Positions 1-64,000 of a DNA stretch of 64,000 nucleotides are shown here, in pieces. Location: contig NZ_FNIY01000001.1 in assembly GCF_900104355.1 (NCBI RefSeq), forward strand, positions 558,001 to 622,000. The letters are read 5' to 3'. Each line of letters starts with the position of its first letter. The stretch's first letter is position 1. The notes below the pieces were generated by a model. It made no database searches. It had not been told where the DNA came from and saw nothing but the letters and a program-made list of their open reading frames with translations. The DNA comes from Phyllobacterium sp. OV277 (lineage in GTDB: Bacteria; Pseudomonadota; Alphaproteobacteria; Rhizobiales; Rhizobiaceae). A program made the position numbers and the translations under genes.

Positions 1-92
1 AGCGTTTCAGATTGTGCAAAGACAGCCATGTAGGCTGATCTCCCCCCTTGTGGGGGAGATGTCCGACAGGACAGAGGGGGGTGAAAATGCAC
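1..92. repeat. Palindrome family B, truncated copy at window edge
   Basis: This is the right half of the family-B palindrome seen complete at 6718, 26066 and 34951. It contains the inner-hairpin half CAGATTGTG and then the arm with CTTGTGGGGGAGATGTCC and CGACAGGACAGAGGGGGG. The left half lies outside the window. It follows the soeB stop codon on the minus strand. Confidence 0.85.
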
Positions 93-102
93 AACATCAT
101 CC

Positions 103-870
103 TCAAATCCGATCCAATGTCTTATCGAGCCAGGCAAAGAACCCGCGTGCGCCTTCCGTATTCTCGGCAAGCGGGATCATCGGGGCAGCATTGGCGAGAG
201 AGGTGCGGGCGCGCGGTGGAAGATATTTGTTCGTCGGACGGGTCTCCTGTTCCGGCATCAGATCAAAACCACCCCGCGCGGCAACCATGATAGAAACCTC
301 AGACGAAGGATCACCAAGATCGCCATAATGGCGTGCATTGGCCGGGCATGTGCGCACGCAGGAGGGCACGCGGTCCTCCTGCTGCAAAGTCTCGTTGTAA
401 ATGCGGTCAACACACAGGGTGCACTTCTTCATCACCCCTGCCGCCAGATCCATCTCGCGCGCGCCATAGGCGCAGGACCAGGCACAGAGACCGCAGCCGA
501 TGCACTTGTCCTCATCGACAAGCACAATGCCATCCTCGGCACGTTTGTAGGATGCACCGGTCGGGCAGACGGTAACACAGGGTGCATCCTCGCAGTGCAG
601 GCAGGATTTGGGGAAATGCACCACCCGCGCATCACCAGCCTCACCAATCACCTGCCCGCCATCGGGCACCACTTCAAAACTGTGAATGCGGTTGAGAAAG
701 GTGCCGGAGACATCATCACCATAGGGGTCCTGATCCGACAGCGCATTGCCATAGGCGCCGGTATTCCATTCCTTGCAACTGATGACGCATGCATGGCAGC
801 CGACACAGACATCAAGGTCAATCACAAGGCCAAGCTTTTTCGCACCAAGGGTTTGCGGAAGGCTGGTCAT
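103..870 (-). CDS. soeB: Four-cluster ferredoxin subunit of a molybdopterin oxidoreductase, SoeB-like
   Basis: This 255-residue cytoplasmic electron-transfer subunit of the DmsB/PsrB/SoeB type would pass electrons between the Mo subunit and a membrane anchor. Four Cys groups are visible: C22-x2-C-x2-C-x3-C near the N-terminus, then CxxCxxxxCxxxCP, CxxCxxCxxxC, and a last CxxC...CxxxCP. That implies four [4Fe-4S] clusters. I chose the ATG at 870 because it overlaps the soeA stop as ATGA and has GGAG 8 bp upstream; a GTG three codons earlier is possible. The pairing with the 950-residue catalytic subunit most resembles sulfite dehydrogenase SoeAB. The membrane subunit soeC is not in the window. 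The substrate is inferred, and polysulfide or another oxyanion is possible. Confidence 0.82.
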   Translation of the reverse strand: MTSLPQTLGAKKLGLVIDLDVCVGCHACVISCKEWNTGAYGNALSDQDPYGDDVSGTFLNRIHSFEVVPDGGQVIGEAGDARVVHFPKSCLHCEDAPCVTVCPTGASYKRAEDGIVLVDEDKCIGCGLCAWSCAYGAREMDLAAGVMKKCTLCVDRIYNETLQQEDRVPSCVRTCPANARHYGDLGDPSSEVSIMVAARGGFDLMPEQETRPTNKYLPPRARTSLANAAPMIPLAENTEGARGFFAWLDKTLDRI

Positions 871-3719
871 TTCGCCCACTCCTGTCCATAGCGTAATGCA
901 TCGACAGGCGCGGGCTGACTGCCGGGCCGCTTGAGCGTACTGAAATGTGGCTCGCTGATGGCCTCACCGGCCTCGGCCTTTTCAATTTGCACGCGCAAAT
1001 CATACCAAGCGGCCTGTCCCGTGATCGGGTCCGAATTCGACCAGCGCATGCCATCGCCTTTTGGTGGCAGCAACTCATGGATGAGATGGTTGAGCAGAAA
1101 ACCCTTGGTAGCCTCTGGCGCGTTCTTGTCGAGTGCCCATGCGCCGCTGCGCTTGCCAATGGCATTCCATGTCCACATGGTCCTGCCATTCACCGCATCG
1201 GTGCGGGCAATCTCGCATTTGATCCGGCCATGATGGGAAGTCACCCACACCCAGTCGCCATCCTTCAAACCAAGCTCATCGCAAATGCCGCCGGGGACAT
1301 AAAGCGGGTTCTTGGTGTGGATTTGCCGCAACCAGGCATTTTGCGAGCCCCATGAATGGTACATCGCCATCGGTCGCTGGGTGATCGCGTGATAGGGGAA
1401 AGCATCGGTATCGACACCTTGCTCCTCGAACGGCCGGTACCACAGCGGCAGCGGATCAAAACACTCAAGCAATCGCTGGCGATATTGCTCCGGCGCGACG
1501 GGCTTGCGTACACCCTGCGCCGACAGGCGGAACTTTTGCAGCGTCTCCACATAAAGCTGGATGGTCACCGGCTGCGGCGTATCGAAGAAGCCCATATCAA
1601 TGGCGAACTGCTGGTAGGCCGCATTGTGATGTTTGAAATAGAGCGCTTCCTCCGGAATGTGCTTCATCCAGAATGCACCATTGCCGACATAGTTTTTCAG
1701 CTGGTCGGGGTTTGGCGTTCCGCGCCCCTCACCGCTTCCGTCCGTATCGCGCCAGCCTGATAGCGGACCGATACCCGGCTTGCGCTGATGATTGACGATG
1801 TAATCCGCATAATCCTTGTAGAGCGCCCCGCCCTGTTCATTAACAAATCCCGGCAGCTTCAGCCGAGCGCCAAGATCAATCAGCACTGACTGGAAGCCGC
1901 GCACATTGCGATCAGGCTCCAGCACCGGCCAGCGAATGGCATCGCAGGCAGCTTCCGGCTCGGAAATCGGTCTGTCGAGCAGCGAAATACAGTCATGCCG
2001 CTCCAGATAGGTCGTATCCGGCAGAACCAGATCCGCATAGGCAACCATTTCCGAGGAATAGGCATCGGAATAGATGATCTTGGGGATTTTGTATTCACCC
2101 GTTGCCTCGTCCCGCGCCTCCAGCATTTTTATGGTGCCGCGCGTGTTCATCGACGAGTTCCAAGCCATATTCGCCATGTAGAGGAACAGTACATCAACCG
2201 GATACGGATCGCCCGCATGGGCATTGGCGATGACCATATGCATCATGCCGTGAGCCGACAGCGGCGCTTCCCACGAAAACGCCTTGTCGATGCGCTGCGG
2301 CTTACCATCGGCATCGACAAGCAAATCTTCCGGCCCAAGGGGATAGCCAAGATGTGGTCCGGCCAGTGGCTTGCCGGGTGTCACATGCTCTGCCCGCCCA
2401 TGCGGACGCGGATGGGCCGTGGCAGGCTTCGGATAAGGCGGCTTGTAGCGATAACCACCGGGGCAATCGATGGAGCCAATGATCGTCTGCAGCACATGCA
2501 GCGCGCGCGCCGATTGAAATCCGTTGGAATGGGCCGAAATACCACGCATCGCATGGAACGTCACCGGACGGCCGATCATCACCTCGTGCTGCTCGCCCTT
2601 CATATCGGTCCATGGCTGGTTGAGGATAATTTCTTCCTCAAACGCCACCCGCGCTATTTCCGCGGCCAATCCCCGGATTGTTGCAGCGGAAATACCGGTT
2701 TCTGCGGCAACCGCATCGGGTGAATATTGCGGGTCGAGATATTTTTCCGCCATCAGCCGGAGCACGCTGCGCACCTTGCGGCCATCAGGCGTGGTGAAAT
2801 CCGCATTGAGATCAGCAACGTGACCGGGTTCGTCAAAACGCACCAGCGCACCCGTCTTGCGGTCGCGCACCAAAGCCTTGCCGAGATCATCACGCAGGAA
2901 CAGCCCGTGATCCTCGCTCCCCTCCGCATCAACCACCAGCCACGGCGCATTGGTGTAGCGCTGGAGATAATCGAGATCAATCTGCCCGTTGCGGAACAAT
3001 TCGTGGATGATGGCAAGGATCAACAGCCCATCGGTTCCCGGCCGGATACCGATCCAGTTGTCAGCCACCGCCGAATAGCCCGTGCGCACCGGATTGACCG
3101 ACACGAACCGTGCACCGTTCTTCTTCAGCTTGGAGATGCCCATTTTGATCGGGTTGGAATCATGATCCTCCGCCACGCCAAACAGCACAAACAGTTTGGT
3201 CTTGTCCCAGTCAGGCGCGCCGAACTCCCAGAATGCCCCGCCAATCGTATAAATACCGGCTGCGGCCATGTTGACCGAACAAAACCCGCCATGGGCGGCA
3301 TAATTGGGCGTGCCAAAATTCTGTGCCCAGAAACTGGTCAGCGCCTGCGACTGGTCGCGCCCGGTAAAGAAGGCGAGTTTCTGCGGCGCCGTCTCACGAA
3401 CAGGCTGCAGCCAGTCGACGGCCAGCGAAAGCGCCTCCTCCCAGCTGATTTCCTTGAATTCTCCCGATCCGCGCGGCCCGGTGCGCAGCAGCGGCGCACG
3501 CAACCGTGCGGGCGAATAATGCTGCATAATTCCCGCCGAACCTTTGGCGCACAGCACACCCTTATTGATCGGATGGTCGCGATTGCCCTCGATATAGCGG
3601 ACCTTGCCGTCCTTTAGATGCACATCAATGCCGCAGCGGCAGGCGCACATATAGCAGGTCGTCTTGCGAACCTCATCACCAACCGGCTCCGACAGGGCAA
3701 TGTACGGTTCGGTTTGCAT
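867..3719 (-). CDS. soeA: Molybdopterin oxidoreductase catalytic subunit, SoeA-like (sulfite dehydrogenase)
   Basis: This 950-residue member of the DMSO-reductase superfamily would bind bis-MGD molybdenum and one N-terminal [4Fe-4S] cluster. The cluster motif is C22-x2-C25-x3-C29 with the fourth Cys at 57. The segment around GGFCSVNM is where the metal-ligand Cys is expected. There is no Tat signal peptide, which fits the cytoplasm-facing SoeABC enzymes rather than periplasmic DMSO reductases. The C-terminal molydopterin-dinucleotide-binding domain covers roughly residues 790-910. The gene is co-translated with soeB through an ATGA overlap. SoeABC oxidises sulfite to sulfate and reduces quinone in several alphaproteobacteria. 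Assignment rests on overall resemblance of sequence and size, so the exact substrate is not certain. Confidence 0.8.
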   Translation of the reverse strand: MQTEPYIALSEPVGDEVRKTTCYMCACRCGIDVHLKDGKVRYIEGNRDHPINKGVLCAKGSAGIMQHYSPARLRAPLLRTGPRGSGEFKEISWEEALSLAVDWLQPVRETAPQKLAFFTGRDQSQALTSFWAQNFGTPNYAAHGGFCSVNMAAAGIYTIGGAFWEFGAPDWDKTKLFVLFGVAEDHDSNPIKMGISKLKKNGARFVSVNPVRTGYSAVADNWIGIRPGTDGLLILAIIHELFRNGQIDLDYLQRYTNAPWLVVDAEGSEDHGLFLRDDLGKALVRDRKTGALVRFDEPGHVADLNADFTTPDGRKVRSVLRLMAEKYLDPQYSPDAVAAETGISAATIRGLAAEIARVAFEEEIILNQPWTDMKGEQHEVMIGRPVTFHAMRGISAHSNGFQSARALHVLQTIIGSIDCPGGYRYKPPYPKPATAHPRPHGRAEHVTPGKPLAGPHLGYPLGPEDLLVDADGKPQRIDKAFSWEAPLSAHGMMHMVIANAHAGDPYPVDVLFLYMANMAWNSSMNTRGTIKMLEARDEATGEYKIPKIIYSDAYSSEMVAYADLVLPDTTYLERHDCISLLDRPISEPEAACDAIRWPVLEPDRNVRGFQSVLIDLGARLKLPGFVNEQGGALYKDYADYIVNHQRKPGIGPLSGWRDTDGSGEGRGTPNPDQLKNYVGNGAFWMKHIPEEALYFKHHNAAYQQFAIDMGFFDTPQPVTIQLYVETLQKFRLSAQGVRKPVAPEQYRQRLLECFDPLPLWYRPFEEQGVDTDAFPYHAITQRPMAMYHSWGSQNAWLRQIHTKNPLYVPGGICDELGLKDGDWVWVTSHHGRIKCEIARTDAVNGRTMWTWNAIGKRSGAWALDKNAPEATKGFLLNHLIHELLPPKGDGMRWSNSDPITGQAAWYDLRVQIEKAEAGEAISEPHFSTLKRPGSQPAPVDALRYGQEWAK

Positions 3720-3880
3720 CTGGTGATTGCCTCGCTGGTCACGTCACAGAATCTCTGTTTTATAAGAACAATTCTAATCCGCCAAACACACAAGCGACAT
3801 TGCACAGGGAAAACGCCACGATGCAATTGGCAAGAAGTTGCCCCTTGCCAAATCCGCCCCGACGCTGATTTGATATACCA

Positions 3881-5152
3881 ATGGACGAAAAACTTTCCCG
3901 CGCGATTGAAAAACGACGTGACGATCTGGTTGCGTTGACCCGTGATCTCATACGGTTTCCCACCGTCAACCCGCCCGGTGAAGCCTACACGCCCTGCGCT
4001 GAATATATCGCGCAGCGGTTGAAGAAGAGCGGTTTCGAAACGCAACTGATTCGCGGTGAAGGCACGCCCGGTGATACGGACCGCTATCCGCGCACCAATG
4101 TCATCGCCCGCTTTGACGGCAGGACGCATGGCCAGACCGTGCATTTCAATTCGCATATCGATGTGGTTGATACGGGTGAAGGCTGGACCGTTGATCCGTT
4201 CGAAGGCGTGGTGAAAGACGGCAAGGTTTATGGGCGCGGTGCCTGCGACATGAAGGGCGGGCTTGCCGCTTCGATCATCGCCGCCGAGGCCTTTCTCGAA
4301 GTCTATCCGGATTTTGCCGGTTCCATCGAAATATCAGGCACGGTGGATGAGGAATCCGGCGGCTTTGGCGGTGTCGCCTATCTCGCCAGCAAAGGCTTCT
4401 TCTCAAAACCCCGCGTTGATCACGTCATCATCCCCGAACCGCTCAACAAGGACCGCATTTGCCTTGGCCATCGCGGTGTCTGGTGGGCGGAGATCGAAAC
4501 CAAGGGCGAGATCGCTCATGGCTCCATGCCGTTTCTCGGCGATTGCGCCGTGCGCCATATGGGTGCGGTGCTCGACGCCTTCGAGAAAGATCTGTTTCCC
4601 GCGCTCGATAAAAAACAGACCCGCATGCCCGTGGTGCCGGAGGGTGCAAAGCGCTCCACCATGAATATCAATTCGATCCATGGCGGACAGACCGATGATT
4701 ATTCCGGCCTGCCCTCGCCCAATGTGCCTGATAGCTGCCGCCTGATCATCGACCGGCGTTTTCTGCTGGAAGAAGACATTACCGAGGTGAAGCGCGAGGT
4801 GACATCGATCCTCGACCGGCTGCAATGGGAGCGGCCGAAATTCCACTACAACATCCGTGACATCATGGAGGTGCAACCGCTGATGACCGAGCGCGATGCG
4901 CCCGTGGTGACAGCCGTCGCGCAGGGCATTCGCGAGATTTTTGGCAAGGAACCGGAATATGTCATTTCGCCCGGCACCTATGATCAAAAGCACATCGCCC
5001 GCATTGGCCTGCTGCATGATTGCATCGCCTATGGCCCCGGTATTCTCGACCTCGCGCACCGGCCCGATGAATATGTGGGGATTGAAGACATGATCGAATC
5101 GGCAAAAGTCATGGCACTCGGGCTGAAAGTTCTGCTATCCGGTTCTATCTAG
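3881..5152 (+). CDS. M20-family amidohydrolase, acetylornithine deacetylase / succinyl-DAP desuccinylase-like
   Basis: This 423-residue metallohydrolase belongs to the M20 (ArgE/DapE) family. The first metal motif is SHIDVVDTG near residue 90, the second GRGACDMKGG near 115, and the catalytic Glu pair is in VDEESGG near 155. A dimerisation domain follows in the middle of the protein. These enzymes are cytosolic and cleave N-acyl or peptide bonds with two metal ions. The gene sits about 60 bp upstream of a peptide-type ABC importer on the same strand, so an imported N-acyl amino acid or dipeptide is a likely substrate. The exact substrate cannot be read from sequence. The ribosome site before the ATG is weak. 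Confidence 0.85.
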   Translation: MDEKLSRAIEKRRDDLVALTRDLIRFPTVNPPGEAYTPCAEYIAQRLKKSGFETQLIRGEGTPGDTDRYPRTNVIARFDGRTHGQTVHFNSHIDVVDTGEGWTVDPFEGVVKDGKVYGRGACDMKGGLAASIIAAEAFLEVYPDFAGSIEISGTVDEESGGFGGVAYLASKGFFSKPRVDHVIIPEPLNKDRICLGHRGVWWAEIETKGEIAHGSMPFLGDCAVRHMGAVLDAFEKDLFPALDKKQTRMPVVPEGAKRSTMNINSIHGGQTDDYSGLPSPNVPDSCRLIIDRRFLLEEDITEVKREVTSILDRLQWERPKFHYNIRDIMEVQPLMTERDAPVVTAVAQGIREIFGKEPEYVISPGTYDQKHIARIGLLHDCIAYGPGILDLAHRPDEYVGIEDMIESAKVMALGLKVLLSGSI

Positions 5153-5211
5153 AACAATAAAAATATGCTGATCTGCATGGGGTTTACGGCAAAGTCTTTG
5201 GGAGACGGTGA

Positions 5212-6696
5212 ATGAACAGATTCTGGAAGTCGGCCCTAGCGGCTAGTGCAATTGTCCTGCTTTCGACCACCGCGTCCTTTGCCGCGAAAACCGATCTGGT
5301 GCTGGGCATCGTGCTGGAACCTCCGCATCTTGACCCGACCGCCGGCGCTGCGACAGCCATTGGCGAAGTTGTCTATGCCAATGTTTTCGAGGGGCTGACA
5401 CGGATCGATGCCAAGGGTCAGGTTTTGCCCGCACTCGCGGAAAGCTGGACCGTCTCCGAGGATGGCAAGGTCTATACCTTCAAGTTGCACAAGGATGTGA
5501 AATTTCACGATGGCACCGCCTTTGATGCGCAGGATGTCAAATTCTCGCTCGACCGGGCACGCGATGAAAAATCCACCAATCCGCAAAAACCCCTGTTTGC
5601 ATCCATCGATACAGTGGAGGTTGTCGATCCGCTGACCGTCAAGATCACGCTCAAACAGCCGAATGGTGATTTCCTCTACAATATGGGTTGGGCGGCTGCC
5701 GTCATCGTCGCGCCTGAAAGTGCCGACACCAACAAGGAAAAGCCGGTTGGAACCGGCCCCTTCAAACTCGACAACTGGGCCAAGGGCTCGCAGATCACCA
5801 TCTCCAAAAACCCTGCCTATTGGGGCAAGCCGGTAGCCCTCGACAAAGCAATTTTCCGCATCATTCCTGATCCGGCAGCCGCAACCGCCGCACTGCTTGC
5901 GGGCGATGTGCAGGCATTCCCCGTCTTTCCGAGCTATGAGGCCGTGCCGCAGTTTCAGGCTGACCCACGTTTCAAGGTGGTGATCGGTACAACCGAGGGC
6001 GAGACCGTTCTTGGCATGAACAACCAGAAGCCGCCTTTTGATAATCTCAAGGTCCGGCAGGCAATCACCCACGCCATTGACCGCAAAGCATTGATTGATG
6101 GCGCCCTGTTTGGCTTGGGAACACCAATCGGCTCGTTCTTCCCGCCGCATCACCCCGCTTATATCGACCTGACCGGTGAGTCCGCCTACGATCCGGCGCT
6201 GGCCAAAAAGCTTCTGGCCGAGGCTGGCCACCCTGACGGTTTCAAGACCACGCTGAAACTGCCGCCACCCGTCTATGCCCGCCGCGGCGGCGAGATCATA
6301 GCGGCAGAACTGCGCGAAATTGGTATCGAAGCCGAGATTATTCCGGTTGAATGGGCGCAGTGGCTGGAACAGGTGTTCAAGGGCCGGGATTACGACATGA
6401 CCATCGTGTCCCATACGGAGCCGAACGATCTCAACATCTTTGCCCGGGATAATTATTACTTCAACTACAACAGCCCGGCCTTCCGCGATGTGATCAAGCA
6501 GATCGAGGCGACGTCTGATACGGCCAAACGGACTGAACTCTATCAGCAGGCGCAGAAAATCCTCGCCGCCGATGTTCCGGCTGCGTTTCTGTTCCAGCTT
6601 CCCAAAACCGGGATATGGGATGCAAAGGTCGAAGGGCTCTGGGAAAATGGGCCAATCCCCGCCAATGATTTGACAGCGGTGAAATGGGCAGAGTGA
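5212..6696 (+). CDS. Peptide/nickel-type ABC importer, periplasmic solute-binding protein (family 5)
   Basis: This 494-residue extracytoplasmic solute-binding protein is of the DppA/OppA class. Residues 1-24 form a Sec signal peptide with a hydrophobic core and an SFAA cleavage region. The body begins with the typical DLVLGIVLEPPHLDP strand and contains FHDGTAFDAQDVKFSL, a family-5 hallmark. GGGAG lies 6 bp before the ATG. The permeases and ATPase follow after a 200-bp gap filled by a palindrome, which may lower expression of the membrane genes relative to this protein. Ligand is unknown; peptide-like compounds hydrolysed by the upstream M20 enzyme are a reasonable guess. Confidence 0.9.
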   Translation: MNRFWKSALAASAIVLLSTTASFAAKTDLVLGIVLEPPHLDPTAGAATAIGEVVYANVFEGLTRIDAKGQVLPALAESWTVSEDGKVYTFKLHKDVKFHDGTAFDAQDVKFSLDRARDEKSTNPQKPLFASIDTVEVVDPLTVKITLKQPNGDFLYNMGWAAAVIVAPESADTNKEKPVGTGPFKLDNWAKGSQITISKNPAYWGKPVALDKAIFRIIPDPAAATAALLAGDVQAFPVFPSYEAVPQFQADPRFKVVIGTTEGETVLGMNNQKPPFDNLKVRQAITHAIDRKALIDGALFGLGTPIGSFFPPHHPAYIDLTGESAYDPALAKKLLAEAGHPDGFKTTLKLPPPVYARRGGEIIAAELREIGIEAEIIPVEWAQWLEQVFKGRDYDMTIVSHTEPNDLNIFARDNYYFNYNSPAFRDVIKQIEATSDTAKRTELYQQAQKILAADVPAAFLFQLPKTGIWDAKVEGLWENGPIPANDLTAVKWAE

Positions 6697-6717
6697 TCGA
6701 TTGATGGTTGGACCCGA

Positions 6718-6890
6718 GGCATTCACCCCCCTCTGTCCTGTCGGACATCTCCCCCACAAGGGGGGAGATCAGCCTTCACTACTGCCTTTGCACAATCTGC
6801 AACGCTTCAGATTGTGGGAAAGCGTTACTGTCAATGTGATCTCCCCCCTTGTGGGGGAGATGTCCGACAGGACAGAGGGGGGTGAAAACC
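6718..6890. repeat. Palindrome family B, complete copy
   Basis: The left arm (about 6720-6771) and right arm (about 6838-6888) are near-perfect inverted copies. Between them is a smaller hairpin formed by CACAATCTG and CAGATTGTG around 6790-6820. Further copies are at 26066-26229 and 34951-35119, with a half copy at the left edge. No transposase is associated. It lies inside the ABC importer operon, ending about 10 bp before the first permease gene. Confidence 0.9.
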
Positions 6891-6900
6891 CGCACCTCCT

Positions 6901-7848
6901 ATGCTGAACTACATCTCAAAGCGCGTCCTGATCGGCATTCTCACCCTTTTGGCCGCTTCTATCGTCGTTTTCATCATGCTTGAAATCGTCCCCGGTGATC
7001 CGGCACGGCTGATGCTCGGCATGAATGCGACGGAGGATGCTGTTCAGGCGCTGCAACAGCAGATGGGTCTCGATCAGCCCCTGCTCACCCGTTATTTCAG
7101 CTGGATCGGTGGTCTTCTCGTCGGCGATTTCGGCAAGTCCTATACCTATTCAGTCCCTGTTCTGAATCTCATCACCGAACGTATCGCCGTTTCCCTGCCC
7201 CTCGCCCTTATCTCGCTGTTTCTCTCCACCATCATTGCCATTCCGGTCGGCCTGTTTTCCGCCGCCCGGCGCGGTACGCTTGCCGATAGCGGCACAATGG
7301 GCATTGCGCAAATCGGTGTTGCCATACCCAATTTCTGGTTCGCGCTGCTCTTGGTCTACGTCTTCGCCGTCACCTTGCGGCTTGTTCCTGCAGGCGGGTT
7401 TCCCGGATGGAATGCCGGATTATGGGCCGGGTTCAAATCGCTGATCCTGCCCTCCATCGCGCTTGGCCTGCCGCAGGCGGCTATTCTTGCCCGTGTCACC
7501 CGCTCCGCCCTGCTTGATGTGCTTGGCGAGGATTATATCCGCACCGCCCGCGCCAAAGGGCTTTCGCGCCGCAAGGTGCTTTATCGCCATGCCCTGCGTA
7601 ACGCGCTTATTCCCATCCTCACCATTCTCGGCCTGCAATTTGCATTTCTGCTGGCCGGTACGATTATCATCGAGAACGTGTTTTACCTGCCCGGCCTTGG
7701 CCGTCTGGTGTTTCAGGCCATCACCCAGCGCGATCTGATCGTGGTTGAAGGCGTGGTCATGCTGCTGGTGGCCACGGTCATTCTGGTCAATCTGCTTGTT
7801 GACCTCTCCTATGCGCTTGTCGATCCGCGTTTGCGGGGCCGCTCATGA
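6901..7848 (+). CDS. ABC importer permease, DppB type
   Basis: This 315-residue inner-membrane permease belongs to the peptide/nickel importer family. It has six predicted membrane segments and a long periplasmic loop after the first, as is usual for DppB. The EAA coupling loop is DYIRTARAKGLSRRKVLYRH around residues 212-231. An ASIVVFIMLEIVPGDPA start is typical of the family. It overlaps the next permease by the four bases ATGA, so translation is coupled. It probably pairs with that protein to form the translocation channel. Confidence 0.92.
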   Translation: MLNYISKRVLIGILTLLAASIVVFIMLEIVPGDPARLMLGMNATEDAVQALQQQMGLDQPLLTRYFSWIGGLLVGDFGKSYTYSVPVLNLITERIAVSLPLALISLFLSTIIAIPVGLFSAARRGTLADSGTMGIAQIGVAIPNFWFALLLVYVFAVTLRLVPAGGFPGWNAGLWAGFKSLILPSIALGLPQAAILARVTRSALLDVLGEDYIRTARAKGLSRRKVLYRHALRNALIPILTILGLQFAFLLAGTIIIENVFYLPGLGRLVFQAITQRDLIVVEGVVMLLVATVILVNLLVDLSYALVDPRLRGRS

Positions 7849-8702
7849 GCGCCCCGACCGAATGGCAAGCCAATATCTCAAAGGCCTTTTCCAACCGCTC
7901 TTTTGTGATCGGCCTGATCATCACCGTCCTGCTTCTCTTGATGGCGATCGTTTCGCTCTTTTGGACGCCCTATGCCGTCGGTTCGTTTGACATTCTGGGC
8001 AAACTGAAAGGCTCATCATCGGCCCATTGGCTCGGCACTGACCATTTCGGCCGCGATATCCTGTCGATGATCATGGTTGGCAGCCGCAATTCCATCGCCG
8101 TTGCTTTGGTTTCCGTGCTCATCGGTGCCGGTATCGGTGTGCCGCTTGGCCTGTGGGCAGCGGCAAGAGGCGGTATCATCGATGAAGCACTGATGCGTTT
8201 CAATGATCTGGTCTTTGCCTTTCCCGCGCTGCTTTCTGCCGTGATGATCACCGCCGTGTTCGGGCCGGGCGCTATCAACGCCATCATTGCCATTGGCATT
8301 TTCAATATTCCGGTGTTCGCCCGTGTCGCGCGCGGCTCGGCGCTGTCGCTTTGGCCGCGTGAATATATTCTGGCGGCCAGAGCTTCAGGTAAAGGCATTG
8401 CGCGCATCACCGTCGAGCACATCCTGCCTAACATGATGAACATTCTTGTCGTGCAGGGCACCATCCAGTTTTCCCTTGGCATTCTGGCGGAGGCCGGCCT
8501 GTCCTATGTCGGGCTTGGTTCCCAGCCACCCATGCCAAGCTGGGGGCGGATGCTGTTCGAAGCACAGACAATGATTGGCCTGGCACCACATATGGCACTC
8601 TACCCCGGCCTTGCCATCGTCATCACCGTGCTTGGCCTCAATCTGCTTGGCGATGGTCTGCGCGACGTTCTCGACCCGAAAATGCGGCGGGAGCGCTCAT
8701 GA
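7845..8702 (+). CDS. ABC importer permease, DppC type
   Basis: This 285-residue inner-membrane permease is of the DppC type. The N-terminal membrane segment is followed by the family motif HWLGTDHFGRDILS, then five more membrane segments. The EAA coupling loop is EYILAARASGKGIARI around residues 173-188. Start and stop overlap both neighbours by ATGA, which indicates one translationally coupled unit with the DppB-like permease and the ATPase. Confidence 0.92.
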   Translation: MSAPTEWQANISKAFSNRSFVIGLIITVLLLLMAIVSLFWTPYAVGSFDILGKLKGSSSAHWLGTDHFGRDILSMIMVGSRNSIAVALVSVLIGAGIGVPLGLWAAARGGIIDEALMRFNDLVFAFPALLSAVMITAVFGPGAINAIIAIGIFNIPVFARVARGSALSLWPREYILAARASGKGIARITVEHILPNMMNILVVQGTIQFSLGILAEAGLSYVGLGSQPPMPSWGRMLFEAQTMIGLAPHMALYPGLAIVITVLGLNLLGDGLRDVLDPKMRRERS

Positions 8703-10327
8703 ACCTCCTCGAAATCAGCAAGTTATCGCTGCGGATTGGCGCTTTCGAAGCGCTAAAAGGCGTCGACCTCTCCGTCAATGTGGGCGAAATCCGTGCGCTT
8801 GTCGGCGAATCCGGTTCCGGCAAATCCATGACCGCACTCAGCATCATGAAGCTGCTGCCAACAGGCGCGCGAACCGAAGGGCAAATCCGTTTCGACGGCA
8901 AGGACCTGCTTGCGACCAGCGAGGCCGATATGTGCCGCTTGCGCGGTAACGAGATCGGCATGGTGTTTCAGGAGCCGATGACCGCGCTCAACCCGGTCAA
9001 AACAATCGGCGAGCAGGTGGCTGAAGGCATAAGGCTGCACACCGGCGCAACCCGCGCCATTGCCGAGGAGCAGACCCGCGCCATTCTCGATCGCGTCGGC
9101 CTTCCCTCCGCAAAATTCCCGCTCAGCCGTTATCCGCACGAACTTTCCGGCGGTCAGCGCCAGCGTGTGGTGATTGCCATCGCCTGCGCGCTCAAACCCC
9201 GTTTGCTGATCGCCGATGAACCCACGACCGCGCTTGACGTTGTCCTGCAGGCGCAGATTCTCGAGCTTCTGCAAAGCCTCGTCGATGAGGAACGCATGGG
9301 CCTGCTGCTGATCAGCCATGATCTAGCTGTTGTCGCTGACATGGCCCACTCCATCACCGTGCTGCGGCATGGCGAGGTGATGGACAATGGCGAAACCGCG
9401 CAAATCCTCACCGAACAGACACATCCCTATACCCGCCAGCTCGCGCGGGCTTCCATGCATGTGCCGGAGCGTTCGCCTGAGCATCCGCACCACGCTGCCA
9501 ATAACGGGCCTTTGCTCGCCATCCGTGATCTGTCACGCACCTATCCGGGCCGACGTATTGGTCTGTTTGGCCGTGATCCGGAATTCACCGCGGTTGATAA
9601 TGTCAGCTTTGACATCAAGCCGGGACAATCGACGGCATTGGTCGGCCGTTCCGGTTGCGGTAAATCCACCCTCGCCCGCATGGTACTTGCGCTTGACCGG
9701 CCCACATCGGGCCAAATCCATTTCGCTGGACGCCGGATTGATGAGCTTACACAAAACGACCTACGCCCGGTCCGGCAGAATATGCAGGTGGTTTTTCAAG
9801 ACCCTTACGGCTCGTTCAATCCCCGCCACAAGGCCGAGCGGCTGGTTTCCGAACCATTATTCTTGATTGATCGGGAACTGAGCGCAAAGGAAAAACGTGA
9901 CCGGGTAGACCGCGCACTGGAACGCGTTGGCATTCCGCGTGCTGATAAGGACAAATATTCGCATGAATTCTCAGGCGGTCAGCGCCAGCGGCTTGCCATC
10001 GCGCGGGCCATCATCACCGAACCAAAACTCATTGTCGCCGATGAGCCGGTTTCGGCGCTTGATGTTTCAATCCGCGCGCAAATCCTTGACCTTTTCGCCG
10101 ATCTGAATGACCGGCTTGGCATTGCCTATCTCTTCATCACCCACGATCTCGCCGTCGCACGGGCGATTACTGACACGGTCATGGTCATGTCCGAAGGCAA
10201 AATCGTTGAGCATGGCAAAACCGACGAAATTCTGCTTCACCCACGCTCCGAGGCAGGACGGGCGCTGGTGAAGGCATCACCGGATTTGCACAAGGCCCTC
10301 GCCCGCCGTATCGGCGAACAGGGCTAA
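8699..10327 (+). CDS. ABC importer ATPase, fused DppD-DppF
   Basis: This 542-residue protein carries two complete ABC ATPase domains in one chain. Domain 1 has Walker A GESGSGKS near residue 39, signature LSGGQRQRV and a Walker B ending LLIADEP. Domain 2 has Walker A GRSGCGKS near residue 317, signature FSGGQRQRL and Walker B LIVADEP. Both therefore look catalytically competent. Each is followed by the oligopeptide-binding-protein C-terminal extension typical of DppD and DppF. Fused versions are common in alphaproteobacteria. The stop codon overlaps that of convergent cobD by a few bases. Confidence 0.92.
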
Positions 10328-11301
10328 AATAATCCCAGGAAGAAGAATACCAAGAGAACAACCATGAAGAGCGCCGTCGCAACACTGTAAACCCGCAGCG
10401 CCGCATCGATATCTTCGCCACCCGCATCACGACGACCTGCACCATTGAGCATCGGCTCATTGGCAATCACACCGCCATAGATACGCGGACCGGCAAGAGC
10501 AACGTCGATAGCCCCCGCCATGGCCGCCTCAGGCCAGCCCGCATTGGGCGAGCGATGCAGGCGCGCATCGCGCATCATCACATTGAACGAACGGCTGGCC
10601 GCCTTGCCGCCCCGTAGAATCCATGCGGCCGCAGCGATGAGCAGTCCCGTCAGCCGCGCGGGAATCCAGTTGGCGACATCATCAAGCCGGGCAGCAAACC
10701 GGCCAAAATCGCGATGGCGATCATTCAGATGGCCGATCATCGAATCCGCCGTATTCAGCATTTTGTAAGCAAGCAGACCCGGTAGCCCGAGCAGCGCATA
10801 CCAAAAGGCCGGTGCGATAATCCCGTCAGACGTGTTCTCAGCGAGGCTTTCAATCGCAGCGCGTGTAATCGCCGGTTCGTCAAGCACCTGTGGGTCGCGC
10901 CCGACGATCATCGATACCGCACGGCGTGCGCCCACCAACCCGTCATTGCGCAGGGCATCAGCCACCCGCGCCACATGCTCGCCAAGGCTCTTTTGCGCGA
11001 GGAATACTGCTACGATCAAAGCTTCGATCAGACCGCCAAATGGCGGGATCATCGTCAGCAGCCAATGGATGAGCGCACCAATTCCAGCCGCCAGAAGCAG
11101 TAGCGCCAGCATGGTGAAAAAGCCGTCACGTCGCTTTTCCTGCTCCGTATTGCCAGCCTTGTTGAACCGCTTGTCGATAAAGGAAATTGCCTTGCCGAAC
11201 AGCACGACGGGATGCGGGATTCTCTGCCAAAGCCAATCGGGGTCGCCGACATAACGGTCTGCGAGCAAAGCAAGAAACAGAATCAAGAGGTTGATTTCCA
11301 T
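10324..11301 (-). CDS. cobD: Adenosylcobinamide-phosphate synthase CobD (CbiB)
   Basis: This 325-residue integral membrane enzyme attaches the aminopropanol phosphate arm to adenosylcobyric acid late in cobalamin synthesis. Family landmarks are GDPDWLWQRIPHPVVLFGK near the start and ENTSDGIIAPAFWYALLG followed by ADSMIGHLNDRH in the middle. Several membrane segments are visible, including the last 20 residues. It follows cobC by 29 bp. Its usual substrate partner comes from CobC, encoded just upstream, so the pair makes and installs the nucleotide-loop linker. Confidence 0.93.
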   Translation of the reverse strand: MEINLLILFLALLADRYVGDPDWLWQRIPHPVVLFGKAISFIDKRFNKAGNTEQEKRRDGFFTMLALLLLAAGIGALIHWLLTMIPPFGGLIEALIVAVFLAQKSLGEHVARVADALRNDGLVGARRAVSMIVGRDPQVLDEPAITRAAIESLAENTSDGIIAPAFWYALLGLPGLLAYKMLNTADSMIGHLNDRHRDFGRFAARLDDVANWIPARLTGLLIAAAAWILRGGKAASRSFNVMMRDARLHRSPNAGWPEAAMAGAIDVALAGPRIYGGVIANEPMLNGAGRRDAGGEDIDAALRVYSVATALFMVVLLVFFFLGLF

Positions 11302-11330
11302 GGATGATTCGATCCCGTTGAATCAAAATA

Positions 11331-12344
11331 TCAGCTTCGGATAGTATCCAGAGCTATAAGGGTCCGCTGCCGAAAAGTCTCTGCGTCATTCTCATCCAAT
11401 GGCAGACCAAAACGCAACCAATGCGGCGCATAGGCAAATTTCCGCACCAATACATGCCGGGTGCAAAGCGCTTCAAACAGCGCATGGGCACGCTCGTGCT
11501 CGACCAGCGCAAACAGATCAGTACCGCCGATTTCCTTCAGCCCTGTCTTGGTGAAAACCGCACTCAGCAACCCACGACGATGCGTCAGCCGGTCCGTGAA
11601 AACACGCAGAGCACCCTTGTCCGTAAACGCGTGTTTGGCGATGACAAGTGCGGGGCCTGATACCGCCCATGGACCCATCCGCCTTGTCAGCCGCGTCGCG
11701 ATATCAGGGCTTGTCAGGGCAAAGCCGAGCCGCAGTCCCGCCAGCCCGAAAAACTTGCCGAAGGATTTGAGCACGATCAATCCATCCCCGCCGCAATGGG
11801 CCGCAATACTGGTTTGCGGGTGTGGATCGGCAAAGGCTTCGTCGACGATCAAAAACCCTCCACGCATGCGCAACGTCTCGGCAAGATGAAGCAGCGCATC
11901 TTTCGCAACAATACGGCCATCGGGATTGTTCGGGTTAACGACGACAGCTACTTTCGCCGATTGTGGAATAGCATCGACACTGTCACACAACGTCACTTTC
12001 CAACCTGCCTGTTCGAAAGTTGACTGGTGCTCCTGATAGGTCGGGCCGACAATCGCCACCTCACCGCGCTCAACCAGATCAGGCATGATCTGGATCAGGG
12101 CCTGCGTGCCGGGTGCGGCAGTTATCGCTGCTTCATCAGCAACACCGTAATAGCTGCGGGCCGCATCAAGCGCCGATGCCAGCAGGCTTTCATCGGGCAA
12201 GCGGTTCCACACATCCGAAGCAATGGACGGTAGGGGAAAAGCCTCCGGGTTGATGCCGGTGGAAAGATCGATCCAATCTTCGCGTGTTCCGCCAAAGCGG
12301 CTTATGGCGCGATCAAGCGCGCCGCCATGCTCAATCTGCATCAT
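11331..12344 (-). CDS. cobC: Threonine-phosphate decarboxylase CobC
   Basis: This 337-residue PLP-dependent enzyme of the histidinol-phosphate aminotransferase fold supplies aminopropanol phosphate for the cobalamin linker. The N-terminal HGGALDRAISRFGG and LSTGINPEAFPLP are characteristic of CobC/CobD decarboxylases. The PLP lysine lies in VLKSFGKFFGLAGLRLGF near residue 195. NPNNPDG is the PLP phosphate and ring contact region. Its ATG overlaps the cobB stop (GGATGATG), so it is coupled to the upstream gene. Confidence 0.92.
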   Translation of the reverse strand: MMQIEHGGALDRAISRFGGTREDWIDLSTGINPEAFPLPSIASDVWNRLPDESLLASALDAARSYYGVADEAAITAAPGTQALIQIMPDLVERGEVAIVGPTYQEHQSTFEQAGWKVTLCDSVDAIPQSAKVAVVVNPNNPDGRIVAKDALLHLAETLRMRGGFLIVDEAFADPHPQTSIAAHCGGDGLIVLKSFGKFFGLAGLRLGFALTSPDIATRLTRRMGPWAVSGPALVIAKHAFTDKGALRVFTDRLTHRRGLLSAVFTKTGLKEIGGTDLFALVEHERAHALFEALCTRHVLVRKFAYAPHWLRFGLPLDENDAETFRQRTLIALDTIRS

Positions 12345-13639
12345 CCGGCCATATCGATCATATGCATGTAGGAACCTGATACGGAGCCAACCCGCAGACC
12401 CATCTCACCAAGATCTTCACCCAGCGCATCGCGAACACGGAACAAGCGCTCGGCGTTACCCTCACGGACGATACTGGCATAGTGAAATTCATGGGCGTTA
12501 AACGGAAACGCGAAGGGTGATGCCGCCAGCGGCTCAATCCGCCGGTAGCCCAGATGCAGCTTGCGCTTGGCAAAACTGGTTTCCAGCGGCAGCAGCCCAA
12601 GCATGGCATGGGTTTTCCCCGATGCATCTTCGATGCTTTCGCCCAGCACCATGTAACCACCGCACTCGCCATAAACAGGGATACTGCGTTCCGCCGCCTG
12701 CCTTATTCCTCCGGCAAAATTCGATGCGGCAGACAATTGTTCCGCATAAAGTTCGGGATAACCGCCCGGAAGATAGACCGCGTCACTACCCACCGCTGGC
12801 GCTTCGTCGTTCAGCGGTGAAAAGAAACTGATCTGCGCACCGCGCCGCCGCCAGCCGTCGAGCAAATGCACATAGGAAAAAGCAAAGGCATTGTCACGCG
12901 CAACGGCAACATGCTGGCCGAGTGGCGGCACACGGGCGATATTGGCCATGGATGCCGCCGGGCCGAACCGCCCCGCAATATGCTGAAGCGCCGCCAGATC
13001 AATCTGCGTGCTCATCACCTCGCCCGCATGGGCCATGAACGCGTCGAGTTCCGCATGTTCTCCCGCCTGAACCAGACCGAGATGCCGCTCCGGCAAATGC
13101 AGTTTCGGATCGCGCATAATGGCACCGAGAACCGGGATACCCACAGGCTGCAGCGCTGCACGCAACATTGCCTCGTGCCGCGCACTGCCAACCCGGTTGA
13201 GAATAAGCCCTGATATCATCACCTTGCGGCGAAAATCCCTGAAACCGCTGACAAGCGCGGCAATCGAATGGGATTGCTTGGCACAATCAAGCACCAGAAT
13301 AACCGGCAGCGACAGACGCACGGCAAGATCAGCCGCCGAACCCGTTCCGTCAAGCGCACCGTCAAAAAGGCCCATCATGCCTTCGACAACCAGCGTCTTG
13401 CCGCCTTCCGTATGGCGGGACGCCAAAGCGCTGATCAGATCAGGCCGCATCGCCCATGGATCAAGATTGATGCAGGGCACACCTGATGCAACGCTATGAT
13501 AGGCAGGGTCGATATAATCAGGGCCAGCTTTGGCTGGCGCAATCTTGGCGCCAAGGTCGCGCAGTGCGCGCAGCAATCCCAATGTCACCGTGGTCTTGCC
13601 GCTGCCCGAAGATGGTGCGGCGATTACAAAACCTTTCAT
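12341..13639 (-). CDS. cobB: Hydrogenobyrinic acid a,c-diamide synthase CobB
   Basis: This 432-residue glutamine amidotransferase amidates the a and c side chains using ATP and glutamine. The N-terminal dethiobiotin-synthetase-like domain opens with the P-loop APSSGSGKTTVTLG. The C-terminal class-I amidotransferase domain has the nucleophile Cys in VYGECGGYMVLG. Length matches the family. It overlaps cobA (upstream) and cobC (downstream) by a few bases, giving a tight cobA-B-C-D unit. Confidence 0.94.
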   Translation of the reverse strand: MKGFVIAAPSSGSGKTTVTLGLLRALRDLGAKIAPAKAGPDYIDPAYHSVASGVPCINLDPWAMRPDLISALASRHTEGGKTLVVEGMMGLFDGALDGTGSAADLAVRLSLPVILVLDCAKQSHSIAALVSGFRDFRRKVMISGLILNRVGSARHEAMLRAALQPVGIPVLGAIMRDPKLHLPERHLGLVQAGEHAELDAFMAHAGEVMSTQIDLAALQHIAGRFGPAASMANIARVPPLGQHVAVARDNAFAFSYVHLLDGWRRRGAQISFFSPLNDEAPAVGSDAVYLPGGYPELYAEQLSAASNFAGGIRQAAERSIPVYGECGGYMVLGESIEDASGKTHAMLGLLPLETSFAKRKLHLGYRRIEPLAASPFAFPFNAHEFHYASIVREGNAERLFRVRDALGEDLGEMGLRVGSVSGSYMHMIDMAG

Positions 13640-14475
13640 CCCGCATCCTTTTCGCGGCGTGTTCCGAGCGGATCAACCTGCAGCACCCGGCCATCCAACG
13701 CACCCAGCCAATCCAGCGCCGCGCGCAGCCGCACCACTTCGCCGATCACCACAATTGCCGGTGGCCGCAAGCCTGCCTGCTCCACATCGCGTTCGGCTTG
13801 AGTAAGCGTCGTTTCCAGCACTTTTTGTTCGCCCGTCGTCGCATTGCAGACAAAAGCCATCGGTTCATCTTTCGAGCGGCCCGCCGCAATCAGCTTGGCG
13901 GCTATCGTACCAATATGCTTCATCGCCATATACATGACGATGACGGATGATCCCTTGGCAATACTCGCCCAGTCCATCGTATCGGGGATAAGGCCTGTTG
14001 CATCATGGCCGGTCAAAAAGGTCACGCTCTGGTTGGTCTCGCGATGGGTAACCGGAATGCCCGCATAGGCAAGCCCGCCAATGCCAGCGGTGATTCCCGG
14101 AACGATCCGGAAGGGCACCCCATGTTCAACCAGCGTCAGCGCTTCTTCGCCGCCACGTCCAAACACGAAAGGGTCGCCGCCCTTCAGGCGCAGCACCCGT
14201 TTGCCTTCCTTGGCCAGTTCCACCAGTCGCAAGGATATATCCCGTTGCTGCGGCGACGGCTTGCCGCCGCGTTTGCCCGCATATTCACGCTCGGCTTGCG
14301 GCCCTGCAAAGGAAAGGCATTCCTCATTCACCAGCGCGTCATAGACAATGACATCTGCCTGTTCGAGTGCATTGACCGCATGCAGCGTCAAAAGGCCGGG
14401 ATCACCCGGCCCCGCCCCGACGAGCCAGACATGGCCCGCTTCAAACTTCGGCAATTTTGCTGTCACTGCGCTCAT
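13636..14475 (-). CDS. cobA: Uroporphyrinogen-III C-methyltransferase CobA
   Basis: This 279-residue SAM-dependent enzyme methylates uroporphyrinogen III at C2 and C7 to make precorrin-2, the entry step to cobalamin and siroheme. Visible motifs are VGAGPGDPGLLTLHA, GKRGGKPSPQQ and LKGGDPFVFGRGGEE. There is no fused CysG oxidase/ferrochelatase domain. I placed the start at 14475 because a strong GGGGAGCGCG precedes that ATG; an upstream in-frame ATG at 14505 has no ribosome site. It is the first gene of the minus-strand cobA-B-C-D unit and is divergent from cbiD. Confidence 0.93.
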   Translation of the reverse strand: MSAVTAKLPKFEAGHVWLVGAGPGDPGLLTLHAVNALEQADVIVYDALVNEECLSFAGPQAEREYAGKRGGKPSPQQRDISLRLVELAKEGKRVLRLKGGDPFVFGRGGEEALTLVEHGVPFRIVPGITAGIGGLAYAGIPVTHRETNQSVTFLTGHDATGLIPDTMDWASIAKGSSVIVMYMAMKHIGTIAAKLIAAGRSKDEPMAFVCNATTGEQKVLETTLTQAERDVEQAGLRPPAIVVIGEVVRLRAALDWLGALDGRVLQVDPLGTRREKDAG

Positions 14476-14549
14476 CGCGCTCCCCGTATTTGCTGTTTTG
14501 CGCATAGCATAATTTTTCGCCTTGCAAGCATGAACTTATCGGAAAAATC

Positions 14550-15701
14550 ATGCAACTCTATCCCAAGCTGGTCTATAAGACGCGCATGAGCGACGAACCC
14601 GATGCCGGAATGCGGAAACCTGATGATGCCAGCCCCACGCCCCTGCGCCGAGGCTGGACGACGGGTGCCTGCGCGACCGCAGCCACCAAGGCGGCGTTGA
14701 TTGCACTAATCACAGGCGAATTTCCCGATCCCGTTGCCATTATCCTGCCGAAGGGCGAAGTGCCGCATTTTCCGCTGGCACTCGAATCAATCGGCGATGG
14801 CTATGCCATAGCCGGTATCGTCAAGGACGCCGGGGATGACCCTGACGTTACCCATGGCGCCACCATCATCTCGACCGTTTACCCCGCTGCTCCCGGCAGT
14901 GGCATCCAATTTGTCGCCGGTGATGGGGTTGGGACCGTCACCCTGCCCGGCCTGCCGATCCAGCCGGGGGAAGCGGCGATCAATCCCGTCCCTCGCGCCA
15001 TGATGACCGCCATCTGCGAGGAAATCTGCGCGCAATATGAACTGCCCGCCGATCTCGTCATAACGATCTCCGTACCTGAAGGCGAGGAACTCGCCAAACA
15101 AACCTGGAACCCGCGCCTTGGTATTGTCGGCGGCATCTCCATTCTTGGTACGACAGGCATCGTCCATCCCTTTTCCTGCGCCGCGTGGATACACTCGATC
15201 CACAGGGGCATTGATGTTTCCCGTGCAGCGGGCCTCACCCATGTGCTGGCAGCGACGGGTTCGACCTCGGAAGATGCGGCACAGGCCATTTATGATCTGC
15301 CTGATGTCGCGCTTCTGGATATGGGCGATTTTGCCGGTGGCCTTTTAAAATATCTGCGCGTGCACCCCATCGACAAGCTTACCATTGCCGGTGGCTTTGC
15401 CAAACTGACCAAGCTCGCACAGGGCGCGCTCGATCTGCACTCGGCGCGCAGTCAGGTCAGCATGGAATTTCTGGCTGATGAAGCGGAAAAGCTTGGATTC
15501 GACCAGAATATGAGGGACCAGATTCTGAATGCCAATACCGCGCAGGAAGTGCTTGAAATGACTCTGGGTTTGGGCATCGACCTGCCGAAATCCATTGCCG
15601 AGAAAGCCAAGGCGGTGGCGCTGGCAACGCTTAAAGGCGCGCCTGTGGAGGTGGAAATGATCGTGACTGACCGCAAAGGGACGATCCTTGCCCGCCTCTG
15701 A
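14550..15701 (+). CDS. cbiD: Precorrin-5B C1-methyltransferase CbiD
   Basis: This protein of up to 383 residues belongs to the CbiD family, which methylates C1 of the corrin ring during ring contraction. The landmark RRGWTTGACATAATKAAL is present near the N-terminus, followed by GDGVGTVTLPGLP. Many aerobic alphaproteobacteria carry this enzyme in place of CobF, so finding it among Cob-type genes is not contradictory. The start is uncertain: ATG 14550 and ATG 14586 are both possible and neither has a strong ribosome site. It is divergent from cobA with a 75-bp gap and overlaps cobK by 14 bp. Confidence 0.9.
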   Translation: MQLYPKLVYKTRMSDEPDAGMRKPDDASPTPLRRGWTTGACATAATKAALIALITGEFPDPVAIILPKGEVPHFPLALESIGDGYAIAGIVKDAGDDPDVTHGATIISTVYPAAPGSGIQFVAGDGVGTVTLPGLPIQPGEAAINPVPRAMMTAICEEICAQYELPADLVITISVPEGEELAKQTWNPRLGIVGGISILGTTGIVHPFSCAAWIHSIHRGIDVSRAAGLTHVLAATGSTSEDAAQAIYDLPDVALLDMGDFAGGLLKYLRVHPIDKLTIAGGFAKLTKLAQGALDLHSARSQVSMEFLADEAEKLGFDQNMRDQILNANTAQEVLEMTLGLGIDLPKSIAEKAKAVALATLKGAPVEVEMIVTDRKGTILARL

Positions 15702-16434
15702 TCATCCGATTCTCATTCTTGGTGGAACAGCCGAAGCGGCGAAACTGGCCGCCGCGCTTGTCGCCTTGGGCTATCGCACCATCTCGTCACTGGCGGGCCG
15801 CACCAGCAATCCCGCGAAAATCGAGGGCGAAGTGCGCACCGGTGGCTTTGGCGGCGCTGATGGCCTTGCCGATTATCTGCGCAGGGAAAATATCGCGCTG
15901 CTGGTCGATGCCACACACCCCTTCGCCACGCAAATCTCCGACAATGCCATTGCGGCGGCTGATGTCACCGGCATTCCTTTTGTCCGTTTGGAGCGGACCG
16001 AATGGCGGCGCAAACCCGGCGATATCTGGATCAGCGTAGCGACACTGGAAGAGGCCGTTGCCGCTGCTCCCTCCAAGGCGCGGATATTGCTGGCGCTCGG
16101 CCGCCAGCACATCGCCCCCTTCTCCAAACGGCGGGATGTGTTTTTTGTCGTGCGGATGATCGATCCACCGGAAACACCCCTGGACCTCTTCGATTTTGAA
16201 CTGGAATTGTCCAGGCCGGGCAAAAAGGACGAGGAAGCCGCGTTTCTCACGCGCAAACGCCTGACGCATATTATCTGCCGCAATTCCGGTGGCGCCGCAT
16301 CCTATGCAAAAATATCAGCGGCACGGGAGTTGGGTCTACCCGTTATCATGATTGAACGGCCACATCGCCCCGGTGCTCATGCTTTGCCTGATACGGACAG
16401 TGTGCTGCGTTTTGTGGTGGAGATGTTGGGGTAA
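15688..16434 (+). CDS. cobK: Precorrin-6A reductase CobK
   Basis: This 248-residue NADPH-dependent enzyme reduces precorrin-6A to dihydro-precorrin-6. The N-terminal ILILGGTAEAAKLA, the middle VDATHPFATQIS and the later LALGRQHIAPF are typical of CobK/CbiJ. The start is a TTG at 15688, supported by AAAGGGA 5 bp upstream and by the first residues matching the family. It overlaps the end of cbiD, so the two form a small plus-strand operon. In relatives cobL and cobJ often lie next to it; here a palindrome follows instead. Confidence 0.9.
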   Translation: MPASDHPILILGGTAEAAKLAAALVALGYRTISSLAGRTSNPAKIEGEVRTGGFGGADGLADYLRRENIALLVDATHPFATQISDNAIAAADVTGIPFVRLERTEWRRKPGDIWISVATLEEAVAAAPSKARILLALGRQHIAPFSKRRDVFFVVRMIDPPETPLDLFDFELELSRPGKKDEEAAFLTRKRLTHIICRNSGGAASYAKISAARELGLPVIMIERPHRPGAHALPDTDSVLRFVVEMLG

Positions 16435-16469
16435 GTTGCGCGAATATGTGAGTGGGTCGTTCGAGGTTG

Positions 16470-16633
16470 GTGGTTCGTGGTTCGTGGTTCGACAAGCTCA
16501 CCATGAGGGAGATGGGTGGATGCAACGCTAATCGCAAAGACTGTAGAGATTGCAATTCACAAAAGTTGCAGAACTTGGCTCCCCTTCATCACCCCTCTCC
16601 CTCATGGTGAGCTTGTCGAACCACGAACCACGC
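16470..16633. repeat. Palindrome family A copy
   Basis: The left arm contains heptamers GTTCGTG followed by GTTCGACAAGCTCACCATGA. The right arm contains TCATGGTGAGCTTGTCGAAC and is its inverted copy. The arms are separated by about 90 bp containing GTTGCAGAACTTGGCTCC. It fills the gap between the convergent genes cobK and cobM. Confidence 0.9.
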
Positions 16634-16669
16634 CCCTCACCCACGCCAAAACAACCCGCACCTACCACC

Positions 16670-17431
16670 TCATTCAGACCGTGAGCGCAGCGTGTGGCTG
16701 TGATCCTTGTGATAAAGCGCGGAATCGCGAAATGCACCGGCTAACAGGCCCTTGCCGACAAAGATCATCGCTGAGCGGGTCAGGCCCGAATCCTTCACCT
16801 TGCCCGCAATATCGGCAAGCGTTCCATGGATGAATTGCTCGTCCGGCCAGCCAACCCGGTAAGCCACGATCACAGGACAATCGGCACCATAAAGCGGCGT
16901 CAGCTCCGTCTCGATTTTCGTCAGATTGCGGATGGAAAGATGAATGACCAGCGTTGCGCCGGATTTACCGAGCGTTGCCAGTTCCTCACCCTCCGGCATG
17001 GCTGATGATTTCATTGAGGTGCGCGTGAGAACAATGGTCTGGCAGACCTCGGGAACCGTCAATTCCTTTTTCAGCGCTGCGGCAGCCGCCGCAAAGGCTG
17101 GAACACCCGGCGTCACATCATATTCAATGCCAAGCGCATCAAGCCGTCGCATCTGCTCGGCCACAGCGCCATAGATCGACGGATCACCGGAATGCACCCG
17201 CGCCACATCCTTGCCTTCCGCATGCGCCCGTTCAAACTCGGCAATGATCTCGTCCAGCGTCAATGAGGACGTATCGACAACCCGCGCACCCTCTGGCACT
17301 TCGGCAACCATTTCCGGTGGCACCAGCGAGCCCGCATAAAGACACACCGGGCAGGACTGGATCAGTTTCAGACCGCGTACGGTGATAAGATCGGGCGCGC
17401 CGGGACCGGCGCCAATGAAATGAACGGTCAT
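16670..17431 (-). CDS. cobM: Precorrin-4 C11-methyltransferase CobM
   Basis: This 253-residue SAM-dependent methyltransferase belongs to the tetrapyrrole methylase family and methylates C11 of precorrin-4. It starts with VHFIGAGPGAPDLITVRG and has HSGDPSIYGAVAEQM in the middle, both typical of CobM/CbiF. I chose ATG 17431 because the upstream in-frame region is not family-like. Its start lies 4 bp after the cobE stop, so the two are probably coupled. Confidence 0.92.
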   Translation of the reverse strand: MTVHFIGAGPGAPDLITVRGLKLIQSCPVCLYAGSLVPPEMVAEVPEGARVVDTSSLTLDEIIAEFERAHAEGKDVARVHSGDPSIYGAVAEQMRRLDALGIEYDVTPGVPAFAAAAAALKKELTVPEVCQTIVLTRTSMKSSAMPEGEELATLGKSGATLVIHLSIRNLTKIETELTPLYGADCPVIVAYRVGWPDEQFIHGTLADIAGKVKDSGLTRSAMIFVGKGLLAGAFRDSALYHKDHSHTLRSRSE

Positions 17432-17435
17432 TGTT

Positions 17436-17828
17436 TTACGTCTTTCTTGCCGCCAATGCAGCGGTTGCATGGGCAGATTTCGTCTTGCCGATCACCAGTT
17501 TACCAGCCGGGCCAGCGGCAGCGAGTGCTGCGGCTTCTGCTATACCATGACTGCCTGTCAGCTCGAATACACGCTGCGACGGGTTGGCAAGCCGTGGCGT
17601 TTGCTCCTCCAGCGTTGCAGCGTCAAAGCAGAGGAAGGGCAAACCCCAGCGCGCGGCCAACTGAATGATAGCTGTCTCGCCAGCACGCGCGTCTATCGAA
17701 TAGATACCCGATAGATCGTCAGAATTTATCCCAGCCGCTTTCAAAACAGTCTCGGCAAGGGCCAAAAGCTCCTGCGGATCGCATCCCCGCTCGCAGCCCA
17801 CGCCAAGCATGTAACCAATGTCTGACAT
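17436..17828 (-). CDS. cobE: Cobalamin biosynthesis protein CobE (CbiG C-terminal-like)
   Basis: This 130-residue protein matches the small CobE family, equivalent to the C-terminal domain of CbiG. GVGCERGC near residue 10 and SIDARAGETAI around residue 45 are family features, as is FELTGSHGIAEAAAL. CobE binds corrin intermediates; its exact step is less well defined than for its neighbours. The ATG at 17828 overlaps the stop of the upstream TerB-like gene as TGATG, and cobM follows at once. Confidence 0.88.
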   Translation of the reverse strand: MSDIGYMLGVGCERGCDPQELLALAETVLKAAGINSDDLSGIYSIDARAGETAIIQLAARWGLPFLCFDAATLEEQTPRLANPSQRVFELTGSHGIAEAAALAAAGPAGKLVIGKTKSAHATAALAARKT

Positions 17829-18256
17829 CAATGGGACTTGTGCAGCTCTTCCGGCGTCACGCCGAGCAGGTCCGCCGTCCGGCGGATGAGATTGGCTTCC
17901 TTGGGATCAAGATCATCGTCCGCATTGGCGATGGCGAGAAGATGGCGCAGGAGCATCACCTTGCGCTCAAAGGGCACGTCCGCAAAAGCCAGCGCCGCCT
18001 GTTCGCTTGATGTCTCATAGCCGAAATCCTTGAGATATTCGGCAACTTCGCTGAACTCATCCGGCGAAATACCGAAATCTGTGGAAGCAATGCGCAGGAT
18101 CGCAGCATATTCCGATTTCTCTGTTTTGCCGTCAGCCAGCGCCACATGCAACAGGAGCAGCAGTTCCGCTGTCAGAATCGGATCATCGGCCACTTTCTGC
18201 ACCGCGCTCTTGCTGCCGAGAAATGCGGTGATGCGATCAAAAATGCTTTCGCTCAT
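17828..18256 (-). CDS. TerB-like (tellurite resistance TerB family) protein
   Basis: This 142-residue, mostly helical cytosolic protein has a TerB/DnaJ-N-like domain. Acidic metal-binding-type segments are visible as LLHVALADGKTEKSEY near residue 40 and IANADDDLDPKEANLIRR near residue 110. I chose ATG 18256, preceded by GGGGG. Its stop overlaps the cobE start, so it is the first gene of a terB-cobE-cobM unit. TerB-fold proteins have been linked to metal sensing and membrane complexes, but no role in cobalamin synthesis is established. A cobalt-related role is only a guess. Confidence 0.75.
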   Translation of the reverse strand: MSESIFDRITAFLGSKSAVQKVADDPILTAELLLLLHVALADGKTEKSEYAAILRIASTDFGISPDEFSEVAEYLKDFGYETSSEQAALAFADVPFERKVMLLRHLLAIANADDDLDPKEANLIRRTADLLGVTPEELHKSH

Positions 18257-18430
18257 TGTACCCCCAACTGTGTTCACGCGATTGATCGCAGTCTCAACCA
18301 TTGAATTCAAGTGCGCAAACAACACACCAGAACGCGATTCGCACAAGTGAATTGACAGAGCGCGCAAATGTTCTCGCCAAAATGGAATTTGTCTCTATGG
18401 TCCGGCGCATTCTTGCAAGAGTCTTCCGCC

Positions 18431-19219
18431 ATGTCCGCCTTCTTCGACAATATCCCTTACATTCTCATCATTGCTGGCTTTGCCGCAGGCTTTATCGATT
18501 CGATTGCCGGCGGTGGCGGTTTGATCACCGTCCCGGCGCTGCTGCTATCGGGCATGTCGCCAGTGGAATCACTCGGCACCAACAAACTGCAATCGCTGTT
18601 CGGGTCAGCCTCCGCCACCATCGCCTATGCGCAAAAGGGGCATGTTCATCTGAAATCACAGCTTCCTTCGGCGCTTATGTCCTGCCTTGGCGGTGTCGGT
18701 GGTGCTTTGCTCGCCGGTTTCTTACCCGGTGATCTGCTGCGCGCCTTTTTGCCCGTCCTGCTCATTGCCATCGCGCTCTATTTTGCCCTGAAGCCCAATA
18801 TGGGCGATATCGACCGCAGCAGGCGCATGACGCCCTTCCTGTTCGGCGTGACAATTGTTCCGCTGATCGGCTTTTATGACGGCCTGTTCGGCCCCGGCAC
18901 CGGCTCGTTCTTCATGCTCTGCTTTGTTTCGCTGGCAGGCTATGGGTTGCTCAAGGCAACAGCGCACACAAAGCTTCTCAACCTTGCTTCCAATCTTGGC
19001 GGCTTTGCCACGTTCGCCTTTCTCGGCGTGATCAACTGGAAGATTGGCCTGTGCATGGGCGTTGCCCAGTTCCTCGGCGCGCGCGTTGGCGCCGCCATGG
19101 CCATGAAGAACGGCGCAAAGATCATCAAGCCGCTGCTGATTATTGTCTGTCTGGCCTTGGCGACCAAACTGCTGCTCGACCCCAGCAACCCGATCCGGGT
19201 GTGGATTGCAACGCTTTAG
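18431..19219 (+). CDS. TSUP-family (TauE/SafE) membrane permease
   Basis: This 262-residue integral membrane protein has about eight membrane segments in two related halves. The first half carries GFIDSIAGGGGLITVPALL and the second IGFYDGLFGPGTGSFFM, both signatures of the TSUP family. Known members export sulfite, sulfoacetate or related anions, and others have been proposed to move metals. The substrate here is unknown. The location between cobE/cobM and cobO suggests cobalt or a corrin-related use, while the nearby SoeAB-like genes could argue for sulfite. Start 18431 is chosen over 18368 because the family begins about there. Confidence 0.85.
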   Translation: MSAFFDNIPYILIIAGFAAGFIDSIAGGGGLITVPALLLSGMSPVESLGTNKLQSLFGSASATIAYAQKGHVHLKSQLPSALMSCLGGVGGALLAGFLPGDLLRAFLPVLLIAIALYFALKPNMGDIDRSRRMTPFLFGVTIVPLIGFYDGLFGPGTGSFFMLCFVSLAGYGLLKATAHTKLLNLASNLGGFATFAFLGVINWKIGLCMGVAQFLGARVGAAMAMKNGAKIIKPLLIIVCLALATKLLLDPSNPIRVWIATL

Positions 19220-19249
19220 AGTCTGCCAACGTGCAAAGAAGCGATCGGT

Positions 19250-19440
19250 AGTGGTTCGTGGTTCGTGGTTCGACAAGCTCACCATGAGGGAGAGTGAGGA
19301 TGCAACGTTAATCGCAAAAGTTGCAGCACAAAGGTTGCGGAAGATTGTGGCATAGGGATTGCACCGCAAAGATTGCAGAACTTAGCTCCCTTTCATCCTC
19401 ACTCTCCCTCATGGTGAGCTTGTCGAACCACGAACCACCC
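19250..19440. repeat. Palindrome family A copy
   Basis: Long inverted repeat with arms extending through GAGAGTGAGGATG on the left and CATCCTCACTCTC on the right, beyond the core CTCATGGTGAGC. Two GTTCGTG heptamers start the left arm. The central part contains three related ATTGCAGAAC/GTTGCAG words. It separates the convergent TSUP and cobO genes. Confidence 0.9.
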
Positions 19441-19477
19441 ACCAAGACCCTTCAACATTCAATGCTGCACCATACCT

Positions 19478-20116
19478 CTAAAACTCAATGCCCTTCTGCG
19501 CTTTGATACCGGAACGGAACGGATGCTTGATCATTTCCATCTCGGTAACGAGGTCGGCAAACTCAATAAGTTCGTCCTTGGCATTCCGCCCGGTTATAAT
19601 CACATGTTTCATATGCGGTTTCTGCTTGAGCACCTCGATGATTTCCTCAACGGGCAGGTAGTCATAACGCAGCGCGATGTTCAGTTCATCGCAAAGAACG
19701 ATGTCCGTTTTATCATCAAGGATCATGGTCTTGGCCTGCTCCCACGCATCGCGCGCCATGGCGATGTCGCGAGCGCGGTCCTGCGTTTCCCAGGTAAAGC
19801 CCTCACCCATGGCCGAGATCGTCACCTGCTCGGGAAACTTTTCCAGAACCCAGCGTTCGCCCGTATCCCATGAACCCTTGACGAACTGGATAACGCCAAT
19901 CTTCATGCCATGACCGAGCGCCCGGAACACGACGCCGAAACCCGCCGTCGACTTGCCCTTGCCCTTGCCCGTGTTGACGATAACAAGACCTTTTTCATCT
20001 GTTTTGGTCGCAAGGATTTTGTCGCGCACGACCTTCTTTTTGCGCATCTTGTCCGCATGCCGCGCGTTGACTTCCTCTTCGGTCAGGTTCAACAATTTCT
20101 CTGATTTTTCAGCCAT
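19478..20116 (-). CDS. cobO: Cob(I)yrinic acid a,c-diamide adenosyltransferase CobO
   Basis: This 212-residue enzyme transfers adenosine from ATP to the reduced cobalt of the corrin. The P-loop VNTGKGKGKSTAGFGV near residue 47 and the later LCDELNIALRYDYL are diagnostic of the CobA/CobO/BtuR type rather than PduO. GGAAGGAAA sits 7 bp before the ATG. It is the last gene of the riboswitch-preceded cobP-W-N-O group, 26 bp after cobN. Confidence 0.94.
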   Translation of the reverse strand: MAEKSEKLLNLTEEEVNARHADKMRKKKVVRDKILATKTDEKGLVIVNTGKGKGKSTAGFGVVFRALGHGMKIGVIQFVKGSWDTGERWVLEKFPEQVTISAMGEGFTWETQDRARDIAMARDAWEQAKTMILDDKTDIVLCDELNIALRYDYLPVEEIIEVLKQKPHMKHVIITGRNAKDELIEFADLVTEMEMIKHPFRSGIKAQKGIEF

Positions 20117-20142
20117 TTGGCGTTTCCTTCCGAATCATTGTC

Positions 20143-23100
20143 TCAGGCGGCAAGCTTGCCGAGTTCAAATCGTGCCGAGTTGGAACGCGGCACCCAGAAG
20201 CCGCGCTCTACGGCCTCTTCAAGCTTTTCCGCGATGTCGCGCAGGGCATGCGGGTTCTTGTCTTTCAGGAACGCCCGCACACCATCATCCATCAAAAACG
20301 CCTGATAGACAGCTTCAAAATGGTGGTTGCGCACGGCGCCTGTCGTTGCCGCAAAGGCAAAGAGATAGTCGACCGTTGCCGCCATCTCGAAAGCGCCCTT
20401 ATAGCCATGGCGCATTACACCGGCGATCCATTTCGGATTGGTGACGCGGCCGCGCACCGTGCGCCCGATCTCTTCCTCAAGCGTGCGGATAACGGGCTTT
20501 TCGGGGCGTGAATGGTCATTGTGATAAATGGTCGGGCGCTCGCCGGAAAGCTGTTCGACCGCCGCCGACATACCACCCTCGAACTGATAATAATCATCGG
20601 AGTCGAGCAGATCATGTTCGCGATTGTCCTGATTTTGCACCACCGCTTCAACGGTGCGCAAACGCTCCTCCAGCAGCCCGCGCTCCGCTTTACCGTCTTC
20701 ACCAGCGCCATAGGCATAGCCGCCCCAGACGAGCCATGCTTCGGCAAGATCGTCGCGCTTGTCCCATGCCTTTTCGTCAATCAGCGTCTGCAAGCCTGCA
20801 CCATAAGCACCGGGCTTTGAACCGAACACGCGAAAGCCAGCCCTTTGCCGTGCGGTCTTCTCATCAGCACCTTCGGCCATGAGCCGCGCCTGTTCATCGC
20901 GCATACGCTTGGCAATCGGATTGTCTTCCGCATCTTCCTGCAGAGCGCCAACAGCCCGCACCGCCTTGTCGAACAGCGCAATCTGGTCCGGAAAGGCATC
21001 CCGGAAAAAGCCTGAGATACGCAAAGTCACATCCACACGCGGACGGCCAAGCATGGCGGGCTGAATAATTTCGTAGCCGGTGACGCGCCGTGACGCCATA
21101 TCCCAGACGGGTTTGACGCCAATCAGCGCTAGCGCCTGCGCGATATCATCACCGCCGGTCCGCATATTCGAGGTGCCCCATGCGGTGAGCCCAAGCGATG
21201 TCGGCCATTCGCCGTGATCCTGCGTATAACGGCGGATCAGAAGCTCAGCGGATTTCTGTCCAAGCTCCCACGCAGCAGGTGTTGGCACAGCGCGGCTATC
21301 AACGGAAAAGAAGTTGCGTCCTGTCGGCAGGACATCAGGACGCCCGCGCGTCGGCGCACCCGATGGGCCCGGTGCAACAAAACGCCCGGAAAGCGCCGTC
21401 ATCAGCCCGGTCATCTCAGCCTCGCCGCAGGCCATGACAGCTGGATGCAAGTTCGTGCGAATGCCTTCCAGAACCGCTTGAGTCGCCTGCCATACGTCCG
21501 GACAAATGGTTTCACCGGCCACCAGCTTTGCCGCCAGCAATTCAATACGCTCAACGGTGTCGCCCGCAATACGCCAAGGCTCGTCGGTGACCGCGTTCAG
21601 AATATCCGGCCGTTCCGCAGTCCACGCCGCAGCCATTTCGCAATCGAGCGGATCGAAACCGGCAAAGCCAAGATCGCCAGCAATGGCGCGTTGCAGGCTT
21701 TGGTCCGCACCATCACCCGAACCGCGTGGGACACGCGCCAGTGCCACCACCAGATCGGTCAGCAAACGCCCTTCCGGCGACAGTCCAAAAATGTGCAGGC
21801 CGTCGCGAATCTGCATTTCTTTCAAATCGCAAAGATAAGCATCGAGCTTTTGCAGGGCGAGATCATCAGGGTCATGATCATGAATACCCGCATCGCTATC
21901 AAGGCCGATATCCCTGACCAGATGCAGGATTTGCACCTTGAGCCGCACCAGACGCCTCGGATCAACGCCCGAAGCCTCATAATATTCATCGACCAGCGCT
22001 TCCAGATCTTTTAATGGCCCATAGCTTTCCGCCCGCGTCAGCGGCGGCGTCAGATGATCGATGATGACGGCAGAGGAACGGCGTTTTGCCTGCGTGCCCT
22101 CACCCGGATCATTGACGATGAACGGGTAGATATGCGGCACAGGCCCAAGCACCACCTCGGGAAAACAGGTTTCCGACAGCGCCAGCGATTTGCCCGGCAG
22201 CCATTCGAGATTGCCATGCTTGCCGACATGCACGATCGCATGGGCATCATAAACGATGCGCAGATAAGCATAGAAGGCGAGATAGCCATGTGGCGGCACC
22301 AGATCCGGCGAGTGGTAGGTGTCCTTTGGATCGATATTGTAGCCGCGTGCAGGCTGGATACCGACGAGGACATCACCAAACCGGCTCAGTGGCAGCGCAA
22401 AGCCGCGCGCGCTATCAAGGAAAAATGGATCGTTCTTTGGCTCGCCCCAGCGCGCCGTTACCTTCGCTTGAATCACATCGGGAAGCGCCTCAAAGAAGCT
22501 CTTGTATTGATTGAGTGAAATCGTCTCGCGAATATCGCGTCCATCGCTGGCCGCGTTGGTGGGACCCGCCATCAAATGATTGATCAGCGCCTCGCCATTA
22601 TCTGGCAGATCGGCGACACCATAGCCCGCATCGCGCAGGGATTTCAGCACCTGCCATGTGCCCGCAGGCGTATCAAGGCCAACACCATTGCCCAGCCGTC
22701 CATCCCGATTGGGATAATTCGCCATGACAAGCGCAACGCGCCGCTCCTGCGGCTTGCTTTCACGCAGACGCGCCCAGTTGAATGCCAGCTCAGCCACAAA
22801 TGCCACGCGGTCAGCCTGCGGCTCGTGCATGACGATATTGGCTTCCACGGCTTCATCGAAATGCTGTGCCGACTTGAACGAAACCGCACGCGAAAGAACC
22901 CGGCCATCCACTTCAGGCAAGGCGACGTTCATCGCGAGATCACGCGCTGACAGGCCCTGATCGGACAGACGCCACTGCTCGGCACTGGAGCCGGAGAAGA
23001 TAACCTGCAGGACCATCGCACCATCATGCTCAAGCACAGTCGGCTTGCGCGCGGAACCCGGCGCAGACACGGCAAAGCCCGTGGCGTTCAGAACCACCGC

Positions 23101-23874
23101 AGGCGGTGCTTCGGCAAAAATGCTCTCCAGCGTTGCAATGGAAACCGGGTCTTTCAGGCTGGAAACAAACACCGGCAGCGGGTTGAGGCCCTTGGTGCGC
23201 AATGCCTCCAACAATGCTTCAACCGGTTGCGTCTGCCCGCTTTGCACCAGCGCCCGGTAGAAACAGATCGCCACGACAGGCGCACCATCCCGCCAACTCT
23301 GGCGCATCTCTTCCAGTGAAGGTGCTGCTTTCCCCGGCCACCACAACCCGGCTTTCAGCAGGGGTGCGGCTTCCTGCGGTTTTTCACCTGATTTGATCAA
23401 CGCGCCACAATAATCGAGAAAACGCTGCGCATTCTGCGCGCCGCCTTCCAGCAGATAATGCCAGAGTGCATCGCGATCATGCCGGGCAATGGTTGAAAAC
23501 CGGTCGAGCCCCGGATCGGGCTTGTCATCCCCCGGCAGCACCGCAAGCTGCACCTTGTGATTAACAGCGCAGGCATGCAAGGCTTCCAGACCATAAGGCC
23601 AGTAGCTTTCGCCGCCGATAACCCTGACCACGATCAATTTCGCCTGTCGCGCCGTCCGCTCCACATAAGCATCGACGGACATCGGGTGCGACAGGCTCAT
23701 CATATTGGCAAGGCGCAGCGACACCGCGCCATCGCCCTGCCGCCGCGCGGAGGCAAGGCTCGCCAGTTCCGTATCAGCGGCAGAAAGAAACAACACATCT
23801 CCCGGCGTCTGGCCAAGGTCGATAGCCTCGGTCCCTTCAGCAATGGTGCCTTTCTGGGCAAGCAGGAGATGCAT
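20143..23874 (-). CDS. cobN: Cobaltochelatase subunit CobN
   Basis: This 1243-residue large subunit of the aerobic, ATP-dependent cobaltochelatase (CobNST) inserts Co2+ into hydrogenobyrinic acid a,c-diamide. It belongs to the CobN/magnesium chelatase BchH family; the middle contains HVGKHGNLEWLPGKSLALS, a strong family signature, and the C-terminal third has LTAWGTSNMRTGGDDIAQA. Length is close to the family norm. The AAA+ partners CobS and CobT are not in the window. It lies 18 bp downstream of cobW. Confidence 0.95.
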   Translation of the reverse strand: MHLLLAQKGTIAEGTEAIDLGQTPGDVLFLSAADTELASLASARRQGDGAVSLRLANMMSLSHPMSVDAYVERTARQAKLIVVRVIGGESYWPYGLEALHACAVNHKVQLAVLPGDDKPDPGLDRFSTIARHDRDALWHYLLEGGAQNAQRFLDYCGALIKSGEKPQEAAPLLKAGLWWPGKAAPSLEEMRQSWRDGAPVVAICFYRALVQSGQTQPVEALLEALRTKGLNPLPVFVSSLKDPVSIATLESIFAEAPPAVVLNATGFAVSAPGSARKPTVLEHDGAMVLQVIFSGSSAEQWRLSDQGLSARDLAMNVALPEVDGRVLSRAVSFKSAQHFDEAVEANIVMHEPQADRVAFVAELAFNWARLRESKPQERRVALVMANYPNRDGRLGNGVGLDTPAGTWQVLKSLRDAGYGVADLPDNGEALINHLMAGPTNAASDGRDIRETISLNQYKSFFEALPDVIQAKVTARWGEPKNDPFFLDSARGFALPLSRFGDVLVGIQPARGYNIDPKDTYHSPDLVPPHGYLAFYAYLRIVYDAHAIVHVGKHGNLEWLPGKSLALSETCFPEVVLGPVPHIYPFIVNDPGEGTQAKRRSSAVIIDHLTPPLTRAESYGPLKDLEALVDEYYEASGVDPRRLVRLKVQILHLVRDIGLDSDAGIHDHDPDDLALQKLDAYLCDLKEMQIRDGLHIFGLSPEGRLLTDLVVALARVPRGSGDGADQSLQRAIAGDLGFAGFDPLDCEMAAAWTAERPDILNAVTDEPWRIAGDTVERIELLAAKLVAGETICPDVWQATQAVLEGIRTNLHPAVMACGEAEMTGLMTALSGRFVAPGPSGAPTRGRPDVLPTGRNFFSVDSRAVPTPAAWELGQKSAELLIRRYTQDHGEWPTSLGLTAWGTSNMRTGGDDIAQALALIGVKPVWDMASRRVTGYEIIQPAMLGRPRVDVTLRISGFFRDAFPDQIALFDKAVRAVGALQEDAEDNPIAKRMRDEQARLMAEGADEKTARQRAGFRVFGSKPGAYGAGLQTLIDEKAWDKRDDLAEAWLVWGGYAYGAGEDGKAERGLLEERLRTVEAVVQNQDNREHDLLDSDDYYQFEGGMSAAVEQLSGERPTIYHNDHSRPEKPVIRTLEEEIGRTVRGRVTNPKWIAGVMRHGYKGAFEMAATVDYLFAFAATTGAVRNHHFEAVYQAFLMDDGVRAFLKDKNPHALRDIAEKLEEAVERGFWVPRSNSARFELGKLAA

Positions 23875-23892
23875 TCAGTTTTCCAGCCTCAA

Positions 23893-24945
23893 TTATACGG
23901 CAGCAGCGGTTACAGCCGATGTGATGGCTGCATTATCGATGTCATGCAAACCGATGACGACGAGACGCGTCTGGCGCTCTTCGCCCGGATTCCACGCACG
24001 GTCAAAGTAATGCTCGATGCGTGTACCGACAGCCTGCACCACCAGACGCATGGGCTTGCCGGGAACATCGGCAAAACCTTTCAGGCGCAGAATGTCGTGA
24101 TCGGCAATAACGGTCTTCAGCTTTTCAACAAAGCTCTTCGGTTCCGCAACCGGGCCAAGACCAACGACAAAGCTCTCAAACTCGTCATGATCATGCTCTT
24201 CGCCCGCTTCGTGTTCCATTTCATGGTGCGATTTGCGGTTGGCAATGTCCTGTTCAGTGCCAACACCCAGACCCAGCAGCAGTTCATTGCTGAGCTTGCC
24301 GAAGCTGGCCGAAACCATATTGAGCGAGCGGGACGAACGGCTCTGCACATCGCCGCGCACGCCATCAAGCTGCTTGTCACTGATAAGATCGGTTTTGTTG
24401 AGAACAATCAGGTCGGCAGCGCGAATCTGGTCTTCGAACAGTTCTTCCAGCGGGCTGTCATGATCGAGCGCTTCATCCTGAATGCGCTGGGCATCAACCT
24501 TGTCATGATCATCGGCAAAACGGCCTTCCGATACGGCAGAGGCGTCGATGACAGTCACAACGCCATCAACCGTTACCTGCGTCTTGATTTCGGGCCAGTT
24601 GAACGCTGCAACCAGAGGCTGCGGCAAAGCGAGACCCGATGTTTCAATGACGATATGATCAAAGCGATCAGGCCGATCGAGCAATTTGGTCATGGTCGGA
24701 ATGAAATCATCCGCCACGGTGCAGCAGATGCAACCATTGTTCAGCTCGATAACATCTTCATCGCGGCAGGCTTCGATGCCACAGCCTTTGAGCAGGCCAC
24801 CATCAACGCCAAGATCGCCGAACTCGTTGATGATCAGCGCAATGCGCTTGCCATTGGCGTTCTCAAGCAGATTGCGGATCATCGTGGTTTTTCCCGAACC
24901 GAGAAAACCGGTGATGACTGTTGCTGGAATCTTCTGACCCTGCAT
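23893..24945 (-). CDS. cobW: CobW, COG0523 GTPase / cobalt chaperone
   Basis: This 350-residue G3E-family P-loop GTPase has Walker A GFLGSGKT near residue 12, the metal-binding CxCC motif GCICCTV near residue 72 and a guanine-specificity motif NKTD near 188. A His/Glu-rich stretch around residues 232-250 ([16 protein letters not shown]) probably binds metal. CobW proteins deliver cobalt to the CobNST chelatase. AAGGGACAGG precedes the ATG. The upstream cobP reading frame runs 83 bp past this start in another frame. Confidence 0.94.
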
Positions 24946-25474
24946 ATTCCTGTCCCTTCATTGTGAGCGGCAGCCCGGCTGCCACGAAATAGACTGTTGC
25001 CGCAGCTTGTGCCACGGCCTGATGGAGACGTCCGGCATGGTCGCGAAAATCGCGCGCCATGCGGTTCTCCGGAACGATGCCGAGACCCACTTCGTTCGAG
25101 ACCAGAACAATCGAACCTTGAAGTTTCGGCAGCGCTTCGACAAGCTGCCGCGTCTCGGCGGTGATGTTGCGCTCATCCATCATCAGATTGGTAAGCCAGA
25201 GCGTCAGGCAATCGACAAGAACCGCCTTACCCTCGCCAGCCACCCCTTGCAAAGTATCCAGCAGATCAAGCGGCTCTTCTATGGTGCGCCACAGTGGACC
25301 GCGCTGCTCTTTATGCAGGTCAATGCGTACAGACATTTCCTCATCCCACGCCCTGCCCGTTGCGACATAGATCGCATCAAGGCCCGACGCCTTGATCAGG
25401 CCTTCGGCAAAGCTGGATTTGCCCGAGCGGGCACCGCCGAGGATGAAAGTCACACCGGAATTGAGTTGAGGCAT
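24863..25474 (-). CDS. cobP: Adenosylcobinamide kinase / guanylyltransferase CobP, with extended C-terminus
   Basis: This 203-residue bifunctional enzyme phosphorylates and then GMP-activates adenosylcobinamide. The P-loop [12 protein letters not shown] is near residue 12, and [11 protein letters not shown] and [11 protein letters not shown] are also typical. The family usually ends close to VAAGLPL..K, at about 170-175 residues. Here the frame continues for about 30 more residues and overlaps cobW by 83 bp, which is unusual. I chose ATG 25474 because homologous sequence begins there; a longer in-frame extension to 25588 has no family features. It is the first gene after the cobalamin riboswitch. 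Confidence 0.88.
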
Positions 25475-25644
25475 CGCCGCTATTGCAACCGCAACGATCC
25501 ATCCATCAAAGGGAATGCGGGCGGGAAAACAAGCGAATGCGTCATACGAGCAGCCATAACAACCTCCGTGCTGGGCCTGAAGAGACATTACCCTTCAATT
25601 CTTGGGCAGGATTACCCTTAAGTGCTTCCTGGAAAAACACTCTA

Positions 25645-25835
25645 TGACTGGCAGGTCTCCTGGCTCACGGGTCGTCGAAGCAATGCCGCCTTCCCGGTTT
25701 CCCAGTGGCTGCCTTCTGCATATGCATCAGGCTTTGCATTGATCCTCGCCGCTCTACAGTCGCGGGGTCGGCTGCGGTGGGACCGCCCTTCAGGGTACGG
25801 CCGTCGCATTCCCTTTTGATCCCTTGGCCTTCGAC
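25645..25835 (-). promoter_or_regulatory. Cobalamin riboswitch (minus strand)
   Basis: Read on the minus strand, the region ends with the B12 box AGCCAGGAGACCTGCC at 25665-25650, a near-exact match to the conserved element. Upstream it contains GC-rich paired segments such as CGGTCCCACCGC and CCGACCCCGCGACTG, as expected of the class. It lies about 175 bp before cobP, so it should repress cobP-cobW-cobN-cobO when adenosylcobalamin is abundant. The outer limits are approximate. Confidence 0.92.
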
Positions 25836-25929
25836 CAATATGGGAACCAATCATGGGTTGGACGTTATTCATCCCTCACGAGAAATGTCAATTGAATGTG
25901 TGTTGTTTGGGAAGAGAGTGATGGGGGTG

Positions 25930-26060
25930 TGGTTCGTAGTTCGACAAGCTCACCATGAGGGACGGGGGTGATGCAAGGGAGTTTTATTTTGCCATGTTGC
26001 GGAGCTTGACTCCCTGCACGCTCCTCACTCCCTCATGGTGAGCTTGTCGAACCACGAACC
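25930..26060. repeat. Palindrome family A copy (short)
   Basis: Shorter family-A element with core arms TTCGACAAGCTCACCATGAG and CTCATGGTGAGCTTGTCGAA. One left-arm heptamer reads GTTCGTA rather than GTTCGTG. It is followed at once by a family-B palindrome, the two occupying the space between cobP's leader and cobQ. Confidence 0.88.
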
Positions 26061-26065
26061 GGCGG

Positions 26066-26229
26066 CGTTCACCCCCCTCTGCCCTGTCGGGCATCTCCCC
26101 CACAAGGGGGGAGATCACATTGACATTAACGCCTTTGCACAACAGGAAGTGTTGCAGATTGTGCAAGATGGTTTTGAAGGCTGATCTCCCCCCTTGTGGG
26201 GGAGATGTCCGACAGGACAGAGGGGGGTG
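26066..26229. repeat. Palindrome family B copy
   Basis: Complete family-B palindrome: left arm with CTCTGCCCTGTCGGGCATCT, inner segment with TTGCACAACAGG and TTGCAGATTGTGCAA, right arm with AGATGTCCGACAGGACAGAG. The left arm carries G where the right arm would predict A (GGGCATC against GATGTCC), so one pair is not complementary. It ends about 20 bp from the cobQ stop codon. Confidence 0.9.
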
Positions 26230-26248
26230 CCTATGCGGCGGATAAACA

Positions 26249-27712
26249 TCAATATCTGCCTGCAGCACATGCAAACAGCGCATCGATATCAATCAGCTCT
26301 TCCAACTGCCCCGCAATACTATCCAACGCGGCATCCACGCCAGCCCGATAGTCAAACTCGTCAGCAGCGATACCCATCGACCCCAACAGCGCCGCACGAA
26401 ACTGATCCGCGCCGAAAAGCCCGTGCAGATAGGTGCCGAACACCTTGCCGTCCTTCGATATCGCCCCATCATTCATACCGTTGATACGGGCAACGGGGCT
26501 GGAACAATCAGGGCCCGTCGTCCGCCCCAGATGAATTTCATAGCCACTCAGTGGCAGATCGAACTGCAGCGAATGCGCATCGACATTGCGCACGGTCTTT
26601 TCAGGTTCCATCACCGTATCGATATCGAGATGCCCGAGCCCTTGGGTTTCCGTCACGCTGCCCTCGATGCCATCGGGGTCGCGTACCGTGCGCCCGAGCA
26701 TCTGGAAGCCGCCACATATGCCGATGATATGGCCACCGCGCCGTCGGTGCAGGTCCAAATCCCTGTCCCAGCCATTTTCGCGGAACCGCAGCAAATCGCT
26801 GATTGTGGATTTTGAACCGGGAATAATCACCAGCCCAGCATCGGACGGCAGCCGCTCGCCGCTGCGCACCATCACCACATCCACCTGCGGCTCGGCCATC
26901 AGCGGATCGAGATCGTCAAAATTGGCGATGCGATCAAGCACCGGCACCGCGAGCTTGAGCGCCCGGCCCTCGCCTTTCACCAGACGTTCCAGCACGACCG
27001 AATCTTCGGCAGGCAACCGCGCCGCATCCTTCAGCCACGGCACGACGCCGAATGACGGCCAGCCGGTGAACTCAGTGATGGCTTTCAACCCGTCGTCGAA
27101 CAGCGAGACATCACCGCGAAACTTGTTGATGAGATAGCCGATGATCATCGCCCGATCTTCCGGTTGCAGAATCGCATGGGTCCCGACGATGGAGGCAATC
27201 ACCCCGCCCCGGTCGATATCGCCAACCAGCAGCACAGGCACGTTGGCGCGGGTGGCAAAGCCCATATTAGCGATATCCCCTGCCCGAAGATTGATCTCTG
27301 CCGGTGAGCCAGCCCCCTCGACGATCACGAGATCAGCGCCATCACGTACAATATCCCATGACGCCATGACAGCATCGAGCAGCTGCGCCTTGAATTTTTG
27401 GTAATCGCGTCCCTTCGCCTGCCCCCAGACTTTGCCCTGCACGATGATCTGGCTGCCGGTTTCCGATTGCGGTTTCAAAAGCACGGGATTCATATGCACA
27501 GATGAGGGCACACCACAGGCGACGGCCTGCAGCCATTGCGCCCGGCCAATCTCGCCGCCATCATCACTGACAGCGGCATTATTCGACATATTCTGCGGTT
27601 TGAATGGTCGAACTTTTAATCCACGATTGCGCGCAAGCCGGCAAAGTCCGGCCACCAGGACGGATTTCCCAACATCTGACCCTGTTCCCTGCAACATGAT
27701 TGCGTGTGTCAT
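26249..27712 (-). CDS. cobQ: Cobyric acid synthase CobQ
   Basis: This 487-residue glutamine amidotransferase amidates four side chains of adenosylcobyrinic acid a,c-diamide. The N-terminal domain begins AIMLQGTGSDVGKSVLVAG with its P-loop and continues FKPQNMSNNAAV. The C-terminal class-I amidotransferase domain has the nucleophile Cys in GICGGFQMLG near residue 330. I placed the start at ATG 27712, where family homology begins; an open frame extends further upstream but has no family sequence. No cobalamin riboswitch was seen immediately upstream. Confidence 0.94.
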   Translation of the reverse strand: MTHAIMLQGTGSDVGKSVLVAGLCRLARNRGLKVRPFKPQNMSNNAAVSDDGGEIGRAQWLQAVACGVPSSVHMNPVLLKPQSETGSQIIVQGKVWGQAKGRDYQKFKAQLLDAVMASWDIVRDGADLVIVEGAGSPAEINLRAGDIANMGFATRANVPVLLVGDIDRGGVIASIVGTHAILQPEDRAMIIGYLINKFRGDVSLFDDGLKAITEFTGWPSFGVVPWLKDAARLPAEDSVVLERLVKGEGRALKLAVPVLDRIANFDDLDPLMAEPQVDVVMVRSGERLPSDAGLVIIPGSKSTISDLLRFRENGWDRDLDLHRRRGGHIIGICGGFQMLGRTVRDPDGIEGSVTETQGLGHLDIDTVMEPEKTVRNVDAHSLQFDLPLSGYEIHLGRTTGPDCSSPVARINGMNDGAISKDGKVFGTYLHGLFGADQFRAALLGSMGIAADEFDYRAGVDAALDSIAGQLEELIDIDALFACAAGRY

Positions 27713-27830
27713 GGGCTTTGAGTAGCGGATATGTCTTTCTCTTCCTAGCCCCCGCCAAAACGCATCTCTGTCGTTGCGCGGCCCCGCGCTTGGGATAAAC
27801 TGCGGCCAAGAGGAATACAGGGAGGTTATC

Positions 27831-28997
27831 ATGGATGCGCACGTGGATACGGCGTCCAGCCAGTTCGAACTCAATGAGGATCAGCTGGCAATTCAGGACA
27901 TGGCCCGCGCCTTTGCGGCGGACCGCGTTGCACCCAACGCGCTTGCCTGGGACCGCGACAAGCACTTTCCAGCGGATGTAATCCGGGAAACCGGCCCGCT
28001 CGGCATGGGCGGCATCTATGTGAAGGAAGAGTTTGGCGGCTCGGGGCTGAAACGGCTCGATGCTGTGCTGATCTTTGAAGCGCTATCAGCCGCCTGCCCG
28101 GCTTTTTCGGCCTTCATATCGATCCACAACATGGCGACATGGATGATCGATCTCTACGGCAATGACGAACAGCGCCAACGCTTTGTGCCGCATTTGACCT
28201 CAATGGAGTGGCTGGCGAGCTATTGCCTGACCGAACCGAATTCCGGCTCGGATGCCGCCGCGCTTAAAACCCGCGCGGTGCGCGATGGCGACCATTATGT
28301 GCTGAATGGCGCAAAACAGTTCATTTCAGGCGCGGGTGATACGGACCTTTATGTCACCATGGTGCGCACCGGCGAGGACGGCCCGAAGGGCATCTCGACG
28401 CTGATCATTCCGAAAGAAGCGCCCGGCCTTTCCTTCGGTGCGAACGAACACAAGATGGGCTGGAATGCCCAGTCCACCCGGCAGGTGATTTTCGACAATT
28501 GCCGGGTGCCGGTGGCAAACCTGCTGGGCGCGGAAGGCGACGGCTTCAAGATCGCCATGGGCGGCCTTGATGGCGGACGCCTCAATATTGCCGCCTGCTC
28601 ACTTGGCGGCGCTCAGTCGGCACTCGACAAGGCAGTAACCTATGCGTCGGAGCGTAAGGCGTTCGGCAAGGCGATCAACCAGTTTCAGGCACTGCAATTC
28701 AAGCTGGCCGACATGGAAACGGAACTCTCGGCGGCGCGCGTCCTGCTATACACGGCGGCGTCAAAGCTTGACCGCAAGGCGCATGATGCCTCCAAATGGT
28801 CTGCCATGGCCAAACGCTTTGTCACCGATACCGGCTTCAATGTTGCCAATGATGCGCTGCAAATCCATGGCGGCTATGGTTATCTGCACGATTACGGCGT
28901 GGAAAAGCTGGTGCGTGACCTGCGCGTTCATCAGATTCTCGAAGGCACCAATGAAATCATGCGGGTGATCATATCCCGCTCCATGATGGGCCGCTGA
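27831..28997 (+). CDS. Acyl-CoA dehydrogenase, probably isobutyryl-CoA dehydrogenase
   Basis: This 388-residue FAD enzyme oxidises an acyl-CoA to the 2-enoyl-CoA. Visible are the FAD-binding SYCLTEPNSGSDAAALKT segment near residue 127 and the C-terminal YGVEKLVRDLRVHQILEGTN with the adenine-binding loop. The branched-chain specificity is inferred from mmsB lying 40 bp downstream and from resemblance to ACAD8-type enzymes. Start ATG 27831 is supported by GGGAGG 7 bp upstream. It would act in valine breakdown, converting isobutyryl-CoA to methacrylyl-CoA. Confidence 0.88.
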   Translation: MDAHVDTASSQFELNEDQLAIQDMARAFAADRVAPNALAWDRDKHFPADVIRETGPLGMGGIYVKEEFGGSGLKRLDAVLIFEALSAACPAFSAFISIHNMATWMIDLYGNDEQRQRFVPHLTSMEWLASYCLTEPNSGSDAAALKTRAVRDGDHYVLNGAKQFISGAGDTDLYVTMVRTGEDGPKGISTLIIPKEAPGLSFGANEHKMGWNAQSTRQVIFDNCRVPVANLLGAEGDGFKIAMGGLDGGRLNIAACSLGGAQSALDKAVTYASERKAFGKAINQFQALQFKLADMETELSAARVLLYTAASKLDRKAHDASKWSAMAKRFVTDTGFNVANDALQIHGGYGYLHDYGVEKLVRDLRVHQILEGTNEIMRVIISRSMMGR

Positions 28998-29037
28998 ACC
29001 ACGCCTTTCACCTAACAATATCAGGGAGAATACCGCG

Positions 29038-29928
29038 ATGACGACTGTCGCTTTTATCGGTCTTGGCCATATGGGCAATCCTATGGCCGCCAATCTGGTC
29101 AAGGCCGGGCACACGGTGCTGGGTTTTGATCTTCTGCCGGAAAATCTTGAAACCGCCAAAGCCAATGGCGTCACCATCGCGCCAAGCGCAGTTGCAGCCA
29201 TTGCCGATGCCGATGTCGTCATCACCATGTTGCCAGCAGGAAAACACGTCCTCTCCGTCTATGCGGAAATCGCTGGAAAGGCCAAAAAGGGCGCATTGTT
29301 CATCGATTCCTCGACAATCGATGTGGATTCGGCTCGCAAAGCCCATGCCATAGCCGGCGAAAGCGGATTGCTTTCAGTTGATGCCCCGGTTTCCGGCGGT
29401 ATTGGCGGCGCAGCGGCGGGAACGCTGACATTCATGGCCGGTGGTTCCGGTGATGCCTTTGCCGCTGCCGAGCCTGTTCTCAAGCCTATGGCTGGCCGTA
29501 TCGTCCATTGCGGCGAACCGGGTGCCGGTCAGGCCGCCAAGATCTGCAACAATATGATTCTGGGCATTTCCATGATCGGCGTCAGCGAAGCCTTTACGCT
29601 GGCCGAAAAACTTGGCCTGTCGCATCAGGCATTGTTCGATGTTGCCTCCACCTCCTCGGGCCAGTGCTGGTCACTGACCACCTATTGCCCGGTCCCCGGC
29701 CCTGTGCCGACATCCCCTGCCAATAACAGCTACAAACCGGGCTTTGCCGCTGCGCTGATGCTGAAGGATTTGAGGCTTTCGCAGGAAGCCGCAAGAAGTG
29801 TCGGTGCTGCGACACCGCTCGGCCAGCATGCGGAAGAGATTTATGCTCAATTTGGCGCCGCCGGAAACGAAGGTTCGGATTTCTCCGGCATCATCAATTA
29901 TCTGCGCGATGCCACCCGTGAAGGCTGA
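29038..29928 (+). CDS. mmsB: 3-hydroxyisobutyrate dehydrogenase MmsB
   Basis: This 296-residue beta-hydroxyacid dehydrogenase oxidises 3-hydroxyisobutyrate to methylmalonate semialdehyde with NAD. The Rossmann motif FIGLGHMGNPMAANL is at the N-terminus, the substrate motif DAPVSGGIGGAAAGTL near residue 118, and the catalytic Lys in GAGQAAKICNNM near residue 168. It is in an operon with the acyl-CoA dehydrogenase just upstream, consistent with valine catabolism. Confidence 0.93.
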   Translation: MTTVAFIGLGHMGNPMAANLVKAGHTVLGFDLLPENLETAKANGVTIAPSAVAAIADADVVITMLPAGKHVLSVYAEIAGKAKKGALFIDSSTIDVDSARKAHAIAGESGLLSVDAPVSGGIGGAAAGTLTFMAGGSGDAFAAAEPVLKPMAGRIVHCGEPGAGQAAKICNNMILGISMIGVSEAFTLAEKLGLSHQALFDVASTSSGQCWSLTTYCPVPGPVPTSPANNSYKPGFAAALMLKDLRLSQEAARSVGAATPLGQHAEEIYAQFGAAGNEGSDFSGIINYLRDATREG

Positions 29929-30004
29929 CAGGCAAAGAAAATCTTGCAAATTTAGATTTGCTTAAGCTCTCGCTAACCTCGCGGTAACGATGTCCGGTTA
30001 AAAC

Positions 30005-30152
30005 TTTGCATGGAGCAGACAAGACCCTGCCCCATGCTCCGGATAGGTACTGCGTACCGGAGCTGTAATTTCTGCCAGCGTATTGTACGGCAGAATGCCA
30101 TGCGTAATTTGGCAAAAAACCGCACTGCTCCTTGTCGGACAGGGCGGTTTTT
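30005..30152 (+). ncRNA. Candidate structured small RNA with terminator
   Basis: Four consecutive stem-loops are visible: GCATGG...CCATGC (30008-30037), GCTCCGG...CCGGAGC (30036-30063), TTCTGCC...GGCAGAA (30070-30095) and AAAACCGC...GCGGTTTTT (30116-30152). The last one resembles a rho-independent terminator on the plus strand. A-runs before it also give a T-run on the minus strand, so orientation is not certain. No open frame here looks like a known protein, and I do not recognise the RNA family. The 5' end and promoter are not defined. Confidence 0.5.
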
Positions 30153-30184
30153 GATTTGGGTCTTCAGCAAAATCAGGCAAAGAA

Positions 30185-30218
30185 AAACCGCCACCTCCGA
30201 GGAGGCAGCGGTTTCTCG
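30185..30218 (-). terminator. Rho-independent terminator for the 45-residue ORF
   Basis: Read on the minus strand, the stem is AAACCGCTGCCTCC paired with GGAGGTGGCGGTTT, followed by TTTCTTT. It lies 22 bp past the stop codon of the small minus-strand ORF. Confidence 0.75.
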
Positions 30219-30240
30219 AAACTTTCTGACGTGTCAGAAA

Positions 30241-30378
30241 TCAGCCAGCCGAACGGGTCCAGATAAAGGACACTGCGGAGGCGATGCCGCTCTTCAGATT
30301 GCTGGATGGCGCATTGCGCTTTTCCGTAGCATTCCATGCAATGTGGACGCGGTTGTTGCGATTGAAGATGTAAAGCAT
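30241..30378 (-). CDS. Small hypothetical protein (45 residues)
   Basis: An ATG at 30378 opens a 45-residue frame ending TGA at 30241. It begins MLYIFNRNNRVHIAWNATEK and ends in a moderately hydrophobic segment SGIASAVSFIWTRSAG. Support comes from a convincing terminator directly downstream on the same strand and from coding that fills the interval neatly. The ribosome site is weak (AGGTG 6 bp upstream). No family was recognised. It could be a small membrane-associated peptide, or the transcript could itself be the functional product. Confidence 0.45.
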   Translation of the reverse strand: MLYIFNRNNRVHIAWNATEKRNAPSSNLKSGIASAVSFIWTRSAG

Positions 30379-30597
30379 TTGAGCACCTGATGGTAAAAAC
30401 GTTTGTTGCCGCTCAAATGCGCTTTTTGCTTAAAGTTTGATCACGTTTTTTCGCCATGGCATGTCGCATTTACAGCAACCGATCATGCAAATATGCATGG
30501 CTGCTATGCTGAAACCACACCTCTATTGCCACAATTACGGGCACTCTGACTAAAACAGCAGCAAAATCAACGATGGCGCTGATAAAGCAGCCTTATT

Positions 30598-30945
30598 TCA
30601 GCTTTTGGCCACCAGACGCTTGTAATTGGCCCGCAGCGTTTTCCGTCCGGGATGGAGTGCCGCTTTTGTCGCTTTATCGACGGTCGCCTGTGCGATAGCC
30701 GCCGGTGACTTGCCGCTCCACACATCGAGCCAGAATGTTGCCGCCGAGTTCATCACCGATATTTGCGCTGCCACAACGCCATCGGTCATCGCGGCCATTT
30801 TTTCGGACACCGCCCGCGTTGACTCTGTTTTGGCGGACTTTTCCGTCAGCCCCTCCATCATCATCATGGGCAGGCGCATGGCGATCACCATCGACGCCAT
30901 TTGCAGGTCATGGACAGGAGCACGGCTTTTAACGGGAGATTTCAT
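30598..30945 (-). CDS. Uncharacterised phasin-like small protein
   Basis: This 115-residue protein has a Met-rich helical segment (ASMVIAMRLPMMMMEGL, about residues 17-33) and amphipathic helices after it, ending in a basic tail. The pattern and size recall phasin-like proteins that coat polyhydroxyalkanoate granules, but no specific motif confirms this. Its start lies 2 bp after the stop of the carboxymuconolactone decarboxylase-family gene, so it is the last gene of a three-gene minus-strand unit. Confidence 0.7.
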   Translation of the reverse strand: MKSPVKSRAPVHDLQMASMVIAMRLPMMMMEGLTEKSAKTESTRAVSEKMAAMTDGVVAAQISVMNSAATFWLDVWSGKSPAAIAQATVDKATKAALHPGRKTLRANYKRLVAKS

Positions 30946-30947
30946 CT

Positions 30948-31361
30948 TTAAGGCCTTTTGGGTTTGAACGCAGCATCGACAGGTGGTTTTAAACCATTGG
31001 CGAGCCGATTGGTTTCATTGGCCATGCCGACAACCGCCAGAAGTTCCATCAATTGCGGATCGGTCATGCCCTTGGCGCGGGCAGAAGCCGTGTGCGACCA
31101 ACTGCAATAGTCGCAATTATTGGTGGCGGAAACCGCGATATAGATCATCTCTTTGACCAGCGGATCGAGCGCCCCGGGTGCCATGACTTCCCGCAGACTC
31201 TCCCATGTCCGTTTGAGAAGCTTTGGATCATTCGCCAGCACTTTCCAGAAATTGTTGACCCAGTCGGTGCCGCGCGTTTTCATGATGTCATCATACACGG
31301 CACGCACCGCTTCATCAGCCTGTTCATACTCAATCATCGGAACAATGGTTTGGTCAGTCAT
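30948..31361 (-). CDS. Carboxymuconolactone decarboxylase family protein (AhpD-like)
   Basis: This 137-residue, all-helical protein of the CMD/AhpD fold carries the redox-type motif NNCDYCSWSHTASARAKG near residue 83, a CxxC followed by His as in peroxidase-reducing AhpD-like proteins. The actual substrate is unknown; peroxidase activity is more likely than ring decarboxylation because the CxxCxxxH motif is intact. Its ATG overlaps the stop of a small upstream membrane ORF (ATGA), and the phasin-like gene follows immediately. Confidence 0.88.
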   Translation of the reverse strand: MTDQTIVPMIEYEQADEAVRAVYDDIMKTRGTDWVNNFWKVLANDPKLLKRTWESLREVMAPGALDPLVKEMIYIAVSATNNCDYCSWSHTASARAKGMTDPQLMELLAVVGMANETNRLANGLKPPVDAAFKPKRP

Positions 31362-31573
31362 CGTGCTTTCTCGCGCTCTTGAGCCTTGGGAAATACGCCC
31401 GGAAATAACGGGCAGAAGAGGCCCAGACCCCAGATTGAGCCCGCCAGAACGAAAAAGTCCATTGGAATTCTTGCACAGGAAAATCCGCCGCTTAGAACCA
31501 GAAAAATCGGGAAAATACGCCCAACAGTAAATGAAATGGTGAAGAAAAATCGCCTAAAGCGTTGATCTTTCAT
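31358..31573 (-). CDS. Possible small membrane protein
   Basis: This 71-residue frame has two hydrophobic stretches (about residues 8-30 and 37-58) and a charged C-terminus KAQEREKAR. Its stop overlaps the ATG of the next gene as ATGA, the arrangement seen in translationally coupled operons. No family was recognised and there is no strong ribosome site, so it may not be expressed. Confidence 0.4.
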   Translation of the reverse strand: MKDQRFRRFFFTISFTVGRIFPIFLVLSGGFSCARIPMDFFVLAGSIWGLGLFCPLFPGVFPKAQEREKAR

Positions 31574-31637
31574 GAACTGGCTTGTTACAATACCCGGATG
31601 AACATTGTGACATCCACCTTCACAATTGATTTCCCGG

Positions 31638-31664
31638 CGTCGTTATATCGACAGGTGCTGTCGC
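31638..31664 (+). promoter_or_regulatory. Putative operator: NGTCGN direct repeat, 21-bp period (importer)
   Basis: Half-sites CGTCGT (31638) and TGTCGC (31659) are 21 bp apart start to start, 150 bp before the substrate-binding protein gene. The second half-site also lies in an imperfect inverted repeat, TATATCG...CGATATA. Four other promoters in the corrinoid island carry the same arrangement. Confidence 0.6.
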
Positions 31665-31813
31665 GATATACCGCATTAATTGAACGAAACCATTGCATTC
31701 TGACGCGATAAGGATGCCAAATGGCACACAAACGAACAGCTGGGCAAAAGGCAGTGCCAAGTTAGATTCGTACCGGGTGAACGAACTGTCAAAACGAGTG
31801 GGAGACTAAACCT

Positions 31814-32815
31814 ATGAAGAAGCTACTTGCTTCAACTTTATTGGCCGCAGGGTTTTTCGGCTTTGCCGGAGCCGCTTCGGCAGCAGAATGTGGTTCCGTT
31901 ACCATCGCAAATATGAACTGGCCGTCTGCTGAAGCCTTGGCCAATCTGGACAAGCTTGTGCTCACCGAGGGCTATGGCTGCGATGCGGAACTGGTCGCTG
32001 GCGACACCGTTCCAACCTTCACATCAATGATCGAAAAGGGACAACCGGATGTCGCGCCGGAAGGCTGGCTCAATTCGGTGCGTGAACCGCTCGAAAAGGC
32101 AGTCAAGGAAAAGAAGCTTGTCTATGCTGCACCTGCCATTACGGAAGGCGGCACGGAAAGCTGGTGGATACCCAAATATTTCGCCGATGCACATCCTGAC
32201 ATCAAGACAATCGCCGATGCCATGAAGCATCCGGAGCTTTTCCCCTCACCTGAAGATCCGAAGAAGGGTGCGGTTTACAACTGTCCGTCAGGCTGGGCCT
32301 GCCAGATCACAACAACGAATTTTTACAAGGCCTATGAAGGCGACAAACACGGCTTCACCCTTGTTGACACGGGTTCCGCGGCTGGCCTCGACGGCTCGAT
32401 TGCGAAAGCTTACGAGCGCAAGGAGCCATGGCTCGGTTATTACTGGGGTCCAACAGCCATTCTCGGCAAATATCCCATGGTTAAACTCGACAATGGCGTG
32501 CCATTTGATGAAAAGGAATGGCAGCGCTGCACCACCATCGCCGATTGTCCTGATCCAAAGCCGAATGGCTGGGCAAAATCCGACATCTACACGATCGTCA
32601 CCACGAAATTTTCTGACAGGGCTGGACCCGCGTTCGACTATTTGAAGAAGCGTCAGCTCTCCACGGTCGAGTTCAACGCGCTTCTCGCCTGGATGGTCGA
32701 CAATCAGGCCACCGGTGAAGATGGTGCAAAATATTACCTGAAGAACAACGAAGCCACCTGGTCAAAATGGGTTTCTCCGGAAGCCGCTGCAAAGATCAAG
32801 GCAGCCGTTCAATAA
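31814..32815 (+). CDS. Betaine-type ABC importer, substrate-binding protein (OpuAC/ProX family)
   Basis: This 333-residue periplasmic protein has a Sec signal peptide (residues 1-23, ending ASAAE). The OpuAC domain covers the rest. Aromatic residues that form the quaternary-ammonium cage in this family would include those in NMNWPS, ESWWIP and GYYWGPTAI. Two Cys pairs (CPSGWAC and CTTIADC) probably form disulfides. GGGAG precedes the ATG. Glycine betaine or a related betaine is the likely ligand, given the methyl-transfer island downstream, but proline betaine, carnitine or choline cannot be excluded. Confidence 0.9.
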   Translation: MKKLLASTLLAAGFFGFAGAASAAECGSVTIANMNWPSAEALANLDKLVLTEGYGCDAELVAGDTVPTFTSMIEKGQPDVAPEGWLNSVREPLEKAVKEKKLVYAAPAITEGGTESWWIPKYFADAHPDIKTIADAMKHPELFPSPEDPKKGAVYNCPSGWACQITTTNFYKAYEGDKHGFTLVDTGSAAGLDGSIAKAYERKEPWLGYYWGPTAILGKYPMVKLDNGVPFDEKEWQRCTTIADCPDPKPNGWAKSDIYTIVTTKFSDRAGPAFDYLKKRQLSTVEFNALLAWMVDNQATGEDGAKYYLKNNEATWSKWVSPEAAAKIKAAVQ

Positions 32816-32826
32816 CCGACTGAATT

Positions 32827-32855
32827 GATGCGGCGAAGACCCTCTTCGCCGCATC
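32827..32855 (+). promoter_or_regulatory. Intra-operon stem-loop
   Basis: A perfect 13-bp stem GATGCGGCGAAGA / TCTTCGCCGCATC with a 3-base loop lies 12 bp after the binding-protein stop. No T-run follows, so it is more likely an mRNA-stabilising or attenuating element that raises binding-protein levels over permease than a full terminator. Confidence 0.7.
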
Positions 32856-32936
32856 GCACCATCCCGAATGGGCCGAGCGTTATCGCGTTCGGTCGCGATG
32901 GTCATTTCTTGACCCACAAAGAAGGGGGCGCAACAT

Positions 32937-33824
32937 ATGGATTGGTTCTATTCATTCCCGAAAATGAATGACGAGACACTCCGCAATTTGAAAAAAGCCA
33001 TGGATGAAGGCTTCAAGGCTTTCACCCGCAGCTATGGCGATGTGATCGAGTCATTTTTCCAGCCGCTGCAATATTTTCTCATCCAGGCCGAAAAGTTCAT
33101 GACATCGACACCGTGGCCAATCATGGTCCTGCTGATCGCCGGTATTGCCTGGATCGCCAGCCGCAACTGGAAGATCGTTGCCGGAACGGTCATCACTCTC
33201 CTCCTCATCGGCTATTTCGATATGTGGAGCGATGCGATGAAAACCATCGCGATGATTTTCGTCGGCACTGTCGTGTCCATCGTCGTCGGCATCCCCATCG
33301 GCATCGTCATGGCCCGCTCCGATACATTCCAGCGCGTCGTCAATCCCATTCTTGACGTCATGCAGACCATGCCAAGCTTCGTCTATCTCATCCCCGTGGT
33401 CATGCTTCTCGGCATCGGCAAGGTTCCGGGCCTCATCGCCGTGGTGATCTACGCCATTCCGCCGATGATCCGCCTGACCAATCTCGGCATCCGGCTTGTT
33501 GACAAGGATGTGCTTGAAGCGGCTGACGCCTTTGGCTCCTCCAGCTGGCAGCGCCTCAAGAATGTGCAGATACCGCTCGCCCTTCCCACCATCATGGCCG
33601 GTATCAACCAGACCATCATGATGGCGCTTGCCATGGTGGTTATCGCTTCGATGATCGGTGTACAGGGTCTCGGCCAGCCGGTTCTGCGGTCGGTCAACGG
33701 CCAGTTCTTCTCACTCGGACTTTTCAACGGTCTTGCCATTGTCGGCATTGCCATCATTTTTGACCGCGTCAGCCAGGCCTATGGCATGCGCCTTCAAAAG
33801 CACCAGGAGGTGGTTCATGGCTGA
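32937..33824 (+). CDS. Betaine-type ABC importer, permease (OpuAB/ProW family)
   Basis: This 295-residue inner-membrane protein has about six or seven membrane segments. The ProW-family core includes PIGIVMARSDTFQRVVNPILDVMQTMPSFVYLIP-type sequence around residues 120-155 and an EAA-like coupling loop with VLEAADAFGSSSWQRLK near residue 190. AAGGGGG precedes the ATG. Its last codons overlap the ATPase gene by 8 bp, so the two are coupled. Confidence 0.92.
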   Translation: MDWFYSFPKMNDETLRNLKKAMDEGFKAFTRSYGDVIESFFQPLQYFLIQAEKFMTSTPWPIMVLLIAGIAWIASRNWKIVAGTVITLLLIGYFDMWSDAMKTIAMIFVGTVVSIVVGIPIGIVMARSDTFQRVVNPILDVMQTMPSFVYLIPVVMLLGIGKVPGLIAVVIYAIPPMIRLTNLGIRLVDKDVLEAADAFGSSSWQRLKNVQIPLALPTIMAGINQTIMMALAMVVIASMIGVQGLGQPVLRSVNGQFFSLGLFNGLAIVGIAIIFDRVSQAYGMRLQKHQEVVHG

Positions 33825-34887
33825 TCGTTCCGTTCAGGGCGCCGGTATCCAGATCAAGAATCTCTACAAGATTTTTGGCCAGAAACCTGCGAACTATGTC
33901 GATGCCGTCAAGAAGGGCATGACCAAGACCGAGCTCAATGAAAAGTACAACCATGTGCTCGGCCTGCGCGATATCAATATCGATATGCCCGCCGGTTGCA
34001 TTCAGGTTGTCATGGGCTTGTCAGGTTCCGGTAAATCGACACTGATTCGCCATATCAACCGGCTGATTGATCCGACTGCCGGCGAAGTCATCATCGACAA
34101 GTCAGATGTTTGCAAGATGAACCAGAACGATCTGCGCGAGTTCCGCCGCCACAAGACGGCGATGGTTTTCCAGAAGTTCGCACTGCTTCCGCATCGCACG
34201 GTGCTCGACAACACGGTCTATGGCCTTGAAATTCAGGGCCTGAGCCGGGCAAAGCAGGAAGAACAGGCCCGCCGCTGGATTGAACGCGTTGGCCTGAAAG
34301 GCTTTGAGGACAATTATCCCAACCAGCTTTCCGGCGGCATGCAGCAGCGCGTGGGTCTTGCCCGTGCGCTCACCAATGACGCGCCGATCCTGTTGATGGA
34401 CGAAGCCTTCTCGGCGCTTGATCCGCTGATCCGCATGGACATGCAGTCTGTGCTTCTGGATTTGCAGAAGGAAATCAAGAAAACCGTTGTCTTCATCACC
34501 CACGATCTTGATGAGGCGCTGCGTCTGGGCGACCGCATTGCAATCTTGCGCGATGGCGAGGTGGTTCAGCAGGGAACCGGACAGGATATCGTGCTGAAAC
34601 CTGCGGACGAGTATATTTCCAGCTTCGTCAAGGAAGTGAACCGCGGCCGGGTGATCATGGTGGATACCATTTCCACCAAAGGAGATGGTGCTGGCAATGC
34701 GGGTGGCGTGACGGTGAAAACCGGCACAATCCTCGAGGAAGCCGCCAAAACCATGACCGACGCCAACCAGCAGCATGCAACGGTTGTCGATGAAAGTGGT
34801 AAGCCGCTGGGTGTCATCAGTATGAACAATCTGATTCAGGCCATGGTTACGCCAATCAGCCATCTGACCCATCAGGCTGCTGAGTAG
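33817..34887 (+). CDS. Betaine-type ABC importer, ATPase (OpuAA/ProV family)
   Basis: This 356-residue ATPase powers betaine uptake. The N-terminal part contains the ProV-specific IKNLYKIFG, followed by Walker A GLSGSGKS near residue 68, signature LSGGMQQRVGLA and Walker B ILLMDEAFSALDP. A single CBS-like segment occupies residues about 295-350, which in OpuA relatives senses ionic strength. Start ATG 33817 follows AGGAGG. Confidence 0.93.
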   Translation: MADRSVQGAGIQIKNLYKIFGQKPANYVDAVKKGMTKTELNEKYNHVLGLRDINIDMPAGCIQVVMGLSGSGKSTLIRHINRLIDPTAGEVIIDKSDVCKMNQNDLREFRRHKTAMVFQKFALLPHRTVLDNTVYGLEIQGLSRAKQEEQARRWIERVGLKGFEDNYPNQLSGGMQQRVGLARALTNDAPILLMDEAFSALDPLIRMDMQSVLLDLQKEIKKTVVFITHDLDEALRLGDRIAILRDGEVVQQGTGQDIVLKPADEYISSFVKEVNRGRVIMVDTISTKGDGAGNAGGVTVKTGTILEEAAKTMTDANQQHATVVDESGKPLGVISMNNLIQAMVTPISHLTHQAAE

Positions 34888-34950
34888 CAGCGCTTTATCT
34901 CCGCTTTGTGGGAGAGACTCGCCGTGCTGATACTTCTGTGCTGGGAGGTG

Positions 34951-35119
34951 GCATTCACCCCCCTCTGCCTTGTCAGGCATCTCCCCCACAAGGGGGGAGA
35001 TCACATTGACATGAACGCTTTCCCACAACAGGAAACGTTTCAAATTGTGCAAAGGCAGTAGTGAGAGCTGATCTCCCCCCTTGTGGGGGCGATGTCCGAC
35101 AGGACAGAGGGGGGTGAAT
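34951..35119. repeat. Palindrome family B copy
   Basis: Complete family-B element, with arms carrying CTGCCTTGTCAGGCATCTCC and GATGTCCGACAGGACAGAGG and an inner AAACGTTTCAAATTGTG segment. The arms have drifted slightly: ACAAGGGGGGAG matches but the TGTCAGGC/GTCCGACA pairs do not all complement. A family-A copy begins 7 bp later. Together they fill most of the 564 bp between the importer and mttB1; the remainder is AT-rich leader with the putative operator at 35359. Confidence 0.88.
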
Positions 35120-35125
35120 GCCACC

Positions 35126-35288
35126 GGTTCGTGGTTCGTGGTTCGACAGGCTCACCATGAGGGACCTGGGTGGACGCAACGCTAATCGCCAACATTGCAC
35201 TTCACACCTCTGCACTTCACACCATTGCAGAACTCACTCCCTGCACCCCACCACTCTCCCTCATGGTGAGCCTGTCGAACCACGCACA
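35126..35288. repeat. Palindrome family A copy (G variant)
   Basis: Arms read TTCGACAGGCTCACCATGAG and CTCATGGTGAGCCTGTCGAA. Relative to other copies, A-to-G in the left arm is matched by T-to-C in the right arm, so pairing is kept. The centre contains repeated CATTGCACTTCACAC words. Confidence 0.9.
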
Positions 35289-35358
35289 ACCTTGGTGCAA
35301 CTCTGTTCAATAAATTCTCCCTCTCAACTCCTTAACACCTGTTTCCCCCTCTCGCCCA

Positions 35359-35385
35359 TGTCGCTTCCCTTGCGGTCAGCGTCGC
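35359..35385 (+). promoter_or_regulatory. Putative operator: NGTCGN direct repeat, 21-bp period (mttB1)
   Basis: Half-sites TGTCGC (35359) and CGTCGC (35380) are 21 bp apart and end 67 bp before the mttB1 start codon. Confidence 0.6.
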
Positions 35386-35451
35386 TCACGCCGCGCACGA
35401 ATTTCCCGTCTGTGGCGATAGTGGCACCATCGCAAGTGAAGGGCATGAGCT

Positions 35452-37032
35452 ATGAGTGAACCGGCAACAGACATCGAAATCCCCGCAACGGCACGCGATC
35501 ATGGCCGGCGTGGCGGACGGTCCCGCCCCCGCAGCATTGAAAGCGGCGCATTCGACCAGCCTCCCTTCCGTCAATTGAAGATTCCGTTCGCGCCCACCAA
35601 GATCATTTCCGATGATGAGCTGGAATCCATCCACAATGCCTCGCTGCGCGTTTTGCAGGAGATTGGCGTCGACGTGCTGCATGATGGCGCGCGGGAGATC
35701 ATGAAACAGGCGGGCGCAGATGTGCGTCCCGGCACCATGCGCGTGCATTTTGATAAGGACATGATCCTTGAATATGTCGGCTACGCGCCGTCGGAATTCA
35801 CCCTGCACGCCCGCAACCCCGCCCACAATGTGCGTTTCGGCGGCAACAACCTAATTTTCGCGCAGATGGGATCGGCGCCCAATTGTTCCGACACGGACAA
35901 TGGCAGACGATCCGGCAATCAGGCGGATTTCCGCAACTTCGTCAAACTGGCGCAGATGCACAACATCATCAACATGACGGGCGGCTATCCCGTTGAACCG
36001 ATCGATATTCATCCATCGGTTCGCCATCTCGAATGCATCCGCGATCTTGCCACTCTCTCCGACAAGGCTTTTCACATTTATTCGCTCGGCAAGGAGCGCA
36101 ATCTGGATGGCATTGAAATCGCCCGCATTGCCCGTGGCATCAGCCAGGAGCAGTTGCAGAACGAAGCCTCCTCCTACACCATCATCAACACCAATTCGCC
36201 CCTGAAGCTCGATGTGCCGATGATGGAAGGCATCATCCATATGTCGGGCAATGGCCAGATTGTTATCGTCACTCCGTTCACGCTGGCAGGAGCCATGGCC
36301 CCCGTCACCATCGCCGGTGCGCTCGTTCAGCAGAATGCCGAAGCGCTTGCCGGTATCTCCTTTACCCAGATGGTGAAGAAGGGTGCGCCTGTCGGTTATG
36401 GCGGCTTCACCTCCAATGTCGATATGAAATCCGGTGCACCTGCTTTCGGCACACCTGAATATATGAAGGCGCAGATGGTCGGCGGCCAGCTCGCCCGCCG
36501 CTATAAGATCCCCTATCGCACCTCCAATGTTTGCGCCGCCAACACGGTCGATGCGCAGGCTGCCTACGAATCCGTCTTCTCGCTCTGGGGTGCAATCCAG
36601 GGCGGCGGCAATTTCATGCTGCATTCCGCCGGTTGGCTGGAAGGTGGCCTGTGCTGTTCCTACGAAAAGATGATCCTCGATTTTGATCTGTTGCAGATGG
36701 TGGCGGAGTTCCTGACGCCGCTCGATCTGTCTGAAGATGCACTCGGCCTCGACGCCATGCGCGACGTTGGTCCCGGTGGCCACTTCTTCGGCACAGCCCA
36801 CACCCAGTCCCGCTACAAGACGGCGTTCTATGCGCCGATCATATCAGACTGGCGCAATTACGAGACATGGCAGGAAGCCGGTTCCCCCACGGCCATTGAT
36901 CGCGCCAATCGCGTCTGGAAGGAGCGGCTTGCCACCTATGAGAAGCCTCCTATCGATCCGGCCATCGAGGAAGAGCTGAACGCCTTCGTGGCCAGACGCA
37001 AGGCCGAGGGCGGCGCGCCGACCGATTTCTGA
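35452..37032 (+). CDS. MttB-family (non-pyrrolysine) corrinoid methyltransferase, copy 1
   Basis: This 526-residue protein belongs to the trimethylamine methyltransferase superfamily (COG5598). The frame has no internal UAG, so unlike methanogen MttB it has no pyrrolysine and resembles the MtgB/MtpB/MtcB group that demethylate glycine betaine, proline betaine or carnitine onto a corrinoid protein. The TIM-barrel region includes LNGDP-free typical stretches such as NTNSPLKLDVPM and MMEGIIHMSG. Residues 15-27 form a basic tail RDHGRRGGRSRPR before the fold. AAGGG precedes the ATG. A dimethylglycine dehydrogenase-like gene follows 62 bp later, which makes glycine betaine the favoured substrate. 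This is inferred, not proven. Confidence 0.88.
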   Translation: MSEPATDIEIPATARDHGRRGGRSRPRSIESGAFDQPPFRQLKIPFAPTKIISDDELESIHNASLRVLQEIGVDVLHDGAREIMKQAGADVRPGTMRVHFDKDMILEYVGYAPSEFTLHARNPAHNVRFGGNNLIFAQMGSAPNCSDTDNGRRSGNQADFRNFVKLAQMHNIINMTGGYPVEPIDIHPSVRHLECIRDLATLSDKAFHIYSLGKERNLDGIEIARIARGISQEQLQNEASSYTIINTNSPLKLDVPMMEGIIHMSGNGQIVIVTPFTLAGAMAPVTIAGALVQQNAEALAGISFTQMVKKGAPVGYGGFTSNVDMKSGAPAFGTPEYMKAQMVGGQLARRYKIPYRTSNVCAANTVDAQAAYESVFSLWGAIQGGGNFMLHSAGWLEGGLCCSYEKMILDFDLLQMVAEFLTPLDLSEDALGLDAMRDVGPGGHFFGTAHTQSRYKTAFYAPIISDWRNYETWQEAGSPTAIDRANRVWKERLATYEKPPIDPAIEEELNAFVARRKAEGGAPTDF

Positions 37033-37094
37033 CGGCCCTTTGAATCAAACTCTCAACGCATTGAATCATATTCCTATACAAGAGGCATAAGTGA

Positions 37095-39671
37095 ATGAAA
37101 TCGCACGTTAAAGCAGTTGTCATTGGCGGCGGCGTAGTTGGATGTTCGGTCCTTTACCATCTCGCCCGCGCCGGCTGGACGGATGTTCTGCTGATCGAAC
37201 GCTCGGAGCTGACATCGGGGTCATCCTGGCATGCGGCTGGCGGTTTTCACACGCTGAACGGCGATCCGAACGTCGCCAAGCTGCAGGCCTATACGGTCAG
37301 CCTCTACAAGGAAATCGAAGAACTCTCTGGCCAGTCCTGCAGCCTGCATCTGACCGGCGGCGTGATGATGGCCGACTCGCCCGAACGCATGGATTTCCTG
37401 CGCCTCGCCCATGCACGCGGCCGCTATCTCGGTATGGACACCGAGCTAATCACCCCGTCGGAAGCCAAGGCCATGTTCCCGCTGATGGACGAAACCAACT
37501 TCGTCGGCGCCATGTGGGACCCGGTTGAAGGGCACCTTGATCCATCCGGCACCACCCATGCCTATGCCAAGGCCGCGCGCAAGCTTGGTGCTGAAATCAG
37601 CCTGCGCAACCGCGTTGTTGAACTGACGCAGGAAGTGGACGGCACCTGGAATGTCGTCACCGAACAGGGAACGGTAAAGGCCGAACACGTCGTCAATTGC
37701 GGCGGCCTCTGGGCCCGCGAAGTCGGCCGCATGGTTGGCCTCGAATTACCAGTGCTTGCCATGGAGCATATGTATCTTCTGACTGAAGATGTGCCCGAAG
37801 TCATGGAATTCAACCAGTCAACAGGCCGCGAACTCATCGGCGTCATGGATTTCAAGGGCGAGATTTATACCCGTCAGGAGCGCAATGGCATTCTGCTCGG
37901 CACCTATGAAAAGGCCGCCAAGCCGTGGTCGCCGGTTAATACCCCATGGGATTTCGGCCATGAACTTCTGGCACCGGATATTGATCGCATCGCCCCTTCC
38001 CTCGAAGTCGGCTTCAAGCATTTCCCCGGCATCGAAAAGGCCGGCATCAAGCAGATCATCAATGGACCGTTCACCTTCGCGCCGGATGGTAATCCGCTCG
38101 TCGGCCCTGTTCCGGGCCTGACCAATTACTGGACCGCCTGCGCCGTCATGGCCGGGTTCAGTCAGGGCGGCGGCGTCGGGCTCGCCCTTTCCAACTGGAT
38201 GGTGCATGGCGAACCCGGCTTTGACGTCTGGGGCATGGATGTGGCGCGGTTCGGCGAATGGGCAACCCTGCGCTATACCAATGCCAAAGTACGCGAAAAC
38301 TATTCGCGCCGCTTCTCCATCCGCTTCCCCAATGAAGAACTGCCCGCCGCACGGCCGCAGCAGACAACGCCGCTCTATGACACCATGGTTAGCCAGAACG
38401 CCGTCATGGGCGATTCCTGGGGACTGGAAACACCGCTCTGGTTTGCGCCAAAGGGCACAGAAGCCAAAGATATCGTTTCATATCACCGCTCCAACGATTT
38501 CGAGCATATCGGCAATGAAGTCCGCGCCACGCGTGAGCGGGTCGGCGTGACCGAAATCGCCAACTTCGCCAAATACGAAGTCACCGGCAGCGGCGCGGAA
38601 GCATTTCTTTCCTATCTCATGACCAACACCATGCCGAAGACAGGCCGTCTGGTGCTGACACCCATGCTGAATGAAAAAGGCAAGCTGATCGGCGATTTCA
38701 CCATCGCCAAAGCAGCCGAGGATCGCTTCCTCATCTGGGGTTCGTCCGCCGCCCAGCGCTATCACATGCGCTGGTTCCAAAAACATCAGCCAAAAGACGG
38801 TTCGGTGCATATCCACCGCTTCGACCAGACGCTGGTTGGCCTTTCCATCGCCGGGCCGAAATCCCGCGATCTTCTGGCCAAACTTGTCGATGAAGATGTG
38901 TCGAACACTGCCTTCCGGTTCATGGATTTCCGCGAAATGGCCGTTGGCGGCGCACCGTGCAAGGTCAACCGCATTTCCTATACGGGCGATCTCGGTTACG
39001 AAATCTGGATGGAACCGGCCTATCAGCGCCTTGTCTACAAGGCCATCAAGGAGGCGGGCAAGGAATTCGACATTGTCGATTTCGGCATGCGCGCTTTGCT
39101 ATCCATGCGGCTGGAAAAGAATTTCCCCACATGGTTCCGCGAATTGCGCCCGATCTATGGGCCCTATGAAGGCTCGATGGATCGTTTCATCAAGCTCACC
39201 AAGAATGATTTTATCGGCCGCGAACCCGCAGCGCAGGAAAAAGCCGAATTTGACGCCGGAATCAGCAAAAAACTGCGCCGCGTATCGCTGATCATCGATG
39301 TGCCCGATGGTGATGGTGCTGCCGATGTCATGGGCGATGAGCCAATTTGGGCCAAGGTTACCAAGGATTATGGTGTCGTGGAAGCCGGCCACGGCGTTGG
39401 CGCCCCGCGCTTCGACCACACCGGTGCCGCTGTTTCCTTTGATGGCGACAAGGGTGCTGTTCAGGGCGATTGGCGCGTTGTCGGCTGGGTGACATCGGGC
39501 GGTTACGCCCATTATGTCGGGCATTCCATGGCACAGGGCTATGTGCCTGCCGAGTTGGCTGAAAACGAGAGTGCTGGTCTATTCGAGGTGGAAATCCTCG
39601 GCCTCCGCCGCGCTGCCCGCATCAATATCGAGCCACCATTCGATCCATCCGGGGCAAAAATGCGCGGGTGA
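37095..39671 (+). CDS. Dimethylglycine dehydrogenase-like FAD/THF oxidoreductase
   Basis: This 858-residue flavoprotein has an N-terminal DAO-type FAD domain (VIGGGVVGCSVLYHLARAG, residues 8-26) and a C-terminal GcvT-type folate domain (about residues 430-850, with GDLGYEIWM). The segment SGSSWHAAGGF near residue 42 contains the His to which FAD is attached covalently in DMGDH and sarcosine dehydrogenase. It would oxidatively demethylate dimethylglycine (or sarcosine) and hand the one-carbon unit to tetrahydrofolate. AGAGG precedes the ATG. Being in an operon with mttB1, it most likely consumes the product of that enzyme. Confidence 0.88.
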   Translation: MKSHVKAVVIGGGVVGCSVLYHLARAGWTDVLLIERSELTSGSSWHAAGGFHTLNGDPNVAKLQAYTVSLYKEIEELSGQSCSLHLTGGVMMADSPERMDFLRLAHARGRYLGMDTELITPSEAKAMFPLMDETNFVGAMWDPVEGHLDPSGTTHAYAKAARKLGAEISLRNRVVELTQEVDGTWNVVTEQGTVKAEHVVNCGGLWAREVGRMVGLELPVLAMEHMYLLTEDVPEVMEFNQSTGRELIGVMDFKGEIYTRQERNGILLGTYEKAAKPWSPVNTPWDFGHELLAPDIDRIAPSLEVGFKHFPGIEKAGIKQIINGPFTFAPDGNPLVGPVPGLTNYWTACAVMAGFSQGGGVGLALSNWMVHGEPGFDVWGMDVARFGEWATLRYTNAKVRENYSRRFSIRFPNEELPAARPQQTTPLYDTMVSQNAVMGDSWGLETPLWFAPKGTEAKDIVSYHRSNDFEHIGNEVRATRERVGVTEIANFAKYEVTGSGAEAFLSYLMTNTMPKTGRLVLTPMLNEKGKLIGDFTIAKAAEDRFLIWGSSAAQRYHMRWFQKHQPKDGSVHIHRFDQTLVGLSIAGPKSRDLLAKLVDEDVSNTAFRFMDFREMAVGGAPCKVNRISYTGDLGYEIWMEPAYQRLVYKAIKEAGKEFDIVDFGMRALLSMRLEKNFPTWFRELRPIYGPYEGSMDRFIKLTKNDFIGREPAAQEKAEFDAGISKKLRRVSLIIDVPDGDGAADVMGDEPIWAKVTKDYGVVEAGHGVGAPRFDHTGAAVSFDGDKGAVQGDWRVVGWVTSGGYAHYVGHSMAQGYVPAELAENESAGLFEVEILGLRRAARINIEPPFDPSGAKMRG

Positions 39672-39756
39672 GTTGAGGGTTGTATTCCAACACATCTGTT
39701 ATCCCTGATCTACTCTCCATCATCCTCCGCTCCACCGCCAACCTTGGATACCATCC

Positions 39757-39873
39757 CTCCGTCATCCTCGGGCTTGACCCGAGGACCCATTACTGAGAAA
39801 TGCGTCGCGCTTGCGAAGATCGCTGCCCTCTTTTGCCGTGGGTCCTCGGGTCAAGCCCGAGGATGACGGTGGA
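39757..39873. repeat. Palindrome family C copy
   Basis: Arms CCGTCATCCTCGGGCTTGAC and GTCAAGCCCGAGGATGACGG enclose about 60 bp containing TTGCGAAGATCG. This ATCCTCGGG/CCCGAGGAT element is widespread in rhizobial genomes. It lies in the 285-bp space between convergent genes; the rest of that space shows short related GGATGACGGA words and nothing else. Confidence 0.92.
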
Positions 39874-39956
39874 ATGGAGGATGACGGACGGATGATGCCC
39901 GTGGAATAAGGACCGAGGACGGTGGAGTTGAGAATGTTGCGGAATGCGCGGCGTTT

Positions 39957-40715
39957 TTAAACAACCACACCTTCAAAGGCTGAGATAAATGGCAGGCCCT
40001 TGCGCTTGGCGGTCCAGCCTATCACGATCAGGGCACTTGCTGCCTCGTCATAGCGCTGGGCAAGTGCCCAGGACTTGATATCAATAGCGGCAATATCCGC
40101 ACGCCCTGACGCCACGGCTTGCACCGAGGCACGGTGGCCGCCGGTTTCAATGAGGCGGGCAAACAGGCTAAAACTCTCACCCGTTGCGGCCAGATCGCGC
40201 TGGAGGCCGAGATAGCCGGACATGGAATCATGGCTGTTGAAAGCAAGGCGTTTTCCGCGCATGTGGGCGATGGGTAAAATCGGCTGGCTGTCCTGCGACG
40301 CAGGCACGGCTACCCCCTCGCCCCGGCGCATCACCAGCGCGCTGGAATAGAGCGCGTCATCGCCGCCCGCCACACCCGAATAGTCGTCCTGCCCCGCCAC
40401 ATGCACATGGGCGGCAAGACCGAGTTCCATCGGACCCCAGCAGGTCTGCGCGAACAGCAATGCGGGATGGCGCCACAGCGTCGGCATATCGAGTTCATCG
40501 GGGGCAAGCGATGCCGGATCAGGCGCAATCACATGACCGGCGGCATCGCGGATACCGCCCGCTACAGCAGGAAGATCGCCATTGCGCCGCGTCAAAAACT
40601 CCGGCGCATCAAACCCTTTGGCGCGAAGCTCATCTCGAATGGCAACCCACTGCGCATCCACTTCGGCGCGGCGTTCCGGCCAATCATACATCGGCAAGGC
40701 TGCAATGAGTGTCAT
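39957..40715 (-). CDS. PhnD-like phosphate/phosphonate-binding family protein, no signal peptide
   Basis: This 252-residue protein has the periplasmic phosphonate-binding (PhnD) fold: GPMELGLAAHVHV, then MRGKRLAFNSHDSMSGYLGL and a serine-rich loop around residue 165. It lacks a signal peptide, and no transporter genes are adjacent, so it probably does not work as a standard importer component. It is 9 bp downstream of a membrane desaturase-type gene and likely in the same operon. Its ligand and role are unknown. Confidence 0.82.
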   Translation of the reverse strand: MTLIAALPMYDWPERRAEVDAQWVAIRDELRAKGFDAPEFLTRRNGDLPAVAGGIRDAAGHVIAPDPASLAPDELDMPTLWRHPALLFAQTCWGPMELGLAAHVHVAGQDDYSGVAGGDDALYSSALVMRRGEGVAVPASQDSQPILPIAHMRGKRLAFNSHDSMSGYLGLQRDLAATGESFSLFARLIETGGHRASVQAVASGRADIAAIDIKSWALAQRYDEAASALIVIGWTAKRKGLPFISAFEGVVV

Positions 40716-40724
40716 ACGGGTAGT

Positions 40725-41759
40725 TTACTCTGTCGGAGGCTCGGCGGGAATAGGCACGCTCGTTCCGCCCTGCAGGGAAATGCCATGGCGGCGTGGACGA
40801 AAAGCCCGTCCAGGTGCGGGTTCACGGCGCAGGACCGGGTGAACGACTTCTTCCTTGCTGCGGAATGCATAGGCACGCAGGATTTCAAAGTAGTTGCGGA
40901 AGACATAGCCGCCATTCATGGCTTTCCACTCTTCACGCTGCTCGCGATAGAGTTTTGGCAATTTGTACCACGGCACAGTCGGCCGCTTGTGATGGACGAA
41001 ATGCAGATTGTTGTTGAGAAACAACAGCGCCAGCGGCGATTTCTCGACAATAATTGTGCGCCCATCCGGGCGCTCGGACCACTGGTGTTCGCAATAGGAG
41101 CGGATGGCAATGATCGCCAGTCCCCAATAAACCGCGGTCAATGCATAAAGCCAAAGCGGGATACCGAATTCGACCAGCAGGACAACCAGAGGAATAAGTC
41201 CGGCCGCATGCAGGAGCCATGCGGTGCGCACTTTCCGGTCACCACCGGATATCAGCTTGATATCCGTGGCGATGAATCCCACAATCATCAACGCTGGTCC
41301 AACAATGATACGGCCAAGCATCGTATTGTTCCATTTCAGCAGCATCTTGAGAGCGGCAGGCAGCTTCTCCCAATCCCCTAACGCCCGGTAATAGCTTTCC
41401 GGATCGTCATAGGGATCGGTCAGGCGCTCATCCGCATGGTGTTTCAGATGCAGATGCTTATAGCGGCGGTAGGGGTAGAAGAGACCGATAGGCAGGGAGA
41501 CAAGAAACTCATTGAGCATGCCGCTGCGGGTCGGGTGCCCGTGCAAGGCTTCATGCTGTAAAGAAGAGTGAAATGCGACGGCAACCGCCATCAGTGCCAA
41601 GGCCACAAAAGGCATGGTTGGATAGAGGTAAAATCCTGACACCAGCCATAAACCGTAGCAGATGATCATCAATGCAAGGGTAGGCCATTCAATGCCAGGG
41701 TGCTTGTGTCCCCGACCGGATTTGTCAGTTAGTTCGGCTGTATGTGCTTCTGATTCCAT
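40725..41759 (-). CDS. Membrane fatty-acid-desaturase-family di-iron protein
   Basis: This 344-residue membrane protein carries three histidine boxes of the desaturase/hydroxylase superfamily: HEALHGHP (about residue 72), HLKHHADE (about residue 100) and HFVHHKRP (about residue 265). About four membrane segments separate them. I chose ATG 41759, preceded by GAGAGG; an ATG three codons earlier and longer extensions are possible. The chemistry is O2-dependent desaturation or hydroxylation. It is divergent from an XRE regulator across 115 bp. Its location inside a betaine-methyl-transfer island is unexplained; a lipid or an oxidative N-demethylation role is possible. Confidence 0.85.
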   Translation of the reverse strand: MESEAHTAELTDKSGRGHKHPGIEWPTLALMIICYGLWLVSGFYLYPTMPFVALALMAVAVAFHSSLQHEALHGHPTRSGMLNEFLVSLPIGLFYPYRRYKHLHLKHHADERLTDPYDDPESYYRALGDWEKLPAALKMLLKWNNTMLGRIIVGPALMIVGFIATDIKLISGGDRKVRTAWLLHAAGLIPLVVLLVEFGIPLWLYALTAVYWGLAIIAIRSYCEHQWSERPDGRTIIVEKSPLALLFLNNNLHFVHHKRPTVPWYKLPKLYREQREEWKAMNGGYVFRNYFEILRAYAFRSKEEVVHPVLRREPAPGRAFRPRRHGISLQGGTSVPIPAEPPTE

Positions 41760-41874
41760 GACTTTCATCCTCTCACTGTCAGGAACTGTCAGCAACGCGA
41801 TTTTAGTGATAAACTGTTGATTATGCGCACCAAATGATGCAATTGTTGTATTTAGTAAACAAAAAGGCATGCAA

Positions 41875-42711
41875 ATGGACAAACGGGATCTCTCGCGCCT
41901 GTTTCAGGACCGCATCCGGAGCCTGCTTGCCCGCAGCGGCGATAATCAATCGTCGTTTGCTTCAGCCGTCGGCATAGACCGTTCAGCACTCTCGCAACTT
42001 CTCTCCGGCCAGTCGACGCGCCTGCCCCGCGTTGAGACACTGCTCAACATTGCCGAGCGCTATGCAGTATCTCTCGATTGGCTGCTTGGTCTCAGTCAGG
42101 ATGAGGCGATCACCGGCGAACTGCGCGCCAGTATGGAGATTGAGGAAGGCCATGACGGTTTCGAGCGCACGCTGCTGGTGCGCTGGCATGCGGAGGCGAC
42201 AGGCAGCAAGATCCGCTATGTACCGGCGCGTATTCCCGACCTGCTGCGCACACAGGCGGTGATTGCCTACGAGACTTCGCTTGTACACCGCGATCCCACG
42301 ACCCAGATCACTGAAACTGCGTTCCGGCTTGATTACAATCGCCAGCCGGGCACGGACATGGAAGTATGCATGCCCTACCAGACCCTGCGCGATTTCGCTG
42401 GTGGCGGCGGCATCTGGGGCGACCTTTCGCGCGCGGTACGCGTTGAACAGCTTCAGCATATGACGGCCCTGCTTGATGAGCTTTATCCGTCCTTCCGGCT
42501 GTTTCTGTTTGACGGGCGCGAGCGGTTCTCGGTGCCCTACACCGTGTTCGGCCCCTACCGCGCTGCGATCTTTGTCGGCGAGATGTATCTGGTGCTCAAC
42601 ACAACGGATGCCGTGCAAACCCTGCAACGGCATTTCGATGGTCTGATCCGCGTGGCAAAGATCAATGCCCACGAGGTTGGTGCTTATATTTCGTCATTGA
42701 AGGTCGATTGA
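41875..42711 (+). CDS. XRE-family transcriptional regulator with C-terminal ligand-type domain
   Basis: This 278-residue protein has a Cro/C1-type helix-turn-helix at about residues 25-65 (SSFASAVGIDRSALSQLLSG) and a large C-terminal domain of unknown function. I chose ATG 41875 with AAAGG 7 bp upstream; an ATG two codons earlier is also possible. It is divergent from the desaturase-family gene and likely regulates it. The half-site GGTCGA of the bmt operator lies within its last codons. Confidence 0.85.
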   Translation: MDKRDLSRLFQDRIRSLLARSGDNQSSFASAVGIDRSALSQLLSGQSTRLPRVETLLNIAERYAVSLDWLLGLSQDEAITGELRASMEIEEGHDGFERTLLVRWHAEATGSKIRYVPARIPDLLRTQAVIAYETSLVHRDPTTQITETAFRLDYNRQPGTDMEVCMPYQTLRDFAGGGGIWGDLSRAVRVEQLQHMTALLDELYPSFRLFLFDGRERFSVPYTVFGPYRAAIFVGEMYLVLNTTDAVQTLQRHFDGLIRVAKINAHEVGAYISSLKVD

Positions 42712-42728
42712 GTGCTAGAGCTTGTCGC
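42702..42728 (+). promoter_or_regulatory. Putative operator: NGTCGN direct repeat, 21-bp period (bmt)
   Basis: Half-sites GGTCGA (42702) and TGTCGC (42723) are 21 bp apart and end 72 bp before bmt. The first half-site overlaps the 3' end of the XRE gene. Confidence 0.6.
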
Positions 42729-42799
42729 AAATGAATATTGACCACATATAAAGACTTCCTTATATCGTTATCTAAGTCTCATCACAGGAACTGCGCGCC

Positions 42800-43813
42800 A
42801 TGACCATTGCCAATCCGCTTGCCGATCTTCTCGCTGAAAAGGGCGTTCTGCTGGCCGATGGTGCGACGGGCACGAACCTGTTTGCCACGGGTCTGGAAGC
42901 CGGTGAAGCACCCGAACTCTGGAACGAAGCCCAGCCGGAAAAAATCCTCGCGCTGCATCAAGGCTTTGTCGATGCCGGTGCTGATATCATCCTGACCAAT
43001 TCCTTCGGCGGCACACGCCATCGCCTCAAGCTACACCATGCGCAAGACCGCGTGTTCGAGCTCAACAAGAAGGCCGCTGAACTTGCCCGCGCTGTCGCCG
43101 ATAAGGCAGACCGCAAGGTGATTGTGGCTGGCTCTGTCGGTCCGACGGGCGAACTGCTGGTTCCACTTGGTGCGCTAACCGAAGAGGACGCTGTCGCTGC
43201 GTTTACCGAACAGCTTGAGGGTCTGAAGGCTGGCGGTGTTGATGTCGCATGGATCGAAACCATGTCGGCTCCGGGTGAAATTCGCGCTGCAGCAGAAGCT
43301 GCCGTGAAGGTCGGCCTGCCTTATGTCTACACAGGCTCGTTCGATACGGCTGGCAAAACCATGATGGGCCTGCCACCAAAAGAGATTCACGGCGTTGTCG
43401 ATGGGCTGGCCCAACGCCCGGTTGCTGTCGGTGCCAATTGCGGTGTCGGCGCGTCGGATATTCTGGCCTCCCTGCTCGACATGTCCGAAGCTGATCCCAC
43501 AGCCACCATTGTCATCAAAGGCAATTGCGGCATTCCGGAATTTCGCGGCGCGGAGATTTTTTACTCCGGCACGCCCGAATTGATGGCAAATTATGCGCAT
43601 CTCGCCATTAATGGCGGTGCAAAAATCATTGGCGGCTGCTGCGGCACCTCGTTTGAACATCTGGCCGCGATGCGCCACGCGCTGGATAACCATATCCATA
43701 GCACGCGCCCGACGGTGGAAACCATTGTTGAGGCGATCGGACCAATGCGCAACAAGCTCGCTGCCCATGCGGATGACCTGCCGAAGCGCGAACGTCGCGG
43801 ACGTCGCGGTTGA
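42800..43813 (+). CDS. bmt: Betaine-homocysteine S-methyltransferase family protein Bmt
   Basis: This 337-residue zinc-dependent methyltransferase transfers a methyl group to homocysteine (COG2040/0646). The (beta/alpha)8 barrel has zinc Cys residues in GANCGVG near residue 212 and GGCCGTS near residue 277. The N-terminal LLADGATGTNL is typical. The usual methyl donor is glycine betaine. The last nine residues KRERRGRRG form a basic tail not needed for the fold; four other proteins of the island have similar tails. AGGA precedes the ATG. A putative regulator site lies 72 bp upstream. Confidence 0.9.
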   Translation: MTIANPLADLLAEKGVLLADGATGTNLFATGLEAGEAPELWNEAQPEKILALHQGFVDAGADIILTNSFGGTRHRLKLHHAQDRVFELNKKAAELARAVADKADRKVIVAGSVGPTGELLVPLGALTEEDAVAAFTEQLEGLKAGGVDVAWIETMSAPGEIRAAAEAAVKVGLPYVYTGSFDTAGKTMMGLPPKEIHGVVDGLAQRPVAVGANCGVGASDILASLLDMSEADPTATIVIKGNCGIPEFRGAEIFYSGTPELMANYAHLAINGGAKIIGGCCGTSFEHLAAMRHALDNHIHSTRPTVETIVEAIGPMRNKLAAHADDLPKRERRGRRG

Positions 43814-44016
43814 ACCTGGGCTGGATCGGCGCACTGCCTGACCCGTTGGGCATTATCGTTTTTCTCATCCTGGGCTACCCGGTCCCATTCATCCTTGCGC
43901 TTGTCGTGCTTTATATTATCGCGCGATATGCATTCCGCTGGTCCGTGCTTGTCAGCCTCCTGATGAGTGTTATCGTTGGAACGCTCGCGTTCTTTGCGGG
44001 TCTTTCATTTTTTTAA
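43810..44016 (+). CDS. Small two-helix membrane protein
   Basis: This 68-residue frame starts with TTG overlapping the bmt stop (TTGA) and consists almost entirely of two membrane segments (about residues 12-40 and 42-67) ending FFAGLSFF. Coupling to bmt suggests it is real. No family was recognised. The TTG start and absence of a clear ribosome site lower confidence. Confidence 0.55.
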   Translation: MNLGWIGALPDPLGIIVFLILGYPVPFILALVVLYIIARYAFRWSVLVSLLMSVIVGTLAFFAGLSFF

Positions 44017-44146
44017 TGGTTCGTGGTTCGTGCAGCCCGCAGGAACTCGCTGCGATAACCAATGGCATCATCGCCCCTTTGACGATGCCAAAGGTCCAAT
44101 CCTTGGGTGAAAAAACGAAATCAATCAAAATATTTTTTGCGCTCGC

Positions 44147-44830
44147 TCAGCTGCGTGCAAATGCGGCCATGTGAAAACGCTGCTGATCGGGCATATAGGC
44201 GTGTTCCCGTCCGACTGGACAAGCCAGCCGTGCCAGACAGCCGCCATCGAGACACACACGCCCTTGTGGTTCTGCGAGATATGATCGGCAGCGACCAACA
44301 GCAAAATTCTTTCCATCGAATGCGTCCACCGGGCAGGCGCTCAGGCATGGTTTTTCCGCGCAGCTATCGCAGGGGTGATTATCCCGAGCAATTGATGGGA
44401 AGTCGATAACCCGGTCAAACAGCAAGGCACCCCGAAACGCCTGCCAGAGGCCGTATTCAGGATGAATCAACAGCCCCAAGGGCGATGCCGAGAGGCCCTC
44501 CCCACGCATGGCCCATTGCTGGAACGGCAAATAAGGCTTGTCGGATGGAAAGACGGCTTGTCCTTCCACAGCGTCCGCGACACGGGTGAGAACAGCTTTA
44601 GACCATGCATCGAGCGGATCGTCCACATCCGGATGCGCCCGCCGCCACCGGGTGAAATACGGCCAGATGGATGAACCGAAATGGCCGATAAGAACCACGC
44701 TGCGTGCCGAAACGCCGGTGCTCAGACGGGGCGCATCATCCCCTGCTCCGAAAACAAAAACGCCGCGCGGAACAAGACCATAGGGTTCCAGCGCGGCGGC
44801 GATTTCAACAAGAGGATCGGCAATAGTCAT
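44147..44830 (-). CDS. QueG/CblC-like 4Fe-4S protein, possible corrinoid reductase
   Basis: This 227-residue cytosolic protein has a C-terminal ferredoxin module: CDSCAEKPCLSACPVDAF near residue 147, then CRSYLAEPQ and CLDGGCLARLACPVG near residue 190. This gives enough Cys for two [4Fe-4S] clusters. The CRSYL motif and the preceding HPEYGLWQAFRGALLF recall epoxyqueuosine reductase QueG, whose N-terminal part binds cobalamin. The N-terminal 140 residues have no motif I can name. The gene is 86 bp downstream of mttB2 on the same strand, so involvement in reducing or loading the corrinoid cofactor is plausible. Confidence 0.75.
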   Translation of the reverse strand: MTIADPLVEIAAALEPYGLVPRGVFVFGAGDDAPRLSTGVSARSVVLIGHFGSSIWPYFTRWRRAHPDVDDPLDAWSKAVLTRVADAVEGQAVFPSDKPYLPFQQWAMRGEGLSASPLGLLIHPEYGLWQAFRGALLFDRVIDFPSIARDNHPCDSCAEKPCLSACPVDAFDGKNFAVGRCRSYLAEPQGRVCLDGGCLARLACPVGREHAYMPDQQRFHMAAFARS

Positions 44831-44916
44831 CCCGGGCCTGAACCCTTAACAGCAGTGGCCCAGACTTCTTCATGGATCAGATTGGCCACTTTAGCCCGGC
44901 CGTCCTCGGGCTTCTT

Positions 44917-46521
44917 TCAGGTGAATGCGTCGGGCATCGACGCTTTTTTCTTGGCAATGAATTCCTTGAGGGATTCGTCAATGGCCGGATCAAGATAGGG
45001 TGCTTCGTAGGTTTCAAGCCAGCGTCGTGCCAGTTCATTGCCGCGCTGGTCGGCACGTTTCTCGCCCTCGGCAAGCCACTGCTCATAGGAATTGTTGTCG
45101 GCAATGTTCGAGCGGTAGAAGGCCGTCTGGAAGTTTGCCTGTGTGTGGTCGCAGCCAAGATAATGGCTGCCGGGCCCAACCTGACGGATCGCATCCATCG
45201 CCTGACCATTCTCGGAAAGGTCAACGCCTTCAGCAAATTTCTGCGCCATACCAAGCTGGTCGATGTCCATCATGAACTTTTCATAGGAGGACACAAGACC
45301 ACCTTCGAGCCAGCCGGCGGAATGCAGCACGAAGTTCGTACCAGCCAGAAGCGTCGAATTCAGCGTATTGGCGCTCTCATAGGCCGCCTGCGCGTCGGAA
45401 ACTTTTGAAGCGCAGAGCGAACCGCCGGTGCGGAACGGCAGTCCAAGACGGCGTGCCAGCGCCGCAGCGCCGTAAGATACAAGCGACGGCTCAGGTGTTC
45501 CGAAAGTCGGCGCACCCGACTGCATCGAGATGGACGAGGCAAATGTGCCGAAAATAACCGGAGCACCCGGTCGGATCAGCTGGGTGAGCGCTGCACCGGC
45601 CAGCACTTCCGCCAGAACCTGCGTCAACGTACCGGCCACCGTCACAGGGCTCATCGCACCGGCAAGAATGAACGGCGTGACAATGCAGGCCTGATTGTTG
45701 CGGGCATAGACCTTGAGCGCACCAACCATCGTCTCGTCGAAAACCATCGGCGAGTTTGCATTGATCAGGCTGGTCAAAACCGTGTTCTGGTCGAGATAAT
45801 CCTCACCGAAAACCAGCTTACACATGGATATCGTGTCTTCCGCCCGCTCAGGCGCGGTGACAGACCCCATGAACGGCTTGTCGGAATATTTGATATGGGC
45901 ATAGACCATATCGAGGTGGCGCTTGTTGACGGGAACGTCGACAGGCTCGCACACCGTGCCGCCGGAATGGTGGATTGACGGTGCCATATAGGCGAGCTTC
46001 ACGAAATTATTGAAGTCTTCAATGGTCGCATAGCGGCGATTGCCATCAAGATCGCGCACAAAGGGCGGGCCGTAGACCGGCGCAAACACCGTGGCCTTGC
46101 CACCGATCTGCACGGAACGCTCTGGGTTGCGCGCATGCTGTGTGTAGATGGACGGTGCCGTCTTCAGCAGTGAGCGGGGAAGCCCCTTTGGAAAGTGTAC
46201 CCGCTCGCCTTTGACATCGGCCCCAGCTTCGCGCCAAAGCTGCAAAGCTTCCGCATCGTCGCGGAACTCGATGCCGATTTCCTCAAGGACGGTATCCGCA
46301 TTGGCTTCGATCAGCGCCAGCCCTTCCTCATCAAGCACTTCATATTCGCGAATCTTGCGCGTGATATAGGTGAGCGACTTGCCGGGGCCACCGCCGGAAC
46401 GGGCGGCACGGCGCGCAGCAGCGCCCGCACCGGCACCACGTCCGCGACGTCCGCCGCTTTCAGCAGTATCAGCGGGGGTCGCAGTGTCCACCGGTGCATC
46501 AACTGGCGTTTCCTGATTCAT
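44917..46521 (-). CDS. MttB-family (non-pyrrolysine) corrinoid methyltransferase, copy 2
   Basis: This 534-residue paralogue of the protein at 35452 shares the MttB barrel, with NANSPMVFDETMVGALKVYA and LHSAGWLEGGLVSSYEKF in corresponding places. The frame has no internal UAG. The N-terminus is a disordered Thr/Pro/Asp segment followed by a basic Arg/Gly/Ala stretch at residues 25-41 (RRGRGAGAGAAARRAAR). GGAG precedes the ATG. It is divergent from the corrinoid protein gene mtbC, sharing a 237-bp control region. Different substrate preference from copy 1 is likely but cannot be read here. Confidence 0.88.
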   Translation of the reverse strand: MNQETPVDAPVDTATPADTAESGGRRGRGAGAGAAARRAARSGGGPGKSLTYITRKIREYEVLDEEGLALIEANADTVLEEIGIEFRDDAEALQLWREAGADVKGERVHFPKGLPRSLLKTAPSIYTQHARNPERSVQIGGKATVFAPVYGPPFVRDLDGNRRYATIEDFNNFVKLAYMAPSIHHSGGTVCEPVDVPVNKRHLDMVYAHIKYSDKPFMGSVTAPERAEDTISMCKLVFGEDYLDQNTVLTSLINANSPMVFDETMVGALKVYARNNQACIVTPFILAGAMSPVTVAGTLTQVLAEVLAGAALTQLIRPGAPVIFGTFASSISMQSGAPTFGTPEPSLVSYGAAALARRLGLPFRTGGSLCASKVSDAQAAYESANTLNSTLLAGTNFVLHSAGWLEGGLVSSYEKFMMDIDQLGMAQKFAEGVDLSENGQAMDAIRQVGPGSHYLGCDHTQANFQTAFYRSNIADNNSYEQWLAEGEKRADQRGNELARRWLETYEAPYLDPAIDESLKEFIAKKKASMPDAFT

Positions 46522-46636
46522 TTTATTTCTCCAGGCGCTTGATGCGCGGATTGGTTTAACGATCCGATCCTACCTGCGACATGGACAGGCGCGTTTCCGT
46601 GTGCGTCAAACGATGGCGCATGGAAGACAAACAGGT

Positions 46637-46663
46637 GGTCGCTTTCGTCATTTACGAGGTCGC
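46637..46663 (+). promoter_or_regulatory. Putative operator: NGTCGN direct repeat, 21-bp period (mttB2/mtbC)
   Basis: Two identical half-sites GGTCGC (46637 and 46658), 21 bp apart, lie 96 bp before mtbC and about 115 bp before mttB2 in the shared divergent region. The same region holds TGCGACATGG at 46575, also found 33 bp before the AraC-type regulator. Confidence 0.6.
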
Positions 46664-46758
46664 ATTTAAGCAATGCGTTTTCAGCAACTTGCCCGATATG
46701 TTAAGGGAATGCCAGTAGAGATAAAAAGCGCTGCATAACGCTTGAGAGGAAGACACCC

Positions 46759-47457
46759 ATGGCCGACGATGAAATCATTCTTTCGGAGCTTTCGGACGAC
46801 GAACTCGTCGAACAAATGCACGACGATCTCTACGACGGATTGAAGGAAGAGATCGAGGAAGGCACCAATATCCTTCTGGAGCGCGGCTGGGTGCCTTACC
46901 GGGTTTTGACCGAAGCACTCGTCGAAGGCATGCGCATTGTCGGCGAAGATTTCCGTGACGGCATTCTCTTCGTGCCGGAAGTTCTGCTGTCAGCCAATGC
47001 CATGAAAGCCGGCATGTTCATCCTGCGCCCGCTTCTCGCAGCCACGGGCGCGCCGAAACAGGGCAAGCTCGTTATCGGCACCGTCAAGGGCGACATTCAC
47101 GACATCGGCAAGAATCTGGTCGGCATGATGATGGAAGGCGCTGGCTTTGACGTCATTGATCTCGGCATCAACAATCCGGTCGAAAATTATCTGGCAGCCA
47201 TCGAAGAGCACAAGCCTGACATTCTCGGCATGTCGGCCCTGCTCACCACGACCATGCCTTACATGAAAGTCGTCATCGATACGATGAAGGAAAAGGGCAT
47301 TCGCGACGATTACGTGGTGCTCGTCGGCGGTGCGCCGTTGAACGAAGAATTCGGCAAGGCCGTCGGTGCTGATGCCTATTGCCGCGATGCGGCGGTGGCC
47401 GTTGAAACAGCCAAGGACTATATGAAGCGCAAGCACAACCAGATGTCCGGCGCCTGA
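46759..47457 (+). CDS. mtbC: Corrinoid (B12-binding) methyl-carrier protein, MtbC/MttC type
   Basis: This 232-residue methyl carrier holds a corrinoid cofactor between methyltransferases. The B12-binding motif DIHDIGKNLV (residues about 113-122) includes the lower-axial His of the DxHxxG motif, followed by the usual GxxVIDLG and SALLTTTMP loops. The N-terminal helical cap domain (about residues 10-95) is present. The first 36 residues are strongly acidic, with 15 Asp/Glu and a single Lys. GAGAGGAAG precedes the ATG. It is the only free-standing corrinoid protein in the window and so should serve both MttB copies. Confidence 0.93.
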   Translation: MADDEIILSELSDDELVEQMHDDLYDGLKEEIEEGTNILLERGWVPYRVLTEALVEGMRIVGEDFRDGILFVPEVLLSANAMKAGMFILRPLLAATGAPKQGKLVIGTVKGDIHDIGKNLVGMMMEGAGFDVIDLGINNPVENYLAAIEEHKPDILGMSALLTTTMPYMKVVIDTMKEKGIRDDYVVLVGGAPLNEEFGKAVGADAYCRDAAVAVETAKDYMKRKHNQMSGA

Positions 47458-47465
47458 ACCAAATC

Positions 47466-47496
47466 AAAACGGCCGCATCAAAATGCGGCCGTTTTT
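47466..47496. terminator. Bidirectional rho-independent terminator
   Basis: Stem AAAACGGCCGCAT / ATGCGGCCGTTTT with a short loop and flanking A- and T-runs, just after mtbC and before the convergent entericidin gene. Confidence 0.88.
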
Positions 47497-47542
47497 CGAA
47501 TCTAGTGTAACTTTGCTGAAACTGGCCTATGAGGCCGAATAA

Positions 47543-47698
47543 TCAGTTGGCGGCTTTTGCTACCCGATGACCAGCGGACTGGGTCGCATTCACCGTGTTG
47601 GCTGTATCGGAGCCGATACCGCGGATTGTGTTGGCGCAGCCGGCCAGTGCTACGACAGCAAGAACAGCGGCGATCGGTACAACGCGTGATAGTTTCAT
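47543..47698 (-). CDS. Entericidin EcnA/B-family small lipoprotein
   Basis: This 51-residue protein starts MKLSRVVPIAAVLAVVALAG followed by Cys21 and NTIRGIGSDTANTVNATQS. The lipobox LAGC and the GIGxDT segment are hallmarks of entericidins. GGGAG lies upstream of the ATG. Entericidins are small membrane lipoproteins of uncertain role, often stress-induced. It is convergent with mtbC and shares the terminator. Confidence 0.85.
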   Translation of the reverse strand: MKLSRVVPIAAVLAVVALAGCANTIRGIGSDTANTVNATQSAGHRVAKAAN

Positions 47699-47767
47699 GG
47701 ACAGGGTCTCCCGTTCTGATAGAATTTAATCAACGTTCGCATAACGCGATGGAGCGAAATCAGTTCC

Positions 47768-48400
47768 ATGAATGTTAGCCAGAATTCGAATAATTCGCCA
47801 GAGATCGTCAGGGTGATCGCCTGCGGCATGATTGCCCGGGAAATACTGGCTATACGCGAGCAATTCGGCCTCGATCACATCGAGCTGAAATGTCTGCCCG
47901 CCGTCTATCATCATCATCCGGAAAAGATTGCACCGTCGGTGGATCGGGCAATCGTCAAGGCAAAAGCTCAGGGCATCAAGCGAATCTTCGTCGGCTATGC
48001 CGATTGCGGCACTGGCGGCATGCTTGATCGCGTCTGCGAAAAGCACGGTGTGGCGCGTATTGAGGGTCCGCATTGCTTCTCGTTCTATGTCGGCAATGAT
48101 GCCTTTGCGTCCAAATGGGACGATGACATGACGTCATTCTTCATGACGGACTTTCTCGCCCGGCATTTCGAAGCCTTCATGGTCAAACCGCTTGGCCTCG
48201 ACCGCCACCCTGAGTTGCGTGACATGTATTTCGGCAATTACACCAAGATGATCTACCTCGCTCAGACAGACGACGCCAAGCTCAATGCCAATGCCGAAAA
48301 GGCGGCTGAATTCCTTGGCCTCGCCTATGAGCGGCGCTTTACCGCCTATGGCGATCTGGTTCCTGCCCTGCGGCTGGCAGCAGCAGATAGCGCAGTTTGA
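47768..48400 (+). CDS. DUF1638 domain protein
   Basis: This 210-residue protein matches DUF1638 (VRVIACGMIAREI at the start, VGYADCGTGGMLD and KHGVARIEGPHCF in the middle). Several Cys (residues about 19, 43, 80, 102) and a Tyr/His run (AVYHHHPEKI) could bind metal. The family is frequent next to corrinoid methyltransferase genes in methanogens and other bacteria, but its function is not established. It sits in the methyl-transfer island, downstream of mtbC. Confidence 0.82.
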   Translation: MNVSQNSNNSPEIVRVIACGMIAREILAIREQFGLDHIELKCLPAVYHHHPEKIAPSVDRAIVKAKAQGIKRIFVGYADCGTGGMLDRVCEKHGVARIEGPHCFSFYVGNDAFASKWDDDMTSFFMTDFLARHFEAFMVKPLGLDRHPELRDMYFGNYTKMIYLAQTDDAKLNANAEKAAEFLGLAYERRFTAYGDLVPALRLAAADSAV

Positions 48401-48474
48401 CACTTTCCTTTACGCCTTTAAATCGGCATGGTCCGCCTGCTTCCTGATGGAATCGAAAACAAAGGACCGTTCTC

Positions 48475-49059
48475 ATGCTGTTTCGAACCCTTCTTCTCGC
48501 AACGATCAGTCTGGCAACCATCAGCGCCGCCCATGCGGATGGCGCGATTACAAAGATCATCACGCCCGCCGATACCAAACGGCTAGAGCAGTACGATCAA
48601 ACAAAGACCAAGGCGGTTGCAGATGCGAAAGCGACCGGTAGCGCCGCTGATATCCGCATTGTTGATGAATTGTTAAAGCGCCCCAGCCTGCCTTTCAGTG
48701 AAGGTTTTGACATGACCGGCAACTGGCAGTGCCGGACAATCAAGCTCGGCGGCATGGCCCCGGCGCTCGTGGTCTATGGCTGGTTCAAATGCAAGGTCAC
48801 GGATGATGGCTCCGGCTGGGCTTTGGAAAAAGTGACGGGATCACAACGCACCAAAGGGCGTTTCTACACCGAAAGCGACAAGCGGCTGACCTATCTCGGC
48901 ACCGGCTATGTTTCGGATCAAAAGCCTGCGAAATATGGTGCAGGACCGAAAACCGACGAAGCTGGCTATGCCTATCGCACCGGCAAGAATGCCTTCCGCA
49001 TCGAGTTTCCGGCACCCTATTACGAATCCCTGCTCAACATCATGGAATTCAAACGTTAA
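48475..49059 (+). CDS. DUF4893 secreted protein
   Basis: This 194-residue protein has a signal peptide (residues 1-21, ending AHA) and a DUF4893-type body containing NWQCRTIKLGGMAPALVVYGWFKCKV, with two Cys. Function unknown; no sign it belongs to the methyl-transfer pathway. AAAGGA precedes the ATG. Confidence 0.82.
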   Translation: MLFRTLLLATISLATISAAHADGAITKIITPADTKRLEQYDQTKTKAVADAKATGSAADIRIVDELLKRPSLPFSEGFDMTGNWQCRTIKLGGMAPALVVYGWFKCKVTDDGSGWALEKVTGSQRTKGRFYTESDKRLTYLGTGYVSDQKPAKYGAGPKTDEAGYAYRTGKNAFRIEFPAPYYESLLNIMEFKR

Positions 49060-49138
49060 GTACTTTCGTCGCTGCCGCGTCATTGCAATGTCACCTTTGC
49101 CCCTCCATATGGGCAAAGGTTGAACAAAAGACGGACCC

Positions 49139-49804
49139 ATGGTTGCAATAGATAGTGAAAATCAGAAGAAGATGGACAGTGCTTCGACACATGCGGAAAA
49201 CGATCCGCGGCCCCTTTCACAGGTTTTCGAAGACCTTGCACGGACAACCACCGCACCCGTTTCTTTCACCGAACTTGAAGATGCCTTCACTGATCGCAGC
49301 TTCGCAGCCCTTTTGACATTTTTCGCCATTCTCAACCTGCTTCCGCTGCCACCGGGAACCGGTATTGTCACCGGCATTCCGCTTGTTCTTGTATCGGTGC
49401 AGATGGTCATGGGCCGCGAATCCGTCTGGCTACCGACCTTCATGCGCACAAAAACCATTGCGCCGGAACGTTTTCGTCAGGTCTCGAACAAGGTTGTTCC
49501 GTGGCTGCAATGGCTGGAACGCTTCATCCGCCCGCGCAACTGGCCCTTTTCCCAGCGTCAGGGCGATCGCTGGCTCGGCGCATTTACGACAGTTCTGGGC
49601 ATGTCCGTCGTCCTGCCCATGCCGCTTTCAAACTGGCTTCCGGCCTTGGCAACGGCCATTATCGGCATTGCACTGTGTGAACGCGATGGCCGTTTGATGC
49701 TCGGTGGCCTCATTCTGGGCGTGGTCTCGATCAGCATCGTCTTCGGCTTCGCCTTCATCGCCGCCAACGTGCTGGCCTATCTGGCAGGTTTCTGGCCTTT
49801 TTGA
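49139..49804 (+). CDS. exoD: ExoD-family exopolysaccharide-related membrane protein
   Basis: This 221-residue protein fits ExoD: PRPLSQVFEDLA near the start, then NLLPLPPGTGIVTGIPLVLVS and WLPALATAIIGIALCERDG. About four membrane segments are present. ExoD is needed for exopolysaccharide production and alkaline tolerance in rhizobia, mechanism unclear. It has no evident tie to its neighbours. Confidence 0.85.
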   Translation: MVAIDSENQKKMDSASTHAENDPRPLSQVFEDLARTTTAPVSFTELEDAFTDRSFAALLTFFAILNLLPLPPGTGIVTGIPLVLVSVQMVMGRESVWLPTFMRTKTIAPERFRQVSNKVVPWLQWLERFIRPRNWPFSQRQGDRWLGAFTTVLGMSVVLPMPLSNWLPALATAIIGIALCERDGRLMLGGLILGVVSISIVFGFAFIAANVLAYLAGFWPF

Positions 49805-49825
49805 GATTGGGCAGAGCCGTGATGT

Positions 49826-49969
49826 TGGTTCGTGGTTCGACAAGCTCACCATGAGGGATAGAGGTGATGTAAAGATAATCGCCAGCTTTGCAGATCACCA
49901 ACGTTGCAGAACTTGACTCCCTTTCATCACCCTTCTCCCTCATGGTGAGCTTGTCGAACCACGAACCAA
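49826..49969. repeat. Palindrome family A copy
   Basis: Arms TTCGACAAGCTCACCATGAG and CTCATGGTGAGCTTGTCGAA, with about 80 bp between them that include GTTGCAGAACTTGACTCC. It lies between exoD and the operator of the next operon. Confidence 0.9.
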
Positions 49970-50012
49970 CCACCCCCACTAAAATCTCTGTCGCAAAAAC
50001 AACAATGTCGCA

Positions 50013-50039
50013 CGTCGCATTTGAGTGGGCGCACGTCGT
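50013..50039 (+). promoter_or_regulatory. Putative operator: NGTCGN direct repeat, 21-bp period (PF13769-metF-mtvA)
   Basis: Half-sites CGTCGC (50013) and CGTCGT (50034) are 21 bp apart; a longer 9-bp word CGCACGTCG is repeated with the same spacing. Extra TGTCGC words start at 49989 and 50006. The site ends 62 bp before the first gene. Confidence 0.65.
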
Positions 50040-50100
50040 GAGATAACAAGCTTACCCCCTGATTATCAGGCAAAACGGTCCTCGTTGGAGGATAAACTGC

Positions 50101-50403
50101 ATGGCCGATCTTATTGTCGTTTATTGGCGGGACATTCCTGCTCAAGTGACCGTCAAAAAAGGACGTCAGGCCGCAAAACGCGAACTTCCTCTTCGTTTTA
50201 CTGAAGCCATCGACATGTGTGCGATGCGCATTGGCGCCCGGGATTCGGACGCCTATCTGGCAGAGTGGCGCCGGGGAACACCGGTGCCGGTGAGTGATGA
50301 TCTGGATGCGGAGGCTGATGCGGCCCTCGCCCGTATTGACAGCGAATATCATCGGGAACGCCTTGTGGCGCTAGTAAAGGCAGGCGGACATGACAATTCA
50401 TGA
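50101..50403 (+). CDS. Small PF13769 (virulence-factor domain) protein
   Basis: This 100-residue protein begins LIVVYWRDIPAQVTVKKGRQAAKRELPLRF and matches the small family named virulence factor (PF13769). The family name is historical; no virulence role is implied here. GGAGG precedes the ATG. It overlaps metF by 14 bp and so is cotranslated with folate-linked methyl-transfer genes, which suggests an accessory role there. No mechanism is known. Confidence 0.75.
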   Translation: MADLIVVYWRDIPAQVTVKKGRQAAKRELPLRFTEAIDMCAMRIGARDSDAYLAEWRRGTPVPVSDDLDAEADAALARIDSEYHRERLVALVKAGGHDNS

Positions 50404-51286
50404 ACTGAAAGCAAAGCCAATGACAAAGATCGCAGCATCCATCGAAGTGGCGGCACGCCAGGCGATTGAATCGCAGGACCTGCCCGGACTGTTCCCGGAA
50501 GGGACACGCGTTTACATCACTGACATGGGTACTGATGGCGTTGACACGCTGACAGCTGCCGCCAAACGCATTCATGATCTCGGCTACAAGCCAGTTCCGC
50601 ATTTCGCCTCCCGCCGCCTTGGCACGAAAGTAGCCTTGGAGACCCGCATCCGCCGCGCCGCTGAAGAAGCTGGTGTGACCGATGTGCTGGTTATCGGCGG
50701 CGGCCTTGAACGGCAGGCTGGCGAATTCTCCTCCACCATGGAAGTGCTGGAAACCGGCTTTTTCGACAAATATGGCATCAATGAAATGGGCGTCGCCGGT
50801 CATCCGGAAGGCAGCCCGGAATTTTCCGAAGCTGTTGCGCTTGAAGCCCTGCGCCTGAAGAAGAATTTTGGCGAGCGCACCGGCGCCCGCTTGCGTGTCG
50901 TCACGCAGTTCGGCTTTGATGCCGATCGCTTTATCCGCTATGCGGAATCGCTGCGGGAACATGGCGTTGATCTGCCTGTGCATCTGGGCGTTGCTGGCCC
51001 GGCCAAGATCACCACATTGATCAAATATGCTGCCATGTGCGGCGTCGGCAACTCGATCAGCTTCCTCAAAAAGAATGCCTTGTCCCTGACAGCGCTTGCC
51101 ACCAGCCATTCACCTGAAGGTGTTGTTGGCCCTATCGAACAGCATGTGATCAACCATCCGGCTTCCGCCATCAAGCAGATCCACATTTTCCCGTTTGGCG
51201 GCCTGAAGAAGTCCTCCGAATGGCTGGTTGATCGCGGCTCCTGGAATGTCGCAACCGGCCACTACGCATCTGCAGCAGCGAACTAA
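50390..51286 (+). CDS. metF: Methylenetetrahydrofolate reductase-like protein, MetF family
   Basis: This 298-residue flavoprotein belongs to the MTHFR barrel family: ITDMGTDGVDTLTAAAKRIH around residue 40, LVIGGGLERQAGEF near residue 95, and QFGFDADRFIRYAESLRE near residue 170. In this setting it could run in the oxidative direction, converting methyl-THF made from corrinoid methyl groups to methylene-THF. It is coupled to the PF13769 gene and 11 bp before the mtvA-like gene. A duplicate biosynthetic metF elsewhere in the genome would support a catabolic role. Confidence 0.85.
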   Translation: MTIHELKAKPMTKIAASIEVAARQAIESQDLPGLFPEGTRVYITDMGTDGVDTLTAAAKRIHDLGYKPVPHFASRRLGTKVALETRIRRAAEEAGVTDVLVIGGGLERQAGEFSSTMEVLETGFFDKYGINEMGVAGHPEGSPEFSEAVALEALRLKKNFGERTGARLRVVTQFGFDADRFIRYAESLREHGVDLPVHLGVAGPAKITTLIKYAAMCGVGNSISFLKKNALSLTALATSHSPEGVVGPIEQHVINHPASAIKQIHIFPFGGLKKSSEWLVDRGSWNVATGHYASAAAN

Positions 51287-51297
51287 GGATTTCCTGA

Positions 51298-52257
51298 ATG
51301 ACCCGTACCATTGTTGCCTCGGCGACCAGAGAAATCATCATCGGATTTGACCAGCCTTTCTGCGTGATCGGCGAGCGGATCAATCCGACCGGCCGCAAGA
51401 AGCTTGCCGCCGAAATGATCGCTGGCAATTTTGATACGGTCATCAGGGATGCGCTGGAGCAGGTTGCTGCCGGTGCAACCATGCTTGATGTCAATGCGGG
51501 CGTCACTGCTGTCGACCCGAATGCAACGGAACCGGGCCTTCTGGTCAAGACACTGGAGATCGTGCAGAATCTGGTCGATGTTCCCCTCTCCATCGACAGC
51601 TCGGTAACGGCTGCTATTGAAGCTGCTCTGAAAGTCGCCAAGGGCCGCCCGCTGGTTAATTCGGTGACCGGTGAAGAGGAAAAGCTTGAAGCCATCCTGC
51701 CGCTGATCAAGAAGTACAATGTGCCTGTCGTCGCTATCTCCAACGACGAAACCGGTATTTCCATGGACCCGGACGTCCGTTTTGCCGTTGCCAAGAAGAT
51801 CGTGCAGCGCGCGGCTGATTTTGGCATTCCGGCGCATGATATCGTCGTTGACCCGCTGGTCATGCCGATTGGCGCGCTTGGAGATGCGGGCCGTCAGGTT
51901 TTTGCGCTGCTGCGCCGTCTGCGTGAAGAGCTGAAGGTCAACACCACCTGCGGCCTTTCCAACATCTCATTCGGCCTGCCCCACCGTCACGGCATCAATG
52001 CCGGGTTTATTCCCATGGTAATCGGCGCTGGCATGACCTCGGCGATCATGAATCCCTGCCGTCCGCAGGAAATGGAAGCGGTTCACGCCGCCAACGTGCT
52101 CAACGGCACCGATGCCAACTGCACTTATTGGATCAGGAAATATCGTGACCATCAGCCTGCTGTTGCCGGAGCGCCTGCCGTATCGGTTCCTGCTGATGCC
52201 AATGGCGGTGGACGGCGGCGCGGTGGACGTGAAGCGCGGCGTGGCGTTGCCGGTTGA
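51298..52257 (+). CDS. mtvA: Methyl-corrinoid:tetrahydrofolate methyltransferase, MtvA/pterin-binding family
   Basis: This 319-residue TIM-barrel enzyme belongs to the pterin-binding methyltransferase family (AcsE, MtvA, N-terminal MetH). FCVIGERINPTGRKKLA near residue 22 and GATMLDVNAG near residue 61 are diagnostic. It would move methyl groups between the corrinoid protein and tetrahydrofolate. The C-terminus ends in an Arg/Gly tail, NGGGRRRGGREARRGVAG. AAGGA precedes the ATG. The name mtvA is by family resemblance only. Confidence 0.87.
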   Translation: MTRTIVASATREIIIGFDQPFCVIGERINPTGRKKLAAEMIAGNFDTVIRDALEQVAAGATMLDVNAGVTAVDPNATEPGLLVKTLEIVQNLVDVPLSIDSSVTAAIEAALKVAKGRPLVNSVTGEEEKLEAILPLIKKYNVPVVAISNDETGISMDPDVRFAVAKKIVQRAADFGIPAHDIVVDPLVMPIGALGDAGRQVFALLRRLREELKVNTTCGLSNISFGLPHRHGINAGFIPMVIGAGMTSAIMNPCRPQEMEAVHAANVLNGTDANCTYWIRKYRDHQPAVAGAPAVSVPADANGGGRRRGGREARRGVAG

Positions 52258-52283
52258 TTGATTTGTGATGCCACGCTATTGGC

Positions 52284-52460
52284 GTGGTTCGTGGTTCGTG
52301 GTTCGTGGTTCGACTAGCTCACCATGAGGGAGAGTGAGGATGCAACGCTAATCTTAGGGATGGCAGATCAAAAAGATCACGCATCACAAGAGTTGCAGAA
52401 CTTGACTCCCTTTCATCACCACTCTCCCTCATGGTGAGCCTGTCGAACCACGAACCACGG
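52284..52460. repeat. Palindrome family A copy (mismatched arms)
   Basis: Three GTTCGTG heptamers begin the left arm, which reads TTCGACTAGCTCACCATGAG, while the right arm reads CTCATGGTGAGCCTGTCGAA. The two arms therefore mismatch at two positions, unlike most copies. It separates mtvA from the ramA-like gene. Confidence 0.9.
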
Positions 52461-52528
52461 ACCACAAACTGCGCACCGGCCATATCGGTATTGCAAGCAA
52501 ATGGCATGCAGGACTTGGAGCATTGATT

Positions 52529-54613
52529 GTGAACGCACCCGTAAAATCCCCTGAAGCATCGGCAAAGGACGCGCTTGTTCTGTTCATGCCATCGGGCAAG
52601 CGCGGGCATTTTGCGGTTGGCACCACGGTGCTGGAGGCAGCGCGCACGCTCGGTGTCTATGTGGAAAGCGTGTGCGGCGGGCGCGGCATTTGCGGGCGCT
52701 GCCAGATTGACGTGCAGGAAGGCAAATTTGCCAAGCACGGCATTACCTCTTCCAATGATCACATTTCCGAATTCGGTCCAAAAGAAAAACGTTACGCCGA
52801 AAAGCGTGATCTGAAGGATGGCCGCCGCCTTTCCTGCTCGGCAACCATTCTCGGCGATCTCGTTGTGGATGTGCCGCAGGATGTTCAGGTCAATGCGCAG
52901 GTCGTGCGCAAGGATGCCGATACACGTATCATCGAGCGCAACCCAGCCATCCATATGTGCTATGTCGAGGTGGAAGAGCCGGACATGCACAAGCCGCTCG
53001 GCGATCTTGACCGCCTGAAGGCCGCACTGGAAAAGGAATGGGGCATCCGCAATCTTGATGTGGATACCTATCTCCTGCCGCAAATTCAGAAAATCCTGCG
53101 CAAGGGCGAATGGGGCGTCACCGCTGCCATTCACCACGACGAGGAAACGACGCGGCCAACCATGATCGGCCTGTGGCCCGGCCTGAAGAACGAGGCTTAC
53201 GGCATCGCCTGCGATATCGGTTCCACCACGATTGCCATGCATCTGTCATCGCTGCTTTCGGTGCGCACCATTGCTTCGGCTGGAACATCCAACCCGCAAA
53301 TCCGCTTCGGCGAAGATCTGATGAGCCGCGTCTCCTACGTCATGATGAACCCGGAAGGCCGGGAAGGCATGACCAATGCGGTGCGCGACGCCATCAACGA
53401 GTTGATCGGCAAGGTCTGTGCTGAAGGCAATGTCGCGCGCGAGGACATTCTCGATGCGGTGTTTGTCGGCAATCCGATCATGCATCACCTTTTCCTCGGC
53501 ATTGACCCGACGGAACTCGGCGGCGCGCCGTTTGCCCTCGCCGTTTCCGGCGCCGTGCATCTCAGAGCCAGTGAAATCGGTCTCAATATGAACCCCGGCT
53601 CGCGCGTCTATATGCTGCCTTGCATTGCCGGCCATGTCGGCGCTGATGCTGCTGCTGCAACCCTTGCGGAAGGTCCGCACCGGCAGGATGAGATGATGCT
53701 GCTCGTCGATGTCGGCACCAATGCGGAAATCGTGCTTGGCAACCGGCAACGCACGGTTGCAGCCTCCTCGCCAACAGGCCCGGCCTTTGAAGGCGCGGAA
53801 ATCTCGGGCGGCCAGCGCGCTGCCCCCGGCGCCATCGAACGTGTGCGTATCGATCCGATAACACTGGAGCCACGCTTCCGCGTCATCGGCACGGAACAAT
53901 GGTCGGATGAACCGGGTTTTGCCGAAGCCGTGCAGGCAAGTGGCATAACAGGCATTTGCGGCTCAGCTATTATCGAAGTCGTCGCGGAAATGTACCTTTC
54001 CGGCATTATCTCCGAAGATGGCGTGGTGGATGGTAGTCTTGTTGCCAAATCGCCGCGTATCATGCCAAACGGTCGTACATTCTCCTATCTGCTGCGCGAG
54101 GGAACACCGACCATCACCATTACCCAGAACGATGTGCGTGCAATCCAGCTTGCCAAGGCTGCGCTCTATGCGGGCGTCAAGCTGCTGATGGACAAGCAAG
54201 GCATTGATCACGTTGATCAAATCCGTTTTGCCGGTGCCTTCGGTTCTTTTATCGATCCAAAATATGCCATGGTGCTCGGCCTTATCCCTGATTGCGACCT
54301 CGACAAGGTAAAAGCTGTCGGCAATGCCGCCGGTACAGGCGCGCGCATGGCGCTGCTTAACCGCGATTATCGCCGCGAGATCGAGGATACTGTCACGCGC
54401 ATCGAGAAGATCGAAACGGCACTGGAGCCAAAATTCCAGGAGCATTTCGTCTATGCCATGGCCATGCCGAACAAGGTCGATCCCTTCCCCAAACTCTCGC
54501 AGGCCGTCACCCTGCCACCGCGCAAGAATGTCGGTGAGGATGGTCAGACAGGTGATGCCACACCGCGCCGACGCTCACGCGAGGACCGAGCGGCCCGCCG
54601 GTCGCGTGAATAG
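52529..54613 (+). CDS. RamA-type reductive activator of corrinoid proteins (2Fe-2S + ASKHA domain)
   Basis: This 694-residue protein has an N-terminal [2Fe-2S] domain with CGGRGICGRC near residue 45 and a later Cys (LSCSATI), and a large C-terminal ASKHA/DUF4445 ATPase-like domain with AYGIACDIGSTTIAMHL near residue 230. Such proteins use ATP to drive reduction of inactive Co(II) corrinoid to Co(I), restoring methyl-transfer activity. The start is GTG 52529, placed by GGAG 8 bp upstream. The C-terminus is a basic tail (PRRRSREDRAARRSRE). A 13-bp tandem duplication of GGTCGCGTGAATA straddles the stop codon. Confidence 0.88.
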   Translation: MNAPVKSPEASAKDALVLFMPSGKRGHFAVGTTVLEAARTLGVYVESVCGGRGICGRCQIDVQEGKFAKHGITSSNDHISEFGPKEKRYAEKRDLKDGRRLSCSATILGDLVVDVPQDVQVNAQVVRKDADTRIIERNPAIHMCYVEVEEPDMHKPLGDLDRLKAALEKEWGIRNLDVDTYLLPQIQKILRKGEWGVTAAIHHDEETTRPTMIGLWPGLKNEAYGIACDIGSTTIAMHLSSLLSVRTIASAGTSNPQIRFGEDLMSRVSYVMMNPEGREGMTNAVRDAINELIGKVCAEGNVAREDILDAVFVGNPIMHHLFLGIDPTELGGAPFALAVSGAVHLRASEIGLNMNPGSRVYMLPCIAGHVGADAAAATLAEGPHRQDEMMLLVDVGTNAEIVLGNRQRTVAASSPTGPAFEGAEISGGQRAAPGAIERVRIDPITLEPRFRVIGTEQWSDEPGFAEAVQASGITGICGSAIIEVVAEMYLSGIISEDGVVDGSLVAKSPRIMPNGRTFSYLLREGTPTITITQNDVRAIQLAKAALYAGVKLLMDKQGIDHVDQIRFAGAFGSFIDPKYAMVLGLIPDCDLDKVKAVGNAAGTGARMALLNRDYRREIEDTVTRIEKIETALEPKFQEHFVYAMAMPNKVDPFPKLSQAVTLPPRKNVGEDGQTGDATPRRRSREDRAARRSRE

Positions 54614-54704
54614 GTCGCGTGAATAAATCCATTCAGTTGAGTTTGCCATGCAGACAAATTCCGCTATCAACATCCACCATGATTGATTCCGGATATATGT
54701 TCCC

Positions 54705-55619
54705 ATGATTGCCTGCTTTGACATCGGTGGCTCGGCCATCAAGGGTGCAATAGCCTATGCGCCCGAAGACATCCGGCCACTGCCAAAAGTGCCGACGCCC
54801 TTGCGCGATTTCGACGCCTTTGCCGCCGCGATTGAAAAGATTGCAGCGGAGGGTGGCGCTGATACCGCATCGCTGATTTCCATTTCGATTGCCGGTGTTA
54901 TCGATGCGGATAGTGGTAAAATCACCTGTGCGAACATTCCCTGCATCGATGGTCGCCCGCTGGTCAAAGACCTCAGCGAAAAGCTGCGCCGTCCGGTTCT
55001 TGTCGCCAATGACGCCGATTGTTTTGCCCTGTCGGAAGCCGTTGTCGGCGCCGGACGCGGCCACCGCGTGGTGTTCGGCATTATTCTGGGCACTGGCGTT
55101 GGTGGCGGTCTTGTCATCAATGGCAAGATACATGAGGGCGCCGGCGGCTTTGCCGGGGAATGGGGCCATGGTCCGATATCGGCGACATGGGCCGGTAATC
55201 CGCCGATTGCCATCCCGCGTTATGCCTGCGGTTGTGGTCAGGTCGGCTGCGTCGATGCGGTTGGCGCAGCGCGTGGCATGGAACGCCTGCATGCACACAT
55301 TCACGGCGTTGATCTGCCAAGCACCGAGATCATTGCCGCATGGAACAGCGGCGATGCGGCGGCTGAGCGCACCATTGATTGCTACATCGATATCGTCAGT
55401 GGCCCGCTGGCCATGACGCTCAATGTGGTCGGCGCGTCGATTGTGCCCGTCGGTGGCGGCCTTGCCAATTCAGTCCCGCTGATCGAGCGGCTGGACCGCG
55501 CCGTGCGTGACCGCATCCTGTGGAAGACAGCCAAGCCGCTGGTCATCCCGGCGCAACTGAAAATTGAACCCGGATTGATCGGTGCCGGTGTTCTCGGTTT
55601 GATGGGAGCGGCACAATGA
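54705..55619 (+). CDS. ROK-family sugar kinase
   Basis: This 304-residue protein has the ROK phosphate motif ACFDIGGSAIKGAIAY at the start, GTGVGGGLVINGKIHEG near residue 133 and the zinc-binding CGCGQVGC near residue 178. It is probably an N-acetylglucosamine or N-acetylmannosamine kinase. It overlaps cutC by ATGA. No transporter or sugar-specific gene is adjacent, so the substrate is not assigned. Confidence 0.88.
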   Translation: MIACFDIGGSAIKGAIAYAPEDIRPLPKVPTPLRDFDAFAAAIEKIAAEGGADTASLISISIAGVIDADSGKITCANIPCIDGRPLVKDLSEKLRRPVLVANDADCFALSEAVVGAGRGHRVVFGIILGTGVGGGLVINGKIHEGAGGFAGEWGHGPISATWAGNPPIAIPRYACGCGQVGCVDAVGAARGMERLHAHIHGVDLPSTEIIAAWNSGDAAAERTIDCYIDIVSGPLAMTLNVVGASIVPVGGGLANSVPLIERLDRAVRDRILWKTAKPLVIPAQLKIEPGLIGAGVLGLMGAAQ

Positions 55620-56341
55620 GCGGCATTCTTCTGGAAGTCTGCGTTGATGATTCGAGCGGCCTCGCCGCTGCCATCACAGGCGGCGCTGACCGGGTGGAGC
55701 TTTGCTCTGCGCTGGAACTCGGCGGCCTGACACCAACACCCGGCCTGATCGGTCAGGCCATTGCTTCGCCCATTCCGATCTACGCCATGATCCGTCCGAG
55801 GCCCGGCAATTTCGTCTTCGGCGAGGCTGATATCGACGCGATGCTGCGGGAAATCGACATGATCCGCAGCGCCGGTCTGGCGGGCATCGTCCTTGGTGCG
55901 AACCATGCCAATGGCAGTCTCGACCATGCCACGCTTGAACGCCTGATGCGCAATTGCCATGGACTGGGCGTGACGCTGCATCGGGCCTTCGATCTCGTAC
56001 CCGATCTTGCTGAGGCTGTTGAAACGGCTGTTGGACTTGGCTTTGAACGTATTCTGACTTCAGGCCGCATGCCGACATCAGCTGAAGGCATCGACAATCT
56101 GGCAGAAACCTTCGCGCTTGCTGCTGGGCGGATCAAGATCATGCCCGGCTCGGGCGTCAATATCGGCAATGCCGGTGCATTGCTTGACCGTATTCCCTTT
56201 CGGGAAATCCACTCATCCTGCGCGGTTCTGGCAGAACCAGTCAGTGCCGCTGCACAGCGGCTCGGTTTTGAGACTTCAACGCAAAAGCGCACCAGCGTTG
56301 AGCTGGTCAAGGCATTGAAGGCTTATTGCCAAACTCGGTAG
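55616..56341 (+). CDS. cutC: CutC-family protein
   Basis: This 241-residue TIM-barrel protein matches CutC, with LLEVCVDDSSGLAAAITGGADRVELC-type sequence at the start and GLTPTPGL and YAMIRPRPGNFVF in the barrel. The family was named for copper homeostasis, but the role is doubtful. Translational coupling to a sugar kinase, as here, would fit a carbohydrate-related function. Confidence 0.9.
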   Translation: MSGILLEVCVDDSSGLAAAITGGADRVELCSALELGGLTPTPGLIGQAIASPIPIYAMIRPRPGNFVFGEADIDAMLREIDMIRSAGLAGIVLGANHANGSLDHATLERLMRNCHGLGVTLHRAFDLVPDLAEAVETAVGLGFERILTSGRMPTSAEGIDNLAETFALAAGRIKIMPGSGVNIGNAGALLDRIPFREIHSSCAVLAEPVSAAAQRLGFETSTQKRTSVELVKALKAYCQTR

Positions 56342-56380
56342 AGGTGTGGTGCTGCCGTTTGGACGTGGGTGGCATTGCGG

Positions 56381-56506
56381 GTGGTTCGTGGTTCGACAGG
56401 CTCACCATGAGGGGGAGTGTGGATGTAAGGATAATCGCCAACGTTGCAGAATAGAGCTCCTTGCACCCCACCCCTCTCCCTCATGGTGAGCCTGTCGAAC
56501 CACGCA
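56381..56506. repeat. Palindrome family A copy (G variant, short)
   Basis: Arms TTCGACAGGCTCACCATGAG and CTCATGGTGAGCCTGTCGAA; both arms carry the compensated G/C variant also seen at 35126. It separates convergent cutC and the LysR gene. Confidence 0.9.
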
Positions 56507-56553
56507 ATATATCGATGCAGCGTTTAGAGGGGGTGTTACCGCTCCAATTGCCC

Positions 56554-57456
56554 CTAAAGCTTGCCCGTCCGCTCGTAGCCCTCGAAATACACCCGCAGAT
56601 GCTGAGCCACAGCTTTGACATGCGCGCCGGCATTTTTGGCAACCAGCATGCCAAGCTTGGACTCACCGAGTGGTGGCAGACCAGTTTCCGGGCCAAGTGC
56701 TACCATATTGTCCTCAAGCAGAAACTTTGAGAACGGCGCAACGGCAAGGTCGGCCACGATAGCGGCGCGCTGGCCCATCGTATGGGCGCTCATATAGGCG
56801 ACACGATAGTCCCTGCCAGCGCTTTCAAGTGCGCTGATGGCATTGGCGCGCCAGATGCAGCCCTCTTCCCACATGGAAAGCGGCAAAGGATTGCGCTCAT
56901 GCGCTGTTCCGCATTTCGCCCCGGCCCAGATGATTTCCTCGGTCATGAGGACTTCGACCTCATCAAGCTTGGCCAATGTTTCATTGACATTAACAAGCGT
57001 CACATCAAGCCGCTGCTCATCCAGCCGCTTGCGCAGGCTGTTACTCTGGTCGATGACCACATCAACGGTGACATCCGGATGCGACTCGGCAAAGCGCTTC
57101 AAAACGAAGGGCAGCACCTTTTCGCCGATATCATCGGGCGCACCGAGCCGGACAACCCCGGAAACCGTTGGCGTGATGAATTTCGCCACAGTTTCGCGAT
57201 TGAGCGCCAGCATGCGCCGCGCATATCCAAGCAGCAACTCGCCGCTCGGCGTCAGTTTGACCGAACGTGCATCGCGTTCAAGCAGGATATGACCAAGTGT
57301 CTCCTCAAGCTTCTTGATCTGCATGGACACAGCCGAAGGTGTGCGGAACACCGCATTGGCAGCGCTGGAAAAGCTGCCCGTCTCGGCAATCATGGCAAAG
57401 GTACGCAACACATCAAGATCGAGGATCGGTATGGGATGCTGCATCGGTGCTGACAT
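56554..57456 (-). CDS. LysR-family transcriptional regulator
   Basis: This 300-residue regulator has an N-terminal winged helix (about residues 14-70: TFAMIAETGSFSSAANAVFRTPSAVSMQIKKLEETLG-type) and a periplasmic-binding-like effector domain from about 95. GGAG precedes the ATG. It is divergent from the DUF1127 gene. Its target and effector are unknown. Confidence 0.9.
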   Translation of the reverse strand: MSAPMQHPIPILDLDVLRTFAMIAETGSFSSAANAVFRTPSAVSMQIKKLEETLGHILLERDARSVKLTPSGELLLGYARRMLALNRETVAKFITPTVSGVVRLGAPDDIGEKVLPFVLKRFAESHPDVTVDVVIDQSNSLRKRLDEQRLDVTLVNVNETLAKLDEVEVLMTEEIIWAGAKCGTAHERNPLPLSMWEEGCIWRANAISALESAGRDYRVAYMSAHTMGQRAAIVADLAVAPFSKFLLEDNMVALGPETGLPPLGESKLGMLVAKNAGAHVKAVAQHLRVYFEGYERTGKL

Positions 57457-57598
57457 TGCGGCGTCTCCTTCATCAATTTTTCTGAACTATACTGTTCTGT
57501 AATTTCGTTTGATTGAACATCAACTTGGGCAGATAGTCAATATCACACAACAAGGTGGTTACAGAAAATTGGGCACCTTAACCACAAGGAGCAGCAAA

Positions 57599-57853
57599 AT
57601 GAGTGTCTGCAATGAACTTCCACACCAGACAAGCCTGAGTGAACGTCTCTTTACTGCCGTTACACGCACGGCGGAAAGCGTCGCATCAATAGCAATAGTC
57701 TCGCGCGATGCGATTGTCCGGGGCCGTCGGCGGCGTGTGACAGAAGCAGCTCTGGATAGTCTTCCAGATAATATCCGCTCTGATATTGGCTGGCCGGATC
57801 TGTATGAGCGCCAGATTGCCGAATGCAATCAGTCTAATCGCACGCGCCAGTAA
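57599..57853 (+). CDS. DUF1127 small protein
   Basis: This 84-residue protein ends with the DUF1127 signature, including LDSLPDNIRSDIGWPDLY after an Arg-rich stretch VRGRRRRVTEAA. AAGGAG sits before ATG 57599. DUF1127 proteins affect RNA turnover and phosphate or carbon metabolism in Agrobacterium and Rhodobacter. A terminator follows. Confidence 0.88.
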   Translation: MSVCNELPHQTSLSERLFTAVTRTAESVASIAIVSRDAIVRGRRRRVTEAALDSLPDNIRSDIGWPDLYERQIAECNQSNRTRQ

Positions 57854-57872
57854 ATCATGAGAACACCCCAAT

Positions 57873-57909
57873 AAGGGAGCGGACCTGTTCACGTCCGCTC
57901 CCTTTATTT
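57873..57909 (+). terminator. Rho-independent terminator
   Basis: Stem AAGGGAGCGGAC / GTCCGCTCCCTT with loop CTGTTCAC, followed by TATTTT, 20 bp after the DUF1127 stop codon. Confidence 0.88.
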
Positions 57910-58071
57910 TGCGCTTTACCTGCGCTTTTGCGACACAGGCAGGCTCACTTCCCTTTAGAATAATTCTATGGTTCTATCTGAAAAAAAGCTCCAGAGACCA
58001 CGCCCGTAATTTGAAGAACCTACTTCAGGTGCGACATGGCCTCGTAGTAATAATGGGAACATAGAATCATC

Positions 58072-59070
58072 ATGAACCAGACGGACCTGAACAAGCGGTC
58101 TTTTGTTTTTTTCCTTGTGCCGAACTTTTCGATGATCGCTTTTGCGACCGCTATCGAACCGCTGCGCATCGCCAATCGCATGCTCGGATATGAGGCCTAT
58201 CGCTGGCGTCTGGCCTCGGTCGATGGCAAACCCGTCACGGCCTCCAATGGCGTTGAATGCGCCGCGAACTCTTCCCTTGAAGATGAACGCCGCTTTCTGA
58301 CCGGCGAAGACCGTCCATCCATGGTTTTTGTCTGCTCCGGCGTGCATGTCGAAAAATTCCAGAACAAATCCGTCTATGCCTGGCTGCGGGAAGAATTCAA
58401 CCGCGGCGTCGCCGTTGGTGGCCTTTGCACCGGCGCGCACATTCTGGCTGCCGCTGGCCTGCTCTCGGGCAAGCGCTGCGCAATCCATTGGGAAAACCTT
58501 CCCGGCTTTGCCGAAGCGTTTCCGAAAGCCGACGTCTATGCGGACCTGTTTGAAGTCGACGGCAATATCTACACCTGCGCCGGCGGCACCGCCGCGCTCG
58601 ACATGATGTTGAAGCTCATCGGCGATGATTTCGGCGATAATATCGTCAACCGCGTCTGCGAACAGGCCCTGACCGACCGCGTGCGTAGCCCGCATGATCG
58701 TCAGCGGCTGCCATTGCGCGCACGTCTCGGCGTGCAGAACTCAAAAGTTCTTACCATCATCGAACTGATGGAGGCACGTCTGTCCGAGCCGCTATCGCTC
58801 ATCGAGATTGCCGACCATGTCGGCCTGTCACGCCGCCAGATCGAACGGCTGTTCCGGCAGGAGATGGGACGCTCACCCGCGCGCTATTATCTGGAAATCA
58901 GACTCGACCGCGCCCGCCATCTCCTCATCCAGTCATCCATGCCTATTGTTGAAGTAGCGGTTGCCTGCGGCTTCGTCTCCGCATCGCATTTTTCCAAATG
59001 CTACCGCGAACTTTATGGCCGCTCACCACAGCAGGAACGCGCCGACCGCAAGCAGCTGATGGCGGCATAG
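58072..59070 (+). CDS. AraC-family regulator with DJ-1/PfpI domain, GbdR-like
   Basis: This 332-residue regulator has an N-terminal class-I-amidotransferase-like (DJ-1/PfpI) sensor domain, with GGLCTGAHILAAAGLL near residue 120, and a C-terminal AraC HTH pair beginning LIEIADHVGLSRRQIERLFR near residue 243. Architecture and size match GbdR, the glycine-betaine/dimethylglycine regulator of Pseudomonas, and ArgR of the same subfamily. It lies at the end of the betaine/corrinoid region, which makes it the best candidate regulator of the NGTCGN sites. TGCGACATGG lies 33 bp upstream of its start. Confidence 0.88.
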   Translation: MNQTDLNKRSFVFFLVPNFSMIAFATAIEPLRIANRMLGYEAYRWRLASVDGKPVTASNGVECAANSSLEDERRFLTGEDRPSMVFVCSGVHVEKFQNKSVYAWLREEFNRGVAVGGLCTGAHILAAAGLLSGKRCAIHWENLPGFAEAFPKADVYADLFEVDGNIYTCAGGTAALDMMLKLIGDDFGDNIVNRVCEQALTDRVRSPHDRQRLPLRARLGVQNSKVLTIIELMEARLSEPLSLIEIADHVGLSRRQIERLFRQEMGRSPARYYLEIRLDRARHLLIQSSMPIVEVAVACGFVSASHFSKCYRELYGRSPQQERADRKQLMAA

Positions 59071-59086
59071 TTACCTGCTTCAGCAT

Positions 59087-59515
59087 GTTCGTGGTTCGTG
59101 GTTCGTGGTTCGTGGTTCGTGGTTCGACATAACAACCATGAGGGAGAGTGAGGATGCAACGCTCATCGTAAAGATTGCAGCGTAAGGGGTGCAGAATTTC
59201 GCTCCTAACAAACCCACCCCACCGTCATCCTCGGGCTTCACCCACCCCCACCGTCATCCTCGGGCTTGACCCGAGGACCCATAATTCAAAAGTGCTGAAC
59301 GTTGAGATTCGTTTGAGCTCCTTAACCGTGGGTCCTCGGGTCAAGCCCGAGGATGACGGTAGGGTGGGTTTTTTTAGGAGCCAAATTCTGCACCCTTGGC
59401 GGTTACACTACCAATCTCTCCAATATGGGTGCTTAGCATCGCATCAACCAATCCAAGGTGGTTCTTGCATCCTCACTCTCCCTCATGGTTGTTATATCGA
59501 CCCACGAACCATCCT
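59087..59515. repeat. Palindrome family A copy with nested family C insertion
   Basis: Five GTTCGTG heptamers precede the left arm TTCGACATAACAACCATGAG; the right arm is CTCATGGTTGTTATATCGAC. Both arms differ from the family consensus in the same way, so pairing is kept. The family-C palindrome at 59223 lies inside, flanked by CAGAATTTCGCTCCTA and TAGGAGCCAAATTCTG. This accounts for almost the whole 455 bp between the AraC-type gene and the DUF1194 gene. Confidence 0.88.
59223..59365. repeat. Palindrome family C copy (nested)
   Basis: Arms CCGTCATCCTCGGGCTTGAC and GTCAAGCCCGAGGATGACGG enclose about 65 bp. An extra CCGTCATCCTCGGGCTT repeat precedes the left arm, a partial duplication. Confidence 0.92.
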
Positions 59516-59525
59516 TGAAGCAAAT

Positions 59526-60377
59526 CTATCGCGATTCCCAATCCTGCATGCGCCGCTGCCAGACTTTTTCACCGGACAGGCAGTCATAGTCTTTCTTGGT
59601 CTGCGCAAAGATAACCGGGAGTTTTTCCTGAGGCGACCATTCTGCATGTTCTATGCCGTCAGGCTTATCAGCGAGTTCCTGTACAAGCTTGCGGCGCACC
59701 GCTTCGGGGAACTGTTCCCATGAATTGACGGGAACCATGAAGGCGCCGCGACCGCCGATGACGCAGTTACCGTAATAGGTATCGAGATCGGAGACGACCC
59801 AATCCGAATAGAAGTCGCTCTGTGTCATCAATGGCAGACCATTGATGGTCACGCCCTTGGCAATCGCCTCCGCACGCGCTTCGATGACTGGCCTGCCATG
59901 ATTATTGGCACCATCGCCGGAGACATCAATCACATGGCGCGAGGACCGAAAACCGTTATTGTCAAAAAGCGTCGCGCCAAAATCAATCGCTCCGGAAATC
60001 GATGTGCGGCTTTGGGTGGAAGGAATGGGCTGATCGAGGGCCACAGCCAGCCGTTCAGCCGATTCAGCGCTATCCACCAGCGTCCATGGCACGATGACGC
60101 GTTGCATGGATGACCCCGCCCACTCGACATAGGTAATTGCCACGCGGCCATGAACGCCTTCAAGAATGGCATCGATAACCTGACGGTGGCGCAAGGCGGC
60201 GATATAGCCATCGCGCTGAATCTTCTGCTCAAAGGGTTCCATGGAGCGGGATGCATCCACAGCCAGCACAAGCTCGACATCAACATCGACAGGGGCGGTC
60301 TGGGCGCATGCAGCAGAACTCGCCAGTGATGCCGCGAGTAAGAGAAAACCTCTGAAAGTTTTCCTGTGCGATGCCAT
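59526..60377 (-). CDS. DUF1194 von Willebrand factor A-domain protein, secreted
   Basis: This 283-residue protein has a signal peptide (residues 1-24, ending ACAQ) and a VWA domain beginning ELVLAVDASRSMEPFEQ with an intact MIDAS motif DxSxS. It belongs to DUF1194. I placed the start at ATG 60377 because upstream frame lacks family sequence. Function unknown; a periplasmic metal-dependent adhesion or assembly role would fit the fold. Confidence 0.87.
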   Translation of the reverse strand: MASHRKTFRGFLLLAASLASSAACAQTAPVDVDVELVLAVDASRSMEPFEQKIQRDGYIAALRHRQVIDAILEGVHGRVAITYVEWAGSSMQRVIVPWTLVDSAESAERLAVALDQPIPSTQSRTSISGAIDFGATLFDNNGFRSSRHVIDVSGDGANNHGRPVIEARAEAIAKGVTINGLPLMTQSDFYSDWVVSDLDTYYGNCVIGGRGAFMVPVNSWEQFPEAVRRKLVQELADKPDGIEHAEWSPQEKLPVIFAQTKKDYDCLSGEKVWQRRMQDWESR

Positions 60378-60598
60378 AGGCAAGTGTAACGCAATCAGGC
60401 GCAATACAAAGCCCGATACGGCGCATTCACGCTCTATTGAACGGTTGTTCAAAAGAAATGGCGCCCCTGCGGACGCAATCCTCTCATTCAATCGCCATGC
60501 ATCATCGTGGAAGTGGTAGTTGTTGCGTGCGCATTATTCACCCCCCGACCTTGATCGTTGTGGCTCAGAAAGTCCGAGACAGCCAGCACGCTTGGAAA

Positions 60599-62152
60599 TC
60601 AATCGCATGGGATCATCTTCGGCCTCTTCGTATTCAAAAAGAAAAAGCATCCGGCCATAAAATGAAGTGCGGGCAGGCCACCGCTACGGACGATACGAAA
60701 GGTGTCGCGTAATTTGAGGCGAACCCTACCTCCGCACACATCATGTGCTGCATGAGCGACGTAAAGCCTGACGAACTTCTTATCGAGCCGGGACAGCGCA
60801 AAGAGGTGCGTGTTGATCTTGCATTTTAGTAGATAGCTCTCAATCTCGCCATCAGCCCAGACACCTACCTTCTCATTAAGCCATTCAAAGATCGGAAAAT
60901 GGACAAACAATCGGTGATCAGTCACAGAGATGTCCTGGCCTTCCCGCTCCTGCCGGTAATAATAATAGCAGTCTGGAATGATCGACATGCGTTTCACGCG
61001 TGCAAGAACTTCGAACTGAAATGGAAGGTCATCAAAACGGCGAATGTGCTCCGGAAAGCTTATGCCATTATCGGATAAGAAAGCGCGTTTGTAGATGCGT
61101 CGCCAGATTGTCGGCTTTACCGCAAGAAATGTGCGAGGGTTCCATACGAGCCCACTCTTGCCGTCGACCGAGGAACCACCCGCAGCGGTAGGATAGGCTT
61201 CGAACCGTCCAGAATCCTCGAAGGCTTCTATATACCCACACTGTGAAACATCCGCCGCGTTGAGGACAGCGGACTGGTAGAGCTGCTCAAACATGTTCAC
61301 GTCAACCCAATCATCTCCGTCTACGAACGCAACATACTCTCCGGTAGCGTGGGCAATCCCAGCATTGCGGGCGGATGCGCAACCACCATTCTGTTTGTGT
61401 ATGACCTTGATACGTCCCGGATACTTTTCCGCCCATTCGTCGAGTCGAGCACCAGTGGCATCAGGCGATCCATCATCGACCGCAATGATTTCCATGGATT
61501 GGAGAGTCTGATCAGCGAGTGTTCCCATGCATCGGTCGATCCAAGGGAGTACCTTATATGCAGGGACGATCACTGAAACCTCATAAGTAGCCTTTGGACC
61601 ATTGAAGCTGATCGGCGTCGAATGGCCGGATATTCGCCAGAAGAAGCTTTCAACCCGGCCGCGGCAACCGCGATAGACGACCATTGGATCAGCATCGTAA
61701 GGATCAAACTCGCCGGCGATGTGGCCAATCTCGAAACTCTCAATCAAGCGGGCGACCATGCCCCAATCGAATGCCGCCAAATCAACACGGACCATTCCTA
61801 TCCTTCGTTCGGGGATGGCATGTGCCAGTTCGTCCGCAGACGAACAAAAGATAACTTGGCTCTGCCAGTCGAGCCCTTGAACCCGCGCAAGCGACGTCAA
61901 AATCTCCTGTCGCAACCCCTCATGAGGTTCAACAAGCACAATCTTCATTGTCGGGGAAGATGTCAGAAGGCGAACAATCTCAAGACCTGATCGCGCACCA
62001 AAAAACACCGTGACACTTTGAGGATCCTCTGATCGCACTTTAAGTCCGAAGAAGCTATTTTGGAGGCGCCAACGATCTTCATCTAAATATCTAGTGAGAA
62101 GGACACCATTGAGCCTCCTCGCCAACCGATGGAATTCCGTGTTTCTCAACAT
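60599..62152 (-). CDS. Two-domain protein: methyltransferase-like N-terminus + GT2 glycosyltransferase
   Basis: This 517-residue protein has a GT2 (GT-A) domain from about residue 191 (SVIVPAYKVLPWIDRC) with VDGDDW as the metal-binding DxD region near residue 277. The first 185 residues, with VTVFFGARSGLEIVRLL and KIVLVEPHEGLRQ, resemble a FkbM/class-I methyltransferase-type Rossmann fold. It probably makes a surface polysaccharide. It lies 11 bp after another GT2 gene. Base composition is more AT-rich than the rest of the window. Confidence 0.82.
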   Translation of the reverse strand: MLRNTEFHRLARRLNGVLLTRYLDEDRWRLQNSFFGLKVRSEDPQSVTVFFGARSGLEIVRLLTSSPTMKIVLVEPHEGLRQEILTSLARVQGLDWQSQVIFCSSADELAHAIPERRIGMVRVDLAAFDWGMVARLIESFEIGHIAGEFDPYDADPMVVYRGCRGRVESFFWRISGHSTPISFNGPKATYEVSVIVPAYKVLPWIDRCMGTLADQTLQSMEIIAVDDGSPDATGARLDEWAEKYPGRIKVIHKQNGGCASARNAGIAHATGEYVAFVDGDDWVDVNMFEQLYQSAVLNAADVSQCGYIEAFEDSGRFEAYPTAAGGSSVDGKSGLVWNPRTFLAVKPTIWRRIYKRAFLSDNGISFPEHIRRFDDLPFQFEVLARVKRMSIIPDCYYYYRQEREGQDISVTDHRLFVHFPIFEWLNEKVGVWADGEIESYLLKCKINTHLFALSRLDKKFVRLYVAHAAHDVCGGRVRLKLRDTFRIVRSGGLPALHFMAGCFFFLNTKRPKMIPCD

Positions 62153-62163
62153 GTCTGTTTGCT

Positions 62164-63351
62164 CTATGATTTTTTATAAGCGATAGGAAATACTGTCGCA
62201 AAGAAGGTTCTGAACTTCGCCAACATCATTCTTTTTGCAACTGCTCTCGGCTTGTCACCGAACTGCCAGTCCAGCAACATTCTTAACGTTACGAACGGAG
62301 AAAACGATTGCCTGGACGCATGGCTAACAAGGAACGGGACGGAGTTTGTGCTGAACGCAGACAGAAGAATGCCCTCCCGTTCATCCACGACAGAGTTAAT
62401 GCAATAGTTGACGACAGGCCTTGGAACTCTTTCACGAATTAACTGGCAGGCCATCGTGAAGAAACGCACCCTATCTTTATTAAGCGTATTCTTCCCACAC
62501 CAATAGATCAGACGGGAGGCCATCGCCAGGATATGCGCCATTCCCTCTATATTTACTTGCCTCTTCTGCGCCGCGCGTAACGCCAATGTCACTGATTGGA
62601 GGATATCGAAGCGTCTGGCGCTCTTTTCGTCTGTAATCTTGCCGGCCCGGTTTACCCGATAGAAATAGCCCGTACTATCGAGTAGGAGCACCCTATGCGC
62701 AGCCCCAAGTGCATCAATATGGGTCGGGAAATCTTCTCCAATGGTCAGCCCAATTGGAAATGAGAGATTATTCTCCAAAGCAAATGAACGTTGCCAAAGA
62801 CGGGTGTTGACGTTGGGTTCAAGCTGGAAAATGCGACAATCCCGGGCAGCGTTTACCGTTACACTGCTCTGCCCCGCCAATATCCAGTGCCAAAGCGGAG
62901 CATCATAAAAGTCGTGAGATTCTCCGGAGGCATTGTCAAAAACAACTGAACGGCAAATGGCAACTTCACACGCTCCGCGCTTGGCAATTTCTGCCAGTTT
63001 AAGATAGACGGCCACATCAAGGCGGTCATCGCTATCACAAAACCCAACAAACTCTCCGCGTGCTTTTTTGAGCCCAGCCATCCTGGCCGCAGACGGGCCA
63101 GCATTGGGTTGCCAAATATGAACCGATGGGAATTTGTGTGAACGCATCCAATTGTTAATCACGTCGGAACTGCGGTCTGTGCTGCCGTCATCAACAACGA
63201 TTATCTCAATGTTTTGCGAATCCAGGCAGGCTATGGAATCGAGTGTTTCACGTAGGAATGCTTCCGTATTGAACACCGGCACAATGAACGAAATGAGCAC
63301 TTCACCATCATCCAGTGCATCACGGGCGTCATAAATGATCTGGTCCGTCAT
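62164..63351 (-). CDS. GT2-family glycosyltransferase
   Basis: This 395-residue protein has an N-terminal GT2 domain (FIVPVFNTEAFLRETLDSI near residue 22; FCDSDDRLDV as the DxD region near 108). The C-terminal 150 residues are basic and hydrophobic, as in many polysaccharide glycosyltransferases. It is followed closely by the two-domain glycosyltransferase gene. Donor and acceptor sugars are unknown. Confidence 0.87.
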   Translation of the reverse strand: MTDQIIYDARDALDDGEVLISFIVPVFNTEAFLRETLDSIACLDSQNIEIIVVDDGSTDRSSDVINNWMRSHKFPSVHIWQPNAGPSAARMAGLKKARGEFVGFCDSDDRLDVAVYLKLAEIAKRGACEVAICRSVVFDNASGESHDFYDAPLWHWILAGQSSVTVNAARDCRIFQLEPNVNTRLWQRSFALENNLSFPIGLTIGEDFPTHIDALGAAHRVLLLDSTGYFYRVNRAGKITDEKSARRFDILQSVTLALRAAQKRQVNIEGMAHILAMASRLIYWCGKNTLNKDRVRFFTMACQLIRERVPRPVVNYCINSVVDEREGILLSAFSTNSVPFLVSHASRQSFSPFVTLRMLLDWQFGDKPRAVAKRMMLAKFRTFFATVFPIAYKKS

Positions 63352-63617
63352 CTTAAATTAACACAGCCTTTTCTGGAGTTTTCTATAAAGTATAGTTTAA
63401 ATATCGTACAGCGAAGACGACCCGGTATTCTTCGCTCCGGGAACAGTCGTAGAAAATTTCACAAGATTAATATTTTCTGGCATCACAGCGAATTCTGTCA
63501 GAAAGTGCGTAGAGATAGAGTGGGGCCATATTCGCCAATGCCTTCGCCTCTTGACGCGCCAGTGCCCTTCTCTTGTTTTGAATGGGTTTTGCCTCTGAAC
63601 CAACTCCGACGCATTGG

Positions 63618-64000
63618 CTAGAACTCTCCAAGCCTCCCCTTCAACCCGTCCCATATTGCTCTAAAGAGCATACGTAGAGACATCACGCTAAACTTCTTTC
63701 TCGATACCGCCCATATCGCTATTCCAGTAATTATTGCTAAAAAAATAGATAAAAACTTGAATTCGGAGTATTCACCAGAAAGAAATACCATATTTCTCAC
63801 GTTATAGTAATGCTTCACACCAAACTGGCTATGCCGCATCCTTGATGCTTGAACACGCATATGATCTATCTGACTTGCCGGTACGAGCCAAATCCTCCAT
63901 CCAAATTTCTTCAGACGCAGGGAATACTCAATGTCATCGTAGGAAACAAAAAACCTGATATCCGGCATTCCGATCTCGCGGACGGCATCAGTGAGGACAA
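63618..64000 (-). CDS. GT2-family glycosyltransferase, C-terminal part (cut by window edge)
   Basis: The frame is open to the right edge. The visible 127 residues include REIGMPDIRFFVSYDDIEY, LRLKKFGWRIWLVP and a final membrane segment, the C-terminal half of a rhamnosyltransferase-type GT2 enzyme. It runs leftward into the two other glycosyltransferase genes, so all three may be one surface-polysaccharide unit. The 266 bp between it and the next gene are AT-rich with no convincing frame. Confidence 0.8.
   Translation of the reverse strand, partial: VLTDAVREIGMPDIRFFVSYDDIEYSLRLKKFGWRIWLVPASQIDHMRVQASRMRHSQFGVKHYYNVRNMVFLSGEYSEFKFLSIFLAIITGIAIWAVSRKKFSVMSLRMLFRAIWDGLKGRLGEF

Follow-up and report, generated by a model that had tools for sequence, protein, structure and literature searches.

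Known Systems

In Pseudomonas aeruginosa, carnitine catabolism is controlled by the AraC-family protein CdhR, which recognizes a tandem direct repeat upstream of the caiX-cdhR promoter (PMC5806209). Its footprint, GGTCGC-N15-GGTCGC, is said to resemble the sites of GbdR, SouR and ArgR, and full induction depends on two bases of the half-site, the second G and the T (PMC5806209). GbdR, the betaine-responsive activator of the same family in P. aeruginosa, has a similar site (PMC5806209). The ARG box of Pseudomonas ArgR, which governs the arginine regulon, consists of TGTCGC-N6-GNAA in tandem with 5 bp between the copies, giving a period of 21, and the spacing is rather variable in P. putida (PMC10963909); the TGTCGC half-site that the first-pass annotation of the DNA analysed here had given for ArgR is correct.

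In Pseudomonas, the first methyl group of betaine is removed by a monooxygenase, gbcAB (PMC12478193). A report from 2025 described a cobalamin-dependent betaine demethylase in aerobic bacteria (PMC12478193). In this MtgBCDE system of Ruegeria pomeroyi, which involves MtgB, MtgC, MtgD, MtgE, MetF2, RamA and a DUF1638 protein, all of these except MtgE are more abundant on betaine and related compounds (PMC12478193). A search of that report showed neither a regulator nor an operator for the Mtg system, and no regulator was found in the open-licence literature searched.

The Locus

The window, i.e., the whole stretch of 64,000 nucleotides of Phyllobacterium DNA that was analysed, harbors together genes of the same kinds as in R. 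pomeroyi, coding for MTTB-family, corrinoid, pterin-binding, Bmt-type, MetF2, RamA and DUF1638 proteins (Table 1). By this gene content the set is an MtgBCDE-type betaine demethylation system with betaine as its predicted substrate, the NCBIfam cut-offs for MtgC and for the trimethylamine MttB not being reached; the first methyl group would be taken by a corrinoid methyltransferase, in contrast with Pseudomonas. The mttB2 gene is divergent from mtbC (mtgC), with which it has the intergenic region in common, and the operator found there points away from mttB2; no pair of 21 or 22 bp pointing at mttB2 or RACo was found. A second dimethylglycine (DMG)-dehydrogenase-like gene is located 2.1-4.6 kb past the end of the window, and its operator about 4.7 kb past it.

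Table 1. Operators and genes of the betaine/corrinoid cluster in the window
Feature	Position	Strand	Remarks
Importer operator CGTCGT-N15-TGTCGC	31638..31664	+	149 bp before start codon 31814
Glycine betaine-type ABC importer (OpuAC-like binding protein, permease, ATPase)	31814..34887	+	Pfam OpuAC 212 bits, ABC_tran + CBS, BPD_transp_1
mttB1 operator TGTCGC-N15-CGTCGC	35359..35385	+	66 bp before start 35452
mttB1 (MtgB type, MTTB family) and DMG/sarcosine-dehydrogenase-like FAD/GcvT oxidoreductase	35452..39671	+	Pfam MTTB 670 bits; DAO + GCV_T
bmt weak/doubtful operator GGTCGA-N15-TGTCGC	42702..42728	+	71 bp before start; first 10 bp overlap preceding HTH_3 ORF
Imperfect inverted repeat ATATAAAGACTTCCTTATAT, bmt promoter	42746..42765		Resembles SahR-type methionine-cycle operator
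bmt (betaine-homocysteine methyltransferase; MtgE type)	42800..43813	+	NCBIfam PRK07534 555 bits (cut-off 338)
mttB2 (MTTB family)	44917..46521	-	Pfam MTTB 782 bits
mtbC operator GGTCGC-N15-GGTCGC	46637..46663	+	95 bp before mtbC start
mtbC (mtgC; MtgC-type corrinoid protein) and DUF1638 gene	46759..48400	+	NCBIfam corrin_MtgC_2 216 bits (below cut-off 370); DUF1638
PF13769 operator CGTCGC-N15-CGTCGT	50013..50039	+	61 bp before PF13769 gene start 50101
PF13769 - metF2 - mtvA (MtgD type) - RACo/RamA corrinoid activase	50101..54613	+	Probable operon; gap of ~265 bp before RACo
GbdR-like regulator (DJ-1/PfpI + AraC-type HTH)	58072..59070	+	Pfam DJ-1_PfpI, HTH_18

Tandem GTCG Pairs in Promoters

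The first-pass annotation had proposed that five promoters of this set have a common operator, made of two NGTCGN half-sites exactly 21 bp apart. All five pairs were found where it had placed them, on the forward strand and 21 bp from start to start, and they end 61-149 bp ahead of a start codon (62-150 bp in that annotation); the control region at 27713-27830 contains a single GTCG with no partner, as had been reported. The direct (G/T)GTCGC half-sites and the period of 21 correspond to operators of the CdhR/GbdR/ArgR type, the first and last bases of the half-site being variable, and support the tandem architecture expected for AraC proteins. In its half-sites and its spacing alike, the mtbC operator matches exactly the CdhR site of caiX-cdhR (PMC5806209), which serves carnitine catabolism, whereas the window set relates to corrinoid-dependent betaine demethylation.

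Raw counts lend something to the idea that such pairs are common and their spacing coincidental. The window has eight pairs, both strands considered, whereas dinucleotide shuffles averaged 2.45, with one in 100 reaching eight, and the three additional pairs (33261+, 55428+, 55834-) are located in coding DNA. The genome scan called for by the first-pass annotation yielded 353 pairs in 5.33 Mb, or about 4.2 per 64 kb, showing that the pair by itself is common and that its placement in promoters is what is unusual. As evidence, raw enrichment, whether in the window or genome-wide, is weak and indecisive, since coding DNA contains many GTCG pairs. Among the 579 upstream regions (121.6 kb) of contig C15:1-862000 of the host, in contrast, only six have a forward 21-bp pair pointing at the gene. 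Four of them are sites of the first-pass annotation, and a fifth precedes the DMG-dehydrogenase-like gene outside the window; the bmt pair was left out of this count because of its overlap with the preceding ORF. The hypergeometric P (4/6 in 18/579) is ~1e-5, a descriptive value only, as the sites had been chosen beforehand. When periods from 8 to 38 were scanned in the upstream regions, 21 gave the highest count (six), followed by four for the next one.

The stricter pattern GTCGY-N16-GTCGY has 45 matches in the genome, eight of them inside C15:1-862000, including five in betaine/corrinoid promoters. The 37 matches outside are mostly within genes (31), with four intergenic and two partly genic; only one (L157) is correctly oriented within 300 bp ahead of a gene, 183 bp before that for phosphatidylserine decarboxylase, and it overlaps the end of the preceding gene, while another (L172) overlaps a predicted gene start. 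A matrix was also trained exclusively on mtgC and PF13769 sites from outside the genus (52 left of 99 after thinning). In 862 kb it ranked the PF13769 site 1, mtgC 2, mttB1 4, the DMG-dehydrogenase-like gene 9, the importer 29 and bmt 32. Only six of the top 40 sites are intergenic and within 300 bp ahead of a gene, and all six are betaine/corrinoid promoters; the sites ranked 19, 23 and 40 lie within one gene yet at most 300 bp ahead of another. The window-type logo prefers an A at +14 of the second half-site, a further likeness to the ARG box.

Conservation among Relatives

Comparison of orthologous promoters revealed that the pairs were kept while the spacers diverged. The mtgC pair, with 21 or 22 bp, is present in all 20 Phyllobacterium genomes, in 53 of 55 from the family, 6 of 7 from the order and 15 of 25 from other orders, the exact pair being absent from the mtgC promoters of the 10 remaining other-order genomes. 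It is on the gene-facing strand in 94 of the 107 mtgC promoters and on the opposite strand in none; a second mtgC copy in one genome (G180, L236) has a reverse pair in its promoter. The PF13769 pair was found in 7/7 genus, 26/27 family and 3/3 order genomes and in 0/11 other-order genomes, where the gene lies at most 1.5 kb from mtgC and is probably in the same operon. For mttB1, the pair is present in 10/10 other Phyllobacterium and 2/2 other family genomes and in 0/1 order genome; a 55%-identical mttB1-like gene of G052, below the identity cut, is also devoid of it. The importer pair occurs in the nine other Phyllobacterium whose promoter could be compared and in none of three other genera of the family, and the DMG-dehydrogenase-like operator is missing in G218 and at the named locus L243. 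Together with the promoter-restricted counts, the period scan and the matrix trained on other genera, the strand specificity at mtgC makes coincidence a very remote explanation. Chance can be considered refuted for mtgC, PF13769, mttB1, the DMG-dehydrogenase-like gene and, within the genus, the importer; for the bmt pair it is possible. Of the five promoters first proposed, four are supported, those of the importer, mttB1 (mtgB), mtbC (mtgC) and PF13769-metF-mtvA, while bmt is weakly supported, and the set was incomplete, as its sixth target lies beyond the window.

The spacing of exactly 21 bp holds within Phyllobacterium, but relatives have 21 or 22 bp. The period is 22 bp at mtgC and PF13769 of Sinorhizobium meliloti and 21 bp at its regulator gene, Paracoccus aminovorans has a 21-bp pair before the metF operon and none at mtgC, and the betaproteobacterium Azoarcus sp. 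KH32C has 21-bp pairs at mtgC and, separately, at a divergent purU; in all three, a GbdR-like gene is located ~16 kb or less from mtgC. A coordinated shift of all operators from 21 to 22 bp per lineage, hinted at by G022, G032 and G033, was rejected because six genomes (G258, G328, G267, G031, G208 and G308) mix both periods, and the regulator seems to tolerate both. The idea that the operator is lost at mtgC where MetH is absent and mtgC serves methionine synthesis was also rejected, because MetH is present in 5/15 operator-positive and 4/10 operator-negative other-order genomes (36 genomes examined, of which the 25 other-order ones were used).

The Candidate Regulator

The regulator to which the first-pass annotation had attributed the set, at 58072, is a DJ-1-AraC protein, with PF01965 at residues 32-183 and PF12833 at 246-324. 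GbdR is its nearest curated family (NCBIfam NF052371, equivalog), with 366 bits vs. a cut-off of 480; the S. meliloti, P. aminovorans and Azoarcus proteins score 354, 350 and 429 bits, respectively. The gene is ~11 kb from mtgC on one contig in 20/20 Phyllobacterium, and it has betaine-catabolism neighbours in the window cluster, in these 20 genomes and in three named plasmid records. In other orders, a GbdR-like regulator (E<=1e-40) was detected in 21/25 genomes with mtgC, vs. 0/10 genomes sampled from the 116 without it. All 15 operator-positive other-order genomes have a regulator, and the four that are regulator-less have no operator (Fisher P 0.017, a value that ignores relatedness and is based on a threshold that does not separate orthologues from paralogues). 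Six others have a regulator but no operator, including two (G099, G137) in which the regulator is within 10 kb of mtgC, a proximity found in 6/21 other-order genomes (also G059, G092, G115 and G144). All 15 aligned regulators, linked or orthologous, retain the HTH motifs R(Q/H)xERLF and HFxKC(Y/F)R. As to possible autoregulation, no forward pair precedes the regulator gene itself, either in the window or in any of 10 congeners, and a 21-bp pair was found in 7 of 121 unique regulator-gene promoters, e.g., in S. meliloti.

Two paralogues of the host also come into play, C10, which adjoins sarcosine oxidase and folD genes, and C5, which adjoins a carnitine dehydrogenase gene. They score 334 and 202 bits against NCBIfam GbdR and may be the counterparts of Pseudomonas regulators reported with similar sites. 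That one of them binds the pairs, or that several proteins compete, would have a parallel in Pseudomonas, where an overlapping site is common to CdhR and GbdR and where CdhR, although able to bind the cbcXWV promoter in vitro, does not regulate it (PMC5806209). Nevertheless, both paralogues are distant from the cluster, whereas regulators of the 58072 type are found near mtgC also in the named Sinorhizobium, Paracoccus and Azoarcus records. The sarcosine-linked paralogue retains the first HTH motif but not the second, both motifs are changed in the carnitine-linked one (SYFAQSYR and AAFARTFR at the second motif), and neither soxB nor the carnitine operon is preceded by an exact pair in the DNA examined. 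Their involvement is thus improbable. Synteny, co-occurrence across orders, HTH motifs and the published sites of the subfamily designate the 58072 protein as the best candidate, and it most likely binds the pairs.

The bmt Promoter

The bmt promoter differs from the others. Among 10 other Phyllobacterium, both half-sites are present in one (G019) and the proximal one in nine, whereas a ATATAAAGACTTCCTTATAT-type repeat was seen in all 10 and in 8/10 other relatives, G047 and G052 lacking it (all by eye). This conserved ATATAAAG..CTTATAT repeat may represent an operator of SahR, whose site in proteobacteria is a palindrome of 20 bp that has a variant form in alphaproteobacteria (PMC4239095). 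In S. meliloti, ATAAAGATATCTTTAT is found 52 bp upstream of bmt, and the same cluster contains an ArsR-type gene. In R. pomeroyi, moreover, levels of MtgE are slightly lower on betaine and related compounds (PMC12478193). It is therefore likely that bmt belongs to a SahR-type methionine-cycle regulon, with a GTCG pair that is vestigial or coincidental, even though the full pair is found in both the window genome and G019 with differing spacers, the proximal half-site is retained in nine of 10 congeners, and the matrix score is similar to that of the importer site. The bmt pair is considered a weak or doubtful member of the regulon. The rise of the R. pomeroyi Mtg proteins without MtgE fits the window promoters that have a solid operator.

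A Model for Betaine-Dependent Control

These observations argue, with a probability of roughly 0.85, that the pairs serve as tandem operators for an activator of the GbdR/CdhR/ArgR type, most likely the 58072 protein, which would switch on the betaine pathway as a set. The activator, composed of a DJ-1-like sensor and an AraC DNA-binding domain, would respond to glycine betaine or a close product; as a dimer positioned upstream of the promoter, it would contact two direct GTCG(C/T) half-sites separated by two helical turns and recruit RNA polymerase. With operon limits as predicted here, induction would cover the ABC importer for uptake; MtgB and MtgC with DUF1638, for passing a methyl group from betaine on to the corrinoid protein; PF13769-MetF2-MtgD-RamA, for its transfer to folate and its oxidation; and, for the dimethylglycine step that follows, the DMG-dehydrogenase-like genes located after mttB1 and just past the end of the window. 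MtgE (bmt) would probably obey mainly the methionine-cycle regulator and be at most weakly part of the regulon.

While the operator type is already known from Pseudomonas CdhR, its target, the regulon of the cobalamin-dependent betaine demethylase, appears to be new. It is likely, though short of certain, that one module, a GbdR-like protein with GTCGY-N16/17-GTCGY, controls betaine demethylation across alphaproteobacteria and in at least one betaproteobacterium, despite chemistry unlike that of Pseudomonas. If so, a regulatory module has outlived enzyme replacement, with corrinoid methyl transfer here and an oxygenase in Pseudomonas, and the operator sequence alone might mark Mtg regulon members in soil, symbiotic and perhaps marine bacteria. 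The operator points to a regulator, predicts a gene set and distinguishes a betaine branch from that of methionine (bmt/MtgE). It might also serve as a sequence tag for uncharacterised parts of the pathway, such as the PF13769 protein. Pfam labels PF13769 a virulence factor.

Promoter placement of the spaced half-sites

The first-pass annotation proposed that five betaine and corrinoid promoters share an operator of two direct GTCG half-sites (NGTCGN) and form one regulon under a GbdR-like protein. All five pairs occur in the window sequence with a period of 21 bp, counted start to start, and on the same strand as the gene downstream (see the table). As a bare word, the spaced pair is common in this 5.33-Mb genome (353 GTCG pairs), whereas its placement in promoters is rare.

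Placement was assessed on an 862-kb piece made by joining 40 stretches to the window, which sits in contig C15; genes were called with a simple custom hexamer model, and genes and start codons are predicted throughout. Taking up to 400 bp ahead of every gene that had 30 bp or more of free space yielded 579 upstream regions (121.6 kb). They contain six forward pairs of period 21, ahead of the importer, mttB1, mtgC, PF13769, an MFS gene and a gene just past the window end, whose product resembles dimethylglycine (DMG)/sarcosine dehydrogenases in its sequence; any other period between 8 and 38 occurs at most four times. A 10-bp overlap with the preceding ORF keeps the bmt pair out of this count. 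If each GTCG must be followed by a pyrimidine, 45 matches remain genome-wide. Five of the eight in the 862-kb piece are betaine/corrinoid promoters, while the 37 elsewhere comprise 31 within genes, four intergenic and two partly in a gene, with promoter-like placement in one (locus L157). Three more period-21 pairs in the window, at 33261 (+), 55428 (+) and 55834 (-), lie in coding DNA, at about chance level.

A weight matrix was trained on 52 thinned sites from mtgC and PF13769 promoters of other genera, with zero Phyllobacterium sites and without the mttB1, DMG-dehydrogenase-like, importer and bmt families, and the 862 kb were scanned allowing periods 21 and 22. Eight of the top 40 matches are intergenic, and the six of these lying at most 300 bp ahead of a gene all belong to the betaine/corrinoid set. 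PF13769 ranks 1, mtgC 2, mttB1 4, the DMG-dehydrogenase-like gene 9, the importer 29 and bmt 32; ranks 19, 23 and 40 are within a gene, yet at most 300 bp ahead of the next.

Coordinates of the features (window positions unless a contig is named)
Feature	Position	Strand	Remarks
Importer pair	31638		
mttB1 (mtgB) pair	35359		
bmt (MtgE type) pair	42702		
Imperfect repeat ATATAAAGACTTCCTTATAT	42746-42765		In the promoter of bmt; retained by most family members examined and by S. meliloti
mtbC (mtgC) pair	46637		
PF13769-metF-mtvA pair	50013		
PF13769 gene	50101-50403		First gene ahead of metF2-mtgD-ramA
GbdR-like regulator gene	58072		DJ-1/PfpI domain and AraC-type HTH
FAD/GcvT protein gene, 838 residues (DMG-dehydrogenase-like)	C15:624062-626578 (66062-68578)	minus	Pfam DAO, FAO_M, GCV_T
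GbdR-like paralogue	G000 (own genome):C10:59971-61008		Adjoins sarcosine oxidase/folD
GbdR-like paralogue	G000:C5:43186-44145		Adjoins BKACE/carnitine dehydrogenase genes

Conservation and spacing of the operator

Conservation was tallied with one row per genome, for promoters of at least 200 bp, with 260 bp inspected for forward pairs spaced 21 or 22 bp. Shorter promoters (e.g., PF13769 in three congeners, at the stretch end), second copies and loci without a genome handle were left out, as were mtgC matches below 74% identity; other genes were cut at 45-65%. Uncorrected for kinship, with the opposite strand and other periods as internal controls, the mtgC pair is found in 20/20 Phyllobacterium genomes (including the window's), 53/55 others of the family, 6/7 of the order and 15/25 of other orders. 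The corresponding counts are 7/7, 26/27, 3/3 and 0/11 for PF13769, 10/10 (genus), 2/2 (family) and 0/1 (order) for mttB1, and 9/9 (genus) and 0/3 (family) for the importer. Ten of the 25 other-order mtgC promoters lack an exact pair. The DMG-dehydrogenase-like gene has the operator CGTCGC-N15-TGTCGC, with a pair in 10/10 other Phyllobacterium genomes and 3/4 family genomes outside the genus; among five named loci outside the main tally, four have it and L243 does not. Opposite-strand pairs are absent from all 107 mtgC promoters, and a second mtgC copy in genome G180 (L236, outside the tally) has a reverse pair. Between genera the spacers have diverged and the half-sites are retained, as selection would do.

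Among 108 unique mtgC promoters, the period is 21 in 81 and 22 in 16 (some have both), and any other period occurs at most five times. Some genomes mix both, which points to tolerance rather than a coordinated shift. The consensus of 71 thinned sites runs GTCG(C/T)TTT(C), followed by GTCG(C/T) and a weak AA, and prefers A at 14 bases into the second half-site, which recalls the ARG box.

P. aeruginosa CdhR protects two GGTCGC half-sites with a 15-bp spacer, a site that its authors call very similar to those of GbdR, SouR and ArgR, so this kind of operator is already known; the mtgC site of the window is an exact example of it (PMC5806209). The cobalamin-dependent betaine demethylation (Mtg) system is also known (PMC12478193), and no link between it and a CdhR/GbdR-type operator was found in searches of open-licence papers. 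A 2026 paper on how marine bacteria regulate trimethylamine catabolism describes regulators that include the AraC-type TmaR; a word search of it showed neither GTCG nor MtgC (PMC13390433).

The candidate regulator

From these sequences, we infer that the pairs are most likely operators for the product of the 58072 gene, with binding and control of the genes predicted. The nearest family of this protein is GbdR, with a score below the GbdR cut-off, and the protein is 100% identical to the regulator of Phyllobacterium myrsinacearum DSM 5892. Its gene and mtgC are about 11 kb apart in 20/20 Phyllobacterium genomes searched. A search of 142 genomes found mtgC in 26, the window's own included, leaving 25 of other orders; the regulator (E ≤ 1e-40) is present in 21 of these 25 and in 0/10 genomes sampled from the 116 without mtgC. 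All 15 other-order genomes with the operator have the regulator, none of the four without the regulator has the operator, and six have the regulator without the exact operator. The two genes are at most 10 kb apart in 6/21, with the operator in G059, G092, G115 and G144 and without it in G099 and G137.

The main rival explanation is that the window operators are served by the C10 or C5 paralogue, which recall Pseudomonas SouR and CdhR, respectively, by their neighbour genes only. The second HTH of both, however, is unlike that of the 58072 protein. In a tree of 51 regulators, most distant matches are closer to the window protein than the other paralogues, with several deep branches unsupported and the sarcosine-linked paralogue among the distant matches.

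As for the 58072-type regulator, mtg genes and a GbdR-like gene occur together on S. meliloti pSymB (as deposited), Paracoccus aminovorans plasmid IV and Azoarcus pAZKH. S. meliloti has 22-bp operators ahead of both mtgC and PF13769; P. aminovorans has a 21-bp operator ahead of the metF operon and none at the mtgC promoter. In the betaproteobacterium Azoarcus sp. KH32C, one divergent intergenic region of pAZKH (L403 12775-14651) holds two separate 21-bp operators, one toward purU and the other toward mtgC. A period-21 pair also precedes the GbdR-like gene itself in 7/121 unique promoters (e.g., S. meliloti L401 33365 and genome G030, L187 2558), hinting at autoregulation in those genera.

The bmt promoter and the PF13769 protein

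The bmt promoter is an exception: besides the window genome, only G019 among 10 congeners has, by eye, both half-sites; the proximal one is kept in 9/10, and G011 has neither. The repeat ATATAAAG..CTTATAT at bmt is seen by eye in 10/10 congeners and 8/10 other relatives with the promoter, and also in S. meliloti. SahR, the methionine-cycle regulator, has a 20-bp palindromic site, with a variant in alphaproteobacteria (PMC4239095). The bmt repeat may be a SahR-type operator, suggesting that bmt responds to the methionine cycle. This would fit the Mtg study, which reports no higher abundance of MtgE on betaine (PMC12478193).

Pfam, like the S. meliloti and Azoarcus records, names the PF13769 protein a virulence factor; an accessory role in corrinoid methyl transfer is more likely.
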